From NCBI RefSeq assembly GCF_018687815.1, contig NZ_CP061306.1, positions 1,426,001 through 1,490,000 on the forward strand: a stretch of DNA of 64,000 nucleotides, written 5' to 3'. Under the pieces are notes generated by a model. That model saw nothing but the letters and a program-made list of their open reading frames with translations, ran no database searches and was not told where the DNA came from. Made by a program: the position numbers and the translations under genes. Below are positions 1 through 64,000 of the stretch, in pieces (position 1 is the stretch's first letter; every line of letters starts with the position of its first letter). This DNA comes from Polynucleobacter sp. JS-JIR-II-b4. GTDB taxonomy: Bacteria > Pseudomonadota > Gammaproteobacteria > Burkholderiales > Burkholderiaceae.

Positions 1-878
1 GTCCAGGACCACAGGTGTAAAAGTGATGCCTGCCCCAAGCCATGACGTCTTGCAAAATCTGGTAACTCTGTGCGTTTGGCAAATTTATTCCAAGGACAAA
101 TCAGTTGGCAATCATCGCAACCGTAGATACGATTACCCATGGCGCTTCTAAATTCAACTGGTATAGCTTCAGGATTTTCGATGGTGAGATAAGAGATACA
201 TCTACGTGCGTCTAATTGATATGGCGCAGTAATAGCTTGAGTAGGACAAATATCGATACAAGAGGTGCAGGTACCGCAATGCTCTTCAATCTCTTGATCC
301 AATGGAAGTGGTACATCCACCAAGATCTCACCCAAGAAAAACGTTGAGCCAGACTCTCGATTCAGTAATAGTGTGTGTTTGCCACGCCAACCTAAACCCG
401 CCTTACGTGCCAACTCAACCTCCATTAGCGGAGCCGAGTCCGTGAACACGCGATAACCCAATTTACCAATGCGCTCTTCAATGCGTTGGGCAAATTCTTG
501 CAAGCGATTACGGAGTACCTTGTGATAATCGCGCCCTCTGGCGTATATCGAGACCACTGCTTGGGTTGGATCCTCTAGCCTTTGCCACTCAGTATCGAAA
601 TCAGTTTCGGGTGGGAGGTAGTTCATGGATACACAAATGACGCGCACTGTACCGGGTACCAAGAGCTCAGGATTGGAGCGTAATTCGGCATGACGTTGCA
701 TGTATTCCATATGGCCATGACGTCCCTCAGCCAGCCATTCCTGCAAACGTTCTGTTGCAGGCCCTAAATGGGTGTCGGTAATGCGTAAGCCACCAAATCC
801 CAAGGATGCAGCCTGCTCCCCAAGCCAATCACGTAGATTGGACTCATCTAAAGGTTGAGGACTAGTAGATAAAGGCAT
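1..878 (-). CDS. queG: Epoxyqueuosine reductase QueG (C-terminus outside window)
   Basis: Iron-sulfur/cobalamin enzyme of the cytoplasm that reduces epoxyqueuosine to queuosine in the wobble position of tRNA, the last step of queuosine synthesis. Reading down from an ATG at 878, the frame stays open to base 1, giving about 292 residues of N-terminal and central sequence. The two ferredoxin-type clusters are visible as CGTCTSCIDICP and CDDCQLICPW, with LVDVPLPLD just before the first, as usual for QueG. The C-terminal HEAT-like part lies beyond the window. It diverges from tsaE with 43 bp between the starts; this pairing is common in betaproteobacteria. The start is supported by the family-typical N-terminus, not by a strong ribosome binding site. 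Confidence 0.93.
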   Translation of the reverse strand, partial: MPLSTSPQPLDESNLRDWLGEQAASLGFGGLRITDTHLGPATERLQEWLAEGRHGHMEYMQRHAELRSNPELLVPGTVRVICVSMNYLPPETDFDTEWQRLEDPTQAVVSIYARGRDYHKVLRNRLQEFAQRIEERIGKLGYRVFTDSAPLMEVELARKAGLGWRGKHTLLLNRESGSTFFLGEILVDVPLPLDQEIEEHCGTCTSCIDICPTQAITAPYQLDARRCISYLTIENPEAIPVEFRSAMGNRIYGCDDCQLICPWNKFAKRTELPDFARRHGLGQASLLHLWSW

Positions 879-921
879 ATGGAATACAGAATGTAGCGCA
901 ATAATTGAATAAACTAGGGGA

Positions 922-1464
922 ATGGCTCAAACACAGGCAACCACGGCAATTCCGCTCACTGCAATAGAACTCTATTGTAGGCAGGAAGCCGATACCGCTT
1001 CTCTTGCTAAGCAACTGGCGGCTCGTTTTGAGCAATTTCTGACTAAGCAGCCAGGTTCACACTTAAATATCTCCCTAGAGGGTGATCTTGGCGCCGGCAA
1101 AACAACCTTTGCAAGATACCTCATTCAAGCATTGGGTCATGAGGGCAAGGTAAAGAGTCCTACTTACACTTTGTGCGAACCCTATCCACTCAATTTAAAA
1201 GATCAAGCAATCACTGTTCACCACTTTGATTTGTATCGCATGCGTGATCCCCTGGAATGGCAAGAAGCGGGATTTGCAGAACATTTTGATTTTCCGGGTA
1301 TTTGCTTAATCGAATGGCCAGAAAAAGCAGAAGGCACTTTGCCAAATTTTGATATTCAGATTCTGTTATCTGCAGGCACAGATGAGAATGAGCGCTCGAT
1401 CACTATTAATGCCTTATCTATTCAAGGTAAAGCTGTAGTCGATGATATTCAAATCCCTCAGTAA
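922..1464 (+). CDS. tsaE: tRNA t6A synthesis ATPase TsaE
   Basis: ATPase partner of the TsaB-TsaD complex that makes N6-threonylcarbamoyladenosine (t6A37) in ANN-decoding tRNAs. The Walker A motif GDLGAGKTT lies at residues 54-62, followed by the family blocks HHFDLYR (about 100) and LIEWPEKA (about 128). At 180 residues it is slightly longer than the E. coli protein because of an N-terminal extension of about 15 residues. A purine-rich AGGGGA abuts the ATG with little spacing, so translation could begin a little further in. It is followed after 14 bases by amiC; the tsaE-amiC pair is conserved in proteobacteria and probably forms one transcript. Confidence 0.95.
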   Translation: MAQTQATTAIPLTAIELYCRQEADTASLAKQLAARFEQFLTKQPGSHLNISLEGDLGAGKTTFARYLIQALGHEGKVKSPTYTLCEPYPLNLKDQAITVHHFDLYRMRDPLEWQEAGFAEHFDFPGICLIEWPEKAEGTLPNFDIQILLSAGTDENERSITINALSIQGKAVVDDIQIPQ

Positions 1465-1478
1465 TGACTCAATAGTGA

Positions 1479-2825
1479 ATGAGAAATAAAAAGATCAACC
1501 TCTCTAGAAGGCAGCATCTTAAGGCTTCCGCAAAGCTCTTGAGCTTTGCCCTTTTGCTTACTGAGATAGATATTGCTTGGGGTGCCAAGATCTTAGGTGT
1601 TCGTGTCTGGCCTTCTGAGGACTACACCCGCGTTACCTTGGAGTCCGATACACCACTGCCTATTACCCAACAGATTCTGACAAATCCAGATCGCTTAGTA
1701 GTTGACGTGCAAGGATTGGAGCTCAATCCCACTCTAAAAGATTTGGTAGCCAAGGTAAAGCCAAACGATCCCTACATCTCGCAAGTTCGGGTTGGCCAGT
1801 TTCAGCCAGGAGTTGTGCGTTTGGTATTTGACTTAAAAGAACCCATCAAGCCACAGCTCTTTACGCTTGATCCCATTGGTGAGTACAACTACCGCATGGT
1901 GTTTGACCTCTACCCTACTACGCCACCAGATCCATTAATGGCTTTAGTGAGAAGTAGCGCCAAGAAAGAAAGCGCTCTGGAAAAATCTAATGAAGAAGTC
2001 GATCTGATTGCGCAGTTCGCCACCAAGAAAGAAAAAGAGCTGGCTAAAACTCCAGCAGCACCAGTTGCACAAGCCATTCCAGACCCCAAGGAATTGCCAG
2101 CGCCCGCTAAGTACAAACGTTTGATCACGATTGCAATTGATCCTGGCCATGGTGGTGAAGATCCTGGTGCGATTGGTGCTGCAGGCTCACGAGAAAAGAA
2201 TGTAGTGCTTGCAATTGCCAAGAGACTCAAAGACAAGATTGAAGGCGAGGCCTATATGCGCCCTTTCTTAACTAGAGATGGCGATTACTTTGTGCCACTG
2301 CATGTCAGAGTTCAAAAAGCCAGACGTGTTGAAGCCGATTTATTTGTATCCATTCATGCAGATGCCTTCATTGAAAGAAACGCCAAGGGAGCATCCGTAT
2401 TTGCACTTTCTCAAATGGGAGCCAGTAGCACTGCTGCCAGATGGATGGCCAACAAAGAAAATGCTTCTGACCTGATTGGCGGCATCAATATCAAAACACA
2501 AGATCGTCAAGTTGCTAACCTACTCCTGGATATGTCGACTACGGCCCAGATCAAAGACTCACTACAAGTGGGCAACTCGATTCTGAAGCAAATTGGAGGA
2601 TTTGCACCCCTACATAAGGGGAAGGTGGAGCAAGCCAGTTTTGCGGTTTTGAAGGCTCCAGATATTCCCTCAATCCTAGTTGAGACGGCTTTTATTAGCA
2701 ACCCACAGGAAGAGGCCAGGTTGAATGATGATGGCTACCAAGATCGGATTGCAGAGGCGATTTTGAGGGGAATTAAGGACTATTTTTCTAAAAATCCACC
2801 GGTTGCCAGACGGATCAACTCCTAG
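1479..2825 (+). CDS. amiC: N-acetylmuramoyl-L-alanine amidase AmiC, Tat-exported
   Basis: Periplasmic zinc amidase that cuts the amide bond between N-acetylmuramic acid and the stem peptide and helps split daughter cells. The N-terminus has a twin-arginine motif (SRRQHLK, residues 9-15) before a hydrophobic stretch, like the Tat-exported AmiC of E. coli. An AMIN domain follows (about 35-145), then a linker, then an Amidase_3 domain (about 215-440) with zinc ligands in DPGHGGEDPG and SIHADA and the catalytic glutamate in ILVETAFISN. The length of 448 residues fits the family. It lies directly downstream of tsaE. The AmiC subtype, rather than AmiA/B, rests on the AMIN domain and the Tat signal. 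Confidence 0.93.
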   Translation: MRNKKINLSRRQHLKASAKLLSFALLLTEIDIAWGAKILGVRVWPSEDYTRVTLESDTPLPITQQILTNPDRLVVDVQGLELNPTLKDLVAKVKPNDPYISQVRVGQFQPGVVRLVFDLKEPIKPQLFTLDPIGEYNYRMVFDLYPTTPPDPLMALVRSSAKKESALEKSNEEVDLIAQFATKKEKELAKTPAAPVAQAIPDPKELPAPAKYKRLITIAIDPGHGGEDPGAIGAAGSREKNVVLAIAKRLKDKIEGEAYMRPFLTRDGDYFVPLHVRVQKARRVEADLFVSIHADAFIERNAKGASVFALSQMGASSTAARWMANKENASDLIGGINIKTQDRQVANLLLDMSTTAQIKDSLQVGNSILKQIGGFAPLHKGKVEQASFAVLKAPDIPSILVETAFISNPQEEARLNDDGYQDRIAEAILRGIKDYFSKNPPVARRINS

Positions 2826-2892
2826 GAACTTGTAAGTACAAGGGCTGAGGGGCAGACCCCACAAACCCAGGGAAGACCTACAAACTTCTTGC

Positions 2893-2898
2893 TATAAT
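2893..2898 (+). promoter_or_regulatory. -10 element of the tRNA-Lys promoter
   Basis: A perfect TATAAT lies 13 bases before the mature tRNA start. No good -35 hexamer is visible at the normal distance. This is inferred from position and consensus only. Confidence 0.5.
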
Positions 2899-2911
2899 TT
2901 ATGGCTTAACT

Positions 2912-2987
2912 GGGTCGGTAGCTCAGTCGGTAGAGCAGCGGACTTTTAATCCGTTGGTCGCGAGTTCGAATCTCGCCCGACCCACCA
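2912..2987 (+). tRNA. tRNA-Lys (UUU anticodon)
   Basis: This 76-base cloverleaf can be drawn by hand. The acceptor stem GGGTCGG (2912-2918) pairs with CCGACCC (2977-2983), with discriminator A and an encoded CCA (2985-2987). The D arm is GCTC/GAGC. The anticodon loop CTTTTAA is at 2943-2949 with anticodon TTT at 2945-2947. The T arm is GCGAG-TTCGAAT-CTCGC. It is the only intact copy here; two 3'-end fragments of the same gene lie at 19242 and 20315. The gene appears functional and keeps its own terminator, as expected when an integrating element restores the tRNA it targets. Confidence 0.97.
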
Positions 2988-2994
2988 GTTATAC
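2943..2994 (+). repeat. Direct repeat copy 1: 3' half of tRNA-Lys (attachment-site-like)
   Basis: These 52 bases run from the first base of the anticodon loop through the CCA end and seven bases beyond. They recur at 19242-19293 in the same orientation with a single mismatch (2982 C versus 19281 A). The anticodon loop is a known crossover site for tRNA-targeting tyrosine recombinases, so this is best read as one att site of the block between the repeats. Confidence 0.8.
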
Positions 2995-3024
2995 AAAAGC
3001 CACCTTCGGGTGGCTTTTTCTTTT
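2995..3024 (+). terminator. Intrinsic terminator of tRNA-Lys
   Basis: The stem AAAGCCACC/GGTGGCTTT closes on a TTCG tetraloop and is followed by a T-rich run (TTTTTCTTTT). Confidence 0.85.
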
Positions 3025-3053
3025 AGAGACGCAAGCAATCAAGAGCCCTTTTT

Positions 3054-3872
3054 TTAATACCCAAACGCTTTTCTGCTTTCATTGAGCATGAATAATGCAA
3101 CTAGAAAAAGAGTGCATCCAAAAATACGTTTTAATCTAGGCGCCTCTAATTTATTTACCACTCTTGCCCCGAGCGGTGCAGCAAGAATGCTCGTAATAAC
3201 AATGCACAATAAAGCGGGTACATACACATAGCCAAGAGAGTACTCAGGTAAAGATGAATTACCCCAACCTCCATAGATATAACCCAATGTAGATGATGCA
3301 GCGATTGGAAAACCTAAGCCCGAGGAATTTGCCATTGCATTATGGGGTTTGATATTGCACCAAATCATAAATGGGACCGTAATAAAAGCGCCGCCCGCAC
3401 CTAATAGACTAGCGATCACGCCCGTCAACACACCAAAAGCAAAGAGCCCAAAGGCTCCAGGTAAACCTCGTGCAGCATGAGGGGACCTATTCAGAATCAT
3501 TTGGGTGGATGAGTAAAGCATAAAAATGGAAAATCCTAGCGATAGCCAAGCTCCATTAATGACATCAAAAAATTTTCCGCCGCCAATTACAGCCCCCAAG
3601 ACAAGACCAGGAGATAAGGAAATAACTAGTTTCCAGTTAATATTGCGACGTTTCTGATGAGCTATTACGGCCGAGGAAGTAGTAAATAACACGCTAGCCA
3701 TACCTGTAGCAATTGCCATATGCATCAGAACATTTTCATTAAAGCCTAAACGGCCAAATATCAGAATCATTAGTGGAACTAAAATTACTCCACCCCCAAT
3801 TCCCAGTAGGCCAGCTAAAAATCCAGATAGGCTTCCACCTAGCATCAACCAAGCTATATCACCGATTGACAT
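3054..3872 (-). CDS. TSUP-family (TauE/SafE) membrane permease
   Basis: Inner-membrane protein of the TauE/SafE (TSUP) family, whose members move sulfite, sulfoacetate or other small organic anions. The 272 residues contain about eight hydrophobic segments in two repeats, each beginning with a glycine-rich motif (FLAGLLGIGGGVILVP at about 18 and LGAGGAFITVP at about 157) typical of the family. It is the last gene of the leftward operon that starts with the ABC ATPase at 7890; the amidase upstream ends 52 bases before its start. In this position it could export an acid released by the amidase, but no substrate can be read from the sequence. It ends 30 bases from the tRNA-Lys terminator. Confidence 0.85.
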   Translation of the reverse strand: MSIGDIAWLMLGGSLSGFLAGLLGIGGGVILVPLMILIFGRLGFNENVLMHMAIATGMASVLFTTSSAVIAHQKRRNINWKLVISLSPGLVLGAVIGGGKFFDVINGAWLSLGFSIFMLYSSTQMILNRSPHAARGLPGAFGLFAFGVLTGVIASLLGAGGAFITVPFMIWCNIKPHNAMANSSGLGFPIAASSTLGYIYGGWGNSSLPEYSLGYVYVPALLCIVITSILAAPLGARVVNKLEAPRLKRIFGCTLFLVALFMLNESRKAFGY

Positions 3873-3924
3873 GCCTCACCCCACAAAGAGTAACAAGAAC
3901 TTCAGAGGATGGGGCATGTAAAGA

Positions 3925-5226
3925 TTACTTCGCTAGAGCGGACTCAGAAAACTTAGCTACACTTAGTAACTTAGCATCACATCTATAGTTTCCAATAAGC
4001 TGAATGCCTAGTGGCAAACCATTCTTTGACTTACCAGCAGGAATCGTAATAGAAGGGGTTCCCAAAAAGCTCCAGAGGGCACAGAAGATTGGATCCCCAG
4101 TAGATGCCTGACTCTTAGGAGCCTCTCCACTTGCCGGGGCCATTAAAAATGCATCAAAGCTATCAAAGTAAGTGGCGATAGAATTACGTAGATTTTTTTG
4201 TAAGAACTTTGCGGCAACATAAGCAGGAGCGTTATGCTTTAGACCCCTTGTAACCAACCCTTGAATATGAACGCTAAGTGAATCATTCACATGCTCAGTA
4301 TGATGCGCATGTATTTCTGCAGCCTCTGACTCCAAAATAAGATTCATTGCTTGGATCGCGTCCCAGTACTCTTGGGGCAAAGATAACTTCTGAACGATAG
4401 CGCCTGATTCTTCGAGTTTCTGGACAGCTAAATTTAATGCCTGCTTCTGATCATCAGACATCATATGGTCCAGCGGTGTCTCTAGCAATGCAATCTTTGG
4501 CTTGTCCAGCATAGGCAACTCTTTTGTTGCGCCAAAGACCAAATCTGGAATAACGATTAATTCAGGATCAGATGAATCACTATTTTTTAAATTATTAAAA
4601 GCAAAAGCCATATCGTCAACCGACCGCGTGAAAAACCCAATATGGTCTAGCGAGTAGGACAAGGCGTGAGCACCAAGCTTAGAAACTGCACCGTAACTCG
4701 CCTTATAACCAACTACCCCACAATATGCTGCCGGCCTAATAATTGAGCCTTGCGTTTGCGATCCCAGCGCTAATGGCACTATCCCTGCGCCAACCGATGC
4801 CGCTGAACCACTAGAGGATCCTCCAGGGGTATATTCAGCATTAACTGGATTTGTTGTTGGGCCTGGATTACGCCAAGCAAACTCGGTCGTTACTGATTTA
4901 CCAAATATTACGCCGCCAAGACTGCGAATTTTTTTAACAATCGTAGCGTCTTCGGCGGGAGTCTTATCTTTATAAATGGGTGACCCATTAGTCGTTGGAA
5001 GATCAACAGTATTAATAATATCTTTAACGGCAATTGGAATTCCTGAGAGCGGGCCTGCCTTTATCTGCTTGGTCATAGAATCTAATGAGGCTCTTGAAAC
5101 AAAGGCCTTAAGAACGGGCTCCACTTCATTTGCCCTATCAAAACAGGCCCGCAAAAAATCTATAGGCTTTAATTCATCGGCAGAAATTAAGTTACAAGCC
5201 TCAGTCAGTCCAATTGTATTTTTCAT
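3925..5226 (-). CDS. Amidase-signature (AS) family amide hydrolase
   Basis: Cytoplasmic enzyme of the amidase-signature family, which hydrolyses carboxamides to acid and ammonia. The Ser-cisSer-Lys triad is present: K68 in AVKD, S137 in the glycine/serine-rich PGGSSSGSA box, and nucleophile S161 in GSQTQGS. The 433 residues match free-standing amidases, not GatA, because the core tRNA-amidotransferase genes would not sit among transporters. It is the fourth gene of a leftward operon (ATPase, permease, binding protein, amidase, TSUP), which points to hydrolysis of the imported solute. Substrate unknown. The second amidase of the island (8954-10132) is shorter and clearly divergent, so this is not a recent duplication. 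Confidence 0.9.
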   Translation of the reverse strand: MKNTIGLTEACNLISADELKPIDFLRACFDRANEVEPVLKAFVSRASLDSMTKQIKAGPLSGIPIAVKDIINTVDLPTTNGSPIYKDKTPAEDATIVKKIRSLGGVIFGKSVTTEFAWRNPGPTTNPVNAEYTPGGSSSGSAASVGAGIVPLALGSQTQGSIIRPAAYCGVVGYKASYGAVSKLGAHALSYSLDHIGFFTRSVDDMAFAFNNLKNSDSSDPELIVIPDLVFGATKELPMLDKPKIALLETPLDHMMSDDQKQALNLAVQKLEESGAIVQKLSLPQEYWDAIQAMNLILESEAAEIHAHHTEHVNDSLSVHIQGLVTRGLKHNAPAYVAAKFLQKNLRNSIATYFDSFDAFLMAPASGEAPKSQASTGDPIFCALWSFLGTPSITIPAGKSKNGLPLGIQLIGNYRCDAKLLSVAKFSESALAK

Positions 5227-5249
5227 ATGTTTTATTTATTCAAAGAAAT

Positions 5250-5269
5250 GGGGCGTAAAAATACGCCCC
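5250..5269 (-). terminator. Intergenic hairpin between binding-protein and amidase genes
   Basis: GGGGCGTA/TACGCCCC closes on a four-base loop between the stop of the binding-protein gene and the amidase start. No T run follows on the minus strand, so it may act as an mRNA-stabilising or attenuating stem that keeps the binding protein in excess over the enzyme. Confidence 0.5.
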
Positions 5270-5289
5270 AAGTGGATTAATAATAGCGA

Positions 5290-6261
5290 TTACTTCAATT
5301 TCAAAGCGTTTTGAATATAGGTTTCGTTAATAAAGTTTTCAAAGACAGGTTGCTCTTTTAAATTACCTAAAGCAATTTGTGTATCCATTGAAATTTTGAG
5401 TGCCGCAGGAGTGATTTGAACGCTCTTAGGGAATACGTTTTCACTCATCATGCGAGTTACCGCATTTTCAACAACTTGAGGATCAAGCGTTGGAAACTCT
5501 TTTTTGGCAACCTCAATAGCTCCCTTGGGATCTTTAGCCATATAACGAAGCGCAACCTCCATACCGTTCACCATTCTCTGAGCTGATACTGGATCAACCG
5601 TCTTCATTGCAGTAATGGATGAGAAAGCGTAAGCACCATAAGTTTTCGGGAAGCCTAAAACAACCTTCATTCCTTTGATCGCCACTTGATCAAGGCCCGG
5701 CTCGTACAGCACCGCAACCTTTGCCTGACCACCCAATAGCGCCGCAGGTTCTGTGCCCAGAGGAACCTGGATCATATCGATATCTTTATCACTCATGCCA
5801 TTTTCCTTAAGCAACTTAAGGAACAAAGAGGTGCTTGTCGTTGGCATTAAACCAGTAACAACTTTTTGGCCCTTGATGTCCTTAACATTCGTAAATTTCA
5901 CATCAGGAGCTGTTGCAATCCATACAGCAGCGCCGTTAACAGCATTACTAATAATGCCAACATTGGCGCCCTTAGAAGCGGCAATAGCAGTCCATTCTGG
6001 ACCATGAATTGAAAACTGCGAACTTCCTGAAAGTACCGAAGATAAAGCCGCGGTAGGAGATCCAGCGGTTTCTTTAATCACACTTAAGCCCTGGTCTTTA
6101 AAGAAGCCTTTATCAATTGCGACATAAAGGGGTAGATACAACATTGACTGAAATGCCTGAGAAATAGTGACTGTCTTTACTTCTGCGGTAGCGCTAAACG
6201 ACATGCCAGCAATAGCTAATGCAGCAACTGTTACTTGTAGCTTTTTGTAAATCGATTTCAT
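5290..6261 (-). CDS. Periplasmic substrate-binding protein, SsuA/THI5-like (ABC system 1)
   Basis: Solute receptor of an ABC importer of the nitrate/sulfonate/pyrimidine-precursor class. The start is set at 6261 because GGAGG stands seven bases before this ATG and a clean signal peptide (hydrophobic core, cleavage near SATAEV) follows; the frame remains open upstream without such signals. The mature part has the NMT1/SsuA layout, with ISQAFQSMLYLPLYVAIDKGFF near the N-terminus and the second-lobe block LGTEPAALLGGQ. About 323 residues, usual for the family. It follows the permease gene at 28 bases. The ligand cannot be assigned; alkanesulfonates, pyrimidines and other small N compounds all occur in this family. 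Confidence 0.88.
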   Translation of the reverse strand: MKSIYKKLQVTVAALAIAGMSFSATAEVKTVTISQAFQSMLYLPLYVAIDKGFFKDQGLSVIKETAGSPTAALSSVLSGSSQFSIHGPEWTAIAASKGANVGIISNAVNGAAVWIATAPDVKFTNVKDIKGQKVVTGLMPTTSTSLFLKLLKENGMSDKDIDMIQVPLGTEPAALLGGQAKVAVLYEPGLDQVAIKGMKVVLGFPKTYGAYAFSSITAMKTVDPVSAQRMVNGMEVALRYMAKDPKGAIEVAKKEFPTLDPQVVENAVTRMMSENVFPKSVQITPAALKISMDTQIALGNLKEQPVFENFINETYIQNALKLK

Positions 6262-6289
6262 GAAAAACCTCCGTGAGATTAATAAAAAA

Positions 6290-7105
6290 TTACATCCGAA
6301 TTTGTGTGCGTCCAGAATCATTGCGCCATGGGAACAAGAAGCGCTCCAGCGAATCAATGCCGTGATACAGAAAGAAACCAACAATCATCAACATGAATAA
6401 CCCAACCCAAACAGAATTGAGCTCATATAAGCTTGAGGCGTTGTAAATCATGTGTCCTAAACCAGCTTTTGATGAAATGAATTCACCCACAACTGCGCCA
6501 ACTAATCCAAAGCCTACATTGATGCGAAAGTTGGAAACAATCGCCGGCATTGAAGAAGGGACAACCACTTGACGAAATATTTGTTTGCGGTCAGCGCCCA
6601 TGGAATACAGCAATGATTGCAAATCCTTATCGGCTTCTTTAGTTGCCTGATGTGCTGCAATGAGAGCAATAATTGCTGTCATAGAGACAACCAATACGAC
6701 CTTAGCACCCAGACCTGTTCCAAACCAAAGCAAAATAATGGGAGCTAATGCAATTTTTGGAACGCTATTAATAGCAACAATGAATGGCTCCACAATCTGG
6801 GAAACCCATTTTGAGTACCAAAGGAGTAACCCAATACTAGTACCAACAAGCGTACCAATCACAAAGCCCAATAAAGCCTCCCAAAGCGTATACCCCGTAT
6901 CAATAAAGATGGAGTAATCCATCACGCTCGCAATGAATCTTTTCCATATCCCAAAAGGAGTTCCAACTAGAAATTCCGAGATGAATCCAAATTCCGCGAG
7001 GATTTGCCAAATAGCGAAAAAAATTACAACCGATAAAATCTGAATAAGTGACTTTCCAAAGCTTGTATCGAGCATTTGGCTCATTGTTTTCTTTTCGCGG
7101 CTCAT
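6290..7105 (-). CDS. ABC transporter permease, SsuC/TauC-like (ABC system 1)
   Basis: Inner-membrane channel subunit with a BPD_transp_1 domain. The 271 residues hold about six membrane segments, and the cytoplasmic EAA-type loop is visible as EADKDLQSLLYSMGADRKQIFRQVVVPS, split by a conserved glycine. The start overlaps the ATPase stop by four bases (ATGA), which argues for translational coupling. It works with the ATPase at 7102 and the binding protein at 5290. Confidence 0.92.
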   Translation of the reverse strand: MSREKKTMSQMLDTSFGKSLIQILSVVIFFAIWQILAEFGFISEFLVGTPFGIWKRFIASVMDYSIFIDTGYTLWEALLGFVIGTLVGTSIGLLLWYSKWVSQIVEPFIVAINSVPKIALAPIILLWFGTGLGAKVVLVVSMTAIIALIAAHQATKEADKDLQSLLYSMGADRKQIFRQVVVPSSMPAIVSNFRINVGFGLVGAVVGEFISSKAGLGHMIYNASSLYELNSVWVGLFMLMIVGFFLYHGIDSLERFLFPWRNDSGRTQIRM

Positions 7106-7890
7106 GCCAATTCATCCTTTCTGGTTTGAATATCCAATTCAGAGCAAAGTAGATGAAAATATTCACCAAAATTTTTGTGTGATCTAGCTTCGATTGGAGA
7201 TGAGCGCTCAATATCAATTTGATGCACATTTTTAACTACTGTAGGTCTACCGCTTAGCGCAACAACTCGCTTAGATAAGGCTACAGCCTCATCAATATCA
7301 TGGGTAACTAAGATGACCGTCTTTTTAAACTTTGCTACAGCATCAAGCAGAACACTCTCAAGGTAGAGTCTAGTTTGATAATCCAGGGCCGAAAATGGCT
7401 CATCAAGCAATAGGATGTCGGGATCCATTAAAAGAGTACGGATCAGTGCAACGCGCTGACGCATCCCCCCCGAAAGAGTCTGAGGGTAGGATTTTTCAAA
7501 ACCGGATAACCCAAAGGTGTTGAGGTAGTCCCTTGCCTTCTCAACCCCATTAGCATCATCCTCGCCCCGAACCCGCAATCCAAGCATGACATTCTCAAGA
7601 ACCGTGCGCCATGGGAACAGAAGGTCTTTTTGCATCATGTAACCAACCTTACCTCTGAGGCTTTGAATTTTGCTGCCTCTATAGATCATATTTCCGTTAT
7701 CAGCCTCGAGGAGCCCGGCAATGATATTAAAAATAGTTGACTTTCCACACCCACTCGGCCCAATGATGCTTAAAAAATCTTGCTCCATCACATCAAATGT
7801 AAGTCCATTAAGAACTGGAACTGGGCCATCTTTACTAGAAAATGACTTGCGTATTGAATCTAATGAAAGTTGCACTACAGGAATACTCAC
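7102..7890 (-). CDS. ABC transporter ATP-binding subunit, SsuB/TauB-like (ABC system 1)
   Basis: Cytoplasmic ATPase driving import through the permease at 6290. It has Walker A GPSGCGKST, signature LSGGMRQR, Walker B LLLDEPFSALD and the H-loop VTHDIDEA. I place the start at a GTG (7888-7890) with GGAG seven bases upstream. The frame is open to an ATG at 7980, but those 30 extra residues are not family-like and would cover the palindrome at 7962. It is the first gene of a five-gene leftward operon ending at the tRNA-Lys. The palindrome lies about 72 bases before this start, so regulation probably acts here. Confidence 0.9.
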   Translation of the reverse strand: MSIPVVQLSLDSIRKSFSSKDGPVPVLNGLTFDVMEQDFLSIIGPSGCGKSTIFNIIAGLLEADNGNMIYRGSKIQSLRGKVGYMMQKDLLFPWRTVLENVMLGLRVRGEDDANGVEKARDYLNTFGLSGFEKSYPQTLSGGMRQRVALIRTLLMDPDILLLDEPFSALDYQTRLYLESVLLDAVAKFKKTVILVTHDIDEAVALSKRVVALSGRPTVVKNVHQIDIERSSPIEARSHKNFGEYFHLLCSELDIQTRKDELA

Positions 7891-7961
7891 TATCAATCTC
7901 CATGAAATATTTTTATTGGGGTTGATACTTACATAAGCTCCCATCACTAGTGAATGTAGCT

Positions 7962-7976
7962 GCATTAATTTAGTGC
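7962..7976. promoter_or_regulatory. Operator-like palindrome upstream of ABC system 1
   Basis: GCATTAA-T-TTAGTGC is an inverted repeat with one mismatch and is nearly the same as GCACTAA-A-TTAGTGC at 19049-19063, upstream of the third transporter operon. Further AGTGC half-sites follow at 7992 and as GGTGCGCAC at 8012-8020. The occurrence of one rare palindrome before two island operons suggests a shared regulator, which is not encoded in the window. Confidence 0.55.
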
Positions 7977-8038
7977 GCAATCATCGATAAAAGTGCAGCA
8001 TTCATCAATGTGGTGCGCACTATCAGTACACTACTTAG

Positions 8039-8080
8039 TTCAAATAAAAAAACTACCCTTAGGTAGTTTTTTTATTTGAA
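8039..8080 (-). terminator. Strong bidirectional terminator
   Basis: A perfect 19-bp inverted repeat with a four-base loop (arms 8039-8057 and 8062-8080), with seven-base A and T runs inside the stem. It sits 11 bases beyond the stop of the hydrolase at 8091 and insulates the next operon from read-through. Confidence 0.85.
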
Positions 8081-8090
8081 TGATTAATAA

Positions 8091-8906
8091 TTAAATTAAA
8101 CGACTGACTAAAACTTTAAATATCTCTCCATTTTTATCCGTCAGTTCATCTAGTATTGTGTAGTGATTTTTTTCGGGGATGGTTTTAAAACTGCCCTCCG
8201 CCTCAGTTGAATTTCTATAGACAGAAAAATCAACCGACTGCCTTTGCATCTCTGGCAATTCAGAGCCACCTACAAAGATATCTAGGGGCTTGGAGGTATT
8301 TTGCTGAAGCAGAATTGGTGAATTCTTTAATGAAGTACCTTCATCCAGCGCTAGTTTTTCATTGATATAGCAATGTCTCATTGGCTCTAAATCGTAAATC
8401 CCACTAATTGCAGTGCCCCCTAGGACGCACTCTTCATCCTGAACCATTGATATGAGATGGGCACCCGCAGACCAGCCTATTAGCCATAGACCTTGAGGAA
8501 CCATCTGATTCTTATTCATGTAAACGCCAATTGCTTTTAGGCCATCTCTTACATCCCGAACAATTTCATGCATATTGGCATAGGGCGCCAAACGATACCC
8601 GAGCATTGCCACGCTAAAACCCGCCTGAACCAATGGAGGAGCAACGAAAGTAAAGTCATCCTTAGACCGCATCTGCCAGAACCCGCCATGCAAAAATACG
8701 ATAACGGGAGCATTGTCTCCCGCGGAGAAAAAATCGAAAGATTGAAATTTTGTATCCCCATAAGAAATATCACAATCCCCAGGTAGTTTTTCCTTGGCCG
8801 AGATACTAGACTGAACCCATGACCGCACGATCTCTGCGCTATTAGCAACGGCTAAAGAATTGTTGTAAGCCTTATCTAAATTCTCTTTGGAAAAATTTTT
8901 CCACAT
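8091..8906 (-). CDS. Alpha/beta hydrolase, kynurenine-formamidase-like
   Basis: Cytoplasmic serine hydrolase of the alpha/beta fold. The oxyanion-hole motif HGGFW (about residue 73), nucleophile elbow GWSAG (about 145) and a late histidine in KNHYTI are visible. HGG(F/Y)W is typical of arylformamidases (kynurenine formamidase) and related small-molecule esterases. At 271 residues it fits that group. It is transcribed away from the amidase at 8954, with 47 bp between the starts, so both may share a regulatory region. No tryptophan-degradation genes lie nearby, which argues against a housekeeping role in kynurenine metabolism and for an amide or ester substrate tied to the island transporters. 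Confidence 0.8.
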   Translation of the reverse strand: MWKNFSKENLDKAYNNSLAVANSAEIVRSWVQSSISAKEKLPGDCDISYGDTKFQSFDFFSAGDNAPVIVFLHGGFWQMRSKDDFTFVAPPLVQAGFSVAMLGYRLAPYANMHEIVRDVRDGLKAIGVYMNKNQMVPQGLWLIGWSAGAHLISMVQDEECVLGGTAISGIYDLEPMRHCYINEKLALDEGTSLKNSPILLQQNTSKPLDIFVGGSELPEMQRQSVDFSVYRNSTEAEGSFKTIPEKNHYTILDELTDKNGEIFKVLVSRLI

Positions 8907-8953
8907 GCCCTACACTCCTAAGATAAATTCAATCACTTACTTATTGGTCCATT

Positions 8954-10132
8954 ATGCCCACAATTTTTGAACGCGATACAGCCCGAGCCTTTTGTGTAGA
9001 TGCTCCGATAGAGATACTCTCGACAAAATCAGGCCCGCTAAAAGATTTAACCTTTGGGGTAAAGGATATTTTTGACATCGCTAATATACCAACAGCATTT
9101 GGGAGTCCTGCCTGGCTGAACTCCCATCCCATTCCTACTGAGACGGCTACATTTATCTCAAGCCTTGTAGATGCTGGCGCGTCATTAGTTGGGAAGACTC
9201 ATACTGACGAACTAACCTATAGCATTCTAGGAATGAATGCGCATTACGGTACACCCTTAAATACTGCCGCCCCCAACAGAGTTCCAGGAGGATCTTCTAG
9301 CGGATCAGCATCTGCAGTTGCTGCTAAGCTAGTTGACTTTGCTATAGGCTCAGATACTGGGGGTTCTGTTAGAGCTCCGGCTAGCTTCTGCGGTATATAT
9401 GGTTTCCGCCCTACACATGGGCGTATTAGCCTTGAGAGAGCTCGTCCACTAGCAAAAAGTTTCGATACTTTAGGTTGGTTTGCACGAGATCCAGAAATCC
9501 TCTTAAAGGTGGGAGAAGTTCTTTTTAATGAAACTCGGGCAAGAAACGCCAGCGCATCCTACTTTTTCTTAAAAGAGGCATTTAACTTATTACCCCCCAG
9601 CCTTAGCAAACAGGCGCAAGAAGCTATCTCACTCCGACTGGGAAGAGCTCAAATTCCTACGGTTGAGATCGGCAACTGCGAGCTCAAAGATTGGGCAGAG
9701 ACATTTAGAATTATTCAAGCTGGAGAAATCTGGGAACAGCATGGTAATTGGGCATCCGAACATCTCAGCGAGATGGGGCCTGGAGTAAAAGATCGCTTTG
9801 AGGCTGCGCGCTCCATCACTGAGGATCAAAAAATTAAAGCTCGCTCTGACCGAGAAAAAGTCACTACCAAGATGGCTCAACTGCTTTCTGAAAATACTTA
9901 TCTAATACTTCCCACCGTTTTTGATATAGCGCCACGCTTGGACTCAAGCGCAAAAGAATTTGATGACTTTAGAAAAAATAGTTTTCAATTACTTTGTATC
10001 GCTGGCCTATGCGGCCTCCCACAAGTAACACTGCCCTTGCTTACCATTCAAGATGCACCATTTGGGGTATCCATCCTAGCCAAGCAAAATATGGACATGT
10101 CACTTTTAGGTGAAATCTATGCACCAACATGA
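8954..10132 (+). CDS. Amidase-signature family hydrolase (second island amidase)
   Basis: AS-family amide hydrolase with triad K37 (GVKDIF), S114 (PGGSSSGSA) and S138 (GSDTGGS). The GSDTGGSVRAPA form resembles AtzF/indoleacetamide-hydrolase-type enzymes more than the first island amidase, which has GSQTQGS. At 392 residues it is short because the region before the catalytic lysine is trimmed to about 36 residues and the C-terminus is compact. It is followed after 67 bases by the genes of ABC system 2. The likely role is hydrolysis of the solute imported by that system. Substrate unknown. Confidence 0.88.
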   Translation: MPTIFERDTARAFCVDAPIEILSTKSGPLKDLTFGVKDIFDIANIPTAFGSPAWLNSHPIPTETATFISSLVDAGASLVGKTHTDELTYSILGMNAHYGTPLNTAAPNRVPGGSSSGSASAVAAKLVDFAIGSDTGGSVRAPASFCGIYGFRPTHGRISLERARPLAKSFDTLGWFARDPEILLKVGEVLFNETRARNASASYFFLKEAFNLLPPSLSKQAQEAISLRLGRAQIPTVEIGNCELKDWAETFRIIQAGEIWEQHGNWASEHLSEMGPGVKDRFEAARSITEDQKIKARSDREKVTTKMAQLLSENTYLILPTVFDIAPRLDSSAKEFDDFRKNSFQLLCIAGLCGLPQVTLPLLTIQDAPFGVSILAKQNMDMSLLGEIYAPT

Positions 10133-10199
10133 AGAATAGTAATCGTTAATACCTATAAGATAGCCTTAGGATGCATACATTACTTAAAGGAATGGATGC

Positions 10200-11195
10200 A
10201 TGAACTCAAAAAAATTCTCTAGGCGCGACACACTGGTACTCGGCCTCAAATCTAGTCTTGCTTTAGCGATGGGATCTATCGGCCTCAGCGCAAAAGCAGA
10301 AGAAAAGAAGTTATTGATTGGGTATTGGCCCATTGCAGCCGGCCTACCTTTTTATGCTGCCGTTGATCGTGGTCTCTTCAAACAAGCAGGAGTAAATGTA
10401 GAGGCCGTGAAGTTTGCAAGCCCAAATCAGGTAGTAGAAGCTATGATCGCTGGCAGGATTGATGGTTGCGCAAATGGGGTAGCCATTACAGCGCTTGCCT
10501 TAGCTGATGCTCAGTCACCCGGTTCAATCAAATTTACTTGCATGAACTACGCAAACGAAAAATATATCTTGGACCAGGTTATCGTTCCAATTAACTCCAG
10601 TATTAAGGGGATTTCTGAGCTTGCCGGGAAAAAAGTTGCCTGTGGTCCTGGAATCAATAATGTTACTCTCGCTAAAGCAGTTCTAGCAGGCGCGGGAGCG
10701 ATCAATGCTCAAGTCATTGAGTTGCCTATTGCCCAAATCCTACCGGCCTTAGTAGCCGGTCAAATTGATGGGGCCTATGTACTAGAGCCAACTGCAGTCA
10801 TTGGAAAACAACAAAAAATCTCACGCTCGATTGGCGCAGGAGTGGTATCAAAATATGTTTTGGGTGATAACCTTCCTTGGATAGGCGGCGCAGCTGCACT
10901 CACCTCTAAGACGCTAAAAGAAAAAGCGGACTTAATTAATGGATTTATTAAAGGGTATGCAGGGGGCGTTGAGTATGTTCGCAAAGAAGGTATGGCTGCC
11001 AATCAATATCTAAAAGGCTATACAGCGATTGACGGCGATTTAGCCAAAGAGGTGCCAATTAGCGGATACATCCAATATAACGAAGTGAAAGCTGCTGATG
11101 TAAAAGCATTGCAACGACTATTTGATGTATTTACCGAGCGTAAAGTTTTTGAAAAACCCATATCGGCACTAACACTTATCTACAAGCAGTCCTAA
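10200..11195 (+). CDS. Substrate-binding protein with Tat-like signal (ABC system 2)
   Basis: Periplasmic receptor of the NMT1/SsuA class. The N-terminus MNSKKFSRRDTLVLG holds a twin-arginine motif and is followed by a hydrophobic stretch ending near SAKAEE, so export is probably by Tat, unlike the Sec-type signal of the system 1 receptor. The fold is seen in GYWPIAAGLPFYAAVDRGLF and in a lobe-hinge block VAGQIDGAYVLEP. The length is 331 residues. The permease begins two bases after the stop. A receptor that folds before export may carry a cofactor or simply follow lineage habit. Ligand unknown. Confidence 0.88.
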   Translation: MNSKKFSRRDTLVLGLKSSLALAMGSIGLSAKAEEKKLLIGYWPIAAGLPFYAAVDRGLFKQAGVNVEAVKFASPNQVVEAMIAGRIDGCANGVAITALALADAQSPGSIKFTCMNYANEKYILDQVIVPINSSIKGISELAGKKVACGPGINNVTLAKAVLAGAGAINAQVIELPIAQILPALVAGQIDGAYVLEPTAVIGKQQKISRSIGAGVVSKYVLGDNLPWIGGAAALTSKTLKEKADLINGFIKGYAGGVEYVRKEGMAANQYLKGYTAIDGDLAKEVPISGYIQYNEVKAADVKALQRLFDVFTERKVFEKPISALTLIYKQS

Positions 11196-11197
11196 TA

Positions 11198-11971
11198 ATG
11201 AATTTGAATCATCGCAAGCACCTATTCATGGTGCTTCCCTTTATTGGGCCGGTCCTGCTTTATCTACTCTGGTCGCTAACACTCTCGGCGAAGTGGGTTT
11301 CACCAACGTTACTGCCTGCTCCGAATGCAACCTTTGAATACATGGGCCACCTATTTGTTACGGGGGCAATTTTTAAGGATCTTTGGGCGACTGTACTTCG
11401 CACTTTCTACGCATTTCTAATTGCCTGCGTAATCGGAGTTCCTCTTGGCGTCATTTTAGGTAGCTCAGTCCCAGCCTACAGAAGTGTTGAATTTTTAATT
11501 GATTTTTTCAGATCAACACCATCTTCGGCACTGATTCCGTTGTTTATGCTGATCTTTGGTATTACTGATATTAATAAAATTGCGATCGCCGCCTTTGCAG
11601 CCGTGCTTGTTATTCTCTTTAATAGCGCCTATGGCGTAATGAATGCCAAGAAAACCCGGGTTATGGCAGCCAAGACTATGGGCATTAGTAACTTCCATAT
11701 TTTTAAAGACGTACTTCTAATGGAAAGCCTGCCTCAAACCTTTGTAGGGCTTAGGACTGGTGTATCCCTAGCGCTGGTTATAGTGATTGTTGCCGAGATG
11801 TTCATTGGGTCTGAAGCAGGTCTAGGGCACCGAATTATTGATGCTCAGCAAGTATTTAATATCAAAGATATGTATAGCTCAATACTTATTACCGGTGCAC
11901 TTGGTTACGCGCTTAATTTAATCTTTATGGCAACTGAATCGAAGTTAGTTCACTGGAGCGGAAAAGCATGA
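11198..11971 (+). CDS. ABC transporter permease (ABC system 2)
   Basis: BPD_transp_1 inner-membrane subunit of 257 residues with about six hydrophobic segments and the EAA-loop region MAAKTMGISNFHIFKDVLLMES, which here starts with an alanine rather than glutamate. The C-terminus runs to four bases inside the following ATPase gene (overlap 11968-11971). It pairs with the ATPase at 11968 and receptor at 10200, all co-transcribed to the right. Confidence 0.9.
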   Translation: MNLNHRKHLFMVLPFIGPVLLYLLWSLTLSAKWVSPTLLPAPNATFEYMGHLFVTGAIFKDLWATVLRTFYAFLIACVIGVPLGVILGSSVPAYRSVEFLIDFFRSTPSSALIPLFMLIFGITDINKIAIAAFAAVLVILFNSAYGVMNAKKTRVMAAKTMGISNFHIFKDVLLMESLPQTFVGLRTGVSLALVIVIVAEMFIGSEAGLGHRIIDAQQVFNIKDMYSSILITGALGYALNLIFMATESKLVHWSGKA

Positions 11972-12738
11972 GCCAAAACCCGCCACGCACGCACGTCACT
12001 ATTCGGAACTTATGCAAAGAGTTTGGCGGCGCGACTCTTTACAAAGACTTTAACTTTGAAATTCCGTATGGAAAGATTATTTCTATATTTGGGCCAAATG
12101 GTTGCGGAAAATCTACTCTTATTAATATGATCGCAGGGCTAATGCCCTATGACTCTGGTCAGGTCTTGTTTGATGGAAAAGATTTAAAAGATACTAAGAT
12201 TGGGTATGTCTTTCAAAACTACAGAGACGCTCTATTTCCATGGATGAGCTCCCGCGACAACATAGCCTATCCGCTAAGGCGCACTGGAATGAGCGAGGCT
12301 AAAGTAACTGCTCGCGTCAAGGAATTGGTTCAGCTATTTGAAATACGATTCAATCTGGATCTATACCCTTATGAGCTTTCTGGTGGACAACAGCAAACCA
12401 TATCAATTATGCGAGCCTTAGCACCTAAGCCAGAGATACTCTTCCTAGATGAGCCATTCTCAGCCTTAGACTTTGAAATGACACTCTTCATCAGAGAAAA
12501 GCTGCAAGAGGCGAACATTACCACTGGTACAACAATGATGATCGTCTCTCATGATCTTGAAGATGCGGTCTTTCTAGCCGATGAGATTCTCCTTCTCACA
12601 AGAAGACCAACGGCGATTGCCTCTCTTTTATATTTTGATATGCCAAAACCACGCTTGCCTGAAGCAGTAAGCCATCCTGAGTTCATTCAGATCAAGTCAA
12701 AAGCCCTTGAAATCTTTCAAGCAGAAATGCGAAAATAA
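11968..12738 (+). CDS. ABC transporter ATP-binding subunit (ABC system 2)
   Basis: Cytoplasmic ATPase of the SsuB/TauB/ThiZ group: Walker A GPNGCGKST, Q-loop VFQNYRDALFPW, signature LSGGQQQT, Walker B LFLDEPFSALD, H-loop VSHDLEDA. The arginine that usually ends the signature (LSGGQQQR) is replaced by threonine. Its start overlaps the permease stop by four bases, indicating coupled translation. It is followed after five bases by the lipocalin-like gene. Confidence 0.92.
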   Translation: MSQNPPRTHVTIRNLCKEFGGATLYKDFNFEIPYGKIISIFGPNGCGKSTLINMIAGLMPYDSGQVLFDGKDLKDTKIGYVFQNYRDALFPWMSSRDNIAYPLRRTGMSEAKVTARVKELVQLFEIRFNLDLYPYELSGGQQQTISIMRALAPKPEILFLDEPFSALDFEMTLFIREKLQEANITTGTTMMIVSHDLEDAVFLADEILLLTRRPTAIASLLYFDMPKPRLPEAVSHPEFIQIKSKALEIFQAEMRK

Positions 12739-12743
12739 GCCTC

Positions 12744-13169
12744 ATGAAAAGCAATCAAGCACTTATAGGAATATGGAAATTATTTTCCTACGAAGTAGAA
12801 ATACAAGAAACGGGCGAGTTTTTTTATCCCCTAGGACAGAAACCAACTGGATTCATCTGCATCACTGAAAATAACCATGTCATGGTGACATTAACTGGTG
12901 AGGGTCGAAAGCCAGCCTCAAGCAGCGAAGATAGCGCGGAATTATTAAACAGCCTAGTATCCTACGCAGGCACCTACCGCATAGAAGGTAATGAATGGAT
13001 CACGAGCGTTCAGGTTGCCTGGAAGCCTGATTGGGTGAATACAGAGCAAAGACGTCAATTTGAAATTCAAGATGACCGCCTTCGCGTTTTGACTACTTGG
13101 CGCATCATGCCCAATTGGGCAGATAAAGGTCTACAGCGCAGTATCTTAACCTTTGTTAAAACAGATTAA
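12744..13169 (+). CDS. Lipocalin-like domain protein
   Basis: A 141-residue cytoplasmic protein resembling the lipocalin-like family (PF13924 type): the opening LIGIWKLFSYEVE, then QKPTGFICIT, YAGTYRIEGN and a C-terminal strand-rich part. No signal peptide is present. It is the last gene of the ABC system 2 operon, five bases behind the ATPase. Members sit beside catabolic genes in many soil and freshwater bacteria, but no reaction is established. It might bind a hydrophobic intermediate; this is inference. It ends four bases inside the convergent transporter gene at 13166. Confidence 0.7.
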   Translation: MKSNQALIGIWKLFSYEVEIQETGEFFYPLGQKPTGFICITENNHVMVTLTGEGRKPASSSEDSAELLNSLVSYAGTYRIEGNEWITSVQVAWKPDWVNTEQRRQFEIQDDRLRVLTTWRIMPNWADKGLQRSILTFVKTD

Positions 13170-15601
13170 CCCTCTCCCAAGTACTCGCTAATCATTTCCT
13201 CTGATTGCAGTAGATCTACTGCATTACCTTCTAGGGTAATTTTTCCAGAAGAAAATACGTATCCACGGTCAGCAATCTGCAATACGGTTTTCGCGAATTG
13301 ATCTACCACCATCAGCCCCGTACCCTCACCTGCAATTTTTTGGATTGCCTGATAAACCTCAGCCACCAGCTTAGGGGCAAGACCTAAAGACGGCTCATCC
13401 AATAGGAGTAGGTCTGGTGCTGACATCATCGCCCTTCCAAACGCCAGCATTTGCTGTTCGCCTCCAGAAAGAGTTCCAGCGGGCTGGTTAAAACGCTCTC
13501 GCAAGCGCGGGAAAAGCGTCAGCATATCTTCAATTCTTTGCTTTCGAATAGAAGCAGATTTTGTATAACCGCCCAGCAATAAATTTTCCCCAACCGTTAG
13601 CTCTGGAAATACCTGTCTACCCTCTGGTACAAGCGCTAATCCAAGGGATACCCGTTGATGCCCAGGGATGCTGGATATATCCCTGCCCTTAAATCGAATA
13701 CTTCCCCTGCTTGGGATCAAGCCCGACAATGCCTTCATTAAAGTGGATTTACCCGCTCCGTTTGCGCCGAGCAAGGCTAAGGTCTCATGATTTTTTGCAA
13801 CGAGGTTAATATCTTTTAAAACAGATAAATTTCCATAGCCGGCTGATAAATTACTAATCTCCAATATCGCTTGTGGATCTATGTTGCTAGCCTTAGGAAA
13901 AACATGAAGCTTCGCCACCCCAAGATAGGCCTCGATTACTTGAGGCATCTCACGCACTTGCTCAGGCGCACCCTGCGCAATAACTTGGCCACTATCCAAC
14001 ACTACTATTTCATCGCAAGTGCCCATGACAAGCCTGACATCATGCTCCACAAGTAATACCCTAATACCTAGACCAGCAAGATGGCCAAGCAATTGACTCA
14101 AATCGTCTTTTTCTTTTGCAGACAAACCAGCGGCTGGCTCGTCTAATAAGATGAGGTCTGGATTACAAGCTAGCGCACGAGCAATCTCAACTAAACGGCG
14201 ATCAACAAACGCCAACTCACTCGCATAGCAGTTTAACTCTTGCTTATATCCAACTAAATTGAGTAATTCATAAATAATGGAGTCATGATCAACTCCTTTT
14301 GGCAGGGCTATATATAAATTTTCATAGACTGTAAGTGAGCCAAATAATTGAGTCGCCTGAAATGTTCTTGCAATACCAAGGCCAGCCTGTTGATAAGTTG
14401 GATGTGACGATAAATTTTCATTCAAGCGACTCACATGACCACTTCCAGCTTGATAAAAACCACTAATTAAGTTCAGTAACGTGGTCTTTCCGGCACCATT
14501 TGGACCAATCAGGCCAACGATTTTTCCAGGCTCGATTGAAAAACTGACATCGCTAACGGCTTTTACTCCACCAAAACGAATAGAAAGATCTTCTATCTTT
14601 AATAAGCCATTTCGGAGGCCTGCTTTAAGCCATTGATCAATATTGCCATTTCCAATTGGTTTCTTCGGGTTTTTAGTGCCCGCTTTCGCCTCATAAAGAG
14701 AAGCAATTCCATTTGGGCGGATCCAAAGAATTAAAACTAACAATATTCCGAAGACTAGGATTCGATACTCCGCCAATCCCGACAAGACTTCCGGTAGGCC
14801 CGCAATAATGATGGCCCCAATAACTGGTCCAGTTAGAGTTCCCACTCCACCTAAGATGGTGAGTAGAAGAAATAAGATGGATTGGAATAAATTAAAATTT
14901 TCAGGGCTAATAAACCCTACCATTGGAGCAAAAAGCGCTCCAGCTAATCCAGTAATTCCAGCAGAAATTGCAAAAGCTAAACTACGAATTTGAACTGGAT
15001 TTATCCCAATAGCGATCGCAGCTGCTTCAGCATCACTGGATGCCTTAAGTGATTTGCTAAATCGTGATTTAGTTAGGAGTAAATAAGCAAAACCGGTTAA
15101 CACTGCTATTAGGATAATTAACCCAACATGCCAGCGGATATCAAATACAAATCCAAAAAGGCTGGGCTTATCGATATCCGAGATACCGTTAAACCCTCCG
15201 GTAATTGGCTCCGCTTCAATAATGATATTTTCTAATATCAGCCCAAATGCAATAGTCACCATTGCTAGATACGGACCCTTGACTCGTAATGCAGGCGCAG
15301 CCAAAATCAAACCCAGCACAAATGCCATCAACACGCCTACAGGCAAAGTCTGCCAAAAACTAAATCCATATTTAGTAGTGAGGATGGCTTCGGTATATGC
15401 CCCAATCGCAAAAAAGGCAGCGTGACCTATTGATATCTGTCCTGCAATACCAATCAGCAAGGCTAAGCCATAGCCAACCATTGAAAAAATACCTGCCATA
15501 CCTAATATATAGAGCCAATATGTATTCGGAGAAAAAATAACTCCGAATATGCCCAATAAAATGAAGAGGGTAGCCGCTACTGCTGTTGAATTGATCCTCA
15601 T
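13166..15601 (-). CDS. Fused branched-chain-type ABC subunit: permease + two ATPases (LivM-LivG-LivF)
   Basis: A single 811-residue frame joins three subunits normally encoded separately. Residues 1-303 are a LivM-type permease (many membrane segments, GIAGQISIGHAAFFAIGAY). Residues 334-570 are a LivG-type ATPase (Walker A GPNGAGKTT at 366-374, LLDEPAAGLS). Residues 579-811 are a LivF-type ATPase (Walker A GANGAGKST at 612-620, signature LSGGEQQ at 711-717, LLLLDEPSLGLAP). In the first ATPase the signature region reads SELAFVDRR, without the usual YGQQ, so that site may be weak. The gene overlaps livH by four bases. Two-part LivMG fusions are familiar; the three-part form is less so. The system takes up amino acids, amides, urea or aromatic acids in relatives. 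Confidence 0.9.
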   Translation of the reverse strand: MRINSTAVAATLFILLGIFGVIFSPNTYWLYILGMAGIFSMVGYGLALLIGIAGQISIGHAAFFAIGAYTEAILTTKYGFSFWQTLPVGVLMAFVLGLILAAPALRVKGPYLAMVTIAFGLILENIIIEAEPITGGFNGISDIDKPSLFGFVFDIRWHVGLIILIAVLTGFAYLLLTKSRFSKSLKASSDAEAAAIAIGINPVQIRSLAFAISAGITGLAGALFAPMVGFISPENFNLFQSILFLLLTILGGVGTLTGPVIGAIIIAGLPEVLSGLAEYRILVFGILLVLILWIRPNGIASLYEAKAGTKNPKKPIGNGNIDQWLKAGLRNGLLKIEDLSIRFGGVKAVSDVSFSIEPGKIVGLIGPNGAGKTTLLNLISGFYQAGSGHVSRLNENLSSHPTYQQAGLGIARTFQATQLFGSLTVYENLYIALPKGVDHDSIIYELLNLVGYKQELNCYASELAFVDRRLVEIARALACNPDLILLDEPAAGLSAKEKDDLSQLLGHLAGLGIRVLLVEHDVRLVMGTCDEIVVLDSGQVIAQGAPEQVREMPQVIEAYLGVAKLHVFPKASNIDPQAILEISNLSAGYGNLSVLKDINLVAKNHETLALLGANGAGKSTLMKALSGLIPSRGSIRFKGRDISSIPGHQRVSLGLALVPEGRQVFPELTVGENLLLGGYTKSASIRKQRIEDMLTLFPRLRERFNQPAGTLSGGEQQMLAFGRAMMSAPDLLLLDEPSLGLAPKLVAEVYQAIQKIAGEGTGLMVVDQFAKTVLQIADRGYVFSSGKITLEGNAVDLLQSEEMISEYLGEG

Positions 15602-16470
15602 ACTTTATAAACCCCTTTTTTTCCAAAGAGGCCATTTGGTTTGAAGATCAGAATAATGATAAGTAAGCCAAAACCTAGAATTTCTCTAAATGCAGAAGGC
15701 AACTGGGCAGCAATAATGGACTCAAAGACGCCATAGCCAATTCCAGCCACTAGACAACCTGGGGCACTCAATATCCCACCAATAATTGCAGCAGCGAATG
15801 CCTTTAAACCAATGAGAGTACCCATGCTTGCAGAGACATTTAATTTTGGTGCAATTAACATCCCTGCCAGACCTGCCAGCGCCGTTGAAACTACGTACGC
15901 CAAAATAATTAATTTTTTAACGTTAATACCCTGAAGGATTGCGGCATCTCGGTTTTGAGCTGCCGCTAGTAATGCTCTACCAACAATGGTTTTTTTAGAT
16001 AATAGCCACAGAATTATTGCAACACTGATTCCCACTGCGGGAATAATGAACTCAATAGGATAAATTCCAGCATTGAATAAACGAATAGGCTCAGAAATAG
16101 ACGGCATAGGAATACTTCTAGGCTCCTGACCGAAAGTGAAGCGAACGATGTTTTCTAAAATAATTCCAAACGCAATCGTAGACAGCAGCCAGGAAACAGA
16201 ATTATTTTGACAAAAAGGCCGAACGAAGAAACGCTCAACGATTATTCCGAGCAGCCCAGACATCAGCAGAACCAGCGGAACGGCAATTAAGATGTCAATG
16301 CCTAGACGTGTATGCACTTCATAAAACATGACTGCGCCAAACATGAGTGTGGCACCAAGAGAAAAATTAACGGTATTTGAAACTACAAAGGTGATGTGAT
16401 ACCCAAGTGCTAGTAGTCCGTAAATACTCCCCGTTGCTAAGCCTGCAATTAATACATCTAAAGAAATCAT
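15598..16470 (-). CDS. Branched-chain-type ABC permease, LivH-like (ABC system 3)
   Basis: Inner-membrane permease of the LivH/UrtB group with 290 residues and about eight hydrophobic segments. Family blocks include GLATGSIYGLLALGYHI at the N-terminus and the domain motif AAAQNRDAAILQGINVKK. It forms the heteromeric channel with the permease part of the 811-residue fusion, whose start overlaps its stop by four bases. The receptor gene lies 31 bases upstream. It belongs to the leftward operon from the amidohydrolase at 18939. Confidence 0.92.
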   Translation of the reverse strand: MISLDVLIAGLATGSIYGLLALGYHITFVVSNTVNFSLGATLMFGAVMFYEVHTRLGIDILIAVPLVLLMSGLLGIIVERFFVRPFCQNNSVSWLLSTIAFGIILENIVRFTFGQEPRSIPMPSISEPIRLFNAGIYPIEFIIPAVGISVAIILWLLSKKTIVGRALLAAAQNRDAAILQGINVKKLIILAYVVSTALAGLAGMLIAPKLNVSASMGTLIGLKAFAAAIIGGILSAPGCLVAGIGYGVFESIIAAQLPSAFREILGFGLLIIILIFKPNGLFGKKGVYKV

Positions 16471-16501
16471 AATTTAAGGATAGTAACGGGGGGTAAAGAA
16501 A

Positions 16502-17671
16502 TTAATTGACCGGTACTGCAACGTTACCTACAAAATGAACCCATATGTAGTCACGATCTGTGAGCGCATCTTGGCTTTCAGCTGAGAAAGGCTTCTTATA
16601 AGTCTTGATGAGCCCCTTGTACTCAGGGATTTCATAAAATGCCTCGCGAATTTTTTCACCGTTAGTTGATCCAGCTTTATTAATAGCTAAAGCTGTCAAC
16701 ATAGTCGCATCATATGCATTAGCCGTACCTACCGGCGCTACGATATCATTAACTCCCTTAATCTCAGGATAGCGCTTTTTCAACTCAGCAATCACTTTTT
16801 CGCCAACCGGACTTTGCTTGCCAAAGAAGCTGTAAGTCTGAACGAAAACAACGTCTTTGTAGCGAGGGCCCGCTAATTCATCAAAACGGCCACCCGAGAT
16901 GCCCCAATGTGAAACTACTGGAACATTCCAATTCATGCGCTCTAAAGATTTCATTACTTGCGCAGCTACTCCAGTATTGCCAACCAAAATGATAGAGTCA
17001 GCACCGGCATTTTTAAGGCGCGTCAGCTGAGCAGTAGTATCAATATCATTAGTATTGTATTTTTCTTGGCCCGCAAGCGTAATATTTAAGGCGGCAGCGG
17101 CCTTTTCTAAGCCCTTCATATTTGAATCGCCCCATGGGTTATTCACCAACATAGATCCAGGATGCTTTGACTTGAATTTATCTTGTGCATATTTAAGCAT
17201 TCCATAATCTACACGCTCATCAACTGCCGATACCCTAAACATATAGTTAGGATTTTTATTGTTGTTAGTGATGCCTGTGCCTGCTGCCCATACGCCCATA
17301 TATGGAGTTTTTAATTCAGACATCACGTTAATTAAGGACATAGATACTGGTGTATCGATTCCACCAAACACTACAGCAACCTTCTCCTTCTCAATCAACT
17401 CCCTTGCGGCTAATTGGCCTTTGGCTGGATTTGATTCGTCATCACGTCTTACCAATACTAATTTCTTACCACCCAGTACGCCGCCTTTTGCATTAATTTC
17501 ATCAATCGCCACCGTCATTCCTCGGGTAATGGATTCTCCAGATAATGCGGAGTCTCCAGATAAGGCGGCTACAAGGCCGATTTTGACTTGCTCTTGCGCA
17601 CTAACAGGAGCTGATAGAAACATCAAAGGAAGAAGCAAAGATCCTAAATATTGAGTTGGAGTGAGTTTCAT
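16502..17671 (-). CDS. Substrate-binding protein, LivK/Leu-Ile-Val-type (ABC system 3)
   Basis: Periplasmic receptor of the Peripla_BP_6 family: signal peptide (core LGSLLLPLMFLSAPVSA, cut before QEQVK), then KIGLVAALSGDSALSGE and the hinge-side block ARELIEKEKVAVVFGG. The 389 residues match LivK-like proteins for amides, urea or aromatic acids. It follows the amidohydrolase after 32 bases and precedes livH, so the operon order is enzyme, receptor, permease, fused permease-ATPases. Substrate identity cannot be read, but the enzyme next door suggests a cyclic amide or aminopyrimidine-like compound. Confidence 0.9.
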   Translation of the reverse strand: MKLTPTQYLGSLLLPLMFLSAPVSAQEQVKIGLVAALSGDSALSGESITRGMTVAIDEINAKGGVLGGKKLVLVRRDDESNPAKGQLAARELIEKEKVAVVFGGIDTPVSMSLINVMSELKTPYMGVWAAGTGITNNNKNPNYMFRVSAVDERVDYGMLKYAQDKFKSKHPGSMLVNNPWGDSNMKGLEKAAAALNITLAGQEKYNTNDIDTTAQLTRLKNAGADSIILVGNTGVAAQVMKSLERMNWNVPVVSHWGISGGRFDELAGPRYKDVVFVQTYSFFGKQSPVGEKVIAELKKRYPEIKGVNDIVAPVGTANAYDATMLTALAINKAGSTNGEKIREAFYEIPEYKGLIKTYKKPFSAESQDALTDRDYIWVHFVGNVAVPVN

Positions 17672-17703
17672 GTATTTACCTTTTAAGCAAAAGTGAAGTT
17701 AAG

Positions 17704-18939
17704 TTAAATGTGATGTGGATGATGAATTTCTACTGCATTTCTTGTAAAACTACGTCGTCCATTCTTAAGTCCGAACAAAGGGATGGCTAACTCAGCAATG
17801 GCTTGCGAAGAAGATGTGCAATCGAGCACTACTAAATTTGCTGGATGATTTACTTCAATACCGTAGTTAGAAAGACGCATTAGTTGAGCGGACCTCGTAG
17901 TCACCATATCTAGGCAGTCGTGGAAATTTGGCTCGCTGACATGGGCAATATTTGCATATAGATTCGCCATTCGAATTAATGAGCAATCCCCAAAAGGGGT
18001 AAAGGGATTTAGGACGTTATTCGTAGAAAGACTGCAATTGACTCCATGTTCTAACATTTCATGGACACGGACCACACCTCGATTATGGTTACACGTATGG
18101 TCTCGCCCCATCAAGTAAAGATCAGTTGAAGGCAATACAGTTACCGCCACCCCAGAATCAGAAAGCATTCCAATGACTTCACCCAAGTGCTCAGATGGGA
18201 GATAGGTCAGCTTGGTTACATGCCCAATAGCTACGCGTCCGCCATAGTTAAATTCTTTAGTTTTTTGACATACGTATTCAACGTCTAAATAGTCAGCGTT
18301 ATTTCCAAAATCTAGATGCATGTCGATATCCGCATCGAAATCCTTAGCAATCCGGAATACACGATCGATTTGCTCTTTTGAATCTGCGTCCGTATAGGGT
18401 GCGGCACCTACTACTCTAGCGCCCATTTTCATAGACTCAACCATTAGTTCTTCAGTGCCAAGATTATTAGTCAACCCTTCTTGCGGGAATACGCACACCT
18501 CAACATCAATAGCCCATTTATATTTTTCAATGGCAGCAAACACACCCTCAAGTCCCCGTAGACCAATAACCGGATCAACTTCAACATGGGTACGCATATG
18601 CATCGTACCGTGTGAAATCGATTTCTCTAGAGTCTTGCAAGCACGCTCGAAGACATCATCCTGAGTAAACAACTTCTTTTGAAGTGCAACCTGGCTTATA
18701 GCCTCTTCAATAGTTCCTTTAGAGCTATGACAGCGTGACAATATGCATGACTTATCAAGATGAATATGGGATTCACAGAATGGCGGGATAACTAAGCGCC
18801 CACCCAAATCCAGAATTTCATGGGCTTCGGAAAGGCTCTTTTCAATAGCAACAATCATTCCTTGGTTGATGCCGATATCTACCGTCTCTGTACGCCCGTT
18901 AATTCGAGCATTTTTTAATATTAATTCCATGGCATTCAT
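17704..18939 (-). CDS. Cytosine-deaminase-like amidohydrolase
   Basis: Metal-dependent amidohydrolase of the cytosine deaminase/AtzC branch, which deaminates or hydrolyses ring amines and cyclic amides in the cytoplasm. Metal ligands are visible as HIHLD (about 58-62), a histidine in RTHVEVD, GHVTKL and an aspartate in PSTDLYL; the C-terminal strand NPANLVVLD-like (HPANLVVLD) is family-typical. The 411 residues fit. A second ATG at 18930 gives a start nearer the family norm; neither has a clear ribosome binding site. It opens the ABC system 3 operon and lies about 110 bases downstream of the palindrome at 19049. Cytosine itself seems unlikely given a LivK-type importer. Confidence 0.82.
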   Translation of the reverse strand: MNAMELILKNARINGRTETVDIGINQGMIVAIEKSLSEAHEILDLGGRLVIPPFCESHIHLDKSCILSRCHSSKGTIEEAISQVALQKKLFTQDDVFERACKTLEKSISHGTMHMRTHVEVDPVIGLRGLEGVFAAIEKYKWAIDVEVCVFPQEGLTNNLGTEELMVESMKMGARVVGAAPYTDADSKEQIDRVFRIAKDFDADIDMHLDFGNNADYLDVEYVCQKTKEFNYGGRVAIGHVTKLTYLPSEHLGEVIGMLSDSGVAVTVLPSTDLYLMGRDHTCNHNRGVVRVHEMLEHGVNCSLSTNNVLNPFTPFGDCSLIRMANLYANIAHVSEPNFHDCLDMVTTRSAQLMRLSNYGIEVNHPANLVVLDCTSSSQAIAELAIPLFGLKNGRRSFTRNAVEIHHPHHI

Positions 18940-19048
18940 TAAGTTGAGGCTGAAAACGAAAGTTCACTACAAGCGGAAGAACCGTCAGATTAAGAAATCC
19001 GCGTGGAATTAAATTTAGACCCAAGGAAGAGGTCGAAGATTAGTCATT

Positions 19049-19063
19049 GCACTAAATTAGTGC
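19049..19063. promoter_or_regulatory. Operator-like palindrome upstream of ABC system 3
   Basis: GCACTAA-A-TTAGTGC has perfect 7-base arms around one central base and sits about 110 bases before the amidohydrolase start. It matches the site at 7962-7976 at 13 of 15 positions. A lone AGTGCAG follows 26 bases after the palindrome here and 16 bases after it at 7976, a difference close to one helical turn. Confidence 0.55.
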
Positions 19064-19241
19064 GAATAAATTTTGATAGCCTTTAAATAGTGCAGTGGCA
19101 GCACCGAATTGACTTAATTCAAGAAAAATTAGCAAGATGTAGATTTAAAGAAACCATCTATTAATCGCACATTCAATCGCACGCTCATTTTTTGGTCGGA
19201 TAGGCTATTGATTTATGTGGGGTTTTGAAGACCCGCGACTT

Positions 19242-19293
19242 CTTTTAATCCGTTGGTCGCGAGTTCGAATCTCGCCCGACACACCAGTTATAC
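19242..19293 (+). repeat. Direct repeat copy 2: tRNA-Lys 3' fragment (distal att-like site)
   Basis: This copy matches 2943-2994 at 51 of 52 positions. The bases just before it (ACCCGCGACTT) only loosely resemble the tRNA anticodon stem, and the 5' half of the tRNA is absent, so it cannot make a tRNA. It marks the right edge of the island. Confidence 0.8.
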
Positions 19294-19294
19294 G

Positions 19295-19327
19295 AAGGGA
19301 TCACAGCAATGTGGTCCCTTTTCTTTT
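19295..19327 (+). terminator. Terminator behind the tRNA-Lys fragment
   Basis: AAGGGATCAC pairs with GTGGTCCCTT (one wobble) around a six-base loop and is followed by TTCTTTT. It follows the fragment at the spacing seen for the intact tRNA but has a different sequence, so it came with a different genomic neighbour. Confidence 0.7.
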
Positions 19328-19410
19328 GGTTGTTTGGAATGTGTCGGTAACTTATGGCGGCAATAAGCAATCTGTTGGACCGCTGTAGACTGGGATGACA
19401 GACGACCAAA

Positions 19411-19436
19411 GAAAAAACCACCCGAAGGTGGCTTTA
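19411..19436 (-). terminator. Terminator of the IF-1 gene
   Basis: Read on the minus strand, GCCACC-TTCG-GGTGGT is followed by TTTTT. Together with its flanks it resembles an inverted copy of the tRNA-Lys terminator at 2995, with two differences over about 33 bases. Confidence 0.7.
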
Positions 19437-19526
19437 GTATTTCTTGCTTGCCTAGGGCAGTATCAAAAAAGGCCTGAGATTCTTTACAAATATTTATTTA
19501 ACTTGCAGTTTTAAACCACAAAGCTG

Positions 19527-19787
19527 TCAATGTCGCCTATACGGTGCACTAGTAAAAGATTGCTTTTTCTCAAGATGTCTAAATGTAATACGGCCTTTAC
19601 TCAAGTCATAGGGAGAGACCTCCAAAGAAACCTTATCTCCTGCCAATATACGGATGTGATTTTTTTTCATTCTTCCCGCTGTATAGGCAATAAGCTTATG
19701 GCCATTATCCAAAGTAATTCGATAACGAGAATCTGGCAGAATTTCATCAACAAGACCTTCCATTTCCAGCAAGGCTTCTTTTGCCAT
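19527..19787 (-). CDS. infA: Translation initiation factor IF-1 (accessory, 86-residue type)
   Basis: Small OB-fold factor that binds the 30S A-site during initiation. Core motifs include [30 protein letters not shown] and [10 protein letters not shown]. The length of 86 residues and the basic tail [13 protein letters not shown] match the longer second IF-1 found in Burkholderiales, in addition to the 72-residue copy normally in the ribosomal protein cluster. AAGGA stands six bases before the ATG. It lies between two tRNA-Lys fragments and downstream of a cold-shock gene in the same direction, suggesting joint use under cold or growth change. This is inference. Confidence 0.92.
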
Positions 19788-19800
19788 TTAACATCCTTTA

Positions 19801-19832
19801 TAAAAATAAAAAGCCCAGTCATGCTGGGCTTT
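19801..19832 (-). terminator. Terminator of the cold-shock gene
   Basis: AAAGCCCAG/CTGGGCTTT with a five-base loop, followed on the minus strand by TTTATTTTTA. It lies 41 bases beyond the cold-shock stop and separates it from the IF-1 gene. Confidence 0.8.
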
Positions 19833-19872
19833 GGACCAGGCAAATAATTTCCGCCTGGCATTTGCATCTGAT

Positions 19873-20076
19873 TTAAACAGGTTGAATATTGGATGCTAAC
19901 TTGCCTTTAGGGCCAGTAGTAATATCAAAAGTCACCTTTTGACCTTCAGCTAAAGACTTAAATCCGCTGCTATTGATTGCTGAAAAATGGGCAAATAAAT
20001 CTTCGCCACCGAGTTCAGGGGTAATAAAGCCGAAGCCTTTAGCGTCGTTAAACCATTTCACAATTCCGTTTGCCAT
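19873..20076 (-). CDS. Cold-shock domain protein (CspA family)
   Basis: A 67-residue single-strand RNA/DNA-binding protein acting as an RNA chaperone. RNP1 (KGFGFIT) and RNP2-like (DLFAHFS) motifs are intact, and the start [16 protein letters not shown] is diagnostic. AAGGAA stands eight bases before the ATG. The upstream region is gene-free for about 240 bases and contains a short inverted repeat (CGCAGAACTGCG at about 20167), which would fit the long structured leader common in csp genes. Which csp paralogue this is cannot be told. Confidence 0.95.
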
Positions 20077-20314
20077 ATCTGACTATTCCTTAAAAAATAT
20101 AAAAGGGACAAAGCCCCAAATGAGGCGAAAGTCAAGAATGGCGGGGGAGATGCTAAGAAGAACTATCGCAGAACTGCGGTATTAATTACTAGTACAACAA
20201 CACTATTAGCTTGAAAATCGCTATATGTATTTTACTCTACTTTTGTCATAAAAGATTACTTACTAACAAATTACCTCTAAAACAGCCATAGGTGCAGGTA
20301 AAAGCGCTTTGGCT

Positions 20315-20364
20315 ATCTATTAGTCGCAAGTTCAAATACTGCCCGACCCACCTGTTATATAAAA
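20315..20364 (+). repeat. Decayed third tRNA-Lys 3' fragment
   Basis: The sequence around GCCCGACCCACC plus GTTATA and AAAA aligns with the 3' half of tRNA-Lys and its flank over about 50 bases with roughly a dozen differences, including changes in the T stem that prevent folding. It carries the same orientation as the other two copies. It suggests an earlier integration whose segment (19294-20314) holds the IF-1 and cold-shock genes. Confidence 0.65.
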
Positions 20365-20365
20365 T

Positions 20366-20393
20366 CCCCCGAACTTACGTTCCGGGGATTTTT
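20366..20393 (+). terminator. Terminator behind the third tRNA fragment
   Basis: CCCCCGAAC/GTTCCGGGG with a four-base loop and one internal mismatch, followed by ATTTTT. It lies right after the fragment, as a tRNA terminator would. Confidence 0.7.
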
Positions 20394-20458
20394 CCGTTGC
20401 CTAGGCGAAATACAGGTCACCCCAGGTGACTATGGGCTTTCCATTGGAGCGAAGTAAG

Positions 20459-21940
20459 TTAGTTCACCAAAGCAATTCCAGGCGGCTTCCACTCCCCCTC
20501 ACCTGGCGGCAATATAGATGGAGGACTCTCTTTTGGCCAGTAAAGACGCATAACCATATAAATTGGACCGTTGGGTGCTGGCAGCCAATTTGCTTCTTTT
20601 GATTTACCTGGTGATTTATTTTGAATGTAGATCGTTACCGATGCATCAGCATTCTTCTTCAACCCTGGCAGCATTGGAGAATTAATTAGATAGCGATTGA
20701 TTGGATTTTCGATTAAGAGTTGCGTCTTGCCATCGTAGATCGTGATGGACCAAAAGGCATTCACCGGTGGAAGTTGACCCTTTACAAAGGTGAACGTGTA
20801 ACTGTGCTTGCTGCCATCAAGCATTTCTCCTTGGCTATCCATGCGAGTTAATGGATACATGGCTTCAACTGAATCGTTTGCGTAGATGCCGGCTTTTGCA
20901 ACAGCAGCGCGTTTTAACCAATCTCCATTGAAGAAAGTACGATCCCCACCAGCTAGGCCGCCCACTCTCCACCCATTAAAGTCTTTACCTCCATTTGCAG
21001 CCATTTTTTCAATCTTCTCCTCACCTTCCTTCATGGCTAAAAGGATTGCAGCTTTGTGTTCGGCCGAGAGATCTTTGAACTCAAACTTTCTGCCGGGTCC
21101 GATACCAATGCTTGCCAATTTTTCCCGGATGGCATTTTCCTCGGGGCCGGCTGGTGCGTACTGAAGGGCAAAGCTTAGATATGCGAAGAAATTGGTTTTC
21201 ACCATCTCTTTATTGATCTTAGGAAAATCAATTGCTGGGGCAGCGACTGGAGTAGGCTGTTTGAGATAAGCCGAAAGCGGTTGCGCTTTATACCCACTTT
21301 GCACCTTAACTACATTGGGCATATCAGCCGCATTGAAAAGTTGAGTGCGATAGATTGCTGCAGAAAATTGGGTTGATGAACGAAAGACTTTTTTAATACC
21401 CTTAGGTGTTTCGCCCTGCCAATCAGGCCCAACTACCATATAGTCGCCAGCCTCATTGCCAGTAGCGCGGCTACCGATATAACCATAATTAAACGTATTA
21501 CCATCGCATAACATCACTGCGTAATAACGCTTTTTATCTACTGCAGGCACCGATAACACCATTGGCTCTGATCTCAAATCCATAAACACAATCGAATAAG
21601 GAGTATCGCTATTGGGCGAGACTACTGTCGTATCTTTATAGGTAAAGACACGCGCCTCATTATTGATTTCATTAAAGGGAGCTTTGAACTGCCCTGAGTC
21701 ACGATCAATCGCGTAGTCATACATGACTGCATAGTTCATGACGATCGGAAGTCCGTAGATGAATCCTTCTTCTGCAATCGCCTTTGTCTCTTCAAGGCTT
21801 GGTACTGGAATGCCCGCTACGGCATCTTTCTTTTCCGTTTGAGAAACGGCATCGTTCTTATTGCTGCATCCAACACTCATTACTGCCACGATGGCCGCAA
21901 TGATTAATCCGATAAAAGCTGAAATGTGGCGATTTTTCAT
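20459..21940 (-). CDS. DUF1254/DUF1214 domain lipoprotein
   Basis: A 493-residue envelope protein of unknown function. The start is placed at 21940, where AGAGGGA precedes an ATG, followed by a short basic N-terminus, a hydrophobic helix and a lipobox-like VGCS (cysteine near residue 25). The DUF1254 part includes IYGLPIVMNYAVMYD and NSDTPYSIVFMDL; the DUF1214 part near the C-terminus has FWSITIYD and NRYLINS. Such proteins are common in environmental bacteria, without an assigned reaction. The neighbour at 22071 is also exported and may be its partner. Both lie beside tRNA fragments and look acquired. Confidence 0.85.
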   Translation of the reverse strand: MKNRHISAFIGLIIAAIVAVMSVGCSNKNDAVSQTEKKDAVAGIPVPSLEETKAIAEEGFIYGLPIVMNYAVMYDYAIDRDSGQFKAPFNEINNEARVFTYKDTTVVSPNSDTPYSIVFMDLRSEPMVLSVPAVDKKRYYAVMLCDGNTFNYGYIGSRATGNEAGDYMVVGPDWQGETPKGIKKVFRSSTQFSAAIYRTQLFNAADMPNVVKVQSGYKAQPLSAYLKQPTPVAAPAIDFPKINKEMVKTNFFAYLSFALQYAPAGPEENAIREKLASIGIGPGRKFEFKDLSAEHKAAILLAMKEGEEKIEKMAANGGKDFNGWRVGGLAGGDRTFFNGDWLKRAAVAKAGIYANDSVEAMYPLTRMDSQGEMLDGSKHSYTFTFVKGQLPPVNAFWSITIYDGKTQLLIENPINRYLINSPMLPGLKKNADASVTIYIQNKSPGKSKEANWLPAPNGPIYMVMRLYWPKESPPSILPPGEGEWKPPGIALVN

Positions 21941-22003
21941 GGTGCCATCCCTCTTTTTTCTCAAGCAATTCGATATTGATACCACTGCACATATGCAGCA
22001 TCA

Positions 22004-22025
22004 CCCACCCTCATCACGGGGTGGG
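22004..22025 (-). terminator. Possible terminator hairpin
   Basis: CCCACCC and GGGTGGG form a 7-bp GC-rich stem around an eight-base loop downstream of the gene at 22071. No clear T run follows on the minus strand, so function is uncertain. Confidence 0.35.
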
Positions 22026-22070
22026 CAGACGCAGAACAAACCTAAACCACTACCGCCGGTCAATAACGCG

Positions 22071-22856
22071 CTATTTTTTGGCGCTGGCGCCAGCGTTGTA
22101 CTGGTAGTTGCCCTCAAGCTGGTCGAGAACGATGGTGTTAGGCGGGTTGGAATCAGCATTCGACGTCAGAGTCATGTCCTTATCCAACTTGCGCGATCTA
22201 AATTTCCATCCCTCCGGCAAGGTTAGGCGGTTGCCAAGAGTTGGCAGGCTTTCGATGGTGTTCTTGGGATCAATCTTCAAGGACAAACTGAACATGGTAT
22301 ACACAGCGCCCTCTGGGGTGATCAGCTCATACACTGTTTCGCCTGCATTGAAGAAAAAGGTATTGGTTCGCTTAGACACCAGCGCCTTATAAGCAGGCAG
22401 GGTTCCAGTGACGGCCTTGCTCAGGTCAGGGGTTTCGAAGAGGCCGAGTACGCGCAAGGGGATCGTGGAGATCACTCTCTCCTTGCAGCCATCCCAGGCC
22501 GTCCCGGTAATGCTGTTCGCTACGAGACGGCGCGGACCATTAAAGAGGACTCCATCGCTCCCGTATTTCTTTTTCAATTCATCTGCATTCAGCGCGCGGA
22601 AGCGTGCGTCCATCACATCGTTGGGTGCCTCAAGGTCCTTGCCAAGAGAATTGTAGTAGTAGCCGATCCCGCTGCCGTTGGCCTGGCGGTTCATGAATAG
22701 TATTTCGTAGAATGCCTTACCGCGCCAGTTTTCAATCTTGATTGGACAGGGATCCGTCAGACCAACTTTTTGGTCGGCTAAGGCCGGTGTCATGCCAACA
22801 AGCAATATGAGCGTTAGCGCAGCTACTTTTATAGTTATATCTGTAATTATCTTCAT
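22071..22856 (-). CDS. Exported protein of unknown function
   Basis: I do not recognise the family. The 261-residue product has a clear Sec signal peptide (hydrophobic core VAALTLILLVGMTPALA, cut before DQKV). The mature part is soluble, with a single cysteine pair (DPCPIK and WDGCKE) that could form a disulfide in the periplasm, and the conserved-looking blocks GIGYYYNSLGKD and TNTFFFNAGETVYELITPEG. Base composition looks richer in G+C than the neighbouring intergenic DNA. It is transcribed in the same direction as the DUF1254 lipoprotein 130 bases downstream. Confidence 0.75.
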   Translation of the reverse strand: MKIITDITIKVAALTLILLVGMTPALADQKVGLTDPCPIKIENWRGKAFYEILFMNRQANGSGIGYYYNSLGKDLEAPNDVMDARFRALNADELKKKYGSDGVLFNGPRRLVANSITGTAWDGCKERVISTIPLRVLGLFETPDLSKAVTGTLPAYKALVSKRTNTFFFNAGETVYELITPEGAVYTMFSLSLKIDPKNTIESLPTLGNRLTLPEGWKFRSRKLDKDMTLTSNADSNPPNTIVLDQLEGNYQYNAGASAKK

Positions 22857-23011
22857 TTAGCTCTCCCGTAAGAAGGTGATATAGCGCTCGAGATGATGAG
22901 TACATATTACTCAAAATCATAAATAATTCTACCTAAGTCGCGTAGATTTATCTATCAAATCAAAAATTACTGCAAGTCTACGATTTAAGTCAAAACCAGA
23001 GTAAACCAAGA

Positions 23012-23134
23012 CCTGTTCTTATTCCAGCCCGCCTAGTTGATCAGCAGTACATCAATCACTACACGCCGATTCTAGAGGTCAGACTTAGGCTTGCAGGTGA
23101 GCGACTGGCTCAACTACTCAATAAAACTTTTTAA
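23012..23134 (+). pseudogene. C-terminal remnant of an S1/P1-type nuclease gene
   Basis: An open stretch ending in TAA at 23132-23134 encodes PARLVDQQYINHYTPILE followed by VRLRLAGERLAQLLNKTF. The RLxLAGxRLAxLLN ending is the hallmark C-terminus of bacterial S1/P1 nucleases (secreted zinc nucleases). The frame closes at a TAG near 22944, and nothing upstream resembles the rest of the enzyme; the next gene there runs the other way. So only about 40 residues of a protein of about 270 survive. It probably marks the edge of a replacement that brought in the DUF1254 genes. The other 180 bases of this gap show only the promoter region of 22856. Confidence 0.65.
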
Positions 23135-23157
23135 TAGTAATTGAAGCTTCAGAAAAA

Positions 23158-23559
23158 CTATTCACAAATACCCGTCAAGAGTAAGCTGCCAGAGAAGAAA
23201 CCAAAAGGTTTTTGCTTCCCCTTTACAAATTCATCAATATTCAAATAATCTACAAAGACCCCACTTTTACTGGCTGCCTTTTGGACCCAAAGTACTTTAA
23301 ATGCATTTTTCTCGCTGCCGGACGCAAGCACCTTAGGATTTTTTAGAGCGTCCATTACATCGCCAAAAACCTCGCCCGTTTTCTTCATCACAGTAAATTT
23401 CTGCCCTATTCTTGAGTTATTTTGCAAAATCTCTAAAGAACCATCATTCTTAATATGAGCATCGCTCATCACTTCGCATTGGTAAATTTTGGAATCAGCC
23501 AAGACTTGCAATGGAGAGGTCAATATGATTACGGAAAGTATATTGAATAAGTAATTCAT
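23158..23559 (-). CDS. Small exported protein of unknown function
   Basis: A 133-residue product with a Sec signal peptide (LFNILSVIILTSPLQVLA, cut before DSKIYQ). The mature part carries two cysteines (YQCEVM and the C-terminal TGICE) that could pair in the periplasm, and a repeated pattern of short strands (GQKFTVMKKTGEVFGDV). I do not recognise a family. It stands alone, with 24 bases between its stop and the nuclease remnant. Confidence 0.65.
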   Translation of the reverse strand: MNYLFNILSVIILTSPLQVLADSKIYQCEVMSDAHIKNDGSLEILQNNSRIGQKFTVMKKTGEVFGDVMDALKNPKVLASGSEKNAFKVLWVQKAASKSGVFVDYLNIDEFVKGKQKPFGFFSGSLLLTGICE

Positions 23560-23643
23560 AGTTTTATCTCTTTGTAATAAGTTCGAAAAAAATCTTTAGA
23601 TCCACTAATTTCTTTTAATCATTCAGCCATACAAAAACCTTCA

Positions 23644-23859
23644 CTACTCATCCCAAGGAAATCTAGCGCGGGACAGCTCCTCCATGATTTCTCGTTTACT
23701 GCGACCGACCCTTCTAGAATGATTGGAGGCTTGCAGACCTTCACTCCCATGATTCGATGGTGTTCCTGATTGCTCCCGCCCCAACTCCTCTGGTGTAGAG
23801 GATTCACTCTTAAGGTCTTCCTTCTTGGCAGGCTCTATATTGGAATGATTAGTTATCAC
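23644..23859 (-). CDS. Small charged hypothetical protein
   Basis: A 71-residue frame with a GTG start and no clear ribosome binding site. The first 45 residues are low-complexity and polar (SESSTPEELGREQSGTPSN), while the end RSKREIMEELSRARFPWDE is charged and helix-like. I do not recognise a family. It may be real, as the tail looks constrained, or a chance frame. Confidence 0.35.
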   Translation of the reverse strand: MITNHSNIEPAKKEDLKSESSTPEELGREQSGTPSNHGSEGLQASNHSRRVGRSKREIMEELSRARFPWDE

Positions 23860-23887
23860 TTAGTACAGGGATTAATTTAAAAATCGA

Positions 23888-24280
23888 TCAAGTTAATTCA
23901 GAGATTTCAATCAAGTTCTGATCTGGGTCTCGGACATATACGGAGTTAATTTTCTGTGTAGCGCCAGTACGAATCACCGGACCCTCAATGATGGGCCAGG
24001 CTTCGACTTTAAGCTTTTCAATCACTTGCTGTAGTGGGCAATCAGCAATAAAACAAAGATCTAAGGAGCCTGGAGTAGGAATGTCGGCCTTAGGCTCGAA
24101 TTCCTTACCTTTGATATGTAGGTTGATCTTTTGATTGCCGAACTTAAAGGCTTTACGTTCAACAGGCGGAGTGCCCCCAATAAAAGATTCCAGCCTCATT
24201 CCAAGAACCCGGGTATAAAAATCCACACACTCGGCCTCCCTTGCGGTGGTGAGAACTAAGTGATCTAAATGGTCAATCAT
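23888..24280 (-). CDS. VOC (glyoxalase/dioxygenase-fold) family protein
   Basis: A 130-residue single-domain protein of the vicinal-oxygen-chelate superfamily. The pattern is DHLVLTT at the start (metal histidine), FYTRVLGMRLE, then NLHIKG, and the final VYVRDPDQNLIEIS with the last metal glutamate. Members act as lyases, isomerases or dioxygenases on small molecules; the subtype here is often labelled virulence-associated glyoxalase without evidence. It is the last gene of a leftward operon with the HMG-CoA-lyase-like and CoA-transferase genes, so it may act on the same CoA-linked intermediate or its by-product. Confidence 0.85.
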   Translation of the reverse strand: MIDHLDHLVLTTAREAECVDFYTRVLGMRLESFIGGTPPVERKAFKFGNQKINLHIKGKEFEPKADIPTPGSLDLCFIADCPLQQVIEKLKVEAWPIIEGPVIRTGATQKINSVYVRDPDQNLIEISELT

Positions 24281-24301
24281 GCTTATCTTCTGATCTAGAC
24301 T

Positions 24302-25237
24302 TTATTGAGCGCGGCGTAATTCATCAACATAATCTGGCTCAGGATGCAATGCGCTGGTAGTGCCGGCCTTTGCCACCTGCCCAGGAACCTCATGCCCCAC
24401 AATCTTTGGTAGCTCTCTTGCCAGTTGTATTAACTTGGGAATATTCATGCCGGTGTCATAACCCATCGCATCAAGCATATGGATCGCATCCTCACTAGAT
24501 ATATTGCCGCTAGCTCCAGGCGCGTATGGGCATCCGCCCAGGCCACCTAGCGAACCATCAAAGCGAACAATGCCAGACTGTACTGCAGCTAAGACATTGG
24601 CTAAGCCCATGCCTCTGGTGTTGTGGAAGTGCAATGTCAGTTGTAGATTTGAGAATTGCTTCTGCAATGAGTCGCACATTCTCTTTACTTGATCAGGATT
24701 TGCCATGCCTGTGGTGTCGCAGATTGTTACACCTCTTACACCGAGGTCTGCAAAACGTTTTGTAAATCCTTCAACTACCGCCTGAGAAACCTCCCCTTCC
24801 ATGGGGCAGCCAAAACTGGTGGATAAGGAAACATTAATAGGCGTTCTGCCATCAACATACTTAATTACTTCAGCCAATCCAGCAAAGCTCTTTTCTCGAC
24901 CCATTCTTAGGTTCGCTAAGTTGTGAGTCTCTGAAGTCGACATCACGAGATTAAATTCATCAGCCTTCGATTCCAAAGCGCGCTCGGCACCTCTTAAATT
25001 GGGGACTAAGACGGTGCACTCCACTCCAGGTACGCGCTTAATACGTCCCATCACTTCCTCGGCATCGCGTAGCATCGGAATAGCCTTAGGCGAAGTAAAT
25101 GAGGTCACCTCAATTTTGGCAAAGCCACACTCACTGAGCGTATCAACCAGCTTTACCTTATCGTCCGTTGGTACAAAGTTAGGCTCAATCTGAAAGCCAT
25201 CCCGCATTACGACGTCATTGAAATAAATTCTGGTCAT
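24302..25237 (-). CDS. HMG-CoA lyase-like (DRE-TIM) enzyme
   Basis: TIM-barrel metal-dependent lyase that cleaves 3-hydroxy-3-methylglutaryl-CoA or a related hydroxyacyl-CoA. The DRE-type motif appears as VVMRDGFQIE, followed by CDTTGMANPDQV and the metal site HFHNTRGMG; the cysteine loop GGLGGCPYAPGASGN near residue 230 is the family signature. I set the start at 25237, ten bases behind the CoA-transferase stop, giving 311 residues; the frame also has an ATG at 25264 that would overlap that gene. The pairing with a class III CoA-transferase is typical of degradation of leucine-derived or methylated dicarboxylic acids. Confidence 0.88.
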   Translation of the reverse strand: MTRIYFNDVVMRDGFQIEPNFVPTDDKVKLVDTLSECGFAKIEVTSFTSPKAIPMLRDAEEVMGRIKRVPGVECTVLVPNLRGAERALESKADEFNLVMSTSETHNLANLRMGREKSFAGLAEVIKYVDGRTPINVSLSTSFGCPMEGEVSQAVVEGFTKRFADLGVRGVTICDTTGMANPDQVKRMCDSLQKQFSNLQLTLHFHNTRGMGLANVLAAVQSGIVRFDGSLGGLGGCPYAPGASGNISSEDAIHMLDAMGYDTGMNIPKLIQLARELPKIVGHEVPGQVAKAGTTSALHPEPDYVDELRRAQ

Positions 25238-25247
25238 GGTTTTATCT

Positions 25248-26444
25248 TTATTTAGTAAATGCAATGCCGCGCTCTTTTAAAGAGGCGACCTGATCATCAC
25301 TCAAACCAATGCTTTTGAGTATTTCATCGGTGTTCTGCCCAATATCTGGGGCAAGAGTCTTAATGGATCCCGGCGTACGCGATAACTTCGGAATCACACC
25401 CGGCACATCCAACTTCGTGCCATCTTGCATCTGAATTGTTTGTATATTTTCACGGGCTTTGTAGTGTGGATCGCTTGCGATATCAGCAACGGTATAAATT
25501 TTTCCAGCTGGTACAGATACAGAATCTAGCGCCTCCAATGCTTTGGCAGTACTCACTGTTTTAGCCCACTCACCTATAGCTTGATCAAGCTCAGCCACTC
25601 GTTTGACGCGACCATCATTGGTTTCCAGCTGGGGGTCATTACCTAAATCTTCGCGCCCAATCACTGTCATCAGGCGCTTGAAGATGCTATCGCCATTGCC
25701 GGCAACCAATACATAGCCACCATCAGCGCACTGGTAGGCGTTGGTTGGGGCAATACCAGGTAAGGCGCTACCAGCCGCTTGGCGCACCTCACCAAATGCG
25801 CTGTATTCAGGCAAAAGGCTTTCCATACAATTAAAGACTGCTTCATACAATGCAATATCAATAATCTGACCCTTGCCACTGTTATGACGCTCTTGAAGAG
25901 CTAGCAAGATACCAATCACACCATGCAAAGACGCTAAAGTGTCGCCGATGCTGATACCAACCCGCACCGGTACTCTGCCAGGTTCAGCAGTGAGATGTCG
26001 CAAACCGCCCATAGCTTCTGCAACCACACCAAATCCTGGCTTATCTCTGTATGGACCTGTCTGACCATAACCACTGATACGAAGAACAATTAATTTGGGA
26101 TTAAGTTGAAGTAATTTTTCTGGATCAAGACCCCAGCCCTCCAATGTTCCAGGGCGAAAGTTTTCGATTAATACATCCGCCTCTTTTACCAGTGTCCTGA
26201 CAATATCTTGAGCTTCCGCTTTTCTTAAATCCAGGGAAAGTGATTTCTTATTGCGTGACTGCACTTGCCACCAGACTGAAGTGCCATCTTTAAGAAGGCG
26301 CCACTTGCGCAATGCATCGCCCTCTTTGGGTGGTTCGATCTTGATAACATCAGCACCAAAATCAGCCAAGGTCTTAGCGGCAAATGGTCCAGCAATGAGT
26401 TGCCCCATCTCTACGACTTTTAACTTTGATAATGGCTCCATCAA
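25248..26444 (-). CDS. CaiB/BaiF class III CoA-transferase
   Basis: Enzyme moving CoA between carboxylic acids. The N-terminal block VVEMGQLIAGPFAAKTLADFGADVIKIE (residues 10-37, split here only by reading) is diagnostic, and the catalytic aspartate is D168 in SIGDTL. At 398 residues it is of normal length. It is the first gene of the operon with the HMG-CoA-lyase-like and VOC genes. The two reactions together would activate a dicarboxylic acid and then cleave it, as in itaconate/citramalate or methylglutarate breakdown; the exact acid cannot be told. Confidence 0.9.
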   Translation of the reverse strand: MMEPLSKLKVVEMGQLIAGPFAAKTLADFGADVIKIEPPKEGDALRKWRLLKDGTSVWWQVQSRNKKSLSLDLRKAEAQDIVRTLVKEADVLIENFRPGTLEGWGLDPEKLLQLNPKLIVLRISGYGQTGPYRDKPGFGVVAEAMGGLRHLTAEPGRVPVRVGISIGDTLASLHGVIGILLALQERHNSGKGQIIDIALYEAVFNCMESLLPEYSAFGEVRQAAGSALPGIAPTNAYQCADGGYVLVAGNGDSIFKRLMTVIGREDLGNDPQLETNDGRVKRVAELDQAIGEWAKTVSTAKALEALDSVSVPAGKIYTVADIASDPHYKARENIQTIQMQDGTKLDVPGVIPKLSRTPGSIKTLAPDIGQNTDEILKSIGLSDDQVASLKERGIAFTK

Positions 26445-26560
26445 ATCCCCTGAAATATGCTTTTATGCCCTAAGTGGGTACTTTAAATCAATCAGCAATT
26501 GATCTAATAAAAGTCCATTTTCTTAGCCTAAAACACAGCTCTTTTTATGGTGGGGGTGAC

Positions 26561-27169
26561 TCAATCTTTCCAGGTGGGATGTTTTTGCATCACTGAATCG
26601 AATAATTCAGATTCAAGCTGCTGATTGAGCCATTTTTTGACTGCGGGTATAGGGAGTTGCTCAAACCTTTTGGGATCCACCATTGAGAACTGCCTAATGA
26701 AAGGGAAGATGGCCACATCCACCCAAGTTAATCTGCTCCCCATGAGGTATTGGAAGTTTTGCAGCGCCTGCTCCATAGGAACCAACATGACTTGCAATGC
26801 TTCATCGAGAACTGCTTCTGGATCTAGCTCTGGGAATCGATTGGGGTATTTGTATTGATCCAATAGAGTCTTAAATGGGCCATCATTTTTTTCTATCCAA
26901 GCTTTGGCGACAGACCCATCTACATCCATCCACCCATGGGGGTCAGACTGTTGCAATGCCCAGTGAAGAATATCCAGACTTTGATCTATTACGAGATCAT
27001 CCATCCGTAAAACGGGGACGGTTCCCTTGGGAGAGAGTTGCAACATTGATTGCGGTTTATTGCGCAACTCAATCTCTCGGTGTTCAACCTGAATACCCGC
27101 ATACTTCAATGCCATGCGGGCTCTCATGGCATATGGGCATCTTCGATAAGAATATAAAGTGGGCGTCAT
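26561..27169 (-). CDS. Glutathione S-transferase family protein
   Basis: A 202-residue GST-fold protein: thioredoxin-like N-domain with the active-site cysteine in YRRCPYAMRARMAL (C12), the cis-proline site KGTVPVLRM and QSLDILHW, then an all-helical C-domain. The CPYxxR form resembles cysteine-type (omega/beta-like) GSTs that reduce mixed disulfides rather than conjugate toxins. It stands alone, 22 bases from the next gene downstream. Confidence 0.88.
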   Translation of the reverse strand: MTPTLYSYRRCPYAMRARMALKYAGIQVEHREIELRNKPQSMLQLSPKGTVPVLRMDDLVIDQSLDILHWALQQSDPHGWMDVDGSVAKAWIEKNDGPFKTLLDQYKYPNRFPELDPEAVLDEALQVMLVPMEQALQNFQYLMGSRLTWVDVAIFPFIRQFSMVDPKRFEQLPIPAVKKWLNQQLESELFDSVMQKHPTWKD

Positions 27170-27191
27170 GCAAGCACTTTACTCCCAGCAA

Positions 27192-27488
27192 CTAATATGT
27201 CACTCGTTGCCAGCCACTTGGACAGGCTTGTGTCTGTGGATAGTACAGTCCATTTTCAGGGCAATAGGCAGCAGTTTGCGGTTGCGGAGGATAAACATAT
27301 TGTGGTGTGTAATAAACGCGCGGAGGCCTGTAGTACGCATTGGCAACAGCCACTCCAGCCACAGCACCAACCGCAAAAGGCGCCCAACCGCCATATCCAC
27401 CGTGCCACCTACCACCATGAGCGCTGGCTGAGCTAGCCATTCCCGCAAGCATGACACCTGTAAGCAAGCATATTAGTAACTTTTTCAT
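27192..27488 (-). CDS. Small exported Gly/Tyr/Pro-rich protein
   Basis: A 98-residue product with a signal peptide (KKLLICLLTGVMLAGMASSASA). The mature part begins with a glycine-tryptophan-tyrosine segment (HGGRWHGGYGG), a short glycine/alanine hydrophobic stretch that may span or insert in a membrane, then a tyrosine/proline-rich run and a two-cysteine end (YCPENGLYYPQTQACPSGW). It is likely an envelope protein. Similar small proteins are widespread in Burkholderiales, with no known role. Confidence 0.75.
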   Translation of the reverse strand: MKKLLICLLTGVMLAGMASSASAHGGRWHGGYGGWAPFAVGAVAGVAVANAYYRPPRVYYTPQYVYPPQPQTAAYCPENGLYYPQTQACPSGWQRVTY

Positions 27489-27598
27489 ATAGACCCCTAT
27501 TCATAAAGGCTTTAAGGCCTTTCTTACATAACGGATCAACTTTCAGGTGGGTTGACGCTATCAAATTAAATACTTTCATAAGTATTAATAGGCAGGTC

Positions 27599-27751
27599 TT
27601 AAGGGAGTTTTTTCTTCCTACAAGCATCAGAGCAGTATTTAACTGATTCCCAATTTTTAGCCCAGGATTTTCTCCAAGTCATTTCTTTTTTGCAGACAAC
27701 ACAAATCTTACTTGGGAGAGCGCTTTTGTTTCCCTTAAACGTTGTCTTCAT
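27599..27751 (-). CDS. DUF2256 zinc-ribbon-like mini-protein
   Basis: A 50-residue frame read by hand, beginning MKTTFKGNKSALPSK and containing ICVVCKKEMTWRKSWAK and VKYCSDACRKKK. The CxxC...CxxxC arrangement and the phrase TWRKxWxKxWExVKYCSDxCR are typical of DUF2256. It lies nine bases behind the cryptochrome-like gene in the same direction; DUF2256 is repeatedly found beside this cryptochrome family, so the link is more than chance. Its role is unknown; the four cysteines probably bind zinc. Confidence 0.85.
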   Translation of the reverse strand: MKTTFKGNKSALPSKICVVCKKEMTWRKSWAKNWESVKYCSDACRKKKLP

Positions 27752-27759
27752 GAGTATTT

Positions 27760-29307
27760 TTATAGCGTGTCGAGCTGATTCAGAATCTTTTGGGCATGCA
27801 GCACAATTTCTTTTTGATCCTCATCACTAATTCTTTTGAGATTTGCCGTCATTAACTTAGTGCGTGGGCTAGATTCAAATTGAGCGCGATGTTTGATCAA
27901 GAAGTTCCAATACAAATTCGTTATGGGGCATGCCTCTTCTCCATAACGTACCTCAGGTTTGTATTTACATGAGCCGCAATAATTGCTCATGCGTTTGATA
28001 TATGCCCCGCTGGCTATATAGGGCTTACTTGTAAACCGTCCGCCATTGGCAAATAAGGCCATCCCAGCAGTATTAGGCAACTCAACCCACTCAATCGCAT
28101 CCACATAAATTGCCAGATACCACTCACACACTTCCTGAGGCAGTATTTCTGCAAGAAGAGCAAAGTTACCAGTCACCATTAAACGCTGAATATGGTGCGC
28201 ATAACCATATTGCAATGTTTGGCCAATAGCATCTTGCATACAGGCCATTTTGGTCTGCCCAGTCCAATACCATTTTGGTAATGAGCGCTGATGTTGATAG
28301 AAGTTATCCTGCGCCATTTTTGGCATATCCAGGTAATACATGCCTCGGACAAATTCACGCCAGCCTAATATTTGCCGAATGAAGCCCTCGATTGTTGATA
28401 GATCTAAAGCATACTTTTTCCATGCAATGATGACCGCATCAATCACCTCGCGAGGATTTACTAGCTTTAGGTTTAATGCGCTCGACAAAATAGAGTGCCA
28501 TCCAAAGGGGGTATCAGTCCACATAGCATCTTGATACACACCAAAATTTCTGAGGCGGTATTCGACAAAATACTCAAGAGCTTGGAGAGCCTGGTTTCTG
28601 GTAACAGGCCAGTTAAATGACTCCAGAGATCCAGGATGATCTGGGTAAGTCTTTGCAACGAATGCCAATACTTCTTTGGTAATCACATCCACTTCAAACG
28701 CCGCAGGAGCATCGATGATGCCAGGCCCCTTTTTCGGATAGGGCTTGCGATTATCTTGATCGAAGTTCCACTGACCACCCTCGGGGTTACCTTCAGCGTC
28801 TATCAACACATGGTGCTTCTTACGCATTAGGCGGTAAAAGTACTCCAGCCTGAGTTCTTTCTTATTTGCCGTCCACTCCACAAACTCTTGGCGCGAGCAA
28901 TAGAAATGCTCATCCTCAAGCATCTCCAGCTCAATATTGAGCTCTTTTGCTAACGCCTCAATCACCTGCTTGAGACGCCATTCGCCGGGTTCGATACAAA
29001 CTAAATGCTTTACCTTCTTTTGCAGAATATGCTCTTTGAGAACCTCGACAATAGGCAGAGGCGAGCCTTGAACGTAAGTCAGCGGGTATTCCAGCTTTTT
29101 CAGCTCAACTGCAAAGTGACGCATTGCCGAGAGAAATAAAGCAATTTTGGCTTTGTGTGACCAAACATACTGAGCCTCATTGGCCGACTCAATCATGATG
29201 ATTTCATCTGCTTGAGGATCAAAGCCTCGTAATGCAGCGCTTTGCAAATCGAGCTGATCTCCTAAAATCAGAACTAAGCGCTTAGGCTCCGCGGTTTGCT
29301 GCTTCAT
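27760..29307 (-). CDS. Cryptochrome/photolyase-related protein (FeS-BCP/CryB type)
   Basis: FAD-containing photolyase-like protein, 515 residues. The N-terminal DPRP domain starts RLVLILGDQLDL. The C-terminal FAD/helical part holds cysteines in QEVCEWYL, YCGSCKYK and EEACPITNLYW, the four ligands of the 4Fe-4S cluster that define iron-sulfur bacterial cryptochromes and (6-4) photolyases. It probably repairs UV (6-4) photoproducts or senses blue light. Its start overlaps the stop of the TIGR03643 gene by four bases, and DUF2256 follows, forming a three-gene operon. A sunlit surface-water habitat would explain its retention. Confidence 0.92.
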   Translation of the reverse strand: MKQQTAEPKRLVLILGDQLDLQSAALRGFDPQADEIIMIESANEAQYVWSHKAKIALFLSAMRHFAVELKKLEYPLTYVQGSPLPIVEVLKEHILQKKVKHLVCIEPGEWRLKQVIEALAKELNIELEMLEDEHFYCSRQEFVEWTANKKELRLEYFYRLMRKKHHVLIDAEGNPEGGQWNFDQDNRKPYPKKGPGIIDAPAAFEVDVITKEVLAFVAKTYPDHPGSLESFNWPVTRNQALQALEYFVEYRLRNFGVYQDAMWTDTPFGWHSILSSALNLKLVNPREVIDAVIIAWKKYALDLSTIEGFIRQILGWREFVRGMYYLDMPKMAQDNFYQHQRSLPKWYWTGQTKMACMQDAIGQTLQYGYAHHIQRLMVTGNFALLAEILPQEVCEWYLAIYVDAIEWVELPNTAGMALFANGGRFTSKPYIASGAYIKRMSNYCGSCKYKPEVRYGEEACPITNLYWNFLIKHRAQFESSPRTKLMTANLKRISDEDQKEIVLHAQKILNQLDTL

Positions 29308-29573
29308 TTATTTTTGTATTGAGTGGGGCAATAGGCTCGAGTCACATCTTCATTGCGTAAAGCACTATGTTTTGTGGCTCGTCCAGTTACCCGCTTGCGC
29401 CAAAGCTCAAAGGAGCTGCGTTTCAGCTCTTTACGCATAATGGCTATGACCTGGGGCTCACCCAGGCCGAAGGTTTTCTCAATCGCATCAAATGGCGTGC
29501 GATCCTCCCAAGCCATTTCAATAAGGCGAGATAAATCGGGTTCTGCGAGGGTCTTGGGGGCTGGTTTTGGCAC
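29304..29573 (-). CDS. TIGR03643 family protein
   Basis: An 89-residue protein recognised by the block LIEMAWEDRTPFDAIEKTFG followed by VIAIMRKELKRSSF and LWRKRVTGRATKHS. The middle resembles a helix-turn-helix, so DNA or RNA binding is possible. It is the first gene of the operon with the cryptochrome-like gene (four-base overlap) and DUF2256. The family has no established function. Confidence 0.88.
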   Translation of the reverse strand: MPKPAPKTLAEPDLSRLIEMAWEDRTPFDAIEKTFGLGEPQVIAIMRKELKRSSFELWRKRVTGRATKHSALRNEDVTRAYCPTQYKNK

Positions 29574-29614
29574 TCTGCAAGTTTAAGACTTATTCAATAA
29601 ACTAGCTTGAGCTC

Positions 29615-29965
29615 ATGATTGGAAAAATTCGTCAAAAACTGATTTCTCAAGAGATTCCGGCCATACAAAAGCCGGCGGCAATCATTTGCCCTATCTGTGA
29701 TCGACCCATCCCAGATTCCCAGAAGGATGCCCACCACCTCATCCCCAAATCTAAGGGCGGGAAGACAACCGAATACCTTCATCGCATTTGCCATAAGCAA
29801 ATACATGCCTTGTTTACCGAATCTGAGTTAGCCCAGCAATATCATCATGCCCAGATCCTAAGAGAACATCCGGAGATGAAGAAATTTATTCAATGGGTCA
29901 AAGACAAGCCCAATTCTTTTTATGAAAAAACTCGTAAGAGCGCACGCTTGAAAGACTCTTATTAA
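29615..29965 (+). CDS. HNH endonuclease-like protein
   Basis: A 116-residue protein with an HNH-type centre: a zinc knuckle starting CPICDRP, the catalytic block DAHHLIPKSKGGKTTEYLH and a closing ICHKQIHAL that supplies the second half of the knuckle and the last histidine. The tail is basic. Such stand-alone HNH proteins are widespread in betaproteobacteria and not restricted to phages; substrate and role are unknown. It is divergent from the TIGR03643 gene, with 41 bases between the starts. Confidence 0.8.
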   Translation: MIGKIRQKLISQEIPAIQKPAAIICPICDRPIPDSQKDAHHLIPKSKGGKTTEYLHRICHKQIHALFTESELAQQYHHAQILREHPEMKKFIQWVKDKPNSFYEKTRKSARLKDSY

Positions 29966-30141
29966 GTATTCACTTTGCCCTATTTAAGTGCATTGAAGAG
30001 TTTAATTGACCTATTAGCGACTCAAGAACCTTTTTTAAAGGGCATTAAAGAGAGATCAATCTAAACCCCTCTTTGGTGCATGAGTTTTTGAACTTGTGCA
30101 AACCTAAATATCATTCTAATGATTGAAACTTAAGATACGTC

Positions 30142-30360
30142 ATGCGTATAAAAATTACAAAAAGCTTGGTATTGCCGGCCCAAGTACTCGAGACCGAAAG
30201 CATCCCTGAAGCCCTGTTTCCTGAGGGAGATTATCTTGCCAACCTTACTCCCGATGGAAAGATTGAAGTGATCAATACACGGAAAATAAAAGCCCTTTTT
30301 TCCTTCTCGCAATTTAGAGAAAGAATCTCACTAGGTGAATTTATTGTGATGGAGGCTTAA
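30142..30360 (+). CDS. Small hypothetical protein
   Basis: A 72-residue frame with an ATG start, no evident ribosome binding site, and an even hydrophobic/charged pattern suggestive of a small beta-rich domain (VLPAQVLETESIPEALFPEG, then LANLTPDGKIEVINTRKI). I do not recognise a family. The 175 bases before it show no other feature. Confidence 0.5.
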   Translation: MRIKITKSLVLPAQVLETESIPEALFPEGDYLANLTPDGKIEVINTRKIKALFSFSQFRERISLGEFIVMEA

Positions 30361-30369
30361 GCTCGGATA

Positions 30370-30750
30370 TCAGTGCGCCCAATCCAGGCTCACTACTACC
30401 GCGGTCATTGCAGCAACGGATTCAAATGCTTTTGAATTAACACCACTGATATCAATATCCTCCCAGTTGAACTCCATGGAGAAGTGGGCGGACTCGACGA
30501 TAAGCTCATAACTAGTAGACGCCTTATTGCCCTCGCCCCCCTTTGGCTCATCACTTACAGGAACGCGTAAGGATTCGATGGCAGCAACTAATGTACTCGC
30601 CTCATTACCCGTTAACTCCCGGGTGCGCAGTACATCGTCCGTACGCTTAATAGAAATCTTGGAGACATCATCAATCGTCACCTCATATTGGTTAAGACCT
30701 AAATCTTCCCACACAGTTAATTCCAAAGCAATCGGATATGTTTTCATCAA
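30370..30750 (-). CDS. Hypothetical acidic protein
   Basis: A 126-residue acidic soluble product (VWEDLGLNQYEVTIDDVSKI; FNWEDIDISG) with no signal peptide, cysteine or membrane segment. I do not recognise a family. The start overlaps the stop of the upstream gene at 30747 by four bases, so the two are translationally coupled and probably act together. Confidence 0.65.
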   Translation of the reverse strand: MMKTYPIALELTVWEDLGLNQYEVTIDDVSKISIKRTDDVLRTRELTGNEASTLVAAIESLRVPVSDEPKGGEGNKASTSYELIVESAHFSMEFNWEDIDISGVNSKAFESVAAMTAVVVSLDWAH

Positions 30751-30974
30751 TCTACCTCGTCAACATGGGGTTCGTCAAAATGCGTCTTGGGAGGCCGAAG
30801 CTTTACTGCCAGCTGAGTCCATTTACTTTGATGGATTCGGTAATCGCAATGCTCAGCGTGATTCTCTAGTAAGCCAAAAATGATGGTGGTTGGGATTTTG
30901 CAATGAAGACAGCGGTAAGCATGTTGATGCTCTTCAATCTTCTCCTGGGGATAGTCGATATAAAACAGCTTCAT
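30747..30974 (-). CDS. Small Cys/His-rich hypothetical protein
   Basis: A 75-residue protein with a possible zinc site: YRCLHCKIP (CxxC) and ENHAEHCDYRIH. The end is acidic. It is coupled by a four-base overlap to the acidic protein at 30370. I do not recognise a family; a small zinc-binding regulator or chaperone is possible. Confidence 0.65.
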   Translation of the reverse strand: MKLFYIDYPQEKIEEHQHAYRCLHCKIPTTIIFGLLENHAEHCDYRIHQSKWTQLAVKLRPPKTHFDEPHVDEVD

Positions 30975-31064
30975 TTGAGCCCCCTTTTTTCATACCTAGG
31001 TCAAGTTAATAAAACCATCTTACACCTGAGCTTTAATAAAGTGGGACTCATTTCAGGGCTAAAC

Positions 31065-32294
31065 CTAACCCTCAAGCTCACCCTCCCATTTAGAGATCAC
31101 GGCCGTTGCCAAGCCATTACCCAATACATTGGTTGCTGAACGCGCCATATCTAAGAAGTGATCTACCCCAAGGATCAATAGGACGCCCGCTTCTGGCAAG
31201 TTAAATTGGGATAGGGTTGCAGCAATAACCACTAATGAGGCTCGCGGTACACCAGCTATCCCCTTTGAGGTGATCATTAACACTAGCAACATTAAGAGCT
31301 GCTGACTGAGCTCCATCTCAATACCGTATACCTGCGCAATAAAGATTGCAGCAAACGTGCAATACATCATCGACCCATCTAAGTTAAAGGAATATCCCAC
31401 CGGCAAAACAAAAGAAGCAATTTTGTTTTTACAGCCAAAGCGCTCTACTCTTTCCAGAGTCATTGGATAGGCCGCCTCTGAACTCGCAGTCGTAAACGCA
31501 AGTAAAGCAGGTTCACGTAACATCTTCACCAAAGTCCAAGTGCGATTTTTTAATACTAAGGAGCTAATCAGAATAATGACAATCCATAAGGTGAAGATGG
31601 CAGCATAAAAACTGAGCATGAATTTCCCATAGGTCATCAATATGCTGACGCCATTCTCAGCAATGACCGCAGACACTGCCGAGAAGACAGCGATAGGAGC
31701 CATTTTCATCACTGCAGTCGTAATCTTGAGCATGATGTGGGAGAGCATATCCAAATTACGAATGAACTCATCTGCTCTAGCCCCCATGCCTGCTGCGCCA
31801 ACGCCAAAGAAAACAGCAAAAACCACAATCTGCAAGATCTCGTTTTTAGCCATCGCATCAAAGATACTGATCGGAAAAATATGTCTCACAAAATCTGGAA
31901 AATTTAAGCTGGCTTTATTTAATCCTGTATTAGCTGCAATCTCTGGCAGAGTTAATTCCACACCAATACCTGGTTGCAAAATGTTGACCATTACCAAGCC
32001 AAGCAATAAAGAAACCAGCGACATGGAAATAAACCAAGAGAATGTTTTTAAACCCACTCTACCGATAGTCGAGGCATCACCCATTTTCGCGATGCCAACA
32101 ACCAAGGTAGCAAATACCAAGGGGGCAATGATCATCTTGATCAAACGCAAAAAGACATCCGTCAAGATTGAGATGTAAAGAACATACTGATCAGGGAGCG
32201 AAGTTCCTGCGCCGTACAAGTTGACGAGATAGCCAACCAAGACACCCAAGACCATTGCCCCCAGAATAAAGTTGGTTAGCTTTTTAGAATTCAT
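31065..32294 (-). CDS. Dicarboxylate/amino acid:cation symporter (DctA/GltP family)
   Basis: Inner-membrane secondary transporter for C4-dicarboxylates or acidic amino acids (DAACS family), 409 residues. Family motifs are NLDGSMMYCTFAAIFIAQ (unwound helix TM7) and the hairpin motif SKGIAGVPRASLVV, then GVDHFLDMARSATNVLGN in TM8. It stands as a single gene, divergent from the esterase at 32424. The substrate (succinate, malate, fumarate or glutamate) cannot be settled from sequence alone. Confidence 0.92.
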   Translation of the reverse strand: MNSKKLTNFILGAMVLGVLVGYLVNLYGAGTSLPDQYVLYISILTDVFLRLIKMIIAPLVFATLVVGIAKMGDASTIGRVGLKTFSWFISMSLVSLLLGLVMVNILQPGIGVELTLPEIAANTGLNKASLNFPDFVRHIFPISIFDAMAKNEILQIVVFAVFFGVGAAGMGARADEFIRNLDMLSHIMLKITTAVMKMAPIAVFSAVSAVIAENGVSILMTYGKFMLSFYAAIFTLWIVIILISSLVLKNRTWTLVKMLREPALLAFTTASSEAAYPMTLERVERFGCKNKIASFVLPVGYSFNLDGSMMYCTFAAIFIAQVYGIEMELSQQLLMLLVLMITSKGIAGVPRASLVVIAATLSQFNLPEAGVLLILGVDHFLDMARSATNVLGNGLATAVISKWEGELEG

Positions 32295-32423
32295 GGATGG
32301 CCTAATAAATGAGGGAACAGGAAGATTCTAACCATCTTTAAGCTCCTCAGGGTGTCAACTTAGAATGAAGAAACCTGTATCCGTCGATAATCATCAACTA
32401 AACATACTTTAGAGAAAATAAAT

Positions 32424-33089
32424 ATGCTCCCTTGTATTGAATTGGAAACCAACCCGAATCCAACAGCCGCTGTGATCTGGTTGCATGGCCTTGGAGCCGA
32501 TGGCAATGATTTTGTACCCATCATCCCCGAATTAAACCTAGCGGGATGCCCAGGGATTCGCTTTGTGTTTCCCAGCGCCCCAAGCATGCCCGTCACCGTC
32601 AATGGCGGCTACGTCATGCCAGCCTGGTATGACATCATTGGCAGAAACCTGATGGATCAGGAAGATGCTGCAGGCATTCAAAAATCAGCAGCGGCGATTG
32701 TTCAGTTAATCGAAAAAGAAGCTGAGCGCGGGATTGCCTATGACAAGATTGTTTTGGCTGGCTTTTCTCAAGGGTGTGCAATGGCCTTGCATATTGGCTT
32801 ACGTTTTCCACACAGACTTGCCGGCATTATTGCCCTGTCAGGCTACCTACCCTTAGCAATGACTGCCAATATTGAAAAGCATGCGGCCAATGCCAAGACG
32901 CCGATCTTTATGGCACATGGCACTTATGATCCCGTGGTTGCCCTTGATCGCGCCCAAGCATCGCATGCTTTGCTAGAGCAAATGGGATTCCAAGTTGACT
33001 GGAATGAGTACCCTATGGAGCACTCCGTTAATCATGAAGAGCTCGTGGATATCTCGCGCTTCTTACACGAAGTATTAGCGACTAAATAA
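32424..33089 (+). CDS. Carboxylesterase / acyl-protein-thioesterase-like hydrolase
   Basis: Alpha/beta hydrolase of the phospholipase/carboxylesterase family (PF02230), 221 residues. The oxyanion region WLHGLGADGNDF, nucleophile elbow GFSQGCAMAL, acid in HGTYDPVV and final histidine in MEHSVNHEE are all present. Relatives hydrolyse short-chain carboxylic esters and thioesters in the cytoplasm. Its end overlaps the convergent TSUP gene by eight bases. Confidence 0.92.
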   Translation: MLPCIELETNPNPTAAVIWLHGLGADGNDFVPIIPELNLAGCPGIRFVFPSAPSMPVTVNGGYVMPAWYDIIGRNLMDQEDAAGIQKSAAAIVQLIEKEAERGIAYDKIVLAGFSQGCAMALHIGLRFPHRLAGIIALSGYLPLAMTANIEKHAANAKTPIFMAHGTYDPVVALDRAQASHALLEQMGFQVDWNEYPMEHSVNHEELVDISRFLHEVLATK

Positions 33090-33867
33090 GTCCATCCGCT
33101 ATTAACTTAATGCTGGCAATCAGTAAAAAGAATCTCACTGTTCGGTAATACCATTTCATTGAGATTCTTTTAGCTAAGTAAAAGCCAAAGTAGACACCTA
33201 CTGGTGCGCAAGGTAACAAGATGATTGAGGTTGCTAATTGCTTGTAATTTAATAGATCTAAATAGGCATAAGGCCCCAGCTTCCCAAAATTCATGACCGT
33301 GAAGAAGACTCCTAAGGTCGAGGTGTAAACCATTGGCAAGAGCTTTTCTCTGAGCATGTACACCGTAATCGGTGGCCCACCAATATGTGCAACAAAGGAA
33401 GTAAAGCCAGACGTCAACCCCATGGCTCGCCCAAGCCAGGGATAGGACTTTGTCTCCTTAGCCTCTATGCGAGACATAGCAAGATTCTGAATCAAAAAGA
33501 GGAGGGTAAAAATGCCAATCGACAGCGTCAATACTTGAGGCGTGATGGCAGTAAAGAAAATCATTCCCAATAGAAGGCCTGCTATGGCTGGCGGAATAAC
33601 AATCTTCAGAATGTCCCAGTTCGCATTCTGAATGTATCGACGCAAGCCCACTAAATCAATCACAATTAAGAGCGGCAACATAATTGCTAAAGCTTCATTA
33701 ATTGGAGCCTGGCTAGCCATCAAAGGTAGTGAGAGGGTACCAAGCCCGGCACCAAAGCCGCTTTTAGATATACCTAGAATGGTGACGCTGATGACCGCAC
33801 ATACAAAAAAAGCAAGTGAGTGTGCGTGAAAAGATTGCACGAGGGAGGCAAAGAGTAAATCAAGCAT
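33082..33867 (-). CDS. TSUP-family (TauE/SafE) membrane permease
   Basis: Second TSUP protein of the window, 261 residues, about eight membrane segments, with SKSGFGAGLGTLSLPLMA at about residue 33 and a second-repeat block SGFTSFVAHIGGPPITVYML. The latter (SxxAHxGGPP) is typical of the subgroup linked to organic-anion rather than sulfite movement. It follows the NRAMP-like gene by nine bases, so both are probably one transcript. Confidence 0.88.
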   Translation of the reverse strand: MLDLLFASLVQSFHAHSLAFFVCAVISVTILGISKSGFGAGLGTLSLPLMASQAPINEALAIMLPLLIVIDLVGLRRYIQNANWDILKIVIPPAIAGLLLGMIFFTAITPQVLTLSIGIFTLLFLIQNLAMSRIEAKETKSYPWLGRAMGLTSGFTSFVAHIGGPPITVYMLREKLLPMVYTSTLGVFFTVMNFGKLGPYAYLDLLNYKQLATSIILLPCAPVGVYFGFYLAKRISMKWYYRTVRFFLLIASIKLIADGLI

Positions 33868-33876
33868 CCAGCGATC

Positions 33877-35154
33877 TTACCAAGCTATGAATAGGTAGGC
33901 AGCGGCCACGGCCATAAAGCCTGTGGCTAGCCATCCGAAAATCCTCATGCTCAAAGAGGCGACATGAGCCCCCATCACTGACTGTTTTGATGACAAAACC
34001 ATAATGGCTACCATGAGTGGTACAGCGACAATCCCATTGATTACCGCACTCCAAAACAAGGCTTTCATGGGGCTAATGGGTGAGTATTGAATCGCTAGAG
34101 CAATTAACACGCTTAAGGCGATGATGGCGTAAAACTTGCTTGCTTGAGCAGCGCTATCTTCCAAGCTAGAGCGCCAGCCAAATACTTCTGACAAAGCATA
34201 GGCAGCCGAACCAGTAAGAACGGGTACACCCATCAGCCCGACGCCCAAGATCCCTAGTGCAAAAAGTAAAAAAGTAAATTCTCCCGCGAGAGGCCTTAGT
34301 GCTGATGCAGCTTGAGCAGCAGTATTGATATCGCGTATGCCTGCAGCATGAAGAGTGACTGCTGTAGCGAGAATAATGCAGTACGCAGCCACATTGGAGT
34401 ACAGCATACCGCTCCATGTATCCCAATGAATTCTTCTGAGCTCTGCAGTGACCACCTCGGGATTTTTCTGCTCAAGCAGACTGGGCTGACCATGCAAGTT
34501 CATGTCCTCTACTTCCTGGGAGGATTGCCAAAAAAATAAATAGGGGCTGATAGTAGTGCCAAAGATTCCAACTACTACTGCAGCCGAATCTGCACTCCAG
34601 GTCAACTGAGGGAAGAAGGTACTCCAGATCACATCACCCCAAGGAATATGCACCGTAAAAAGGACGGCGCCATATGCCAGTAGGGAAAGTGATAACCACT
34701 TCAAAAAGAAAACATAGTGGCGATAAGGAATCAGTATCTGCAAAACCAAAGTCAACAATACAAAGATACCGGTCATGATGTGCCAATTAACACCCGTAAC
34801 CAACTGTGCCACCTCACCCATCGCGGCAATATCTGCAGCGATATTGAGAACATTGGCAATCAATAGCAGCAACACTAGAGCAACCAATACAACCGGCGGA
34901 AAAGCCAACTTCATATTGGCGGATAAACCACGACCAGTCACCCTACCGATACGAGCGCATAAGACTTGAATTGTCGACATCAAAGGATATGCAAAGGGCA
35001 TTGTCCAAAGCATATTTAAACCAAATTGCGCACCCGCTTGAGAATAAGTGACGATCCCACTTGGATCATCATCCGCTACACCCGTCACCAATCCCGGACC
35101 TACTCGAGATAAAGGATGCTGCTTAATGCGGACCCAGATTTCCGAGAGATTCAT
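33877..35154 (-). CDS. NRAMP-family transporter with non-canonical metal site
   Basis: Inner-membrane protein of 425 residues and about 11 segments of the NRAMP superfamily. In canonical manganese/iron NRAMPs TM1 has DPGN and TM6 a methionine (MPH). Here TM1 reads DDDPSGIVTYSQAG (D30-P31-S32-G33) and TM6 reads TISPYLFFWQSS, so the asparagine and methionine ligands are both absent. It therefore belongs to an NRAMP-related branch whose substrate may be another cation. It is followed at nine bases by the TSUP gene. Its own promoter lies in the gap up to the terminator at 35226. Confidence 0.88.
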   Translation of the reverse strand: MNLSEIWVRIKQHPLSRVGPGLVTGVADDDPSGIVTYSQAGAQFGLNMLWTMPFAYPLMSTIQVLCARIGRVTGRGLSANMKLAFPPVVLVALVLLLLIANVLNIAADIAAMGEVAQLVTGVNWHIMTGIFVLLTLVLQILIPYRHYVFFLKWLSLSLLAYGAVLFTVHIPWGDVIWSTFFPQLTWSADSAAVVVGIFGTTISPYLFFWQSSQEVEDMNLHGQPSLLEQKNPEVVTAELRRIHWDTWSGMLYSNVAAYCIILATAVTLHAAGIRDINTAAQAASALRPLAGEFTFLLFALGILGVGLMGVPVLTGSAAYALSEVFGWRSSLEDSAAQASKFYAIIALSVLIALAIQYSPISPMKALFWSAVINGIVAVPLMVAIMVLSSKQSVMGAHVASLSMRIFGWLATGFMAVAAAYLFIAW

Positions 35155-35225
35155 ATGGGTTGCGGTGAAAATATCATCCTTTGAGTGTAGTCTTTAATAG
35201 AGAGCTCAGGAGGATCCACTCAAAA

Positions 35226-35250
35226 GAAAAGGGCTCATATAGAGCCCTTA
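35226..35250 (-). terminator. Terminator behind the TRAP binding-protein gene
   Basis: AAGGGCTC/GAGCCCTT with a five-base loop, followed on the minus strand by TTCTTTTGAG. It separates the binding-protein gene from the NRAMP-like gene. Confidence 0.75.
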
Positions 35251-35268
35251 CGCTGATTGATTTAACTC

Positions 35269-36360
35269 TCAAAGTTTCTTACTAAAACTATATTGAGCAA
35301 ATGCTTGCTCGGCCACATTAAACCACTGCGCCTCCATGTTTCTAAATGCACGGTAGTCCTCAAAAATCTTTTTGAATTGCGGATTCTTGGCAGACTCCTC
35401 TGCATACGTTTCTTGGCTTGCTTTAAAGCACGCATCTAGGATAGAAGTGTTGAACTTGCGAAGTACGGCGCCGTTTTGCAGGAGGCGTTGTAATGCAGGC
35501 GGATTGAGCGCATCGTACTTTGCGCACATATCGGTATGGGCTTCGAAACAAGCTGCCTCCCATGCTGCCTGATAGGCAGGCGGCAAAGAATCCCACTGCT
35601 TTTTATTTACCAAGAAAGAAAGTCCGGCCGCACCCTCCCAGAAAGCTGGGTAATAGTAATTCTTGGCAACCTTTGCCAGGCCTAGCTTTTCATCGTCATA
35701 GGGTCCAACAAATTCAGCAGCATCAATCGTGCCTTTTTCTAAAGCCGAATAAATCTCACCGGCCGGAAGCTGTTGTGGCACTACACCGAGTTTTGCAAGC
35801 ACCTGCCCTGCAAATCCAGCGATACGGAATTTCAGGCCCTTCAGGTCTTCTGGTGATTTAATTTCTTTTCGAAACCAGCCACCCATTTGCGTACCAGTTT
35901 GACCGCCTAAGAAATTCACAATGTTGTAACTGGCATAGAGTTCACGCATTAACTTCATACCATTGCCATACAGCATCCAAGCGGATTGTTGGCGTGCGGT
36001 CAAACCAAATGGTGCAGCGGTATCGAATATGAAAGCACTGTTTTTACCAAGGTAGTAATAACTTGCCGTATGTCCACACTCTACGGTGCCATTTTGTACA
36101 GCATCCAATACCTGAAGCGCTGGAACCACTTCACCAGCTGCAAATACCTTAACGTTAAATTTTCCGTCAGTAGCTTTACGCAAAGCGTTAGCAAATACTT
36201 CAGGCGTACCAAATAAAGTATCTAATGATTTAGGGAAGCTCGAAACCAAACGCCAATTCAGAGTTGGCAAGCTTTGTGCAAGCGATGGCGCTGCTAAGGC
36301 CGCAGCTCCAGCACCAATTGTGGCTTTCTTTAAAAATGAACGTCTTTGCATTTCCGTCAC
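35269..36360 (-). CDS. TRAP transporter substrate-binding protein (DctP/TakP-like), orphan
   Basis: Periplasmic receptor of a tripartite ATP-independent transporter, 363 residues. The N-terminus MTEMQRRSFLKKATIGAGA is a twin-arginine signal. The mature protein has LNWRLVSSFPKSLDT, RFRIAG-like (KFRIAGFAGQV) with the ligand-binding arginine, and EYVGPYDD-like (AEFVGPYDDEKLG), matching TakP-type receptors for alpha-keto or other carboxylic acids. No dctQ or dctM gene is beside it, so the membrane subunits must be elsewhere or the protein has another role. Flanks are pmbA and the NRAMP-like gene. Confidence 0.9.
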   Translation of the reverse strand: MTEMQRRSFLKKATIGAGAAALAAPSLAQSLPTLNWRLVSSFPKSLDTLFGTPEVFANALRKATDGKFNVKVFAAGEVVPALQVLDAVQNGTVECGHTASYYYLGKNSAFIFDTAAPFGLTARQQSAWMLYGNGMKLMRELYASYNIVNFLGGQTGTQMGGWFRKEIKSPEDLKGLKFRIAGFAGQVLAKLGVVPQQLPAGEIYSALEKGTIDAAEFVGPYDDEKLGLAKVAKNYYYPAFWEGAAGLSFLVNKKQWDSLPPAYQAAWEAACFEAHTDMCAKYDALNPPALQRLLQNGAVLRKFNTSILDACFKASQETYAEESAKNPQFKKIFEDYRAFRNMEAQWFNVAEQAFAQYSFSKKL

Positions 36361-36425
36361 CCCTTTTAAAAATAATGAAGTTTTATATTGATACTATTTT
36401 TAGAGTCCGTATTGATTGTCTTGCT

Positions 36426-37772
36426 TTATTTTCCACCAACCGTCATTGAGCCCAGTAAGATTGATCCCGTCTCTTTAGTGCCACGAATGAGGGTATCACT
36501 GCCAATTAACTGAATATCCATCAGCATATCGCGTAGATTACCAGCGATAGTAACCTCTTCAACAGGGTATTGAATAACTCCATTCTCAACCCAGTAACCA
36601 AATGCGCCTCGTGAATAATCACCCGTCACGTAATTGACACCCTGCCCCATTAATTCTGTCACCAATAAACCTGTGCCCATTTCTTTCAATAGTGCAGGTA
36701 AGCCACCCTTAGGCGTTTTCTTACTTTGTAAAGTCAGGTGATGCGATCCACCAGCATTACCGGTGGTTTTCATACCCAACTTGCGCGCAGAATAAGTCGA
36801 TAAAAAATAGCCTTCGAGTATTCCTTTATCTACAACTGTTCTAGCAGAAGTTTTTACGCCCTCCTCATCAAATGGTGCACTACCCGTCATTGACTTTAGA
36901 TGCGGATCTTCAAACAAGCTGATATGTTTTGGCAACACTTGCTTACCCAGGCTATCGAGTAGAAAGCTGGAGCGGCGATACAAAGCGCCGCCTGAAACAG
37001 CTTGTACCAGGCCCCCCAATAAACCCGCAGCGAGCGGCGCCTCAAAGATCACCGGGCAACGTCGAGTTGTCAAAGATCTAGCCTTGAGTCTTGACAAGGC
37101 TCTCTGAGCCGCATACGTTCCGATTGCAGCAGGATCGGCCAACTCCTCAGGAATACGGGAGCTAGAGTACCAATCGTCACGTTGCATGTGAGCCTTCTTG
37201 CCACCTTCGCTAGCGATTGGCGCACAAGAAATATAGTGACGAGAAAAAGGATAGCCGCCCATAAATCCATGTGACGTTCCCATCATGAAATGCGCATGGT
37301 GCGCGGATACCGATGCGCCATCACTATTTTGAATTTGTTTGCTCACTGAAAATGCCGCACCCTCAGCACTACGTGCTATTTCTACGGCAGCAGCTGCATC
37401 AATATTCCATGGATGAAACAAATCTAAATCCAACGGATTTTTTTCTAAGAGCTCAGCCTCAGCAGGACCCGCACATAAATCCTCTGCCGTGTGTTGTGCG
37501 ATGTGATAGGCAGCATCTACTGTTGCCTTTAATGATGCTTTAGAGAAATCGCTAGTGCTGGCGTTACCGCGGTGATGACCCAAAAATACGGTGACCCCCA
37601 CTTGCTTATCCAGACTTTGCTCGATAGTCTCGACCTCACCCTTGCGAACGGTAACGGAGAGGCCCTGACCCTCTGAAATCTCCGCTACGGCATCTGAGGC
37701 GCCCCTTCTTTTGGCCTCTTTAAGCATGAAATCGATGATTTCTTGAAACTGGTTGGATGTGTATGTAAACAT
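36426..37772 (-). CDS. pmbA: Metalloprotease subunit PmbA/TldE
   Basis: The TldE partner of the TldD-TldE heterodimeric protease, which processes small peptides and antitoxins in the cytoplasm. The 448 residues begin with a family-type N-domain (VAEISEGQGLSVTVRKGEVETIE) and end with the conserved block GDYSRGAFGYWVENG and EVTIAGNLRDML. TldE lacks the HExxxH metal motif of TldD, and none is seen here. It diverges from mogA with 26 bp between the starts. Confidence 0.93.
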   Translation of the reverse strand: MFTYTSNQFQEIIDFMLKEAKRRGASDAVAEISEGQGLSVTVRKGEVETIEQSLDKQVGVTVFLGHHRGNASTSDFSKASLKATVDAAYHIAQHTAEDLCAGPAEAELLEKNPLDLDLFHPWNIDAAAAVEIARSAEGAAFSVSKQIQNSDGASVSAHHAHFMMGTSHGFMGGYPFSRHYISCAPIASEGGKKAHMQRDDWYSSSRIPEELADPAAIGTYAAQRALSRLKARSLTTRRCPVIFEAPLAAGLLGGLVQAVSGGALYRRSSFLLDSLGKQVLPKHISLFEDPHLKSMTGSAPFDEEGVKTSARTVVDKGILEGYFLSTYSARKLGMKTTGNAGGSHHLTLQSKKTPKGGLPALLKEMGTGLLVTELMGQGVNYVTGDYSRGAFGYWVENGVIQYPVEEVTIAGNLRDMLMDIQLIGSDTLIRGTKETGSILLGSMTVGGK

Positions 37773-37798
37773 ACCCTAATAATAGCTAGAATAGAAAC

Positions 37799-38431
37799 AT
37801 GAAGCATACAGAAGCCCTGAAACGAAACAGCCCTAACGAGGTCAAAATTGGCCTCATATCCATCTCGGATCGCGCCAGTAAGGGCGTCTATCAGGATGAA
37901 GGCATCCCTGCCCTACAAACCTGGCTTATTAAGGCCATGAGCAATCCCTGTGTTTTTCATGAACGGCTCATTGCCGATGAGTCTGAAAGCATCACCGAGA
38001 CGATTGTTGAACTAGTAGATGAGCTAGGCTGCGATCTAGTGCTCACCACAGGCGGTACTGGCCCCTCTAGAAGAGATGTCACCCCTGAGGCTACCCGTGA
38101 AGCCGGCACTCGTGAGATGCCTGGTTTTGGCGAACAAATGCGGCAGATTAGCTTAAGTTTTGTACCGACTGCCATTCTCTCTAGACAGACAGCCGTCCTC
38201 AGAGAAATTGATAGTCATGCCGCCCTGGTCATTAACCTGCCCGGACAACCTAAGGCAATTGCAGAAACGCTTGAAGGCCTCAAGGATGAAAACGGTAAAT
38301 CGATTGTTCCTGGCATCTTTGCAGCAGTGCCTTACTGCATTGATTTAATTGGCGGCCCGTATATCGAAACTGACGAAACCGTCATTAAAGTCTTTAGACC
38401 AAAAAGTGCTCTTAAGAAAACCGGGGCTTGA
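37799..38431 (+). CDS. mogA: Molybdopterin adenylyltransferase MogA
   Basis: Adenylates molybdopterin before molybdate insertion in cofactor synthesis. The diagnostic TTGGTGPSRRDVTPEA (about 82-97) and the C-terminal NLPGQPKAIAETL are present; 210 residues, slightly longer than E. coli MogA at the N-terminus (MKHTEALKRNSPNEV before VKIGLISISDRAS). It is alone and followed by a terminator shared with orn. Confidence 0.92.
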   Translation: MKHTEALKRNSPNEVKIGLISISDRASKGVYQDEGIPALQTWLIKAMSNPCVFHERLIADESESITETIVELVDELGCDLVLTTGGTGPSRRDVTPEATREAGTREMPGFGEQMRQISLSFVPTAILSRQTAVLREIDSHAALVINLPGQPKAIAETLEGLKDENGKSIVPGIFAAVPYCIDLIGGPYIETDETVIKVFRPKSALKKTGA

Positions 38432-38447
38432 TTCGCTAACCATCAAT

Positions 38448-38474
38448 AAAAAGGTCCGCATTGCGGACCTTTTC
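38448..38474. terminator. Bidirectional terminator between mogA and orn
   Basis: AAAAGGTCCGC/GCGGACCTTTT, a perfect 11-bp stem with a three-base loop and A/T runs on both sides. It can serve both converging genes. Confidence 0.88.
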
Positions 38475-38505
38475 TTTTGTCACTCCCATCAAGGCATCCG
38501 CCAAA

Positions 38506-39102
38506 TCACTGAGGTAAAGGCACAATAAACTTCTCGCGGTAATACTTCAGCTCTTCGATAGACTCTTCTATATCTGCTAATGCTGTATGCGCCTGGTTCT
38601 TTGTGAAGCCTTTCACCAACTCAGGATGCCAACGTTTACAGAGCTCTTTCAAAGTAGAAACATCAATATTTCGATAATGAAAGTAAGCCTCTAACTTTGG
38701 CATGTACTTCGCCATAAAGCGTCTGTCTTGCCCAATCGTATTGCCACACATTGGAGCAATACCAGCCTTAATATATTTTTTCAAAAAGGCAATGCATTCC
38801 GCCTCCGCTGTTGCCTCATTTAGAGTGGATGCCTTCACTTTATCGATCAAACCAGATCGCCCATGCGTACCTTTATTCCAGGCATCCATTGCATCCAAAA
38901 CGGCATCCTCCTGATGTACTACCCAGACTGGGGCTGTGGCAATAGTATTGAGGTGGGCGTCCGTCACGATGATGGCAATTTCCAGAATCCGTTCGGTTTC
39001 CGGGTTTAGGCCTGACATCTCCATATCCACCCAAATCAGGTGTTCATTCGCTGGCGCTGCCTTGGATGCTGGTGTGGCTGTAGTGTTAGTTTGCTCGCTC
39101 AT
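38506..39102 (-). CDS. orn: Oligoribonuclease
   Basis: DEDDh 3'-5' exonuclease that degrades two- to five-nucleotide RNAs, including pGpG from cyclic-di-GMP breakdown. The motifs [12 protein letters not shown] (DxE), the second aspartate in [13 protein letters not shown] and [10 protein letters not shown] (H...D) are complete. At 198 residues it is slightly longer than usual because of an N-terminal tail rich in alanine and threonine. It diverges from the M48 protease gene by 15 bases, so both promoters must overlap the coding regions or lie in this gap. Confidence 0.95.
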
Positions 39103-39117
39103 ATCTATAATGATCTC

Positions 39118-40371
39118 ATGACATTCACAATTGTTTTTCTAATTGCCTTTATTGCTAGCTTTGGCTTACGCCATTGGCTCTCCCAACGTCAAATTCGCTA
39201 TGTGGCACAGCATCGCAATGCCGTCCCCGCAGATTTCGCTGAAAAAGTGACTTTAGCTGAACATCAAAAAGCAGCTGACTACACCATCGCTAAATTACGC
39301 CTTGGTATTTTAGAGAATGGGGTCAGCGCTATCATTTTAATTGGCTTCACCCTATTAGGTGGCCTACAGATTCTGAACCTAGCATTACTGCAATTTTTGG
39401 GCGAAGGCATTGCTCAACAAATTACCCTGCTGGTTTCCATCGTGATCATTTCTGGCGTGATTGATATGCCTTTCTCTTGGTACAAGCAGTTCCATTTAGA
39501 GGAACGCTTTGGCTTTAACCGCATGGGTAAAAAACTATTCTTCACGGATATGATTAAAGGAATGGCAGTAGGCGGCGCCATTGGTATTCCATTACTTTGG
39601 GTCATCCTGACCTTAATGTCTAAGGCTGGTGATTTATGGTGGCTTTGGGCATGGGCAGTATTGACAGCATTTAGCTTGCTCATGCAGTGGATCTTCCCCA
39701 CTTTTATCGCACCCCTCTTCAATAAGTTTCAAGCCTTAGAGGATGGGCCTTTAAAAACACAGATTGAAGCACTACTAAAACGCTGCGACTTTGCGAGCCA
39801 GGGCCTATTTGTGATGGATGGCAGTAAACGTAGCGCTCACGGCAATGCATTCTTTGCCGGCATGGGTAAAGCCAAGCGCATCGTATTTTTTGACACCTTG
39901 ATTGAAAAGCTTAATCCGGGCGAGGTAGAGGCGGTTCTCGCACATGAGCTTGGCCATTTCAAATGCAAACATATTCGTAAACGTCTCTTGGTCTCATTCG
40001 CTCTCAGTTTTGCGATGTTTGCTCTATTGGGTTGGATCAGCACCAAAGTCTGGTTCTACACTGACTTAGGCGTGATGCCTAGCCTCAATGGTTATAACGG
40101 TGGCCTTGCATTGGCACTCTTTATGCTGGTCTCTCCTGTATTTAGTTTTTTCTTCACACCACTTTCTAGCCTAGCCTCTCGTAAGCATGAGTACGAAGCG
40201 GACGGATTTGCTGCCGAGAAATCTTCTGCAAAAGATTTAATCGCGGCACTAGTGAAGTTGTATCAAGATAACGCCTCAACCCTCACGCCTGATCCGATCT
40301 ATACCGCTTTTTATAGCTCACATCCGCCTGCGCCCTTGCGCATTGCTAACTTACAGCGATTTAGCTCATAA
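39118..40371 (+). CDS. M48-family membrane zinc protease (Ste24/CAAX-type)
   Basis: Integral membrane metalloprotease, 417 residues from the ATG at 39118. The frame is open to 39040, but that part overlaps orn and looks unlike the family. About seven membrane segments surround the zinc motif in [12 protein letters not shown], and the third ligand is in [11 protein letters not shown]. Relatives are Ste24-type; bacterial roles are in membrane protein quality control. The rsgA gene starts two bases after its stop, so they are co-transcribed. Confidence 0.9.
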
Positions 40372-40373
40372 GG

Positions 40374-41387
40374 ATGGAGCAATTTCATGCGCTACTCATT
40401 GCCTCCTACGGAAGGCATTATTTAGCGCAGCGTTTAATTGCAGATGCTGCTGGTCAAGAATCACCTGATGGCCCATTAATACAAGTCAGCACACCAGCCA
40501 AGCAACATATTGGAGCCGTTGGTGACCGAATGTTGCTTGAAATGACTTCAGCTGATCAAGCGCGCATTATCCAAATTGAGCCACGAGAAAATCTCCTCTA
40601 TCGTTCGGATGCTTTTAAGAGCAAGCTGATTGCATCGAATGTGGATCAAATCTTGGTAGTACTTGCTACTCAACCTGCTTTCTCGCCAGACTTATTGGGA
40701 AGAGCGGTAGTAGCTGCAGAGGCCAATCAAATTGGTCTACATATTTTGCTCAACAAATGTGACCTTAAAGATAATCTTGAGCATGCTCGTAAAATCATCG
40801 CGCCCTATGCTCGCATGGGTTACCAAGTTAGCGAAGTTTCAGCCAAATTTGATCCAGCCTCAATCGATTCCTTGCAGTCTGCTCTACAGGGCAAGGTCTC
40901 TGTCTTTGTAGGCCAATCAGGCATGGGCAAGTCCAGCCTATTAAATGCCTGGATACCGAATGCTGCCGCACTGACCCAAGAATATTCTGTGCGCTTAGAT
41001 ACCGGGAAACACACTACTACTGCATGCCGTTATTTTGAATTGCCTGAGGCTTGGGGCAGAGATGCGACAGGTAAGCTTGGTGCCCTGATTGATTCTCCGG
41101 GATTCCAAGAGTTTGGTTTGGCACACATGTCAGTAAGTGAATTGCAACATGCATTTAGAGAATTTAAAGACTTGCTAGGTAAGTGCCGCTTTCATAACTG
41201 CGCACATTTGACTGAGCCAGATTGCGCAGTAAGAGAAGCGGTAGATAGAAATGAAATAGCACCAGAAAGACTAGCGCTATTTAGACAGCTCCACTCGGAT
41301 TCAAAAACAGCTGATGTACAAATTCAGGGAATTAGCCAAGCCAAAGAGCGATGGTCAGCATTAGCAACAAAGCCATCCAAGCGATAA
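40374..41387 (+). CDS. rsgA: Ribosome small-subunit biogenesis GTPase RsgA
   Basis: Circularly permuted GTPase that checks 30S maturation. The order of motifs is NKCD (G4, about 126), then GQSGMGKSSL (G1), DTGKHTTT and DSPGF (G3), with a C-terminal zinc knuckle CRFHNCAHLTEPDCAV. An N-terminal OB domain lies at about 20-75. The 337 residues are normal. The last 56 bases overlap the 3' end of the convergent cobD/cbiB-like gene. Confidence 0.95.
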   Translation: MEQFHALLIASYGRHYLAQRLIADAAGQESPDGPLIQVSTPAKQHIGAVGDRMLLEMTSADQARIIQIEPRENLLYRSDAFKSKLIASNVDQILVVLATQPAFSPDLLGRAVVAAEANQIGLHILLNKCDLKDNLEHARKIIAPYARMGYQVSEVSAKFDPASIDSLQSALQGKVSVFVGQSGMGKSSLLNAWIPNAAALTQEYSVRLDTGKHTTTACRYFELPEAWGRDATGKLGALIDSPGFQEFGLAHMSVSELQHAFREFKDLLGKCRFHNCAHLTEPDCAVREAVDRNEIAPERLALFRQLHSDSKTADVQIQGISQAKERWSALATKPSKR

Positions 41388-42291
41388 CGAGACGCCATAC
41401 CAATCCGACTGCAGAGCGCATGGTTCGTTCGGTAGGTTCAAGACCTACTTCATAAATAACTGGTTCACCTGCTTCAGCCATACGTAATGCCTCATCACTA
41501 TCAGGCTCACTCATTGGCTCACCAAGACGTACGCCCAATGCACCACTGCCAGCTGCCAAAATTACTGCAGACAAAGAGTCTGACCACTTTTGCGTGAGAT
41601 AACGCCAGCCATATACAGCACCTTCGAAGTTGCCAACAATAGCAAAGCCCATCGCGGTAATACGCGCAGGGACCCAATCCAATACGTAGAAGAAATGACG
41701 AGCAGATTCGCTGAGGTTAAAGTCGCCACGTTCTGACCAGCGTTGAGAAGCAATATCAGCCAAGCGGTAAAGCACAACACCTGCTGGGCCCATTGGCATC
41801 ATGAACCAGAACAGCACGCCAAACACATGATGGTGTGAACCAATAATGGCTCGCTCCAGCGCCAAAGAAATCACTTCTGTCTCTGAAAGATTGGAAGTGT
41901 CTAATTCAGGGCCATACCACTCACCCAAGGCTGCACGCGCAGCAGGTAAGTCATGCGCTTCAATTGCTTCATGCACGGCAGTAAAAGAATGACTGAACTG
42001 ACGAAAACCAAAAAACAAATAAGCGATGACGATATTCCAAAGAAAGCCTAGGATTGGATAAGTCACCATGCAAGTGACATACACAATGAAGACTAAAAAA
42101 GTTGGCAGTATGAAGGCCACCAAGCAGGCCATGCGAGCACCGATAGGGCTTGCACCGTCTTCAGTCTTGCCACCGAACTCAGCGGCGACCCAGTCTAACC
42201 AGCGAGCACATACACGCGCAATCCAATGGCTTGAAGTCACTGGGCGGTATTGCTCAGCAATAAGGGCAAAGAGAATAGAAAAGAAAGTCAT
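41332..42291 (-). CDS. CobD/CbiB-like integral membrane protein
   Basis: A 319-residue membrane protein with about five hydrophobic segments, of the type generally annotated CobD/CbiB in betaproteobacteria. Blocks include FFSILFALIAEQYRPV at the start and SESARHFFYVLDWVPARITAMGFAIVG, whose DWVPAR resembles the CbiB motif. True CbiB attaches aminopropanol to cobyric acid, but no other cobalamin gene is here and the AmpE-like beginning (ALIAEQYRP) allows another role. The start overlaps the NUDIX stop by four bases, and the end overlaps rsgA by 56 bases. Confidence 0.8.
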   Translation of the reverse strand: MTFFSILFALIAEQYRPVTSSHWIARVCARWLDWVAAEFGGKTEDGASPIGARMACLVAFILPTFLVFIVYVTCMVTYPILGFLWNIVIAYLFFGFRQFSHSFTAVHEAIEAHDLPAARAALGEWYGPELDTSNLSETEVISLALERAIIGSHHHVFGVLFWFMMPMGPAGVVLYRLADIASQRWSERGDFNLSESARHFFYVLDWVPARITAMGFAIVGNFEGAVYGWRYLTQKWSDSLSAVILAAGSGALGVRLGEPMSEPDSDEALRMAEAGEPVIYEVGLEPTERTMRSAVGLVWRLVIAWMALLLMLTIALWLG

Positions 42292-43031
42292 ACTTTTAAT
42301 AAATGATAAAGGTTACGCAACATTCCCGCAGTAGCACCCCAAATAAAGCGGTTCTCATAAGGCATTGAATAAAAACGTCGTCCACCCTGCTCACTTTGCC
42401 ACAATCTGACTTGATGATTAGCGGGATCCAACAAAAAACTCAGAGGCACCTCAAAGACATCGGCCACCTCAAACTCATCTAAGACATATTCTGCCTGAGC
42501 TTGGACCAATCCTACTACTGGCGTAACGCTATAGCCAGAAACCGTTAAATACTGTGGCAAATGACCAATGATCTCCACTCGCTCAGGATCTAATCCGATT
42601 TCTTCCTGGCTCTCACGCAAAGCGGTGTCATTTGGGCTTTGATCTTCGGGATCCATGCGACCCCCTGGAAAGCTAATTTGCCCCGCATGATCGCGTAAAT
42701 GATTGGTTCTTTGCGTCAGTAATACTGACAAGCCATCCTCCTTCAATAGAAGCGGAATGAGCACTGCAGCTTTAGTAACTTTTCCAACAGCTTGCCGCTT
42801 AGCAATAATGTCAGCTGCAATCACATGACGATTTTCATCCGTAATCTCAGGCTCCCATGGAGGAGGTGATTTGAGCCTAGCCCTTAAACCTGCCGGCTCC
42901 AAAAATTCTGTTGCTACCTTTTTTTCAGCTGTGCACACCGTATGAATCGGAATTGCTTGCGCATCAAATCCTGGAGGCGCAGCAACATTGATTGCATTAT
43001 CTTCAGGTGTTGAGTTCTTGGACATATTCAT
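42288..43031 (-). CDS. NUDIX hydrolase, CoA pyrophosphatase-like
   Basis: Cytoplasmic pyrophosphohydrolase with the Nudix box GGRMDPEDQSPNDTALRESQ followed by EEIGL (about residues 118-142), preceded by the CoA-type block LTQRTNHLRDHAGQISFPG. The 247 residues include an N-terminal extension of about 60 residues with no recognised domain. It hydrolyses CoA and its derivatives in relatives. Its stop overlaps the next membrane gene by four bases. It is separated from rplS by a terminator. Confidence 0.88.
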   Translation of the reverse strand: MNMSKNSTPEDNAINVAAPPGFDAQAIPIHTVCTAEKKVATEFLEPAGLRARLKSPPPWEPEITDENRHVIAADIIAKRQAVGKVTKAAVLIPLLLKEDGLSVLLTQRTNHLRDHAGQISFPGGRMDPEDQSPNDTALRESQEEIGLDPERVEIIGHLPQYLTVSGYSVTPVVGLVQAQAEYVLDEFEVADVFEVPLSFLLDPANHQVRLWQSEQGGRRFYSMPYENRFIWGATAGMLRNLYHLLKV

Positions 43032-43044
43032 ATTCTAAGGCAAC

Positions 43045-43073
43045 AAAAAAGGCGACCGAGGCCGCCTTTTTAA
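43045..43073 (-). terminator. Terminator of the rpsP-rimM-trmD-rplS operon
   Basis: On the minus strand AAAAAGGCGGC-CTCG-GTCGCCTTTTTT forms a stem with one wobble and a T run, 17 bases beyond the rplS stop. Confidence 0.85.
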
Positions 43074-43089
43074 ATCAAGCCAGCATTAA

Positions 43090-43482
43090 TTATGCGGCTG
43101 GAGTTACTACTGCTACTTTACGCGCAGGAAGCTTCTCTTTAATACGTGCAGACTTACCTGAACGATCACGCAAGTAGTACAACTTGGCACGACGTACATC
43201 ACCGCGACGCTTCACTTCAATGCTAGCGATCAATGGTGAGTAAGTTTGGAATGTACGCTCTACACCTTCGCCAGATGAAATCTTACGAACGATAAAGCTG
43301 GAATTGAGTCCGCGATTGCGCTTTGCAATCACAACACCTTCAAACGCCTGAGTACGCTTACGCGCACCTTCAACAACGTTCACGCCAACAACAACTGTAT
43401 CGCCAGGAGCAAAGCTTGGCAAAACCTTGTTAGCACTTAAGCGAGCAATTTCTTCTTGCTCAATTTTTTCAATTAAATTCAT
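43090..43482 (-). CDS. rplS: 50S ribosomal protein L19
   Basis: Large-subunit protein at the subunit interface, 130 residues. Typical blocks are [37 protein letters not shown] and [22 protein letters not shown]. The alanine-rich basic tail [14 protein letters not shown] is longer than in E. coli, as is usual in this group. It is the last gene of the rpsP operon, 136 bases behind trmD. Confidence 0.97.
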
Positions 43483-43618
43483 TTTTAATCCTTAAACATC
43501 GTATTAGCGTTTAATCCCGAGACCTAAATCAACGGACCTAATAGAGGATGCAGTTAAAACAATTTCACTAAACCAAAAACTAAACCACCTATTCACCACT
43601 GCACACTACTGAAAGTAT

Positions 43619-44365
43619 TTACAGAGAGCGAAGAAATTGTTCATCTTCTCGGGTTAGCAACCCTTTGGCTCTAGCCGATTCAATTAAGTCCGGCCTTAAC
43701 CTGAACGTCAGCTCTAAAGACTTCTGCCGACGCCAATCCGCTATTTTAGCGTGATGTCCGCCCAAAAGCACGTCCGGGACGGATAAATTTGCATATATTT
43801 CGGGGCGGGTGTAGTGCGGATAGTCCAAAAGACCGTTCATAAAGCTATCCTGGGTGGCAGATTCGCCATCTCCAAGCGCCCCTGGAATCAATCTAATCAC
43901 CGCATCCATCATCGCCATGGCGGGGATTTCACCCCCAGAAAGCACAAAATCACCTATAGAAAGCTGTAAATCGACGTTTCGATCGACAAAACGCTGGTCT
44001 ACAGCCTCATATCTACCGCAAATAAAGCTTAAATTTCCGTAATTGAGGATATCTGTCGCTATCTTCTGAGAAAAACACTCACCTTGGGGTGCCAATAGGC
44101 AAATTGGGCCGCTTTTGAGGCCTGCCGCCTGATGGGATGCCTTAATTCCGGCAACTGTGTCTTCCAAAGGCTTAGCCATCATCACCATTCCGGGGCCGCC
44201 ACCATAAGCGCGGTCATCCACTGTTTTACGGGGGTCTGCGCAAAAGTCCCGAGGATTCCAAAGGTGGACGCTGGCCAAAGATTTTTCACATGCACGCCCA
44301 GTAATGCCCCACTGCGTTAAAGCAGAAAACATTTCAGGGAACAAGGTGACAACATCAAAGCGCAT
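43619..44365 (-). CDS. trmD: tRNA (guanine37-N1)-methyltransferase
   Basis: SPOUT-class enzyme that methylates G37 in tRNAs reading CNN, preventing frameshifts. The start MRFDVVTLFPEMF, the block YGGGPGMVMMAKP, the knot sequence SIGDFVLSGGEIPAMAMMDA and VIRLIPGALG are all present in 248 residues. It lies 35 bases behind rimM and is followed by rplS, the canonical order. Confidence 0.97.
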   Translation of the reverse strand: MRFDVVTLFPEMFSALTQWGITGRACEKSLASVHLWNPRDFCADPRKTVDDRAYGGGPGMVMMAKPLEDTVAGIKASHQAAGLKSGPICLLAPQGECFSQKIATDILNYGNLSFICGRYEAVDQRFVDRNVDLQLSIGDFVLSGGEIPAMAMMDAVIRLIPGALGDGESATQDSFMNGLLDYPHYTRPEIYANLSVPDVLLGGHHAKIADWRRQKSLELTFRLRPDLIESARAKGLLTREDEQFLRSL

Positions 44366-44400
44366 ATCGGTAATTATTTTTGAAATTAATCTTAGCGTTC

Positions 44401-44967
44401 TTATTGCCAGTCAGACTGCCAATCAAGAGTAATCGTTTTATTTGGCAAGTCGACGTTTTGCACTACTTCTTTGACAAAGGGAACTAAGTACTTGGCTGTC
44501 TTGGATTCTGCATCGCCGACAGCAATAACGCCATGAGCGCCATTCTCGGTGACATCAATCACCTCACCAAGCACTTCGCCTTGCAAATTGACTGCATTGC
44601 AGCCAATCAGATCAACCCAATAATAGGAATCACTATCTGCCTTTGGAAACGCATCGCGTGCCACCAAGATACGAGAACCTTTTAATGCGAGCGCCTGATC
44701 ACGATCAGTGATCCCATCCAGAGTAAGCACCACATTACCGCTATGCATCTTGGCGCATTTCACTTTGTATTGCGTCAAAGAAGCTTGCTCTAGCGACGCA
44801 GAAACGCCCGCTTCCCTACGAGGGATCAGAGACAACCAAATAGATTTAGAAGAGAGAAGTGCTACAGGCTCTGATGAGTGAGGTCTTACCTTCACTTGAC
44901 CTTGTAAACCTTGCGCCTCAGATATGGCACCAAGTTCAATTAAATCATTCAGGGAAGGCGTACTCAT
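44401..44967 (-). CDS. rimM: 16S rRNA processing protein RimM
   Basis: Assembly factor for the 30S head that binds protein S19. An N-terminal RimM domain (ELGAISEAQGLQGQVKVRP; ALKGSRILVARDAFP) and a C-terminal PRC-barrel (SYYWVDLIGCNAVNL; YLVPFVKEVVQNVDL) make up 188 residues. It follows rpsP at 92 bases, with a hairpin in between that may lower its expression relative to S16. Confidence 0.95.
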   Translation of the reverse strand: MSTPSLNDLIELGAISEAQGLQGQVKVRPHSSEPVALLSSKSIWLSLIPRREAGVSASLEQASLTQYKVKCAKMHSGNVVLTLDGITDRDQALALKGSRILVARDAFPKADSDSYYWVDLIGCNAVNLQGEVLGEVIDVTENGAHGVIAVGDAESKTAKYLVPFVKEVVQNVDLPNKTITLDWQSDWQ

Positions 44968-45015
44968 TTGTAAGACACCTTATTTTCCCGGAATAGAACT
45001 ACTAGAAATTCTGTC

Positions 45016-45050
45016 ACTAAAAGCCTCATCACATCGATGAAGCTTTTAGT
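45016..45050 (-). terminator. Attenuator-like hairpin between rpsP and rimM
   Basis: A 15-bp inverted repeat with one mismatch and a five-base loop, ten bases past the rpsP stop. On the minus strand CTTTTAG closes the stem, without a long T run, which suits partial read-through in an operon where S16 is needed in excess. Confidence 0.6.
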
Positions 45051-45059
45051 AATCGAATA

Positions 45060-45305
45060 TTAAACAGCTGGATTGTTTTTGATTAAACGAACTACTGTTG
45101 GGGAAATCTGTGCGCCAACACCAGTCCAATAAGTCAGACGATCTTGAGCAATACGCATTGCTTGCTCAGTTGCCGCTGCTTGTGGGTTGAAGTAACCGAT
45201 ACGCTCGATAAAATTCGAGTCGCGACGGTTGCGTTTATCAGTAGCAACAATGCTGTAAAAAGGGCGCTTCTTAGAACCGCCGCGTGCCAGTCGAATGACG
45301 ACCAT
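45060..45305 (-). CDS. rpsP: 30S ribosomal protein S16
   Basis: Small-subunit protein, 81 residues. The start [20 protein letters not shown] and the block [12 protein letters not shown] are diagnostic. AAGGAATA precedes the ATG. It is the first gene of the rpsP-rimM-trmD-rplS operon, whose promoter lies in the 224-base gap shared with the divergent META-domain lipoprotein. Confidence 0.97.
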
Positions 45306-45529
45306 ACTTATTCCTTAAAATCTAAAATGAAAACAGGTTGATTACAACCCAATGAAATTTCTACAAAAAATCTTGGGCTCCAGCTCACCAAATAAAGATA
45401 CGGTAGAGCGGAAAACCTCATATTCTAGACGAAAACCCCTACTTCTTCCACCTATTTAAGCATCTAAGACAGTAGAATAGAATGTCTACTTAGATAAAAT
45501 ATATATTAAAAACAATAACTTAGGTAAAT

Positions 45530-46060
45530 ATGGTCCTTAAATCCAGACTTTTAGACTCCCTCAGAAAGCCATCAAAAGGGTTCTTTCTGGCACTTTCTTG
45601 CCTAAGCCTTGGACTTTTCGGTGGCTGTGCAAACGTCATCCCTCCTTGCGGGGCAAAAATCAGCCCACCGAGCAGCGAACTCAAAAATACCAAATGGGAG
45701 CTTACCCGTTGGAACTTGCCCCCCAATAGCAACGGAGAAGTGCGCGTCCGCCAAATTCCACAAGGCGATGCCAGCAACCCCATTCAAATCATTTTTGATT
45801 CCAGCGGGCAACGTCTGAGTGGCTCAACAGGATGTAATCGGTTTACCGCAAGCCTTGATGAAGATGCGCGCGGGTTTTCTCTTAAGCAAATTGCTAGCAC
45901 CAAGATGGCTTGCAGCCCACAGCGCATGGAATTGGAAAATGATTTCCTCTATGAGTTAAATGACTATCGCAGCATTGTGCGCAATGGCGATCAATTACTG
46001 ATGATCGGCACCGATCGTGAAGTACTCAGCTTTACTCAAAAACCAAACAACAATAAATAA
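45530..46060 (+). CDS. META-domain lipoprotein (HslJ-like)
   Basis: Envelope lipoprotein of 176 residues. A basic start and hydrophobic helix end in the lipobox LFGGC (cysteine about residue 33). The META domain follows: NTKWELTRW, then SGSTGCNRFTASL, the usual GCNR signature, and IASTKMACSPQRMELEN. Proteins of this kind bind or buffer stress in the envelope; no enzymatic activity is known. The membrane-protein gene 38 bases downstream is probably co-transcribed. Confidence 0.87.
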   Translation: MVLKSRLLDSLRKPSKGFFLALSCLSLGLFGGCANVIPPCGAKISPPSSELKNTKWELTRWNLPPNSNGEVRVRQIPQGDASNPIQIIFDSSGQRLSGSTGCNRFTASLDEDARGFSLKQIASTKMACSPQRMELENDFLYELNDYRSIVRNGDQLLMIGTDREVLSFTQKPNNNK

Positions 46061-46098
46061 GCTTCACATTATTCATTAGCAATATCACTGAAAGATTC

Positions 46099-46545
46099 AT
46101 GAAAAAATCCAAACTTCTTTTTTGCGCACTCGGGTTACTCCTTCCGGGCAGCGGCCTCAATTGTTTTTATCTACAAGGACTTAAATCTTTTTGGGCGTGG
46201 GTTCAGTTATTTGCCTTGATAGGTGGCGCAGCAGGCTGGGTCATCTTGAAAGATGCTCACTTTCATTCGGCGCCAGGATGGGTACTCGTTACTTTTGGCT
46301 TTATGGCTATTGAAGCAAGCTGGTTAACCACTATTGCCTTTGGTCTTCGCTTAGATGAGAAGTGGGATGCCCAATTTAATCCCGGCATTGAAGATCACCG
46401 ACGCAGCCGCTCTGGCTGGCTCGAGATACTGACCGTGATTTTCTCTTTGGTATTGGGTGCTGGTGTGATGATGACTTTTTTAGCAGTCTCATTTGAGCAA
46501 TTCTTCATCTCTCAAATCCATGAAGCAAAAAAGCTATCTCAATAA
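46099..46545 (+). CDS. Small integral membrane protein of unknown function
   Basis: A 148-residue protein with about four hydrophobic segments (near 7-25, 33-52, 60-82 and 110-135) and a polar loop FGLRLDEKWDAQFNPG followed by a DHRRSRS turn. I do not recognise a family. It follows the META lipoprotein after 38 bases and is closed by a terminator. Confidence 0.72.
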   Translation: MKKSKLLFCALGLLLPGSGLNCFYLQGLKSFWAWVQLFALIGGAAGWVILKDAHFHSAPGWVLVTFGFMAIEASWLTTIAFGLRLDEKWDAQFNPGIEDHRRSRSGWLEILTVIFSLVLGAGVMMTFLAVSFEQFFISQIHEAKKLSQ

Positions 46546-46572
46546 TTGCAGATAGCTTTCAATTTGCAAGAG

Positions 46573-46597
46573 CCGCTCTTAAGAGCGGTTTTTTTAT
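46573..46597 (+). terminator. Terminator of the META-lipoprotein unit
   Basis: CCGCTCTT/AAGAGCGG (self-complementary, the loop lies in the centre) followed by eight T residues. Confidence 0.8.
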
Positions 46598-46613
46598 TCT
46601 CTTTTGCGCCCCT

Positions 46614-48401
46614 TTAGAACTGCTCTACTTCTAAGGCGTTGGTGGAGTGACCGCTTTCAACAATCGACGTTGCTAGAGCTTGTGCTTGAGGCATGAGATT
46701 CTCAGCAAAGAAACGGGTTGTAGCAATCTTCGCATCATAGAATTTTGGATCGCCATCGCGTAGACGCTCAGAAGCTAAGAGCGCCCTCGCCATTTGCCAG
46801 CCGCCTAATACCAAGCCAGATAAGCGTAAGTAAGCAAAGCTACCGGCATAGACAGCCTTAATGTCCGTCTTTGCATTCGCAACAATGTATGCAACTGCTT
46901 GTTCGAAGGCCGCGCGCGCCAAAGTGAGTTGCTTGAGAACCGCTTTAGCATCAGCACTTCCACTGGCAGCTAAATCTTTTTCAGTAGCGGCAATTCTTTG
47001 GGAAAGCTCTTTTGCAATAGCGCCACCATCACGTACTGTTTTTCTACCGACCAAGTCATTCGCCTGAATCGCAGTAGTCCCTTCGTAAATCGTCAAGATA
47101 CGCGCGTCACGGTAATACTGTGCTGCTCCGGTTTCTTCAATGAAGCCCATACCGCCATGGACTTGAACACCTAAGCTTGCCACTTCAATTGACATCTCTG
47201 TAGAGAATCCCTTAACAATCGGCACCAAGAATTCATAGATGGCTTGATTGGCTTTGCGTGCTGCCTCGTCAGGAGCAGCATGCTGTGCATCATAGGCAGA
47301 AGCCGCGTAATAAGCTAAAGCACGTGATGCCTCTGTGTATGCGCGCATAGTCATGAGCATGCGCTTTACATCAGGTTGATGAATAATTGCAACAGGGCCC
47401 GGTGAACCGGTTAGGTCACGGCTCTGTACTCGATCCTTTGCATATTGAACTGCCTTTTGATAGGCACGCTCAGCTACCGCTACGCCTTGCATGCCTACTG
47501 CAAAGCGAGCGGCATTCATCATCACAAACATGTATTCGAGACCGCGATTTTCTTCGCCAACCAAATAACCGATTGCACCACCGTGGTCACCAAATTGCAG
47601 AACAGCTGTTGGACTCGCTTTAATACCTAATTTATGCTCAATCGAAACGCAATGCACATCATTACGTTCACCTAGTGAACCATCTTTATTCACCATAAAC
47701 TTCGGCACTACAAATAATGAAATGCCCTTCACCCCCTCTGGTGCGTCCGGTGTTCTGGCTAGCACCAAATGGATAATGTTCTTAGCCATATCGTGCTCAC
47801 CATAGGTGATATAAATTTTGGTACCAAAAATCTTGTAAGTGCCATCGCCCTCAGGAACAGCACGTGAGCGAACCATCGCCAGATCAGAGCCAGCTTGTGG
47901 CTCAGTCAAATTCATAGTTCCAGTCCACTCACCAGAGATCATCTTCGGAACATATTGCTCCTGAAGCTCTGGGCTAGCAGCAGTTAATAGAGCCTCAATA
48001 GCGCCATCGGTAAGTAATGGGCAGAGTGCAAAAGAAAGATTGGCCGCATTCACCATCTCTAGACAAGCAGTGGAGATCAATTTTGGTAAACCTTGGCCGC
48101 CAAACTCTGCCGGATGAATTACACCCTGCCATCCTGCAGCAGCGTATTGCTCAAAAGCTTGTTTGAAGCCAGGTGTAGTTGTCACTACACCATCTTTTAA
48201 GGAACTTGGGTTTTGATCACCGGCCCAGTTAAGTGGGGCTACTACATCTTGATTAAATTTGGCCGACTCTTCCAAGATCGCAGGCGCTAAATCTACATCT
48301 GCACCCGCATCAGCATAAGTAGGATAAGCTACGACATCCGAAAGCCCAGCTAATTCATTCATTACAAACAGCATGTCTTTCACTGGGGCTACGTATGGCA
48401 T
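46614..48401 (-). CDS. Acyl-CoA dehydrogenase (large, FadE-like with C-terminal domain)
   Basis: FAD enzyme introducing the first double bond in fatty acyl-CoA oxidation, 595 residues. N-terminal and middle domains include MNLTEPQAGSDLAMVRS and the flavin region FGTKIYITYGEHD; the catalytic base lies in ILTIYEGTTAIQANDL; a C-terminal extension domain of about 120 residues follows. AGGAG stands six bases before the ATG. It is downstream of etfA and etfB, which accept its electrons, and of an acyl-CoA ligase, forming a fatty-acid-use block. Confidence 0.93.
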   Translation of the reverse strand: MPYVAPVKDMLFVMNELAGLSDVVAYPTYADAGADVDLAPAILEESAKFNQDVVAPLNWAGDQNPSSLKDGVVTTTPGFKQAFEQYAAAGWQGVIHPAEFGGQGLPKLISTACLEMVNAANLSFALCPLLTDGAIEALLTAASPELQEQYVPKMISGEWTGTMNLTEPQAGSDLAMVRSRAVPEGDGTYKIFGTKIYITYGEHDMAKNIIHLVLARTPDAPEGVKGISLFVVPKFMVNKDGSLGERNDVHCVSIEHKLGIKASPTAVLQFGDHGGAIGYLVGEENRGLEYMFVMMNAARFAVGMQGVAVAERAYQKAVQYAKDRVQSRDLTGSPGPVAIIHQPDVKRMLMTMRAYTEASRALAYYAASAYDAQHAAPDEAARKANQAIYEFLVPIVKGFSTEMSIEVASLGVQVHGGMGFIEETGAAQYYRDARILTIYEGTTAIQANDLVGRKTVRDGGAIAKELSQRIAATEKDLAASGSADAKAVLKQLTLARAAFEQAVAYIVANAKTDIKAVYAGSFAYLRLSGLVLGGWQMARALLASERLRDGDPKFYDAKIATTRFFAENLMPQAQALATSIVESGHSTNALEVEQF

Positions 48402-48458
48402 TACAACTCCTCTTTATACAGTTTGATACTTAATTAATCTTTAACTTCAATCTTCAAC

Positions 48459-49394
48459 TCAACCAAGTGCTTTTGTTAACTCCGGCACAGCAGTATTCAA
48501 ATCCGCCACTAGACCATAGTCAGCAACACCAAATATTGGCGCCTCCGGATCTTTGTTGATTGCTACGATCACTTTGGAGTCTTTCATTCCAGCCAAATGC
48601 TGGATGGCACCAGAGATACCAACAGCGATGTAAAGCTGAGGAGCAACAATCTTGCCGGTCTGACCCACTTGATAATCATTGGGAACGTAACCCGCATCCA
48701 CCGCAGCACGGGATGCACCCAAAGCAGCGCCGAGCTTGTCAGCCAAAGGTGCAATGAGCTCCTGATACTTTTCACCAGAACCCAAACCGCGACCACCAGA
48801 AACAATAATCTTGGCGGCAGTCAATTCTGGACGATCAGATTTAGTCAGCTCACGACCAACAAAGGAGGATTTGCCAGCAGATTCAGCGGCAGCTTGTTTC
48901 TCAACTGCTGCAGAACCACCAGTAGCGGCAACTGGATCAAAACCAGTAGTACGCACAGTAATCACTTTGATTGGGTCGGTGGATTGCACGGTTGCAATCG
49001 CATTGCCCGCATAAATTGGACGCTCGAAAGTATCCGCAGAGATGACTTTAGTAATGTCAGACAATTGAGCCACATCTAACTTAGCAGCAACGCGTGGCAA
49101 TACATTCTTGCCATTAGCAGTTGCAGGAGCGAGGATATGACTGTAGCCATTCACATTGGAGAGGATCTGGGCAGCTAAAGGTTCAGCTAATTGATCAGCC
49201 AAATTAGCGGCATCAATTTGAATGACTTTGCGCACGCCAGCAATTTGAGCTGCGGCAGCTGCGGCTGCATCTGCACCGCTACCAGCAACGAGCACATCCA
49301 CTTCGGGAGAGCACTGCAAAGCAGCTGCTACAGCATTAAGGGTTGCCGCCTTTAATGATTGATTGTCGTGTTCAGCAATAACAAGTGCGGCCAT
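48459..49394 (-). CDS. etfA: Electron transfer flavoprotein alpha subunit
   Basis: FAD-binding half of ETF, which carries electrons from acyl-CoA dehydrogenases to ubiquinone via ETF-QO. The 311 residues show [13 protein letters not shown] and the FAD block [20 protein letters not shown], then [20 protein letters not shown]. Its ATG directly follows the etfB stop (TAAATG), which indicates coupled translation and equal amounts of both subunits. Confidence 0.96.
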
Positions 49395-50144
49395 TTAGAT
49401 CACCTTCGCTTCATTTTTGAGTTTTTCTACAAGGGCTGCCACATCAGCAACCATCACGCCAGCAGAGCGCTTTGGGGGCTCTTCTACTTTAAGTGTTTTC
49501 AGACGTGGGGCAATATCGACACCCAATTCTTCAGGCTTCACGATATCAATTATTTTTTTCTTAGCCTTCATGATGTTCGGCAAAGTGACATAGCGCGGTT
49601 CATTCAAGCGCAGGTCAGTGGTAATCACTGCCGGCAAAGATAGCGCAATCGTCTCTAAGCCGCCATCGACTTCACGAGTCACAGTGGCTTTGCCGTCTGC
49701 AACCACCACTTTGGACGCAAAGGTAGCTTGAGGGATATCCAACAAGCTTGCCAACATCTGACCGGTTTGATTGCTGTCATCGTCAATTGCTTGCTTACCG
49801 AGAATGATGATTTGCGCTTGCTCTTTATCAGAGAGCGCCTTGAGAATCTTTGCCACCGCTAAAGGTTGTAGCTCTGCATCTGTCTCAACCAGTATGGCTC
49901 GATCGGCACCAATCGCTAAAGCAGTACGGAGGGTTTCTTGACACTGGGTTTCACCGGCACTCACCACTACCACCTCAGTGGCTACACCCGCCTCTTTTAA
50001 ACGTACCGCTTCCTCTACTGCGATTTCATCAAAGGGATTCATACTCATTTTGACGTTTGCTAAATCAACCCCAGAGTTGTCTGATTTCACCCGAATTTTG
50101 ACGTTGTAATCAACAACGCGTTTTACAGCTACTAAGACTTTCAT
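49395..50144 (-). CDS. etfB: Electron transfer flavoprotein beta subunit
   Basis: AMP-binding half of ETF, 249 residues. Typical are [18 protein letters not shown] at the start, [18 protein letters not shown], and the ETF-beta signature region [19 protein letters not shown]. It immediately precedes etfA. Confidence 0.96.
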
Positions 50145-50231
50145 CCCTCAAACCTCTCTAATATATATAAATCGAGGATAAACCCTCAATAAAAAGCACG
50201 ATCGTTTTATTTTACCTGAATATTTGCTAAA

Positions 50232-51884
50232 TTAAACATCAATTGCAGTTGCTGAACCCGCTTGTTTACGGAGCTCAAACTTCTGAATCTTGCCGGTCGA
50301 GGTCTTCGGAAGCTCACAAAACACAATGGCTCTAGGAACCTTAAAGCCTGCTAAATGCTGTTTACAGTGGGCAATAATCTCCTCGGCAGTCACTGCTGAG
50401 CCAGGTTTAATCTCCAAGAAGGCGCAGGGCGTTTCACCCCATTTGGGATCAGGCTTAGCAACCACTGCAGCAGCGTTAATAGCCGGGTGTCGATAGAGCA
50501 CATCCTCAACCTCTACAGAGGAAATATTTTCACCTCCAGAAATAATGATGTCTTTGCTGCGGTCCTTCATCTTCACATAGCCATCTGGATTCATTACCGC
50601 CAAATCACCCGAGTGGAACCAGCCACCTTCAAATGCCTCTTGGGTTGCTTTTTCGTTCTTTAGATATCCCTTCATGGCGATATTGCCCTTGAACATTATT
50701 TCACCCATGGTTTCACCATCTGCTGGAACGGCCTGCATGGTTTCCGGATCAAGAACAGCAATTGCCTGTTGCATGTGATAACGCACACCTTGACGTGCAT
50801 TTAGGCGGGCACGCTCACCGATATCAACATCATTCCACTCGTCTTGTTTAACGCACACAGCTGCCGGCCCATAGGTTTCAGTCAAACCATAGACGTGCGT
50901 TAAATCAAATCCTAACTTTTCCATACCCTCAATAATCGATGCAGGTGGTGCAGCGCCCGCGATCAAGCCTTTGACTCCTGTAGGCACTCCCACCTTCAGC
51001 TCATCCGGTGCGTTGACTAATAGGTTATGCACGATAGGTGCCGCACAGTAGTGCGTCACACCATGTTCTTTAATTGCCGCAAAAATATGTTGCGCATCAA
51101 CCCGACGCAAGCAGACGTTGACACCAGCGCGAGCGGCGATAGTCCATGGGAAGCACCAACCATTGCAATGGAACATTGGCAAAGTCCAGAGATAGATGGG
51201 ATGCTTATTAATATCCCAGTCCAGCACATTGGAAACGGCATTAATTGCAGCGCCACGATGGTGATACACCACACCCTTAGGGTTACCAGTAGTTCCCGAT
51301 GTGTAGTTCAAGCAAATCGCTTGCCACTCATCTGCGGGAACTTGCCACGCAAAATTTGGATCCCCTTCGGAGAGTAATTTCTCATAAGTGAGTTTGCCTA
51401 ACTTCTCGCCAGGAACATCGAACTCTTTTTCTTCAACATCCACCACCAAGAAATCACGACCAGAATCTTTCTTGGCAATCTCAAGCGCTTTTTTCATCAC
51501 CCCTGAAAATTCAGGATCAACAATGACTACCTTTGCTTCGCCATGATTCAACATAAAAGCCACTGTCTCTGCGTCTAAACGAGTATTAAGAGCATTCAAA
51601 ACTGCACCCGCCATCGGAATACCAAAGTGGGCTTCTACCATTGGAGGTGTGTTGGGCAACATCACCGCTACGGTGTCACCCAAACCAATACCATGCCTTT
51701 GTAAGGCGCTAGCCAAGCGACGGCAACGCTCATAGGTTTGCGCCCAGGTCTGACGCAATTTCCCATGAATAACGGCAGTTTTATTGGGGTAAATTTCTGC
51801 TGAGCGCTCTAAAAATAAGAGCGGTGTAATTGGGGTGTAGTTGGCTGGATTGCGAGCCAAACCTTGTTCATAAATATTTGCCAT
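50232..51884 (-). CDS. Acyl-CoA synthetase (AMP-binding ligase)
   Basis: ATP-dependent acid:CoA ligase of 550 residues. The AMP-binding motif NYTSGTTGNPKGVVYHH, the adenine site GLTETYGP and the hinge DRSKDIIISGGENISS are present, with the catalytic lysine in TSTGKIQKFELR at the C-terminus. The group (acyl-CoA ligase with MLPNTPPMVEAHFGIPMAG) covers short- to medium-chain acids. It ends 87 bases before etfB, so activation, dehydrogenation and electron transfer genes lie together. Confidence 0.92.
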   Translation of the reverse strand: MANIYEQGLARNPANYTPITPLLFLERSAEIYPNKTAVIHGKLRQTWAQTYERCRRLASALQRHGIGLGDTVAVMLPNTPPMVEAHFGIPMAGAVLNALNTRLDAETVAFMLNHGEAKVVIVDPEFSGVMKKALEIAKKDSGRDFLVVDVEEKEFDVPGEKLGKLTYEKLLSEGDPNFAWQVPADEWQAICLNYTSGTTGNPKGVVYHHRGAAINAVSNVLDWDINKHPIYLWTLPMFHCNGWCFPWTIAARAGVNVCLRRVDAQHIFAAIKEHGVTHYCAAPIVHNLLVNAPDELKVGVPTGVKGLIAGAAPPASIIEGMEKLGFDLTHVYGLTETYGPAAVCVKQDEWNDVDIGERARLNARQGVRYHMQQAIAVLDPETMQAVPADGETMGEIMFKGNIAMKGYLKNEKATQEAFEGGWFHSGDLAVMNPDGYVKMKDRSKDIIISGGENISSVEVEDVLYRHPAINAAAVVAKPDPKWGETPCAFLEIKPGSAVTAEEIIAHCKQHLAGFKVPRAIVFCELPKTSTGKIQKFELRKQAGSATAIDV

Positions 51885-51920
51885 CTTCAGCTTTCGATTT
51901 CTGTTTTACTAAATTTTTTA

Positions 51921-52841
51921 TTAAATATCTGCTAGCGCTTTAATATGGGCCACCACACTGCGACCCAAAGCAGAGAGGTTATAACCACCCTCTAGGCAAC
52001 TCACAATGCGTCCTTGCGCATACTCATTAGCAATCTCTTTTAAACGTTTGGTAATCCAGACATAGTCATCCTCAACCAAGCCCATCTGACCTAAATCATC
52101 CTCGCGATGGGCATCAAACCCTGCTGAAATAATCACGAGCTCAGGCTCAAAATTACGCAAAGCTGGCAACCATTGCTCTTCCACAATGGAGCGCACCACA
52201 TCGCCCCGAGTCGCAGCAGGCAAAGGTACGTTGACCATATTGTTCGCATGATCAAGGCCACTGTAGGGATAAAAAGGATGTTGAAAAAAGCTACACATCA
52301 AGACATTAGGGTCATTGAAAAAAGCAGCTTCAGTACCGTTGCCATGATGGACATCAAAATCAACGATGGCGACACGTTCAATGCCGTATGTTTCCATTGC
52401 ATATCGCGCAGCAATCGCCACGTTATCAAATAAACAAAATCCCATAGAACGCGTTGGTTCTGCATGATGCCCTGGCGGTCTTACGGCACAAAATACATTC
52501 TCAACCTCACCCTTCATCACAGCATCTACACCTGCAATAGCAGCGCCTGCTGCCCTGAGTGATGCTCTATAAGTATGGGGATTCATAATAGTGTCACCAT
52601 CGAGCATGAAGTACCCACTCTCTGGGGCGCGATCACGGACAAAAGAAACGTGGTCAGGACTATGGACCAATTCCAATTGGTCCTCAGTGGCCAAAGGTGC
52701 ATCTAAATGATGTAAAAATTGATCAACACCGCTGCGAATCAGTTGATCATTGATCGCCTGAATTCTCTCCGGACACTCTGGATGATGGCTTCCCATCTCA
52801 TGTTTCAGAAAGTCCGGATGAGTTATGTATCCTGTTGTCAT
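51921..52841 (-). CDS. Histone-deacetylase-family amidohydrolase
   Basis: Zinc hydrolase of the HDAC/acetylpolyamine amidohydrolase/acetoin-utilisation family, 306 residues. RPPGHHAEPTRSMGFCLFDN gives the paired catalytic histidines; DFDVHHGNGTEAAF and the aspartate in SAGFDAHREDDLG supply zinc ligands. The bacterial substrate may be an acetylated polyamine or lysine; unknown here. It lies 36 bases upstream of the acyl-CoA ligase in the same direction. Confidence 0.92.
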   Translation of the reverse strand: MTTGYITHPDFLKHEMGSHHPECPERIQAINDQLIRSGVDQFLHHLDAPLATEDQLELVHSPDHVSFVRDRAPESGYFMLDGDTIMNPHTYRASLRAAGAAIAGVDAVMKGEVENVFCAVRPPGHHAEPTRSMGFCLFDNVAIAARYAMETYGIERVAIVDFDVHHGNGTEAAFFNDPNVLMCSFFQHPFYPYSGLDHANNMVNVPLPAATRGDVVRSIVEEQWLPALRNFEPELVIISAGFDAHREDDLGQMGLVEDDYVWITKRLKEIANEYAQGRIVSCLEGGYNLSALGRSVVAHIKALADI

Positions 52842-52891
52842 TACTCGAAATCCTCAATAGCAAATTTGTAATTTTTATAATCTAATTAAAC

Positions 52892-54187
52892 GTGCTCAAC
52901 ATTCGAAAATCCAATACCAATACCAATACCTTAGGCATGAACTTTCACGTCTCCTATCTACTTCTTGCTCTTGCGCTAGCGGGTTGCTCAAGCGCACCCA
53001 CACAACTAACCCAATCGCAACAGTCCATCGTAAACCAGACTGATGATGCCGCTACCGAGGCGCGCTTTAGCCAGAACCTCAACGAACTCCTAACCCAGGT
53101 CTCCCAAAACCAAGAAATCCCACTCCCAGCCCTAGAAATGGGCTTTCTAGATGCTAAAACGGTTCCCTCAATTCGGAAATTGGTATTACCCCCATCGGGT
53201 ACATTTAAGAAGAATTGGCTGGCTTATCGCAAACGCTTTATTGAGCCCGTACGCCTTAAGGCTGGCAGGGTCTTTTGGGATCAAAATCAAGCTTTTTTGA
53301 GCCAAGTTGAGCAAGAGTCAGGGGTACCAGCTGAGATTATTGTGGCCATTATTGGCATCGAGACCATCTATGGGCGCCAAACTGGTAATTTCAGGGTGAA
53401 AGACGTTCTATCTACCCTCGCCTTTAGTTACCCAGATACCCCTAATAAACCAGCACGTGAGCAACTCTTCAAGGACCAACTCAAAGAACTCATTCTGATG
53501 TGCTGGACTGGGGCGGGTGGCAAGCCGCCCTCCAAAAATAGTAGTCAAGGTATCAATAGCGCACGCTTTAATGCCTGCCTAAATCAGAATAGCTCTTATG
53601 CTGGCGCCATCGGTCTGCCCCAGTTCATGCCCAGCAGTATTCGCAGCTTTGCAGTCGATGGTGACGGCGATGGTCAAATTGATTTAAAGCAAAGCCCTAA
53701 AGACGCTATTGCGAGTGTTGCTAACTTCATGAAAAAACATGGCTGGCAACCCGGTATGCCGATTTCATTTCCAGTTCAAGAAAGTGGCATCAGTGCTGCC
53801 AAAGCATTGGCTGATGGTGAACCGCAGTTGAAATTTACTGTACAAGAGCTCATTGAAAAAGGAATATTGACTCAACAACAAGGTGATCTACAAAGTGGTG
53901 GTGTAGAGCCGCAAAGCAAAGCTTTCATTGTTGACCTACCGTATCCAGATAAAGATGGCGTAGACCAAGTGCAATATTTTGTTGGCTTAAATAATTTTCT
54001 GACAATAGTGCAATACAACCGCAGTTATTTCTATGCGCAAAGTGTTGCTGAGTTTGCCCAAGCCTTAGGATATAAAAACCAAAGTGTTGTGCCAGTAGAA
54101 AACCCAAGCAAAGCTGGCGGCTCAAAGGCGGCTTCTGAAAAGTCTAAACCCAAGAAATCCAGCGCTAAGAAAAAAGTAAAGTCTTAA
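52892..54187 (+). CDS. mltB: Lytic murein transglycosylase B
   Basis: Outer-membrane lipoprotein enzyme that cleaves peptidoglycan glycan strands. The lipobox LALAGCSS follows a hydrophobic helix. The SLT_2 domain has the catalytic glutamate in IIGIETIYGRQTGNF, and IGLPQFMPSSIRSFAVDGDGDG is the second conserved block. The frame starts at GTG 52892; an ATG at 52937 (MNFHVS) gives a more normal lipoprotein signal and is probably the real start. The tail is lysine/serine-rich (SKPKKSSAKKKVKS). Its stop overlaps the convergent cysM stop by four bases. Confidence 0.92.
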   Translation: MLNIRKSNTNTNTLGMNFHVSYLLLALALAGCSSAPTQLTQSQQSIVNQTDDAATEARFSQNLNELLTQVSQNQEIPLPALEMGFLDAKTVPSIRKLVLPPSGTFKKNWLAYRKRFIEPVRLKAGRVFWDQNQAFLSQVEQESGVPAEIIVAIIGIETIYGRQTGNFRVKDVLSTLAFSYPDTPNKPAREQLFKDQLKELILMCWTGAGGKPPSKNSSQGINSARFNACLNQNSSYAGAIGLPQFMPSSIRSFAVDGDGDGQIDLKQSPKDAIASVANFMKKHGWQPGMPISFPVQESGISAAKALADGEPQLKFTVQELIEKGILTQQQGDLQSGGVEPQSKAFIVDLPYPDKDGVDQVQYFVGLNNFLTIVQYNRSYFYAQSVAEFAQALGYKNQSVVPVENPSKAGGSKAASEKSKPKKSSAKKKVKS

Positions 54188-55095
54188 GCCGGAAAAACAC
54201 CAGTAGATAGATAGCGGTCACCACGGTCGCAGACAATAAAGACGATCGTGGCATTTTCAACTTGACGGGCAATGCGCAAAGCCACTACCAAGGCACCTCC
54301 AGCAGAAATACCGCAGAAAATACCCTCTTCTGCTGCCAAGCGACGGGCCATCTCCTCTGCATCCGCTTGCGAAACATACTCAATCAGATCTACCTTATCG
54401 CCTTGATAAATCTTGGGCAGGTACTCGGGTGCCCACTTCCGAATACCAGGGATCTGTGAGCCCTCTTCTGGTTGTGCACCAATAATCTGAATCGCAGGAT
54501 TCATGGACTTCAGATAAGTGGAGACTCCCGTAATGGTTCCAGTGGTACCCATGGCGGATATGAAATGGGTAATCTGCCCATCAGTATCTCGCCAAATTTC
54601 TGGTCCAGTAGTTTCTATATGTGCTCTCGGATTGTCAGGGTTGGCAAACTGATCAAGTAATCTGCCGCGACCTTCTCTTTGCAGTTGCAAGGCATAATCT
54701 CTAGCAAATTCCATACCGCCAGAGGCTGCGGTCAATATTAATTCAGCACCATAAGCCGCCATACTTTGACGACGTTCAATACTTTGATTTTCTGGCATGA
54801 CTAAAATCATTTTGTAGCCAAGCATCGCTGCGGTCATTGCTAAAGCAATGCCCGTATTACCGCTGGTTGCCTCAATCAATGTATCGCCAGGTTTAATCTC
54901 ACCGCGCTCTTGTGCGCGTGAGATCATCGACAGCGCAGGTCGGTCCTTCACCGACCCGGCTGGATTATTTCCTTCCAACTTACCCAAGATCACATTATTG
55001 CGATTCTCGTTTTCTAAACCAGGAATACGCTGCAAACGAACTAAAGGCGTATTGCCAACAGTCTGCGAAATGGTAAGGTAGGAAGGTTTGCTCAT
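54184..55095 (-). CDS. cysM: Cysteine synthase B (CysM)
   Basis: PLP enzyme making L-cysteine from O-acetylserine with sulfide or thiosulfate. The 303 residues start LTISQTVGNTPLVRLQR; the PLP lysine is in NPAGSVKDRPAL and the phosphate loop in EATSGNTGIALAM. The RRxSMxAYGAEL region and short C-terminus match CysM rather than CysK. It is convergent with mltB. Confidence 0.93.
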   Translation of the reverse strand: MSKPSYLTISQTVGNTPLVRLQRIPGLENENRNNVILGKLEGNNPAGSVKDRPALSMISRAQERGEIKPGDTLIEATSGNTGIALAMTAAMLGYKMILVMPENQSIERRQSMAAYGAELILTAASGGMEFARDYALQLQREGRGRLLDQFANPDNPRAHIETTGPEIWRDTDGQITHFISAMGTTGTITGVSTYLKSMNPAIQIIGAQPEEGSQIPGIRKWAPEYLPKIYQGDKVDLIEYVSQADAEEMARRLAAEEGIFCGISAGGALVVALRIARQVENATIVFIVCDRGDRYLSTGVFPA

Positions 55096-55136
55096 AAAGC
55101 CATTTTAGCCATAAGCCGCCTTACACTCGGAAGGGT

Positions 55137-55565
55137 TTAATTTCTGCGACCCGATCCCGAACGCTCCTGCTGATTGCGAGGACTAGCTTGATTACGCGAA
55201 TGGCGTCGGCCAGATGCTCCGCCCTCTTTCTTCGTGCGGCCATTAGGCTCCCGAAAGGAGCTGGGGGCTTCAATGGTTAAACCGTTATCCACCATTTTTT
55301 CGACTGATTTCATACCAATGCCACGCACCCGCTTCTGCAGATCATTGGCATCCTGAAAATGGCCACCGTCCAAACGTTCAGCAATAATGGTTTTTGCCTT
55401 AGCAGGGCCAATACCCTTAATGCTCTCAAGCTCCGTTTGAGTGGCAGTATTGACATTAATAGGTGAAGCGTAAGCCGCCCCAGAACCCAATACTAGTACA
55501 GTTAATGTTAGAGCTACAGCTCCAACTAAAGTCTGAACTTTACTCAAAGTTAAATTTTTTATCAT
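55137..55565 (-). CDS. ComEA-like helix-hairpin-helix DNA-binding protein
   Basis: A 142-residue exported protein. The start is set at 55565 because AGGAGAG stands five bases before this ATG; the frame also runs to 55601. A hydrophobic signal (VGAVALTLTVLVLGSGAAYA) precedes a ComEA-type HhH domain (INVNTATQTELESIKGIGPA; FQDANDLQKRVRGIG). The last 38 residues are arginine- and glycine-rich and disordered, which would strengthen DNA binding. It may be the periplasmic DNA receptor of natural transformation. It follows hldD after 52 bases of gap. Confidence 0.85.
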   Translation of the reverse strand: MIKNLTLSKVQTLVGAVALTLTVLVLGSGAAYASPINVNTATQTELESIKGIGPAKAKTIIAERLDGGHFQDANDLQKRVRGIGMKSVEKMVDNGLTIEAPSSFREPNGRTKKEGGASGRRHSRNQASPRNQQERSGSGRRN

Positions 55566-55653
55566 CTTCTCTCCTGTAGTAAATAAAAAATCCACGGACA
55601 CAAAGTGCGCGTGGATCGTTTACAACGAAGAGAAACTACTTTTGTTGACTGAC

Positions 55654-56673
55654 TTACAAGGGGTTAGCCAGAAAACCAGCATTAGCCTCCAACCACTCGA
55701 TATATTTTCCTACACCCTGCTCAACACTGAGGAAGGGCTCTGTATAGCCCGCAGCCCTCAACTTAGACAAATCAGCTTGAGTAAAGCATTGATATTTGCC
55801 TTTGAGTGCATCCGGAAATGGAATGTACTCAATGGCTTTTTCTTTGACTAGCTCTTGTAGAGTTGCAGGCGCCGCTTTATCTAACTTACGCATAGAGTTA
55901 GCTACGGCATGCGCTACATCATTAAAAGGCTGTGCGCGACCGCTACCTAAATTGAAGATGCCACTGATTTCTGGATGATCCAGGAAGAAGAGGTTTACTT
56001 TAACTACATCCTCAACAGATACAAAGTCGCGACTTTGCTCACCAGGTGCATAACCACCGTACTCACCAAACAGCTTTACATGACCATTAGCTTTGTATTG
56101 GTGATATTGATGAAAGGCAACTGAAGCCATACGACCTTTATGTGACTCACGAGGGCCATAAACATTAAAGTAACGAAAGCCAACAACCTGCGCTGTATTT
56201 GCTTTTTCAGCAAAGCGCTTACGCATGACTTGATCAAATAAGAACTTAGAGTAGCCATAAATATTAAGAGGCTTCTCATGCTCACGACTTTCTACAAATA
56301 CGTCTGAGCCTCCATAAGTTGCAGCAGAAGAAGCATAGAGGAGTTGTACTTTTTGCTCAGTACAGATATCCAATAAATCCATGGTGTAGCGATAGTTATT
56401 CGCCATCATGAAAATACCATCAGTCTCCATGGTGTCAGAGCAAGCACCCTCATGAAATACTGCCTTAACCTTACCAAAACGACCACTTCTAAATGCCTCT
56501 AGAAACTCATCCTTATCGAGGTAATCAATGATGTCCAAATCGGCGAGATTGCGATACTTATCGGCAGGACGAAGATCGTCCACTGCAATGATATTTTTCT
56601 CGCCACGCGCATTGAGCGCTTGAACAATATTGGCGCCAATAAATCCAGCTGCGCCGGTTACGATAATAGTCAC
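55654..56673 (-). CDS. hldD: ADP-L-glycero-D-manno-heptose 6-epimerase
   Basis: NADP-dependent epimerase that makes ADP-L-glycero-beta-D-manno-heptose for the inner core of lipopolysaccharide. Rossmann motif [10 protein letters not shown], catalytic [10 protein letters not shown] (YxxxK) and the HldD-typical [13 protein letters not shown] are present in 339 residues. Its start overlaps the kinase stop by four bases. Confidence 0.95.
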
Positions 56674-57599
56674 TGTAATTCCTCTGAAGTAACGGTTGCA
56701 GTTCCCAGCTTACCAACAACGATGCCACCTGCACGATTTGCAAGTGCCATGGCTTTTTCTAAAGGCCACTTCGCAGCTAAGGCTACAGCCAATGTTGCAA
56801 TCACAGTATCGCCAGCACCAGAGACATCAAAAACTTCACGCGCCTGCGCTTTAACATGGCTCACCCCGGATTCGGTATACAGGCTCATTCCATCCTCGGA
56901 ACGCGTTAGGAGCAAGGCTTGTAAGTCAAGAGACTTTCTAAGGTCTTGAGCCCTCTTAGTCAAATCTTCTTCACTTGTCCACTGACCAACCACTTGACGT
57001 AATTCACTACGGTTGGGCGTTAAAACAGTGGCGCCACGATACTTCTCATAGTCTTCACCCTTAGGATCAACCAAGATCATTTTGTTTTGCGCTCTAGCCT
57101 GCTCAATCATATGAGCTACTTGGCCCAATGCGCCTTTGCCGTAATCAGAAAGTATGACTACGTCAGCAGCACCAACGAGCTTTTCAAAACGCTCTAATTT
57201 ATGAGCAAGCGCTTTTGCACTGGGGGTTTCTTCGAAGTCCAAGCGAATGAGTTGTTGCTGACGAGCAATTACACGGAGTTTCACAATAGTAGGAACGTCT
57301 GCATCAATTTCTAATTGACTATCCACGCCACCGGCTTTTAATAGCTCAACTACACGCTTACCGGGTTCGTCATTACCAACAATACCGAGAATAGTTGCTT
57401 TAGCGTCTAGTGCGGCTACGTTACGAGCCACATTAGCAGCACCGCCTAGACGCTCATCAATCTTGCCCACCTGCACCACCGGCACAGGCGCCTCAGGAGA
57501 AATACGATTAGTATCGCCAAACCAATAGCGATCGAGCATGACATCACCCACGACTAGGAGACGGGCTTTAGAAAACTGTTCGCGGTTTGCTTTTTCCAT
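56670..57599 (-). CDS. hldA: D-glycero-beta-D-manno-heptose-7-phosphate kinase (HldE domain I, stand-alone)
   Basis: PfkB-type kinase of the heptose pathway, 309 residues. The substrate-binding start [38 protein letters not shown] and the catalytic [14 protein letters not shown] are visible. It lacks the second, nucleotidyltransferase domain found in E. coli HldE (RfaE), so the adenylyltransferase must be a separate gene outside the window. It is followed by hldD with a four-base overlap and preceded by ugd. Confidence 0.93.
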
Positions 57600-57610
57600 T
57601 TGCGTCTACT

Positions 57611-58975
57611 TTAATTATGTCTACCAATACCATAGTACTCAATACCTAATTCTTGCATAGAAGCTGGCTCGTATAGGTTACGACCATCAAAGATTACTGG
57701 GCGCTTGAGCTTTTGTAGCACTTGATCAAAGTCTGGGCTTCTAAAGGCCTTCCACTCGGTCACAATCACCAGGGCATCGGCAGCATCTAATGCACTCATC
57801 GGGTCATCGACCATCGACACTTGTTTGAGCCCTGCTGGGTTATCTTTAAAGTCTACATCTAAGCAATGCTTAGCTTCTGGCATCGATACGGGATCATGAG
57901 CTACTACTTGTGCACCACGCTTAACGAGTTCTTGGATGATCACACGACTAGGCGCCTCGCGCATATCGTCAGTGTTCGGTTTGAAGGCTAGGCCCCATAG
58001 AGCAAACTTCATACCCTTGAGATCGCCGCCAAAACGCTTTTCGATCTTTTCAACCAAGATGTACTTTTGGAGTTCATTGACTGCTTCTACAGCATCAAGG
58101 ATCTTCAGATCCCGACCATGCTCTTTAGCGGTTTTGGATAGTGCTGATACGTCTTTTGGAAAGCAAGAGCCGCCATAGCCGGTACCGGAATATAAAAAGC
58201 CATAGCCGATGCGTGAGTCTGAACCAATGCCTTGGCGAACATGTTCAATATCAGCACCAACCAAGTCAGCCAAGTTGGCTAACTCATTCATAAAGGAGAT
58301 ACGGGTTGCTAACATCGCATTAGCGGCGTATTTAGTGAGCTCAGCACTTTTGACATCCATGTAATAAGTGCGCTCATGGTTGCGGTTAAATGGGGCATAG
58401 AGCTTGCGCATTTGCTCTTTAGCGCGCATTCCTGCTGGAGTATTTTCGGTGCCGATCACAATGCGGTCCGGACGCATAAAGTCCTCCACTGCCGCACCTT
58501 CTTTGAGGAACTCGGGGTTAGAGACTACAGAACAGAGCTCTGGAGATAAATTTCTTTTTTCTAACTCTTCAGTGATTGCCGCACCTACCTTATCAGCAGT
58601 GCCCACTGGGACAGTCGACTTATCGACGATGACTTTAGGCGCGGTCATGTGACGACCAATATTACGAGCTGCTGCAACCACATACTGTAGGTCAGCTGAG
58701 CCATCTTCATCTGGTGGGGTGCCTACTGCAATGAACTGAATTTCACCATGAGCAACTGAGGCAGCAATATCCGTAGAGAACTGTAAACGACCTGCAGCGC
58801 GATTGCGCTCAATCATCTCTTTAAGGCCAGGCTCATAAATGGGCACGCCACCAGAGTTGAGAATCTCAATCTTTTTGGAATCAACGTCAACACAAAAGAC
58901 GTTATTGCCTTGCTCAGCTAGGCATGCGCCCGTTACTAGACCTACGTAACCGCTGCCGATGATGGTGACTTTCAA
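57611..58975 (-). CDS. ugd: UDP-glucose 6-dehydrogenase
   Basis: Oxidises UDP-glucose to UDP-glucuronate with two NAD, for surface polysaccharides. The NAD motif [18 protein letters not shown], the catalytic cysteine in [13 protein letters not shown] and the C-terminal [17 protein letters not shown] are present in 454 residues. It stands 12 bases before the heptose kinase start, so hexuronate and heptose synthesis are on one transcript. Confidence 0.96.
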
Positions 58976-59041
58976 TTGACCTCCGTTAAATTTTTATCTG
59001 AATACATCATTACATATTGAAATCATGACGGTTTAATTAAT

Positions 59042-60253
59042 TTACATTGAAGGGCCGCTTGGTGCGGCACCTTCACTACGTCTTGGAGAGTATGCTTCCC
59101 AATGATTACAGCCAGGACATTGCCAATAAAATCTTCTCGCTCTAAAGCCACAATTACCACAAGTGTAGCGAGCCAAGCTAGTGGTACGTTGACGCAAGAG
59201 ATTCAAAATCGATTCAAGTTCCAAGAGCCTCTCTGGACTGGCAACACCCTCCTCCAATGCAAGGCGAGTTTCAGCCATCTTCGACAAAGCAATCAAAGTT
59301 GGTGAATGCTGCATTACGTCAGATAGCATTGCATTGGCCGCCTGAGGCCCCCGAATTTTCATAAGATGCTTATGAACAATATCTAACAATTCACCGCTAG
59401 CTTGAGTTTTAAGCAACTCACAGAGGCGATCTAAACCTTCGCTCTCCTTACCGATTGCTGCATGCGCAAGCATCCAGCGATCTGCTAATAAATGCATATA
59501 TGCGGGATGCGCGCTAGCGATTAAGCTCCAGGCCTCAATTGCTTGCGTAGGCCGTTCCATCGCAACTAAATAGTCACCTTGCAAAATTAAAGCACGGGCA
59601 TGATTTGGCACAGCCTGTAAAGCACGTTGTATCGATTGTTCAGCTTCAGCCAAATCTTTGCGTCGCAACGCTTCTTGAGCAAGCTCGCAGTGAAATTGGG
59701 CGATCTCAGTATGGTGTGATTTACCTTGCAAACCTTCAAGCTCACTTGCAGCAATGATGGCTTTTTTCCAATCATGCTCAATTTGGTACATCTCGAGCAA
59801 ACTTTCTTTTGCGGGCTCGGCATATTTACCATCACCCACACGATTTAATGAGGCCTCTGCTCGGTCGAGTAATCCTGCGCGCAAAAAATCACGGCCCAAC
59901 TCATATGCAGCATGGTCACGATCACGTGGCTTTAGATCATCACGATTTGCTAAGTGCTGATGCACCCGAATTGCACGCTCAGTCTCACCACGACGACGGA
60001 ACAAATTTCCTAAGGAAAAATGGAGTTCAATAGTCTCTGGATCTAGCTGTGCAATTTTGACTAGCGTTTCAATCGCCTGATCAGGCTGCTCATTGAGCAA
60101 CAGACTTAAGCCTTTAAAAGTCGAACGCTGCTGACGCATGCGTTCACGCTCGTCCATACGGTTCTCAAGGCGCAAATCCCAACGCGCAGCAAGCCAACCG
60201 ATGCCAAACATCACTGGAAGTAGCAATAGCCAGGCGGTAGCAATCTGAATCAT
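59042..60253 (-). CDS. lapB: Lipopolysaccharide assembly protein LapB (YciM)
   Basis: Inner-membrane-anchored TPR protein that recruits FtsH to LpxC and so limits lipid A synthesis. It has one N-terminal membrane helix (AWLLLLPVMFGIGWLAA), the linker MDERERMRQQRSTFKGL, TPR repeats at about 50-340 and a C-terminal rubredoxin-type zinc site YTCGNCGFRARRFYWQCPGC. The length of 403 residues is normal. In most proteobacteria lapA lies just upstream; here only 60 bases separate lapB from ihfB and lapA is missing. Confidence 0.94.
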   Translation of the reverse strand: MIQIATAWLLLLPVMFGIGWLAARWDLRLENRMDERERMRQQRSTFKGLSLLLNEQPDQAIETLVKIAQLDPETIELHFSLGNLFRRRGETERAIRVHQHLANRDDLKPRDRDHAAYELGRDFLRAGLLDRAEASLNRVGDGKYAEPAKESLLEMYQIEHDWKKAIIAASELEGLQGKSHHTEIAQFHCELAQEALRRKDLAEAEQSIQRALQAVPNHARALILQGDYLVAMERPTQAIEAWSLIASAHPAYMHLLADRWMLAHAAIGKESEGLDRLCELLKTQASGELLDIVHKHLMKIRGPQAANAMLSDVMQHSPTLIALSKMAETRLALEEGVASPERLLELESILNLLRQRTTSLARYTCGNCGFRARRFYWQCPGCNHWEAYSPRRSEGAAPSGPSM

Positions 60254-60313
60254 GCTGTGCAGAAATTAAATAAAAAAATGGCCCGAATGGACCACTGAGG
60301 TTGAGCCTGAATC

Positions 60314-60658
60314 TTAGGCACCAGAACCCTCTTTGGGGCCCGCCTGCTTCAACGGCTTGTAATCTACTCGCTCGCGCAACTCTTTGCCAGGCTTAAAGTG
60401 CGGAACACGTTTTTCTGGAATCAATACTTTCTCACCAGACTTTGGATTGCGACCAGTGCGTGCAGGACGATGGTGAAGTACAAAACTTCCCACGCCGCGC
60501 AACTCGATACGCTTGCCCTCAGCCAAAGCATGAGTCATTGTGTCCAGCAAAGTTTTTACCGCCAACTCCACGTCCCTAGGCAAAAGCTGCGGAAACTGTT
60601 CCGCGAGGCTCTCCACTAGTTCGGAGCGGGTAATTGCTTGTTGCTCTTGATCGGTCAT
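60314..60658 (-). CDS. ihfB: Integration host factor beta subunit
   Basis: DNA-bending HU/IHF-family subunit, 114 residues. The family signature includes [20 protein letters not shown] followed by RGVGSF, then the beta-arm block [15 protein letters not shown]. The tail ([13 protein letters not shown]) extends beyond the core. It lies between rpsA and lapB, the usual position for ihfB behind rpsA. Confidence 0.95.
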
Positions 60659-60667
60659 GATCTATCA

Positions 60668-60702
60668 ATAAAAAAACGCCGCTTCCCTCATGGAAAGCGG
60701 CG
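60668..60702 (-). terminator. Terminator of rpsA
   Basis: On the minus strand CGCCGCTTTCC-ATGA-GGGAAGCGGCG is followed by TTTTTTT. It lies just beyond the rpsA stop and before ihfB, so ihfB probably has partial independence from rpsA. Confidence 0.88.
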
Positions 60703-60710
60703 AATTTGAT

Positions 60711-62384
60711 TTAGCCTTGATTGTCCAATTTTGCTTTTAACAAAGCGCCCAAATTGGTTGTGCCAGACTGCGCATCACCTTGGAGCTTGCTCATTGCATC
60801 TTGTTGATCAGAACTGTCTTTTGCTTTGATTGAAAGATTGATAACACGTGACTTACGATCAATGTTGATAATCATTGCAGTTACGCTGTCGCCTTCTTTC
60901 AATACATTGCGTGCATCTTCAACACGATCTGTTGAGATCTCAGAAGCACGTAAGTAAGCTTCAACTTCATCAGCCAAGTGAATTGTTGCACCCTTAGCAT
61001 CAACCGCTTTCACAGTACCAGTAACGAGGCTACCCTTGTCGCTGACAGATGTGTAGTTATTGAATGGGTCGCCAGACAATTGCTTAATACCGAGAGAGAT
61101 ACGCTCTTTCTCAACATCAATTGCCAATACAGTGGCTTCAACTTCATCACCTTTTTTGTATTTCTTAACAGCTTCTTCGCCTGGCTCATTCCATGAAAGG
61201 TCTGAGAGGTGAACTAAACCGTCGATACCGCCAGGCAAGCCAATGAACACGCCAAAGTCAGTAATAGACTTGATTGCGCCAGTTAACTTATCGCCTTTTT
61301 GTTGGGCACGTGAGAACTCTTCCCATGGATTAGCTTTGCACTGCTTGATGCCCAAGCTAATACGACGCTTGTCTTCATCAATATCCAGAACCATTACTTC
61401 AACTTCGGTTCCTAATGCAGTAGCTTTGCTTGGAGCAACGTTCTTGTTAGTCCAGTCCATTTCAGAAACGTGTACCAAACCTTCGATACCAGATTCGATT
61501 TCAACGAATGCGCCGTAATCAGTCAGGTTAGTTACTTTGCCGAATAAACGGGTGTTTGGTGGGTAACGACGAGCGATACCAACCCATGGATCATCACCAA
61601 GTTGTTTCACGCCAAGTGAAACACGGTTCTTCTCTTGATCAAACTTCAAAATCTTCGCGGTAACTTCTTGACCAACAGTCAACATCTCGCTCGGGTGACG
61701 CACGCGACGCCATGCCAAGTCAGTGATGTGCAAGAGGCCATCGATACCACCGAGGTCAACGAACGCGCCGTAATCAGTGATGTTCTTAACGAGGCCAGTA
61801 ACCACTGCACCTTCTTTAAGGTTAGACATCAACTTAGCACGCTCTTCACCTTGGCTAGCTTCAACCACTGCACGACGTGACAACACTACGTTGTTACGTT
61901 TACGGTCAAGCTTGATAACCTTGAACTCCATCGTCTTACCTTCGTAAGGGCTGGTGTCTTTGATTGGACGTGTATCAACGAGTGATCCAGGCAAGAATGC
62001 GCGGATACCGTTAACCATTACAGTCAAGCCGCCTTTAACCTTACCAGTAACAGTACCGGTAACGATCTCAGCTTGCTCGAGCGCTTTTTCCAAGTTCATC
62101 CATGATGCCAAGCGTTTTGCTTTATCACGGGAAAGGATGGTGTCGCCATAGCCGTTCTCAAGAGCGTCAATAGCAACGGAAACGAAATCGCCAGGAGCTA
62201 CTTCAATCTCGCCAGCGTCGTTATGGAATTCTTCAACAGGAATAAACGCTTCAGACTTTAAGCCAGCGTTAACAACGACGAAGTTATGGTCGATGCGGAG
62301 AACTTCAGCCGAAATAACTTGGCCGGTCTTCATATTCGATCGGGTTAATGATTCTTCAAATAGTTCTGCAAATGATTCAGACAT
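60711..62384 (-). CDS. rpsA: 30S ribosomal protein S1
   Basis: mRNA-binding ribosomal protein with six S1 OB-fold repeats. Repeated blocks such as [40 protein letters not shown] and [20 protein letters not shown] show repeats 3 to 5; the less conserved first two bind the ribosome. The 557 residues are full length. It follows cmk by 136 bases, which probably hold its own promoter and leader. Confidence 0.97.
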
Positions 62385-62520
62385 GTGTATTCACTTTGTG
62401 CCGCCAGAAGGCCTGACGGGTTAGGTTAAAAAAGTCTTCAAGAAACACGCTAATGAAAAGTCGCGTTGTGGAGTTTCTTAAGACACCAAAAACTACTGCG
62501 TACAGCCTACTACATACAAA

Positions 62521-63183
62521 CTAGGCGATTGTCGATTGATACCAATCTAAAACCGTCTTAACTGCTTGATCTATAGATAAATCTGATGTTTCAAGCACTT
62601 TTGCACCATCTGCAACTAACAAGGGTGCGGTACCTCGACTACTGTCTCTGGCATCGCGCTCCTGCAAATCTTGCAGCAAGTCCTCAAGTTTAGCAGGAAT
62701 TCCCTTAGCTATCAATTGCTTATAGCGACGTTCGGCTCTGGCAGCAGCTGTTGCAGTCAAGAAAACCTTCAAAACTGCATCTGGGAATATGACGCTGGCC
62801 ATATCCCTGCCATCGGCCACTAAGCCTGGGGATTGGCGAAAACTGCGCTGCAGACCCACTAAAGCAGCCCTAACCTCGGGGTGAACTGCCAAAGCGGAGG
62901 CCCTTAAGCCAATGTTTTCCGTACGGATAGCATCAGTCACATCCTCGCCATTGAGGAAAATTTGACTATTTTTAAATGAAATCAATAACTTAGGAACTAA
63001 AAGGCCCAATTCTGAGCCATTTTTGACGTCAATTGCCTGTTTTTCACTGGCTAGAGCAACCAAGCGATAGAGAGCGCCGCTATCTAAATAATGAAAGCCT
63101 AGCTTTTCCGCAACCAATGAGGCAACCGTCCCTTTACCAGAAGCGGTAGGTCCGTCAATTGCGATGACTGGTGGAAGACTCAT
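62521..63183 (-). CDS. cmk: Cytidylate kinase
   Basis: Phosphorylates CMP and dCMP with ATP, 220 residues. The P-loop [20 protein letters not shown], the CMP-binding block [10 protein letters not shown] and [15 protein letters not shown] are diagnostic. Its start lies 14 bases behind the aroA stop; the aroA-cmk-rpsA order is conserved in proteobacteria. Confidence 0.97.
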
Positions 63184-63197
63184 AAATGGGATTTGGC

Positions 63198-64000
63198 TTA
63201 GCTAACTACTTTCGCAAATTCTGCGAAATAGGTCGGGAATGTTTTCGCTACACAATTCGGATCGTTGATCTTTAGTGCATTTGGACCAAATGCAGCGAGC
63301 GAAAAACACATTGCCATACGATGGTCATCGTAAGTATCAATACCTTCACTTGGTGATTTCCAGTCACTTTGTGAAGCAGGAGCTTGAACTACGATGTAAT
63401 CCGCACCCTCTTCTACGATTGCGCCAACCTTCTTTAATTCTTTTGCCATTGCCGCAATACGATCCGTTTCTTTGACGCGCCAGCTAGCAATATTATTTAA
63501 GCGCGTTGGACCTTCGGCAAATAATGCAGCAACTGCAAGCGTCATTGCAGCATCCGGAATTTCTGTGCAATCAATCGTGATGCCATTGAGTTTGCCGTTA
63601 GCATTTTTCACACCAGCTACTTCAATCCAATCTTCGCCGGCTGTAATGTTTGCACCCATGAGCGCAAGCGCATCAGCGAATGCCACATCTCCTTGAATAC
63701 TGTCATTGCCTACACCTAGAACTCGCACCGGGCCGCCGCCTATGGCGCCAAGGGCCAAGAAGTACGAAGCTGAAGAAGCATCACCCTCTACAGATAGTTG
63801 GCCTGGACTTTTGTACACAGCATCTGATGTTTTTGCCGGAATGATGAACGATTGCATATCAGGGCAAGCAACGGTGACGCCAAATCGTGCCATCAACTTC
63901 AAAGTGATATCGATGTATGGACGAGAAATGAGTTCGCCAATCACTTCAATACGTACTGGTTCATTTGCCACCAAGGGCAAAGCCATCAGCAAGGCTGTTA
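63198..64000 (-). CDS. aroA: 3-phosphoshikimate 1-carboxyvinyltransferase (partial; N-terminus outside window)
   Basis: EPSP synthase of the shikimate pathway; only about 267 C-terminal residues are present because the frame runs through the end of the window. Visible blocks are [34 protein letters not shown], the catalytic-region [35 protein letters not shown] and [15 protein letters not shown]. It precedes cmk by 14 bases, in the conserved order. Confidence 0.96.

Follow-up and report, generated by a model that had tools for sequence, protein, structure and literature searches.

How did a 16-kb block of transporter and hydrolase genes come to lie behind the tRNA-Lys gene of Polynucleobacter sp. 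JS-JIR-II-b4, and is it a transferable package, as an earlier note on this DNA proposed? The window analyzed is a stretch of 64,000 nucleotides (positions 1,426,001 to 1,490,000 of NZ_CP061306.1), whose features are collected in the table. The block lies between an intact tRNA gene and a direct repeat of that gene’s 3′ part. The two copies are identical at 53 of 55 bases (96%), and the 51-of-52 match noticed previously falls within this alignment. ARAGORN put the anticodon at tRNA position 34, which places the repeat start (2943) on the first base of the anticodon loop, again as had been claimed. Only 3′-half fragments accompany the single tRNA gene of the window; the intact tandem tRNA-Lys copies that would have spoken against integration are thus absent. 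A search of the tRNA region against its own genome returned five matches, including the tRNA-Lys gene itself. Judged against the two matches elsewhere (E = 8.4e-12 and 2.8e-8, tRNA-Asn and tRNA-Phe), the right copy (E = 5.8e-20) stands far above other tRNA genes, whereas the third copy (E = 2.2e-6) is recognizable chiefly from its location. This third copy, beyond the infA-csp segment, was absent from the earlier note. Overall, the 52-bp repeat behaves as an attachment-site (att) copy. The island differed modestly from its flanks in the suggested comparison of composition. Its G+C content was 42.8%, that of three flanking stretches 45.5-46.4% and that of the infA-csp segment 39.5%; codon usage diverged by 0.0186 between inside and outside, whereas 200 splits of 22 flanking genes gave 0.0086 on average and at most 0.0145.

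Gene content agreed with the first description in most respects, including the three importers. The supposed organic-anion permease is instead a TauE/SafE-type permease, a lipocalin-like gene had gone unlisted, and the hydrolase called formamidase-like has “Lipase 1” as its closest solved structure (1.1e-35) and matches kynurenine formamidase less strongly (1.6e-11). The residues that define cytosine deaminase are a metal-binding HxH, the beta-5 and beta-6 His, a catalytic Glu and the beta-8 Asp. The amidohydrolase retains the His residues, but both the window protein and 27 of 27 homologues lack Glu at the catalytic position and have Asn in place of the beta-8 Asp. With catalytic residues missing, it is predicted not to be a cytosine deaminase proper.

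Table. Features of the tRNA-Lys island and its surroundings (window positions)
Feature	Position	Strand	Evidence or remark
tRNA-Lys (TTT), intact target gene, island left end	2912..2987	+	ARAGORN; Rfam tRNA 79.2 bits
Left attachment copy: tRNA 3′ half from anticodon loop + 10 bp	2943..2997	+	Repeat alignment
Hairpin + T-run, terminator-like, 3′ of tRNA-Lys	3001..3024	+	Read from sequence; inverted partner 19408-19440
TauE/SafE-family permease	3054..3872	-	Pfam PF01925 1.2e-48
Amidase, closest solved structure malonamidase E2	3925..5226	-	PF01425 1.6e-78; 1ock 9.6e-66
NMT1/SsuA-type solute-binding protein	5290..6384	-	PF09084 8e-23; listed TTG start probably too far upstream
ABC permease	6290..7105	-	PF00528 2e-28
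ABC ATPase	7102..7980	-	PF00005 2.9e-32; true start probably downstream of box at 7961
NtrC-type palindrome upstream of first operon	7961..7977	.	Matching site in 7/7 copies of 5-kb module
Junction of 5-kb and 11-kb modules; hairpin, possible decayed att remnant	7981..8090	.	Local alignment score
Alpha/beta hydrolase (BD-FAE / hormone-sensitive-lipase-like)	8091..8906	-	PF20434 2e-12; HaHSL_fam 1.3e-43, below cut-off
Amidase, PRK08310 family	8954..10132	+	Score above curated cut-off
NMT1/SsuA-type solute-binding protein	10200..11195	+	Pfam
ABC permease	11198..11971	+	Pfam
ABC ATPase	11968..12738	+	Pfam
Lipocalin-like protein	12744..13169	+	PF13924 7.1e-29
LivM-LivG-LivF-like fusion (permease + two ATPases), third importer	13166..15601	-	PF02653 + two PF00005 stretches
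LivH-like permease	15598..16470	-	PF02653 4.1e-40
LivK-type binding protein	16502..17671	-	PF13458 1.5e-53
Cytosine-deaminase-like amidohydrolase, Asn replacing family’s beta-8 Asp	17704..18939	-	Domain search + residue comparison
NtrC-type palindrome upstream of amidohydrolase/liv operon	19048..19064	.	Site in 3/3 copies, centre different
Right attachment copy	19242..19296	+	Repeat alignment
infA (19527-19787) + cold-shock gene (19873-20076), next array segment	19527..20076	-	PF01176; PF00313 3.4e-28
Third, decayed attachment copy	20309..20363	+	73% identity

Genome comparison demonstrates insertion at tRNA-Lys. The empty site predicted for relatives is present in G105, where window positions 2250-2997 and 19242-20370 are joined directly; infA is also the first gene behind the tRNA in G031 and G039. 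Relatives did not generally have these genes in this place, an outcome that would have told against integration: cargo was patchy, and the deaminase-like protein occurred in 3 of 186 Polynucleobacter genomes. Parts of the block were found at other sites. In G080 the 11-kb part lies beside an integrase at a tRNA-Met hotspot, answering the question whether the block occurs at other tRNA genes with an integrase (in G101, compared for the attB of a G080 re-insertion, other sequence lies between the exonuclease-like gene and the integrase). In G006, 10.4 kb of the island follows a tRNA-Lys-type att copy that lies 0.66 Mb away from the tRNA-Lys of that genome, and is 94.5% identical to the window cargo (tRNA flank, 85%). 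Empty site, patchy cargo and relocated genes together support the proposed transferable package. Were the genes ancestral and lost from nearly all relatives, they should have diverged about as the core has, and the 5-kb module of G015, G073 and G046 does so (82-85% identity to the window copy; tRNA flanks, 83-84%); nonetheless, the rarity of the deaminase-like gene, the closeness of the G006 cargo and the different chromosomal sites of the copies make such loss highly improbable. A plasmid or phage origin gained no backing from megablast against 72,556 plasmid and 50,697 phage records (zero matches; more distant relatives would escape such a search).

The island stands in tandem with the infA-csp segment (a cluster of six genomes, including that of the window) and the third att copy, and similar rows were found across the genus. 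Extra direct 45-bp copies of the tRNA-Lys 3′ half occurred in 58 of 88 flanks (121 copies, 0 inverted), a non-random sample comprising the window genome, relatives drawn mainly from the top of a tRNA-flank search, and nine genomes added for an integrase near tRNA-Lys (G084, G002, G130, G016, G068, G110, G045, G043 and G129). Without those nine, 54 of 79 flanks had extra copies, 116 in total. The remaining 30 of the 88 genomes had no extra copy within the stretch read, and because most flanks end near 20 kb (11 are shorter than 19 kb), array copies are under-counted; two stretches were left out (G114, wrong side; G095, too short). Segments between att copies span 0.2-48 kb. Of these, 62 of 121 are smaller than 2.2 kb, at least 17 of them with toxin-antitoxin-type genes, counted by extending the match of one representative to its cluster (the DUF5615 match was below its cut-off). 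Segment families recur in several species, mostly at different slots. Some shared segments are far more alike than the core (98.5% versus 79.8%, 96.3% versus 78.2%), whereas others, such as the zeta segments, do not exceed the core in similarity, so that vertical descent accounts for part of the sharing. Among 150 genomes of the family, a single sequence pattern (≤3 mismatches) was found in 18, namely 15 Polynucleobacter and three others with one copy each; this scarcity outside the genus is a weak sign, as the tRNA-Lys of other genera may differ too much.

We put the probability at roughly 0.8 that the island belongs, as one unit, to an additive array anchored at tRNA-Lys, and that it arose by recombinase insertion, mobilization in trans and module fusion and serves NtrC-controlled nitrogen scavenging. 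A tyrosine recombinase specific for the tRNA-Lys 3′ half would integrate circular DNA into the tRNA gene, which is thereby restored, with a direct copy left at the distal border; later insertions would push older units outward. In keeping with this, nine full-length integrase frames on the tRNA strand begin 7-202 bp past the first base of an att copy. Integrases were sought with a profile built from those of seven relatives (that of G080 and six chosen as tRNA-Lys neighbors), which favors this type and would miss recombinases of other families. As the earlier note had it, the island yielded zero integrase-like ORFs, and Pfam/NCBIfam together with the profile detected neither an integrase nor a conjugation gene among its ORFs. 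We therefore rejected an autonomous mobile element for the window copy. Neither of two integrase queries matched the genome that holds the island, so present mobility is unsupported; given both absences, movement in trans, helped by an integrase-bearing element with the same site, is most likely. Loss of the island’s own integrase beside tRNA-Lys, after insertion as an autonomous element, is a possible but doubtful alternative. Full-length integrases lie directly behind tRNA-Lys in other genomes, and G103, where the same island is on another contig, keeps a 113-aa integrase fragment there. However, no integrase remnant was detected in the window island, and units without one are the rule under the same profile (integrase-like genes in 8 of 121 segments and 0 of 62 below 2.2 kb). 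Flanked by att copies, and with neither integrase nor conjugation genes detected inside it, the island is best filed as a tRNA-anchored additive island or an integrase-less cis-mobilizable unit.

Two modules have probably fused to form this additive unit: one of 5 kb, comprising a tauE-like gene, an amidase and an ABC importer, and one of 11 kb, comprising a hydrolase, an amidase, ABC and liv-type importers and an amidohydrolase. Each also occurs without its partner at a tRNA-Met hotspot, the 5-kb module in G015, G073, G046 and G142 and the 11-kb module in G080. The local score of the putative att remnant at the junction was 30 in the window and 43 in G103 (best of 300 shuffles, 28 in each). 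In other genomes the 5-kb module comes with tRNA-Met 3′-half copies and in the opposite orientation to the tRNA, an arrangement not accounted for by a simple circle whose att is fixed. Such movement not via the tRNA-Lys site would suit a replacement island, in which homologous recombination between shared or flanking sequences had exchanged the cargo and the short repeats were relics. The 45-bp core, however, has sharp edges at the anticodon loop and CCA (70 copies mapped across the genus), and with the empty site and the direct orientation of all 121 extra copies this fits site-specific recombination, making replacement improbable.

The putative function proposed earlier, organic-nitrogen scavenging, gains support from NtrC-type boxes. 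The genome carries ntrC (above the curated cut-off), and an upstream palindrome was found at two of three operon promoters, from which nitrogen-dependent expression is predicted; the third operon’s promoter has no NtrC-type box. The boxes are kept in 10 of 10 module copies tested. The pattern, which we take to be the NtrC-type consensus, is backed by sites upstream of glnA and an ammonium-transporter gene. The box is short; the window contains two sites, as many as chance would give (mean 1.87), and genome-wide the pattern also matches within genes. By eye, no clear sigma-54 promoter was seen in the printed flanks. The boxes at both minus-strand operons, glnA and the ammonium transporter support nitrogen scavenging, and NtrC probably activates the two operons when nitrogen is limiting. 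Putative imported amides or N-heterocycles would then be hydrolyzed, releasing ammonia.

Chromosomal integron arrays string together small units that recur in varied order and often carry toxin-antitoxin genes. The Polynucleobacter array resembles them in all three respects. The integron, however, uses attC sites, whereas here, judged by repeat identity rather than an attC model, the repeated site is the 45-bp tRNA-Lys 3′ half; units are tRNA-anchored and reach tens of kilobases. It is a tentative suggestion that the array is a genus-wide integron analogue, in which outside recombinases would insert integrase-free cassettes, from single toxin-antitoxin pairs to 16-kb nutrient packages, at tRNA-Lys; the cassettes would be shuffled between species and could be re-addressed to a tRNA-Met array bordered by that tRNA’s 3′ half. 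Genomic islands of P. asymbioticus have reportedly been treated in earlier work; a literature search, with subscription journals mostly outside its scope, found no paper on a Polynucleobacter tRNA-Lys array.

Other parallels come from three accounts, the Dehalococcoides and Methylopumilus islands being precedents. The Dehalococcoides ssrA islands likewise lie in tandem behind one RNA gene, each bordered by a direct 3′-end copy, and 15 of them have no integration module (16 do), the former being suggested to be cis-mobilizable and moved by accretion (PMC3146451). They differ in target (ssrA), serine recombinase and reductive dehalogenase cargo (PMC3146451) from the Polynucleobacter array, with its tRNA-Lys target, tyrosine-recombinase-like integrases and many small toxin-antitoxin-type segments. 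In freshwater plankton, fGI-2 of “Ca. Methylopumilus” (Methylophilaceae) is an additive flexible island of 330 bp to 42 kb with a variable number of tRNA-Lys 3′-end repeats (PMC10872708). There the tRNA is tRNA-Lys(CTT) with 20-nt repeats reported, rather than TTT, and the portion of text available mentions neither recurring cassettes nor modules common to another tRNA hotspot (PMC10872708). Tycheposons, elements of streamlined plankton, likewise hold cargo anchored at tRNAs, in some cases including nitrogen genes, but carry a tyrosine recombinase (PMC10872708), which was not detected in this island. Islander-type islands in tRNA and tmRNA genes share the regenerated target gene at one end and the displaced fragment at the other, with tyrosine integrases as catalysts (PMC4383910); none was detected in the Polynucleobacter island.

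The block looks like a transferable scavenging kit of a general kind already known. Exchange of flexible islands is a proposed mode of adaptation in streamlined freshwater bacteria, and at the tRNA-Lys locus both the swap unit and its border are visible at base level in many species, most array units being without a detectable integrase. The island offers a mobile package whose connection to the nitrogen-control regulator can be tested, and the ∼120 segments form a natural collection on how arrays are maintained, for which the toxin-antitoxin cassettes are an obvious candidate.

In the 2.02-Mb genome of strain JS-JIR-II-b4, the 3' half of tRNA-Lys(TTT), from the anticodon loop onward, recurs as a direct (att) copy at the far end of the 16-kb island. 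The two copies agree at 53 of 55 positions, whereas one more copy, 73% identical, follows infA and a cold-shock gene; the other tRNA-like matches in this genome were tRNA-Asn and tRNA-Phe (n = 2). An empty tRNA-Lys site, predicted in relatives by the earlier note, was found in Polynucleobacter genome G105, where the equivalent of window 2250-2997 is joined directly to that of 19242-20370 through one att copy common to both flanking stretches. In G041, G067 and G097 the gap between tRNA-Lys and the infA-csp segment is filled with other genes: a VbhA/zeta-toxin pair, a HAD hydrolase accompanied by small ORFs, and a DHDPS-family protein accompanied by two TctC-type binding proteins. In G064 the gap is ~13 kb, integrase first. 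The distance from tRNA-Lys to the downstream marker gene is variable (e.g., 3.4 kb in G082 and 92 kb in G113).

Features of the window and of compared loci (window coordinates unless another locus is named)
Feature	Position	Remark
tRNA-Lys(TTT)	2912-2987	
att copy, first	2943-2997	
First amidase	3925-5226	
Binding-protein ORF	5290-6384	
ATPase ORF	7102-7980	
Divergent promoter	8906/8954	
liv fusion	13166-15601	LivM, LivG and LivF in a single 811-aa frame
Amidohydrolase	17704-18939	
att copy, second	19242-19296	
Control stretch	19297-19406	
infA + cold-shock pair	19527-20076	One segment of the tRNA-Lys array
att copy, third	20309-20363	
Downstream marker gene	25248-26444	
G064 tRNA-Lys-adjacent recombinase	L068:813-2201	PHROG integrase match; none in Pfam or NCBIfam
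Minus-strand integrase ORFs		G043, G045, G092, G109, G063, G068, G110, G035 (broken)

To place this site in the genus, the tRNA-Lys 3' flank was read in 88 of 185 matching genomes, mostly over ~20 kb apiece. At least one further att copy was present in 58 of the 88 (54 of 79 without the nine genomes chosen for a nearby integrase), giving 121 copies, none inverted and 32 of them 100% identical over at least 40 bp. Across 70 copies (each ≥90% identical over 40 bp), identity to the tRNA-Lys of the respective genome rises from 17% to 89% on entering the anticodon loop at its first base and drops from 97% to 54% past the CCA end, edges sharp enough to define a site of 45 bp. When whole genomes were scanned with 36 site bases (≤3 mismatches), 171 of 186 had a match, counting the tRNA itself; the reversed control pattern matched none of the 186. 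Segments between att copies are often small (62 of 121 below 2.2 kb), and 12 segment clusters are common to at least two genomes: an unnamed small-protein pair (seven genomes), Fic and infA-csp (six each), a gene that we read as lipoprotein-like (five), zeta toxin, AbiEii plus HTH and a 1.5-kb DUF2252 segment (four each), and five further clusters that are pairs. The slot differs within nine clusters and is the same in three, all of them pairs; infA itself occurs in 10 of the 88 stretches, in slots 1 to 6. Toxin-antitoxin-type content by Pfam/NCBIfam (Fic, VbhA/zeta, AbiEii/HTH, HigB/HTH, HI1419/HI1420 and DUF433/DUF5615) was assigned to 17 of the 62 small segments, each match being extended to its whole cluster. 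In many pairs, segments and core differ in their degree of identity (Fic, G090/G184: 98.5% versus 79.8%; AbiEii, G087/G089: 96.3% versus 78.2%; small-protein pair, G067/G075: 99.5% versus 90.9%, and G067/G104: 86.5% versus 93.3%); zeta segments are among the pairs whose likeness is not above that of the core.

Integrase-like ORFs were found in 18 of the 88 stretches. Nine full-length frames lie on the tRNA strand and start 7-202 bp past the first base of an att copy, either at the tRNA itself (G064, G185, G046, G084, G002, G130, G016) or at an inner copy (G043, G113), five of these nine genomes having been selected for that integrase and six of the nine integrases being profile seeds. Shorter frames occupy the same position in G103 (113 aa) and G146 (323 aa, weak). 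Nine integrases that were aligned share invariant Arg, Lys, SLRH and HY, with Tyr at the usual box-II His, a pattern typical of tyrosine recombinases. Three integrases tested matched PHROG integrase families, and those of G064 and G080 had no Pfam match at E ≤ 0.001. Only 8 of the 121 segments contain an integrase, none of them below 2.2 kb, and neither of two integrase queries matched the window genome. Relatives of the array integrases stand at many other places in Polynucleobacter genomes, and association with tRNA-Lys is therefore not a property of the whole family. Minus-strand integrase ORFs occur in eight genomes, at distances of 7.9-13.4 kb to the closest att copy within the stretch read; the near-constant 10.0-10.1 kb from an att copy to their start in G109, G063, G068 and G035 suggests that these flanks hold a different type of element, fixed in size.

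The island genes are unevenly distributed. The amidohydrolase occurs in 3 of 186 Polynucleobacter genomes (the window genome, G080 at 95% and G103 at 94%), and of 27 loci with a relative of an island protein, the closest is from Polynucleobacter sp. AP-Latsch-80-C2 (94%). The first amidase is matched at E ≤ 1e-120 in 52 of 186 genomes and is at least 87% identical in seven, namely the window genome (G000), G006, G015, G103, G142, G073 and G046. G103 carries the island in the same order (86.7% identity across 15.9 kb). An att copy bounds it on the right, beyond which come genes like those of the window; the left end is a contig end, and tRNA-Lys lies on a separate contig, followed by an integrase fragment. 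We infer that this island belongs to the tRNA-Lys array as in the window. In G006, window 3054-13433 is present at 94.5% identity, broken off within the liv fusion, behind a 90% tRNA-Lys-type att copy ~0.66 Mb from its own tRNA-Lys; the tRNA flanks of G006 and the window are 85% identical, a contrast that points to recent transfer of the cargo.

The earlier note had also proposed looking for the block at other tRNA genes with an integrase, and the 11-kb module (hydrolase, amidase, ABC and liv-type importers, amidohydrolase) indeed lies in a tRNA-Met region of G080. Only window 8115-19111 is present there (85.6%), flanked by an exonuclease-domain gene and an integrase, with att positions 27-45 at one border and 1-22 at the other; such a split of the att site into complementary halves would be expected if a circle had re-entered by way of its centre. 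The region also carries genes that we read as metal-resistance genes, and the 448-aa integrase has relatives at 95-98% identity in many Polynucleobacter genomes. The 5-kb module (tauE-like gene, amidase, ABC importer) is found on its own in G015, G073, G046 and G142, tauE missing in G073. It lies between two direct tRNA-Met 3'-half copies in G142 (100% and 96%), has such copies around it in G073 (95% and 87%), and stands behind an intact tRNA-Met in G015 and G046. Its orientation to the tRNA is the reverse of that in the window, and the border is thus no constant component of the cargo. Aligned with att plus terminator, the module junction of G103 scored 43 versus a best of 28 in 300 shuffles; the window junction scored 30 versus 28 (n = 300), hairpin-driven, and the control stretch 21, matched by 15 of 300 shuffles. 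In our interpretation, the 16-kb island consists of two units that would have fused through decay of the att site between them. Direct tRNA-Met(CAT) 3'-half copies in loci L216-L219, L086, L087 and L134 suggest a second array at that tRNA.

Published accounts describe tandem islands behind one RNA gene at Dehalococcoides ssrA, roughly half of which lack an integration module of their own (PMC3146451), and tandem islands with tRNA-Lys repeats in 'Ca. Methylopumilus' (PMC10872708). The Polynucleobacter array resembles the former, as described there, in its tandem units behind one RNA gene and the latter in its tRNA-Lys repeats, and is therefore of a known kind. In the literature searched, we found no published description of the Polynucleobacter tRNA-Lys array, of cassette-sized toxin-antitoxin units recurring across Polynucleobacter species, or of one cargo module bordered by 3' halves of two different tRNAs.

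Every importer of the island adjoins a hydrolase. In L036 and L038 (metagenome-assembled genomes whose titles place them outside the genus) livK, livH, the liv fusion, amidohydrolase and second amidase are consecutive, and four Pseudomonas loci hold liv genes plus amidohydrolase, gene orders that mark importer and enzyme as a conserved set. The liv fusion stretch is stop-free in all six loci checked outside the genus (L036, L038, L058-L060, L062). The amidohydrolase and loci L036-L062 form a cytosine-deaminase-like family in which NNVLNP or a similar sequence takes the place of the DDVFDP-type motif seen in E. coli cytosine deaminase. The window protein and 27 of 27 homologues, proteobacterial judging from record titles, have Asn where the metal-binding Asp would stand. 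NtrC is encoded in the window genome (above the curated cut-off), where the palindrome TGCAYYN5RRTGCR occurs at 10 places. Two of these precede the minus-strand operons of the island. A third stands 198 bp before the glutamine synthetase gene, behind which come a PAS/histidine-kinase gene and ntrC, and a fourth coincides with the beginning of a gene for an ammonium transporter; of the remaining six, four are within long ORFs and two adjoin no evident nitrogen gene. The count in the 64-kb window alone is not above chance, and the case for NtrC-type boxes rests on position and conservation: the island palindromes are kept in 7 of 7 first-module copies and 3 of 3 liv-operon copies, their centres differing. 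No such box was found at the divergent promoter. The listed ATPase start overlaps an NtrC-type box; the binding-protein ORF runs into its neighbor and has shorter homologous matches in G103 and G015; both listed starts are thus probably too far upstream. With moderate confidence, the cargo is predicted to import and hydrolyze amide or N-heterocycle compounds, as putative substrates, under nitrogen control.
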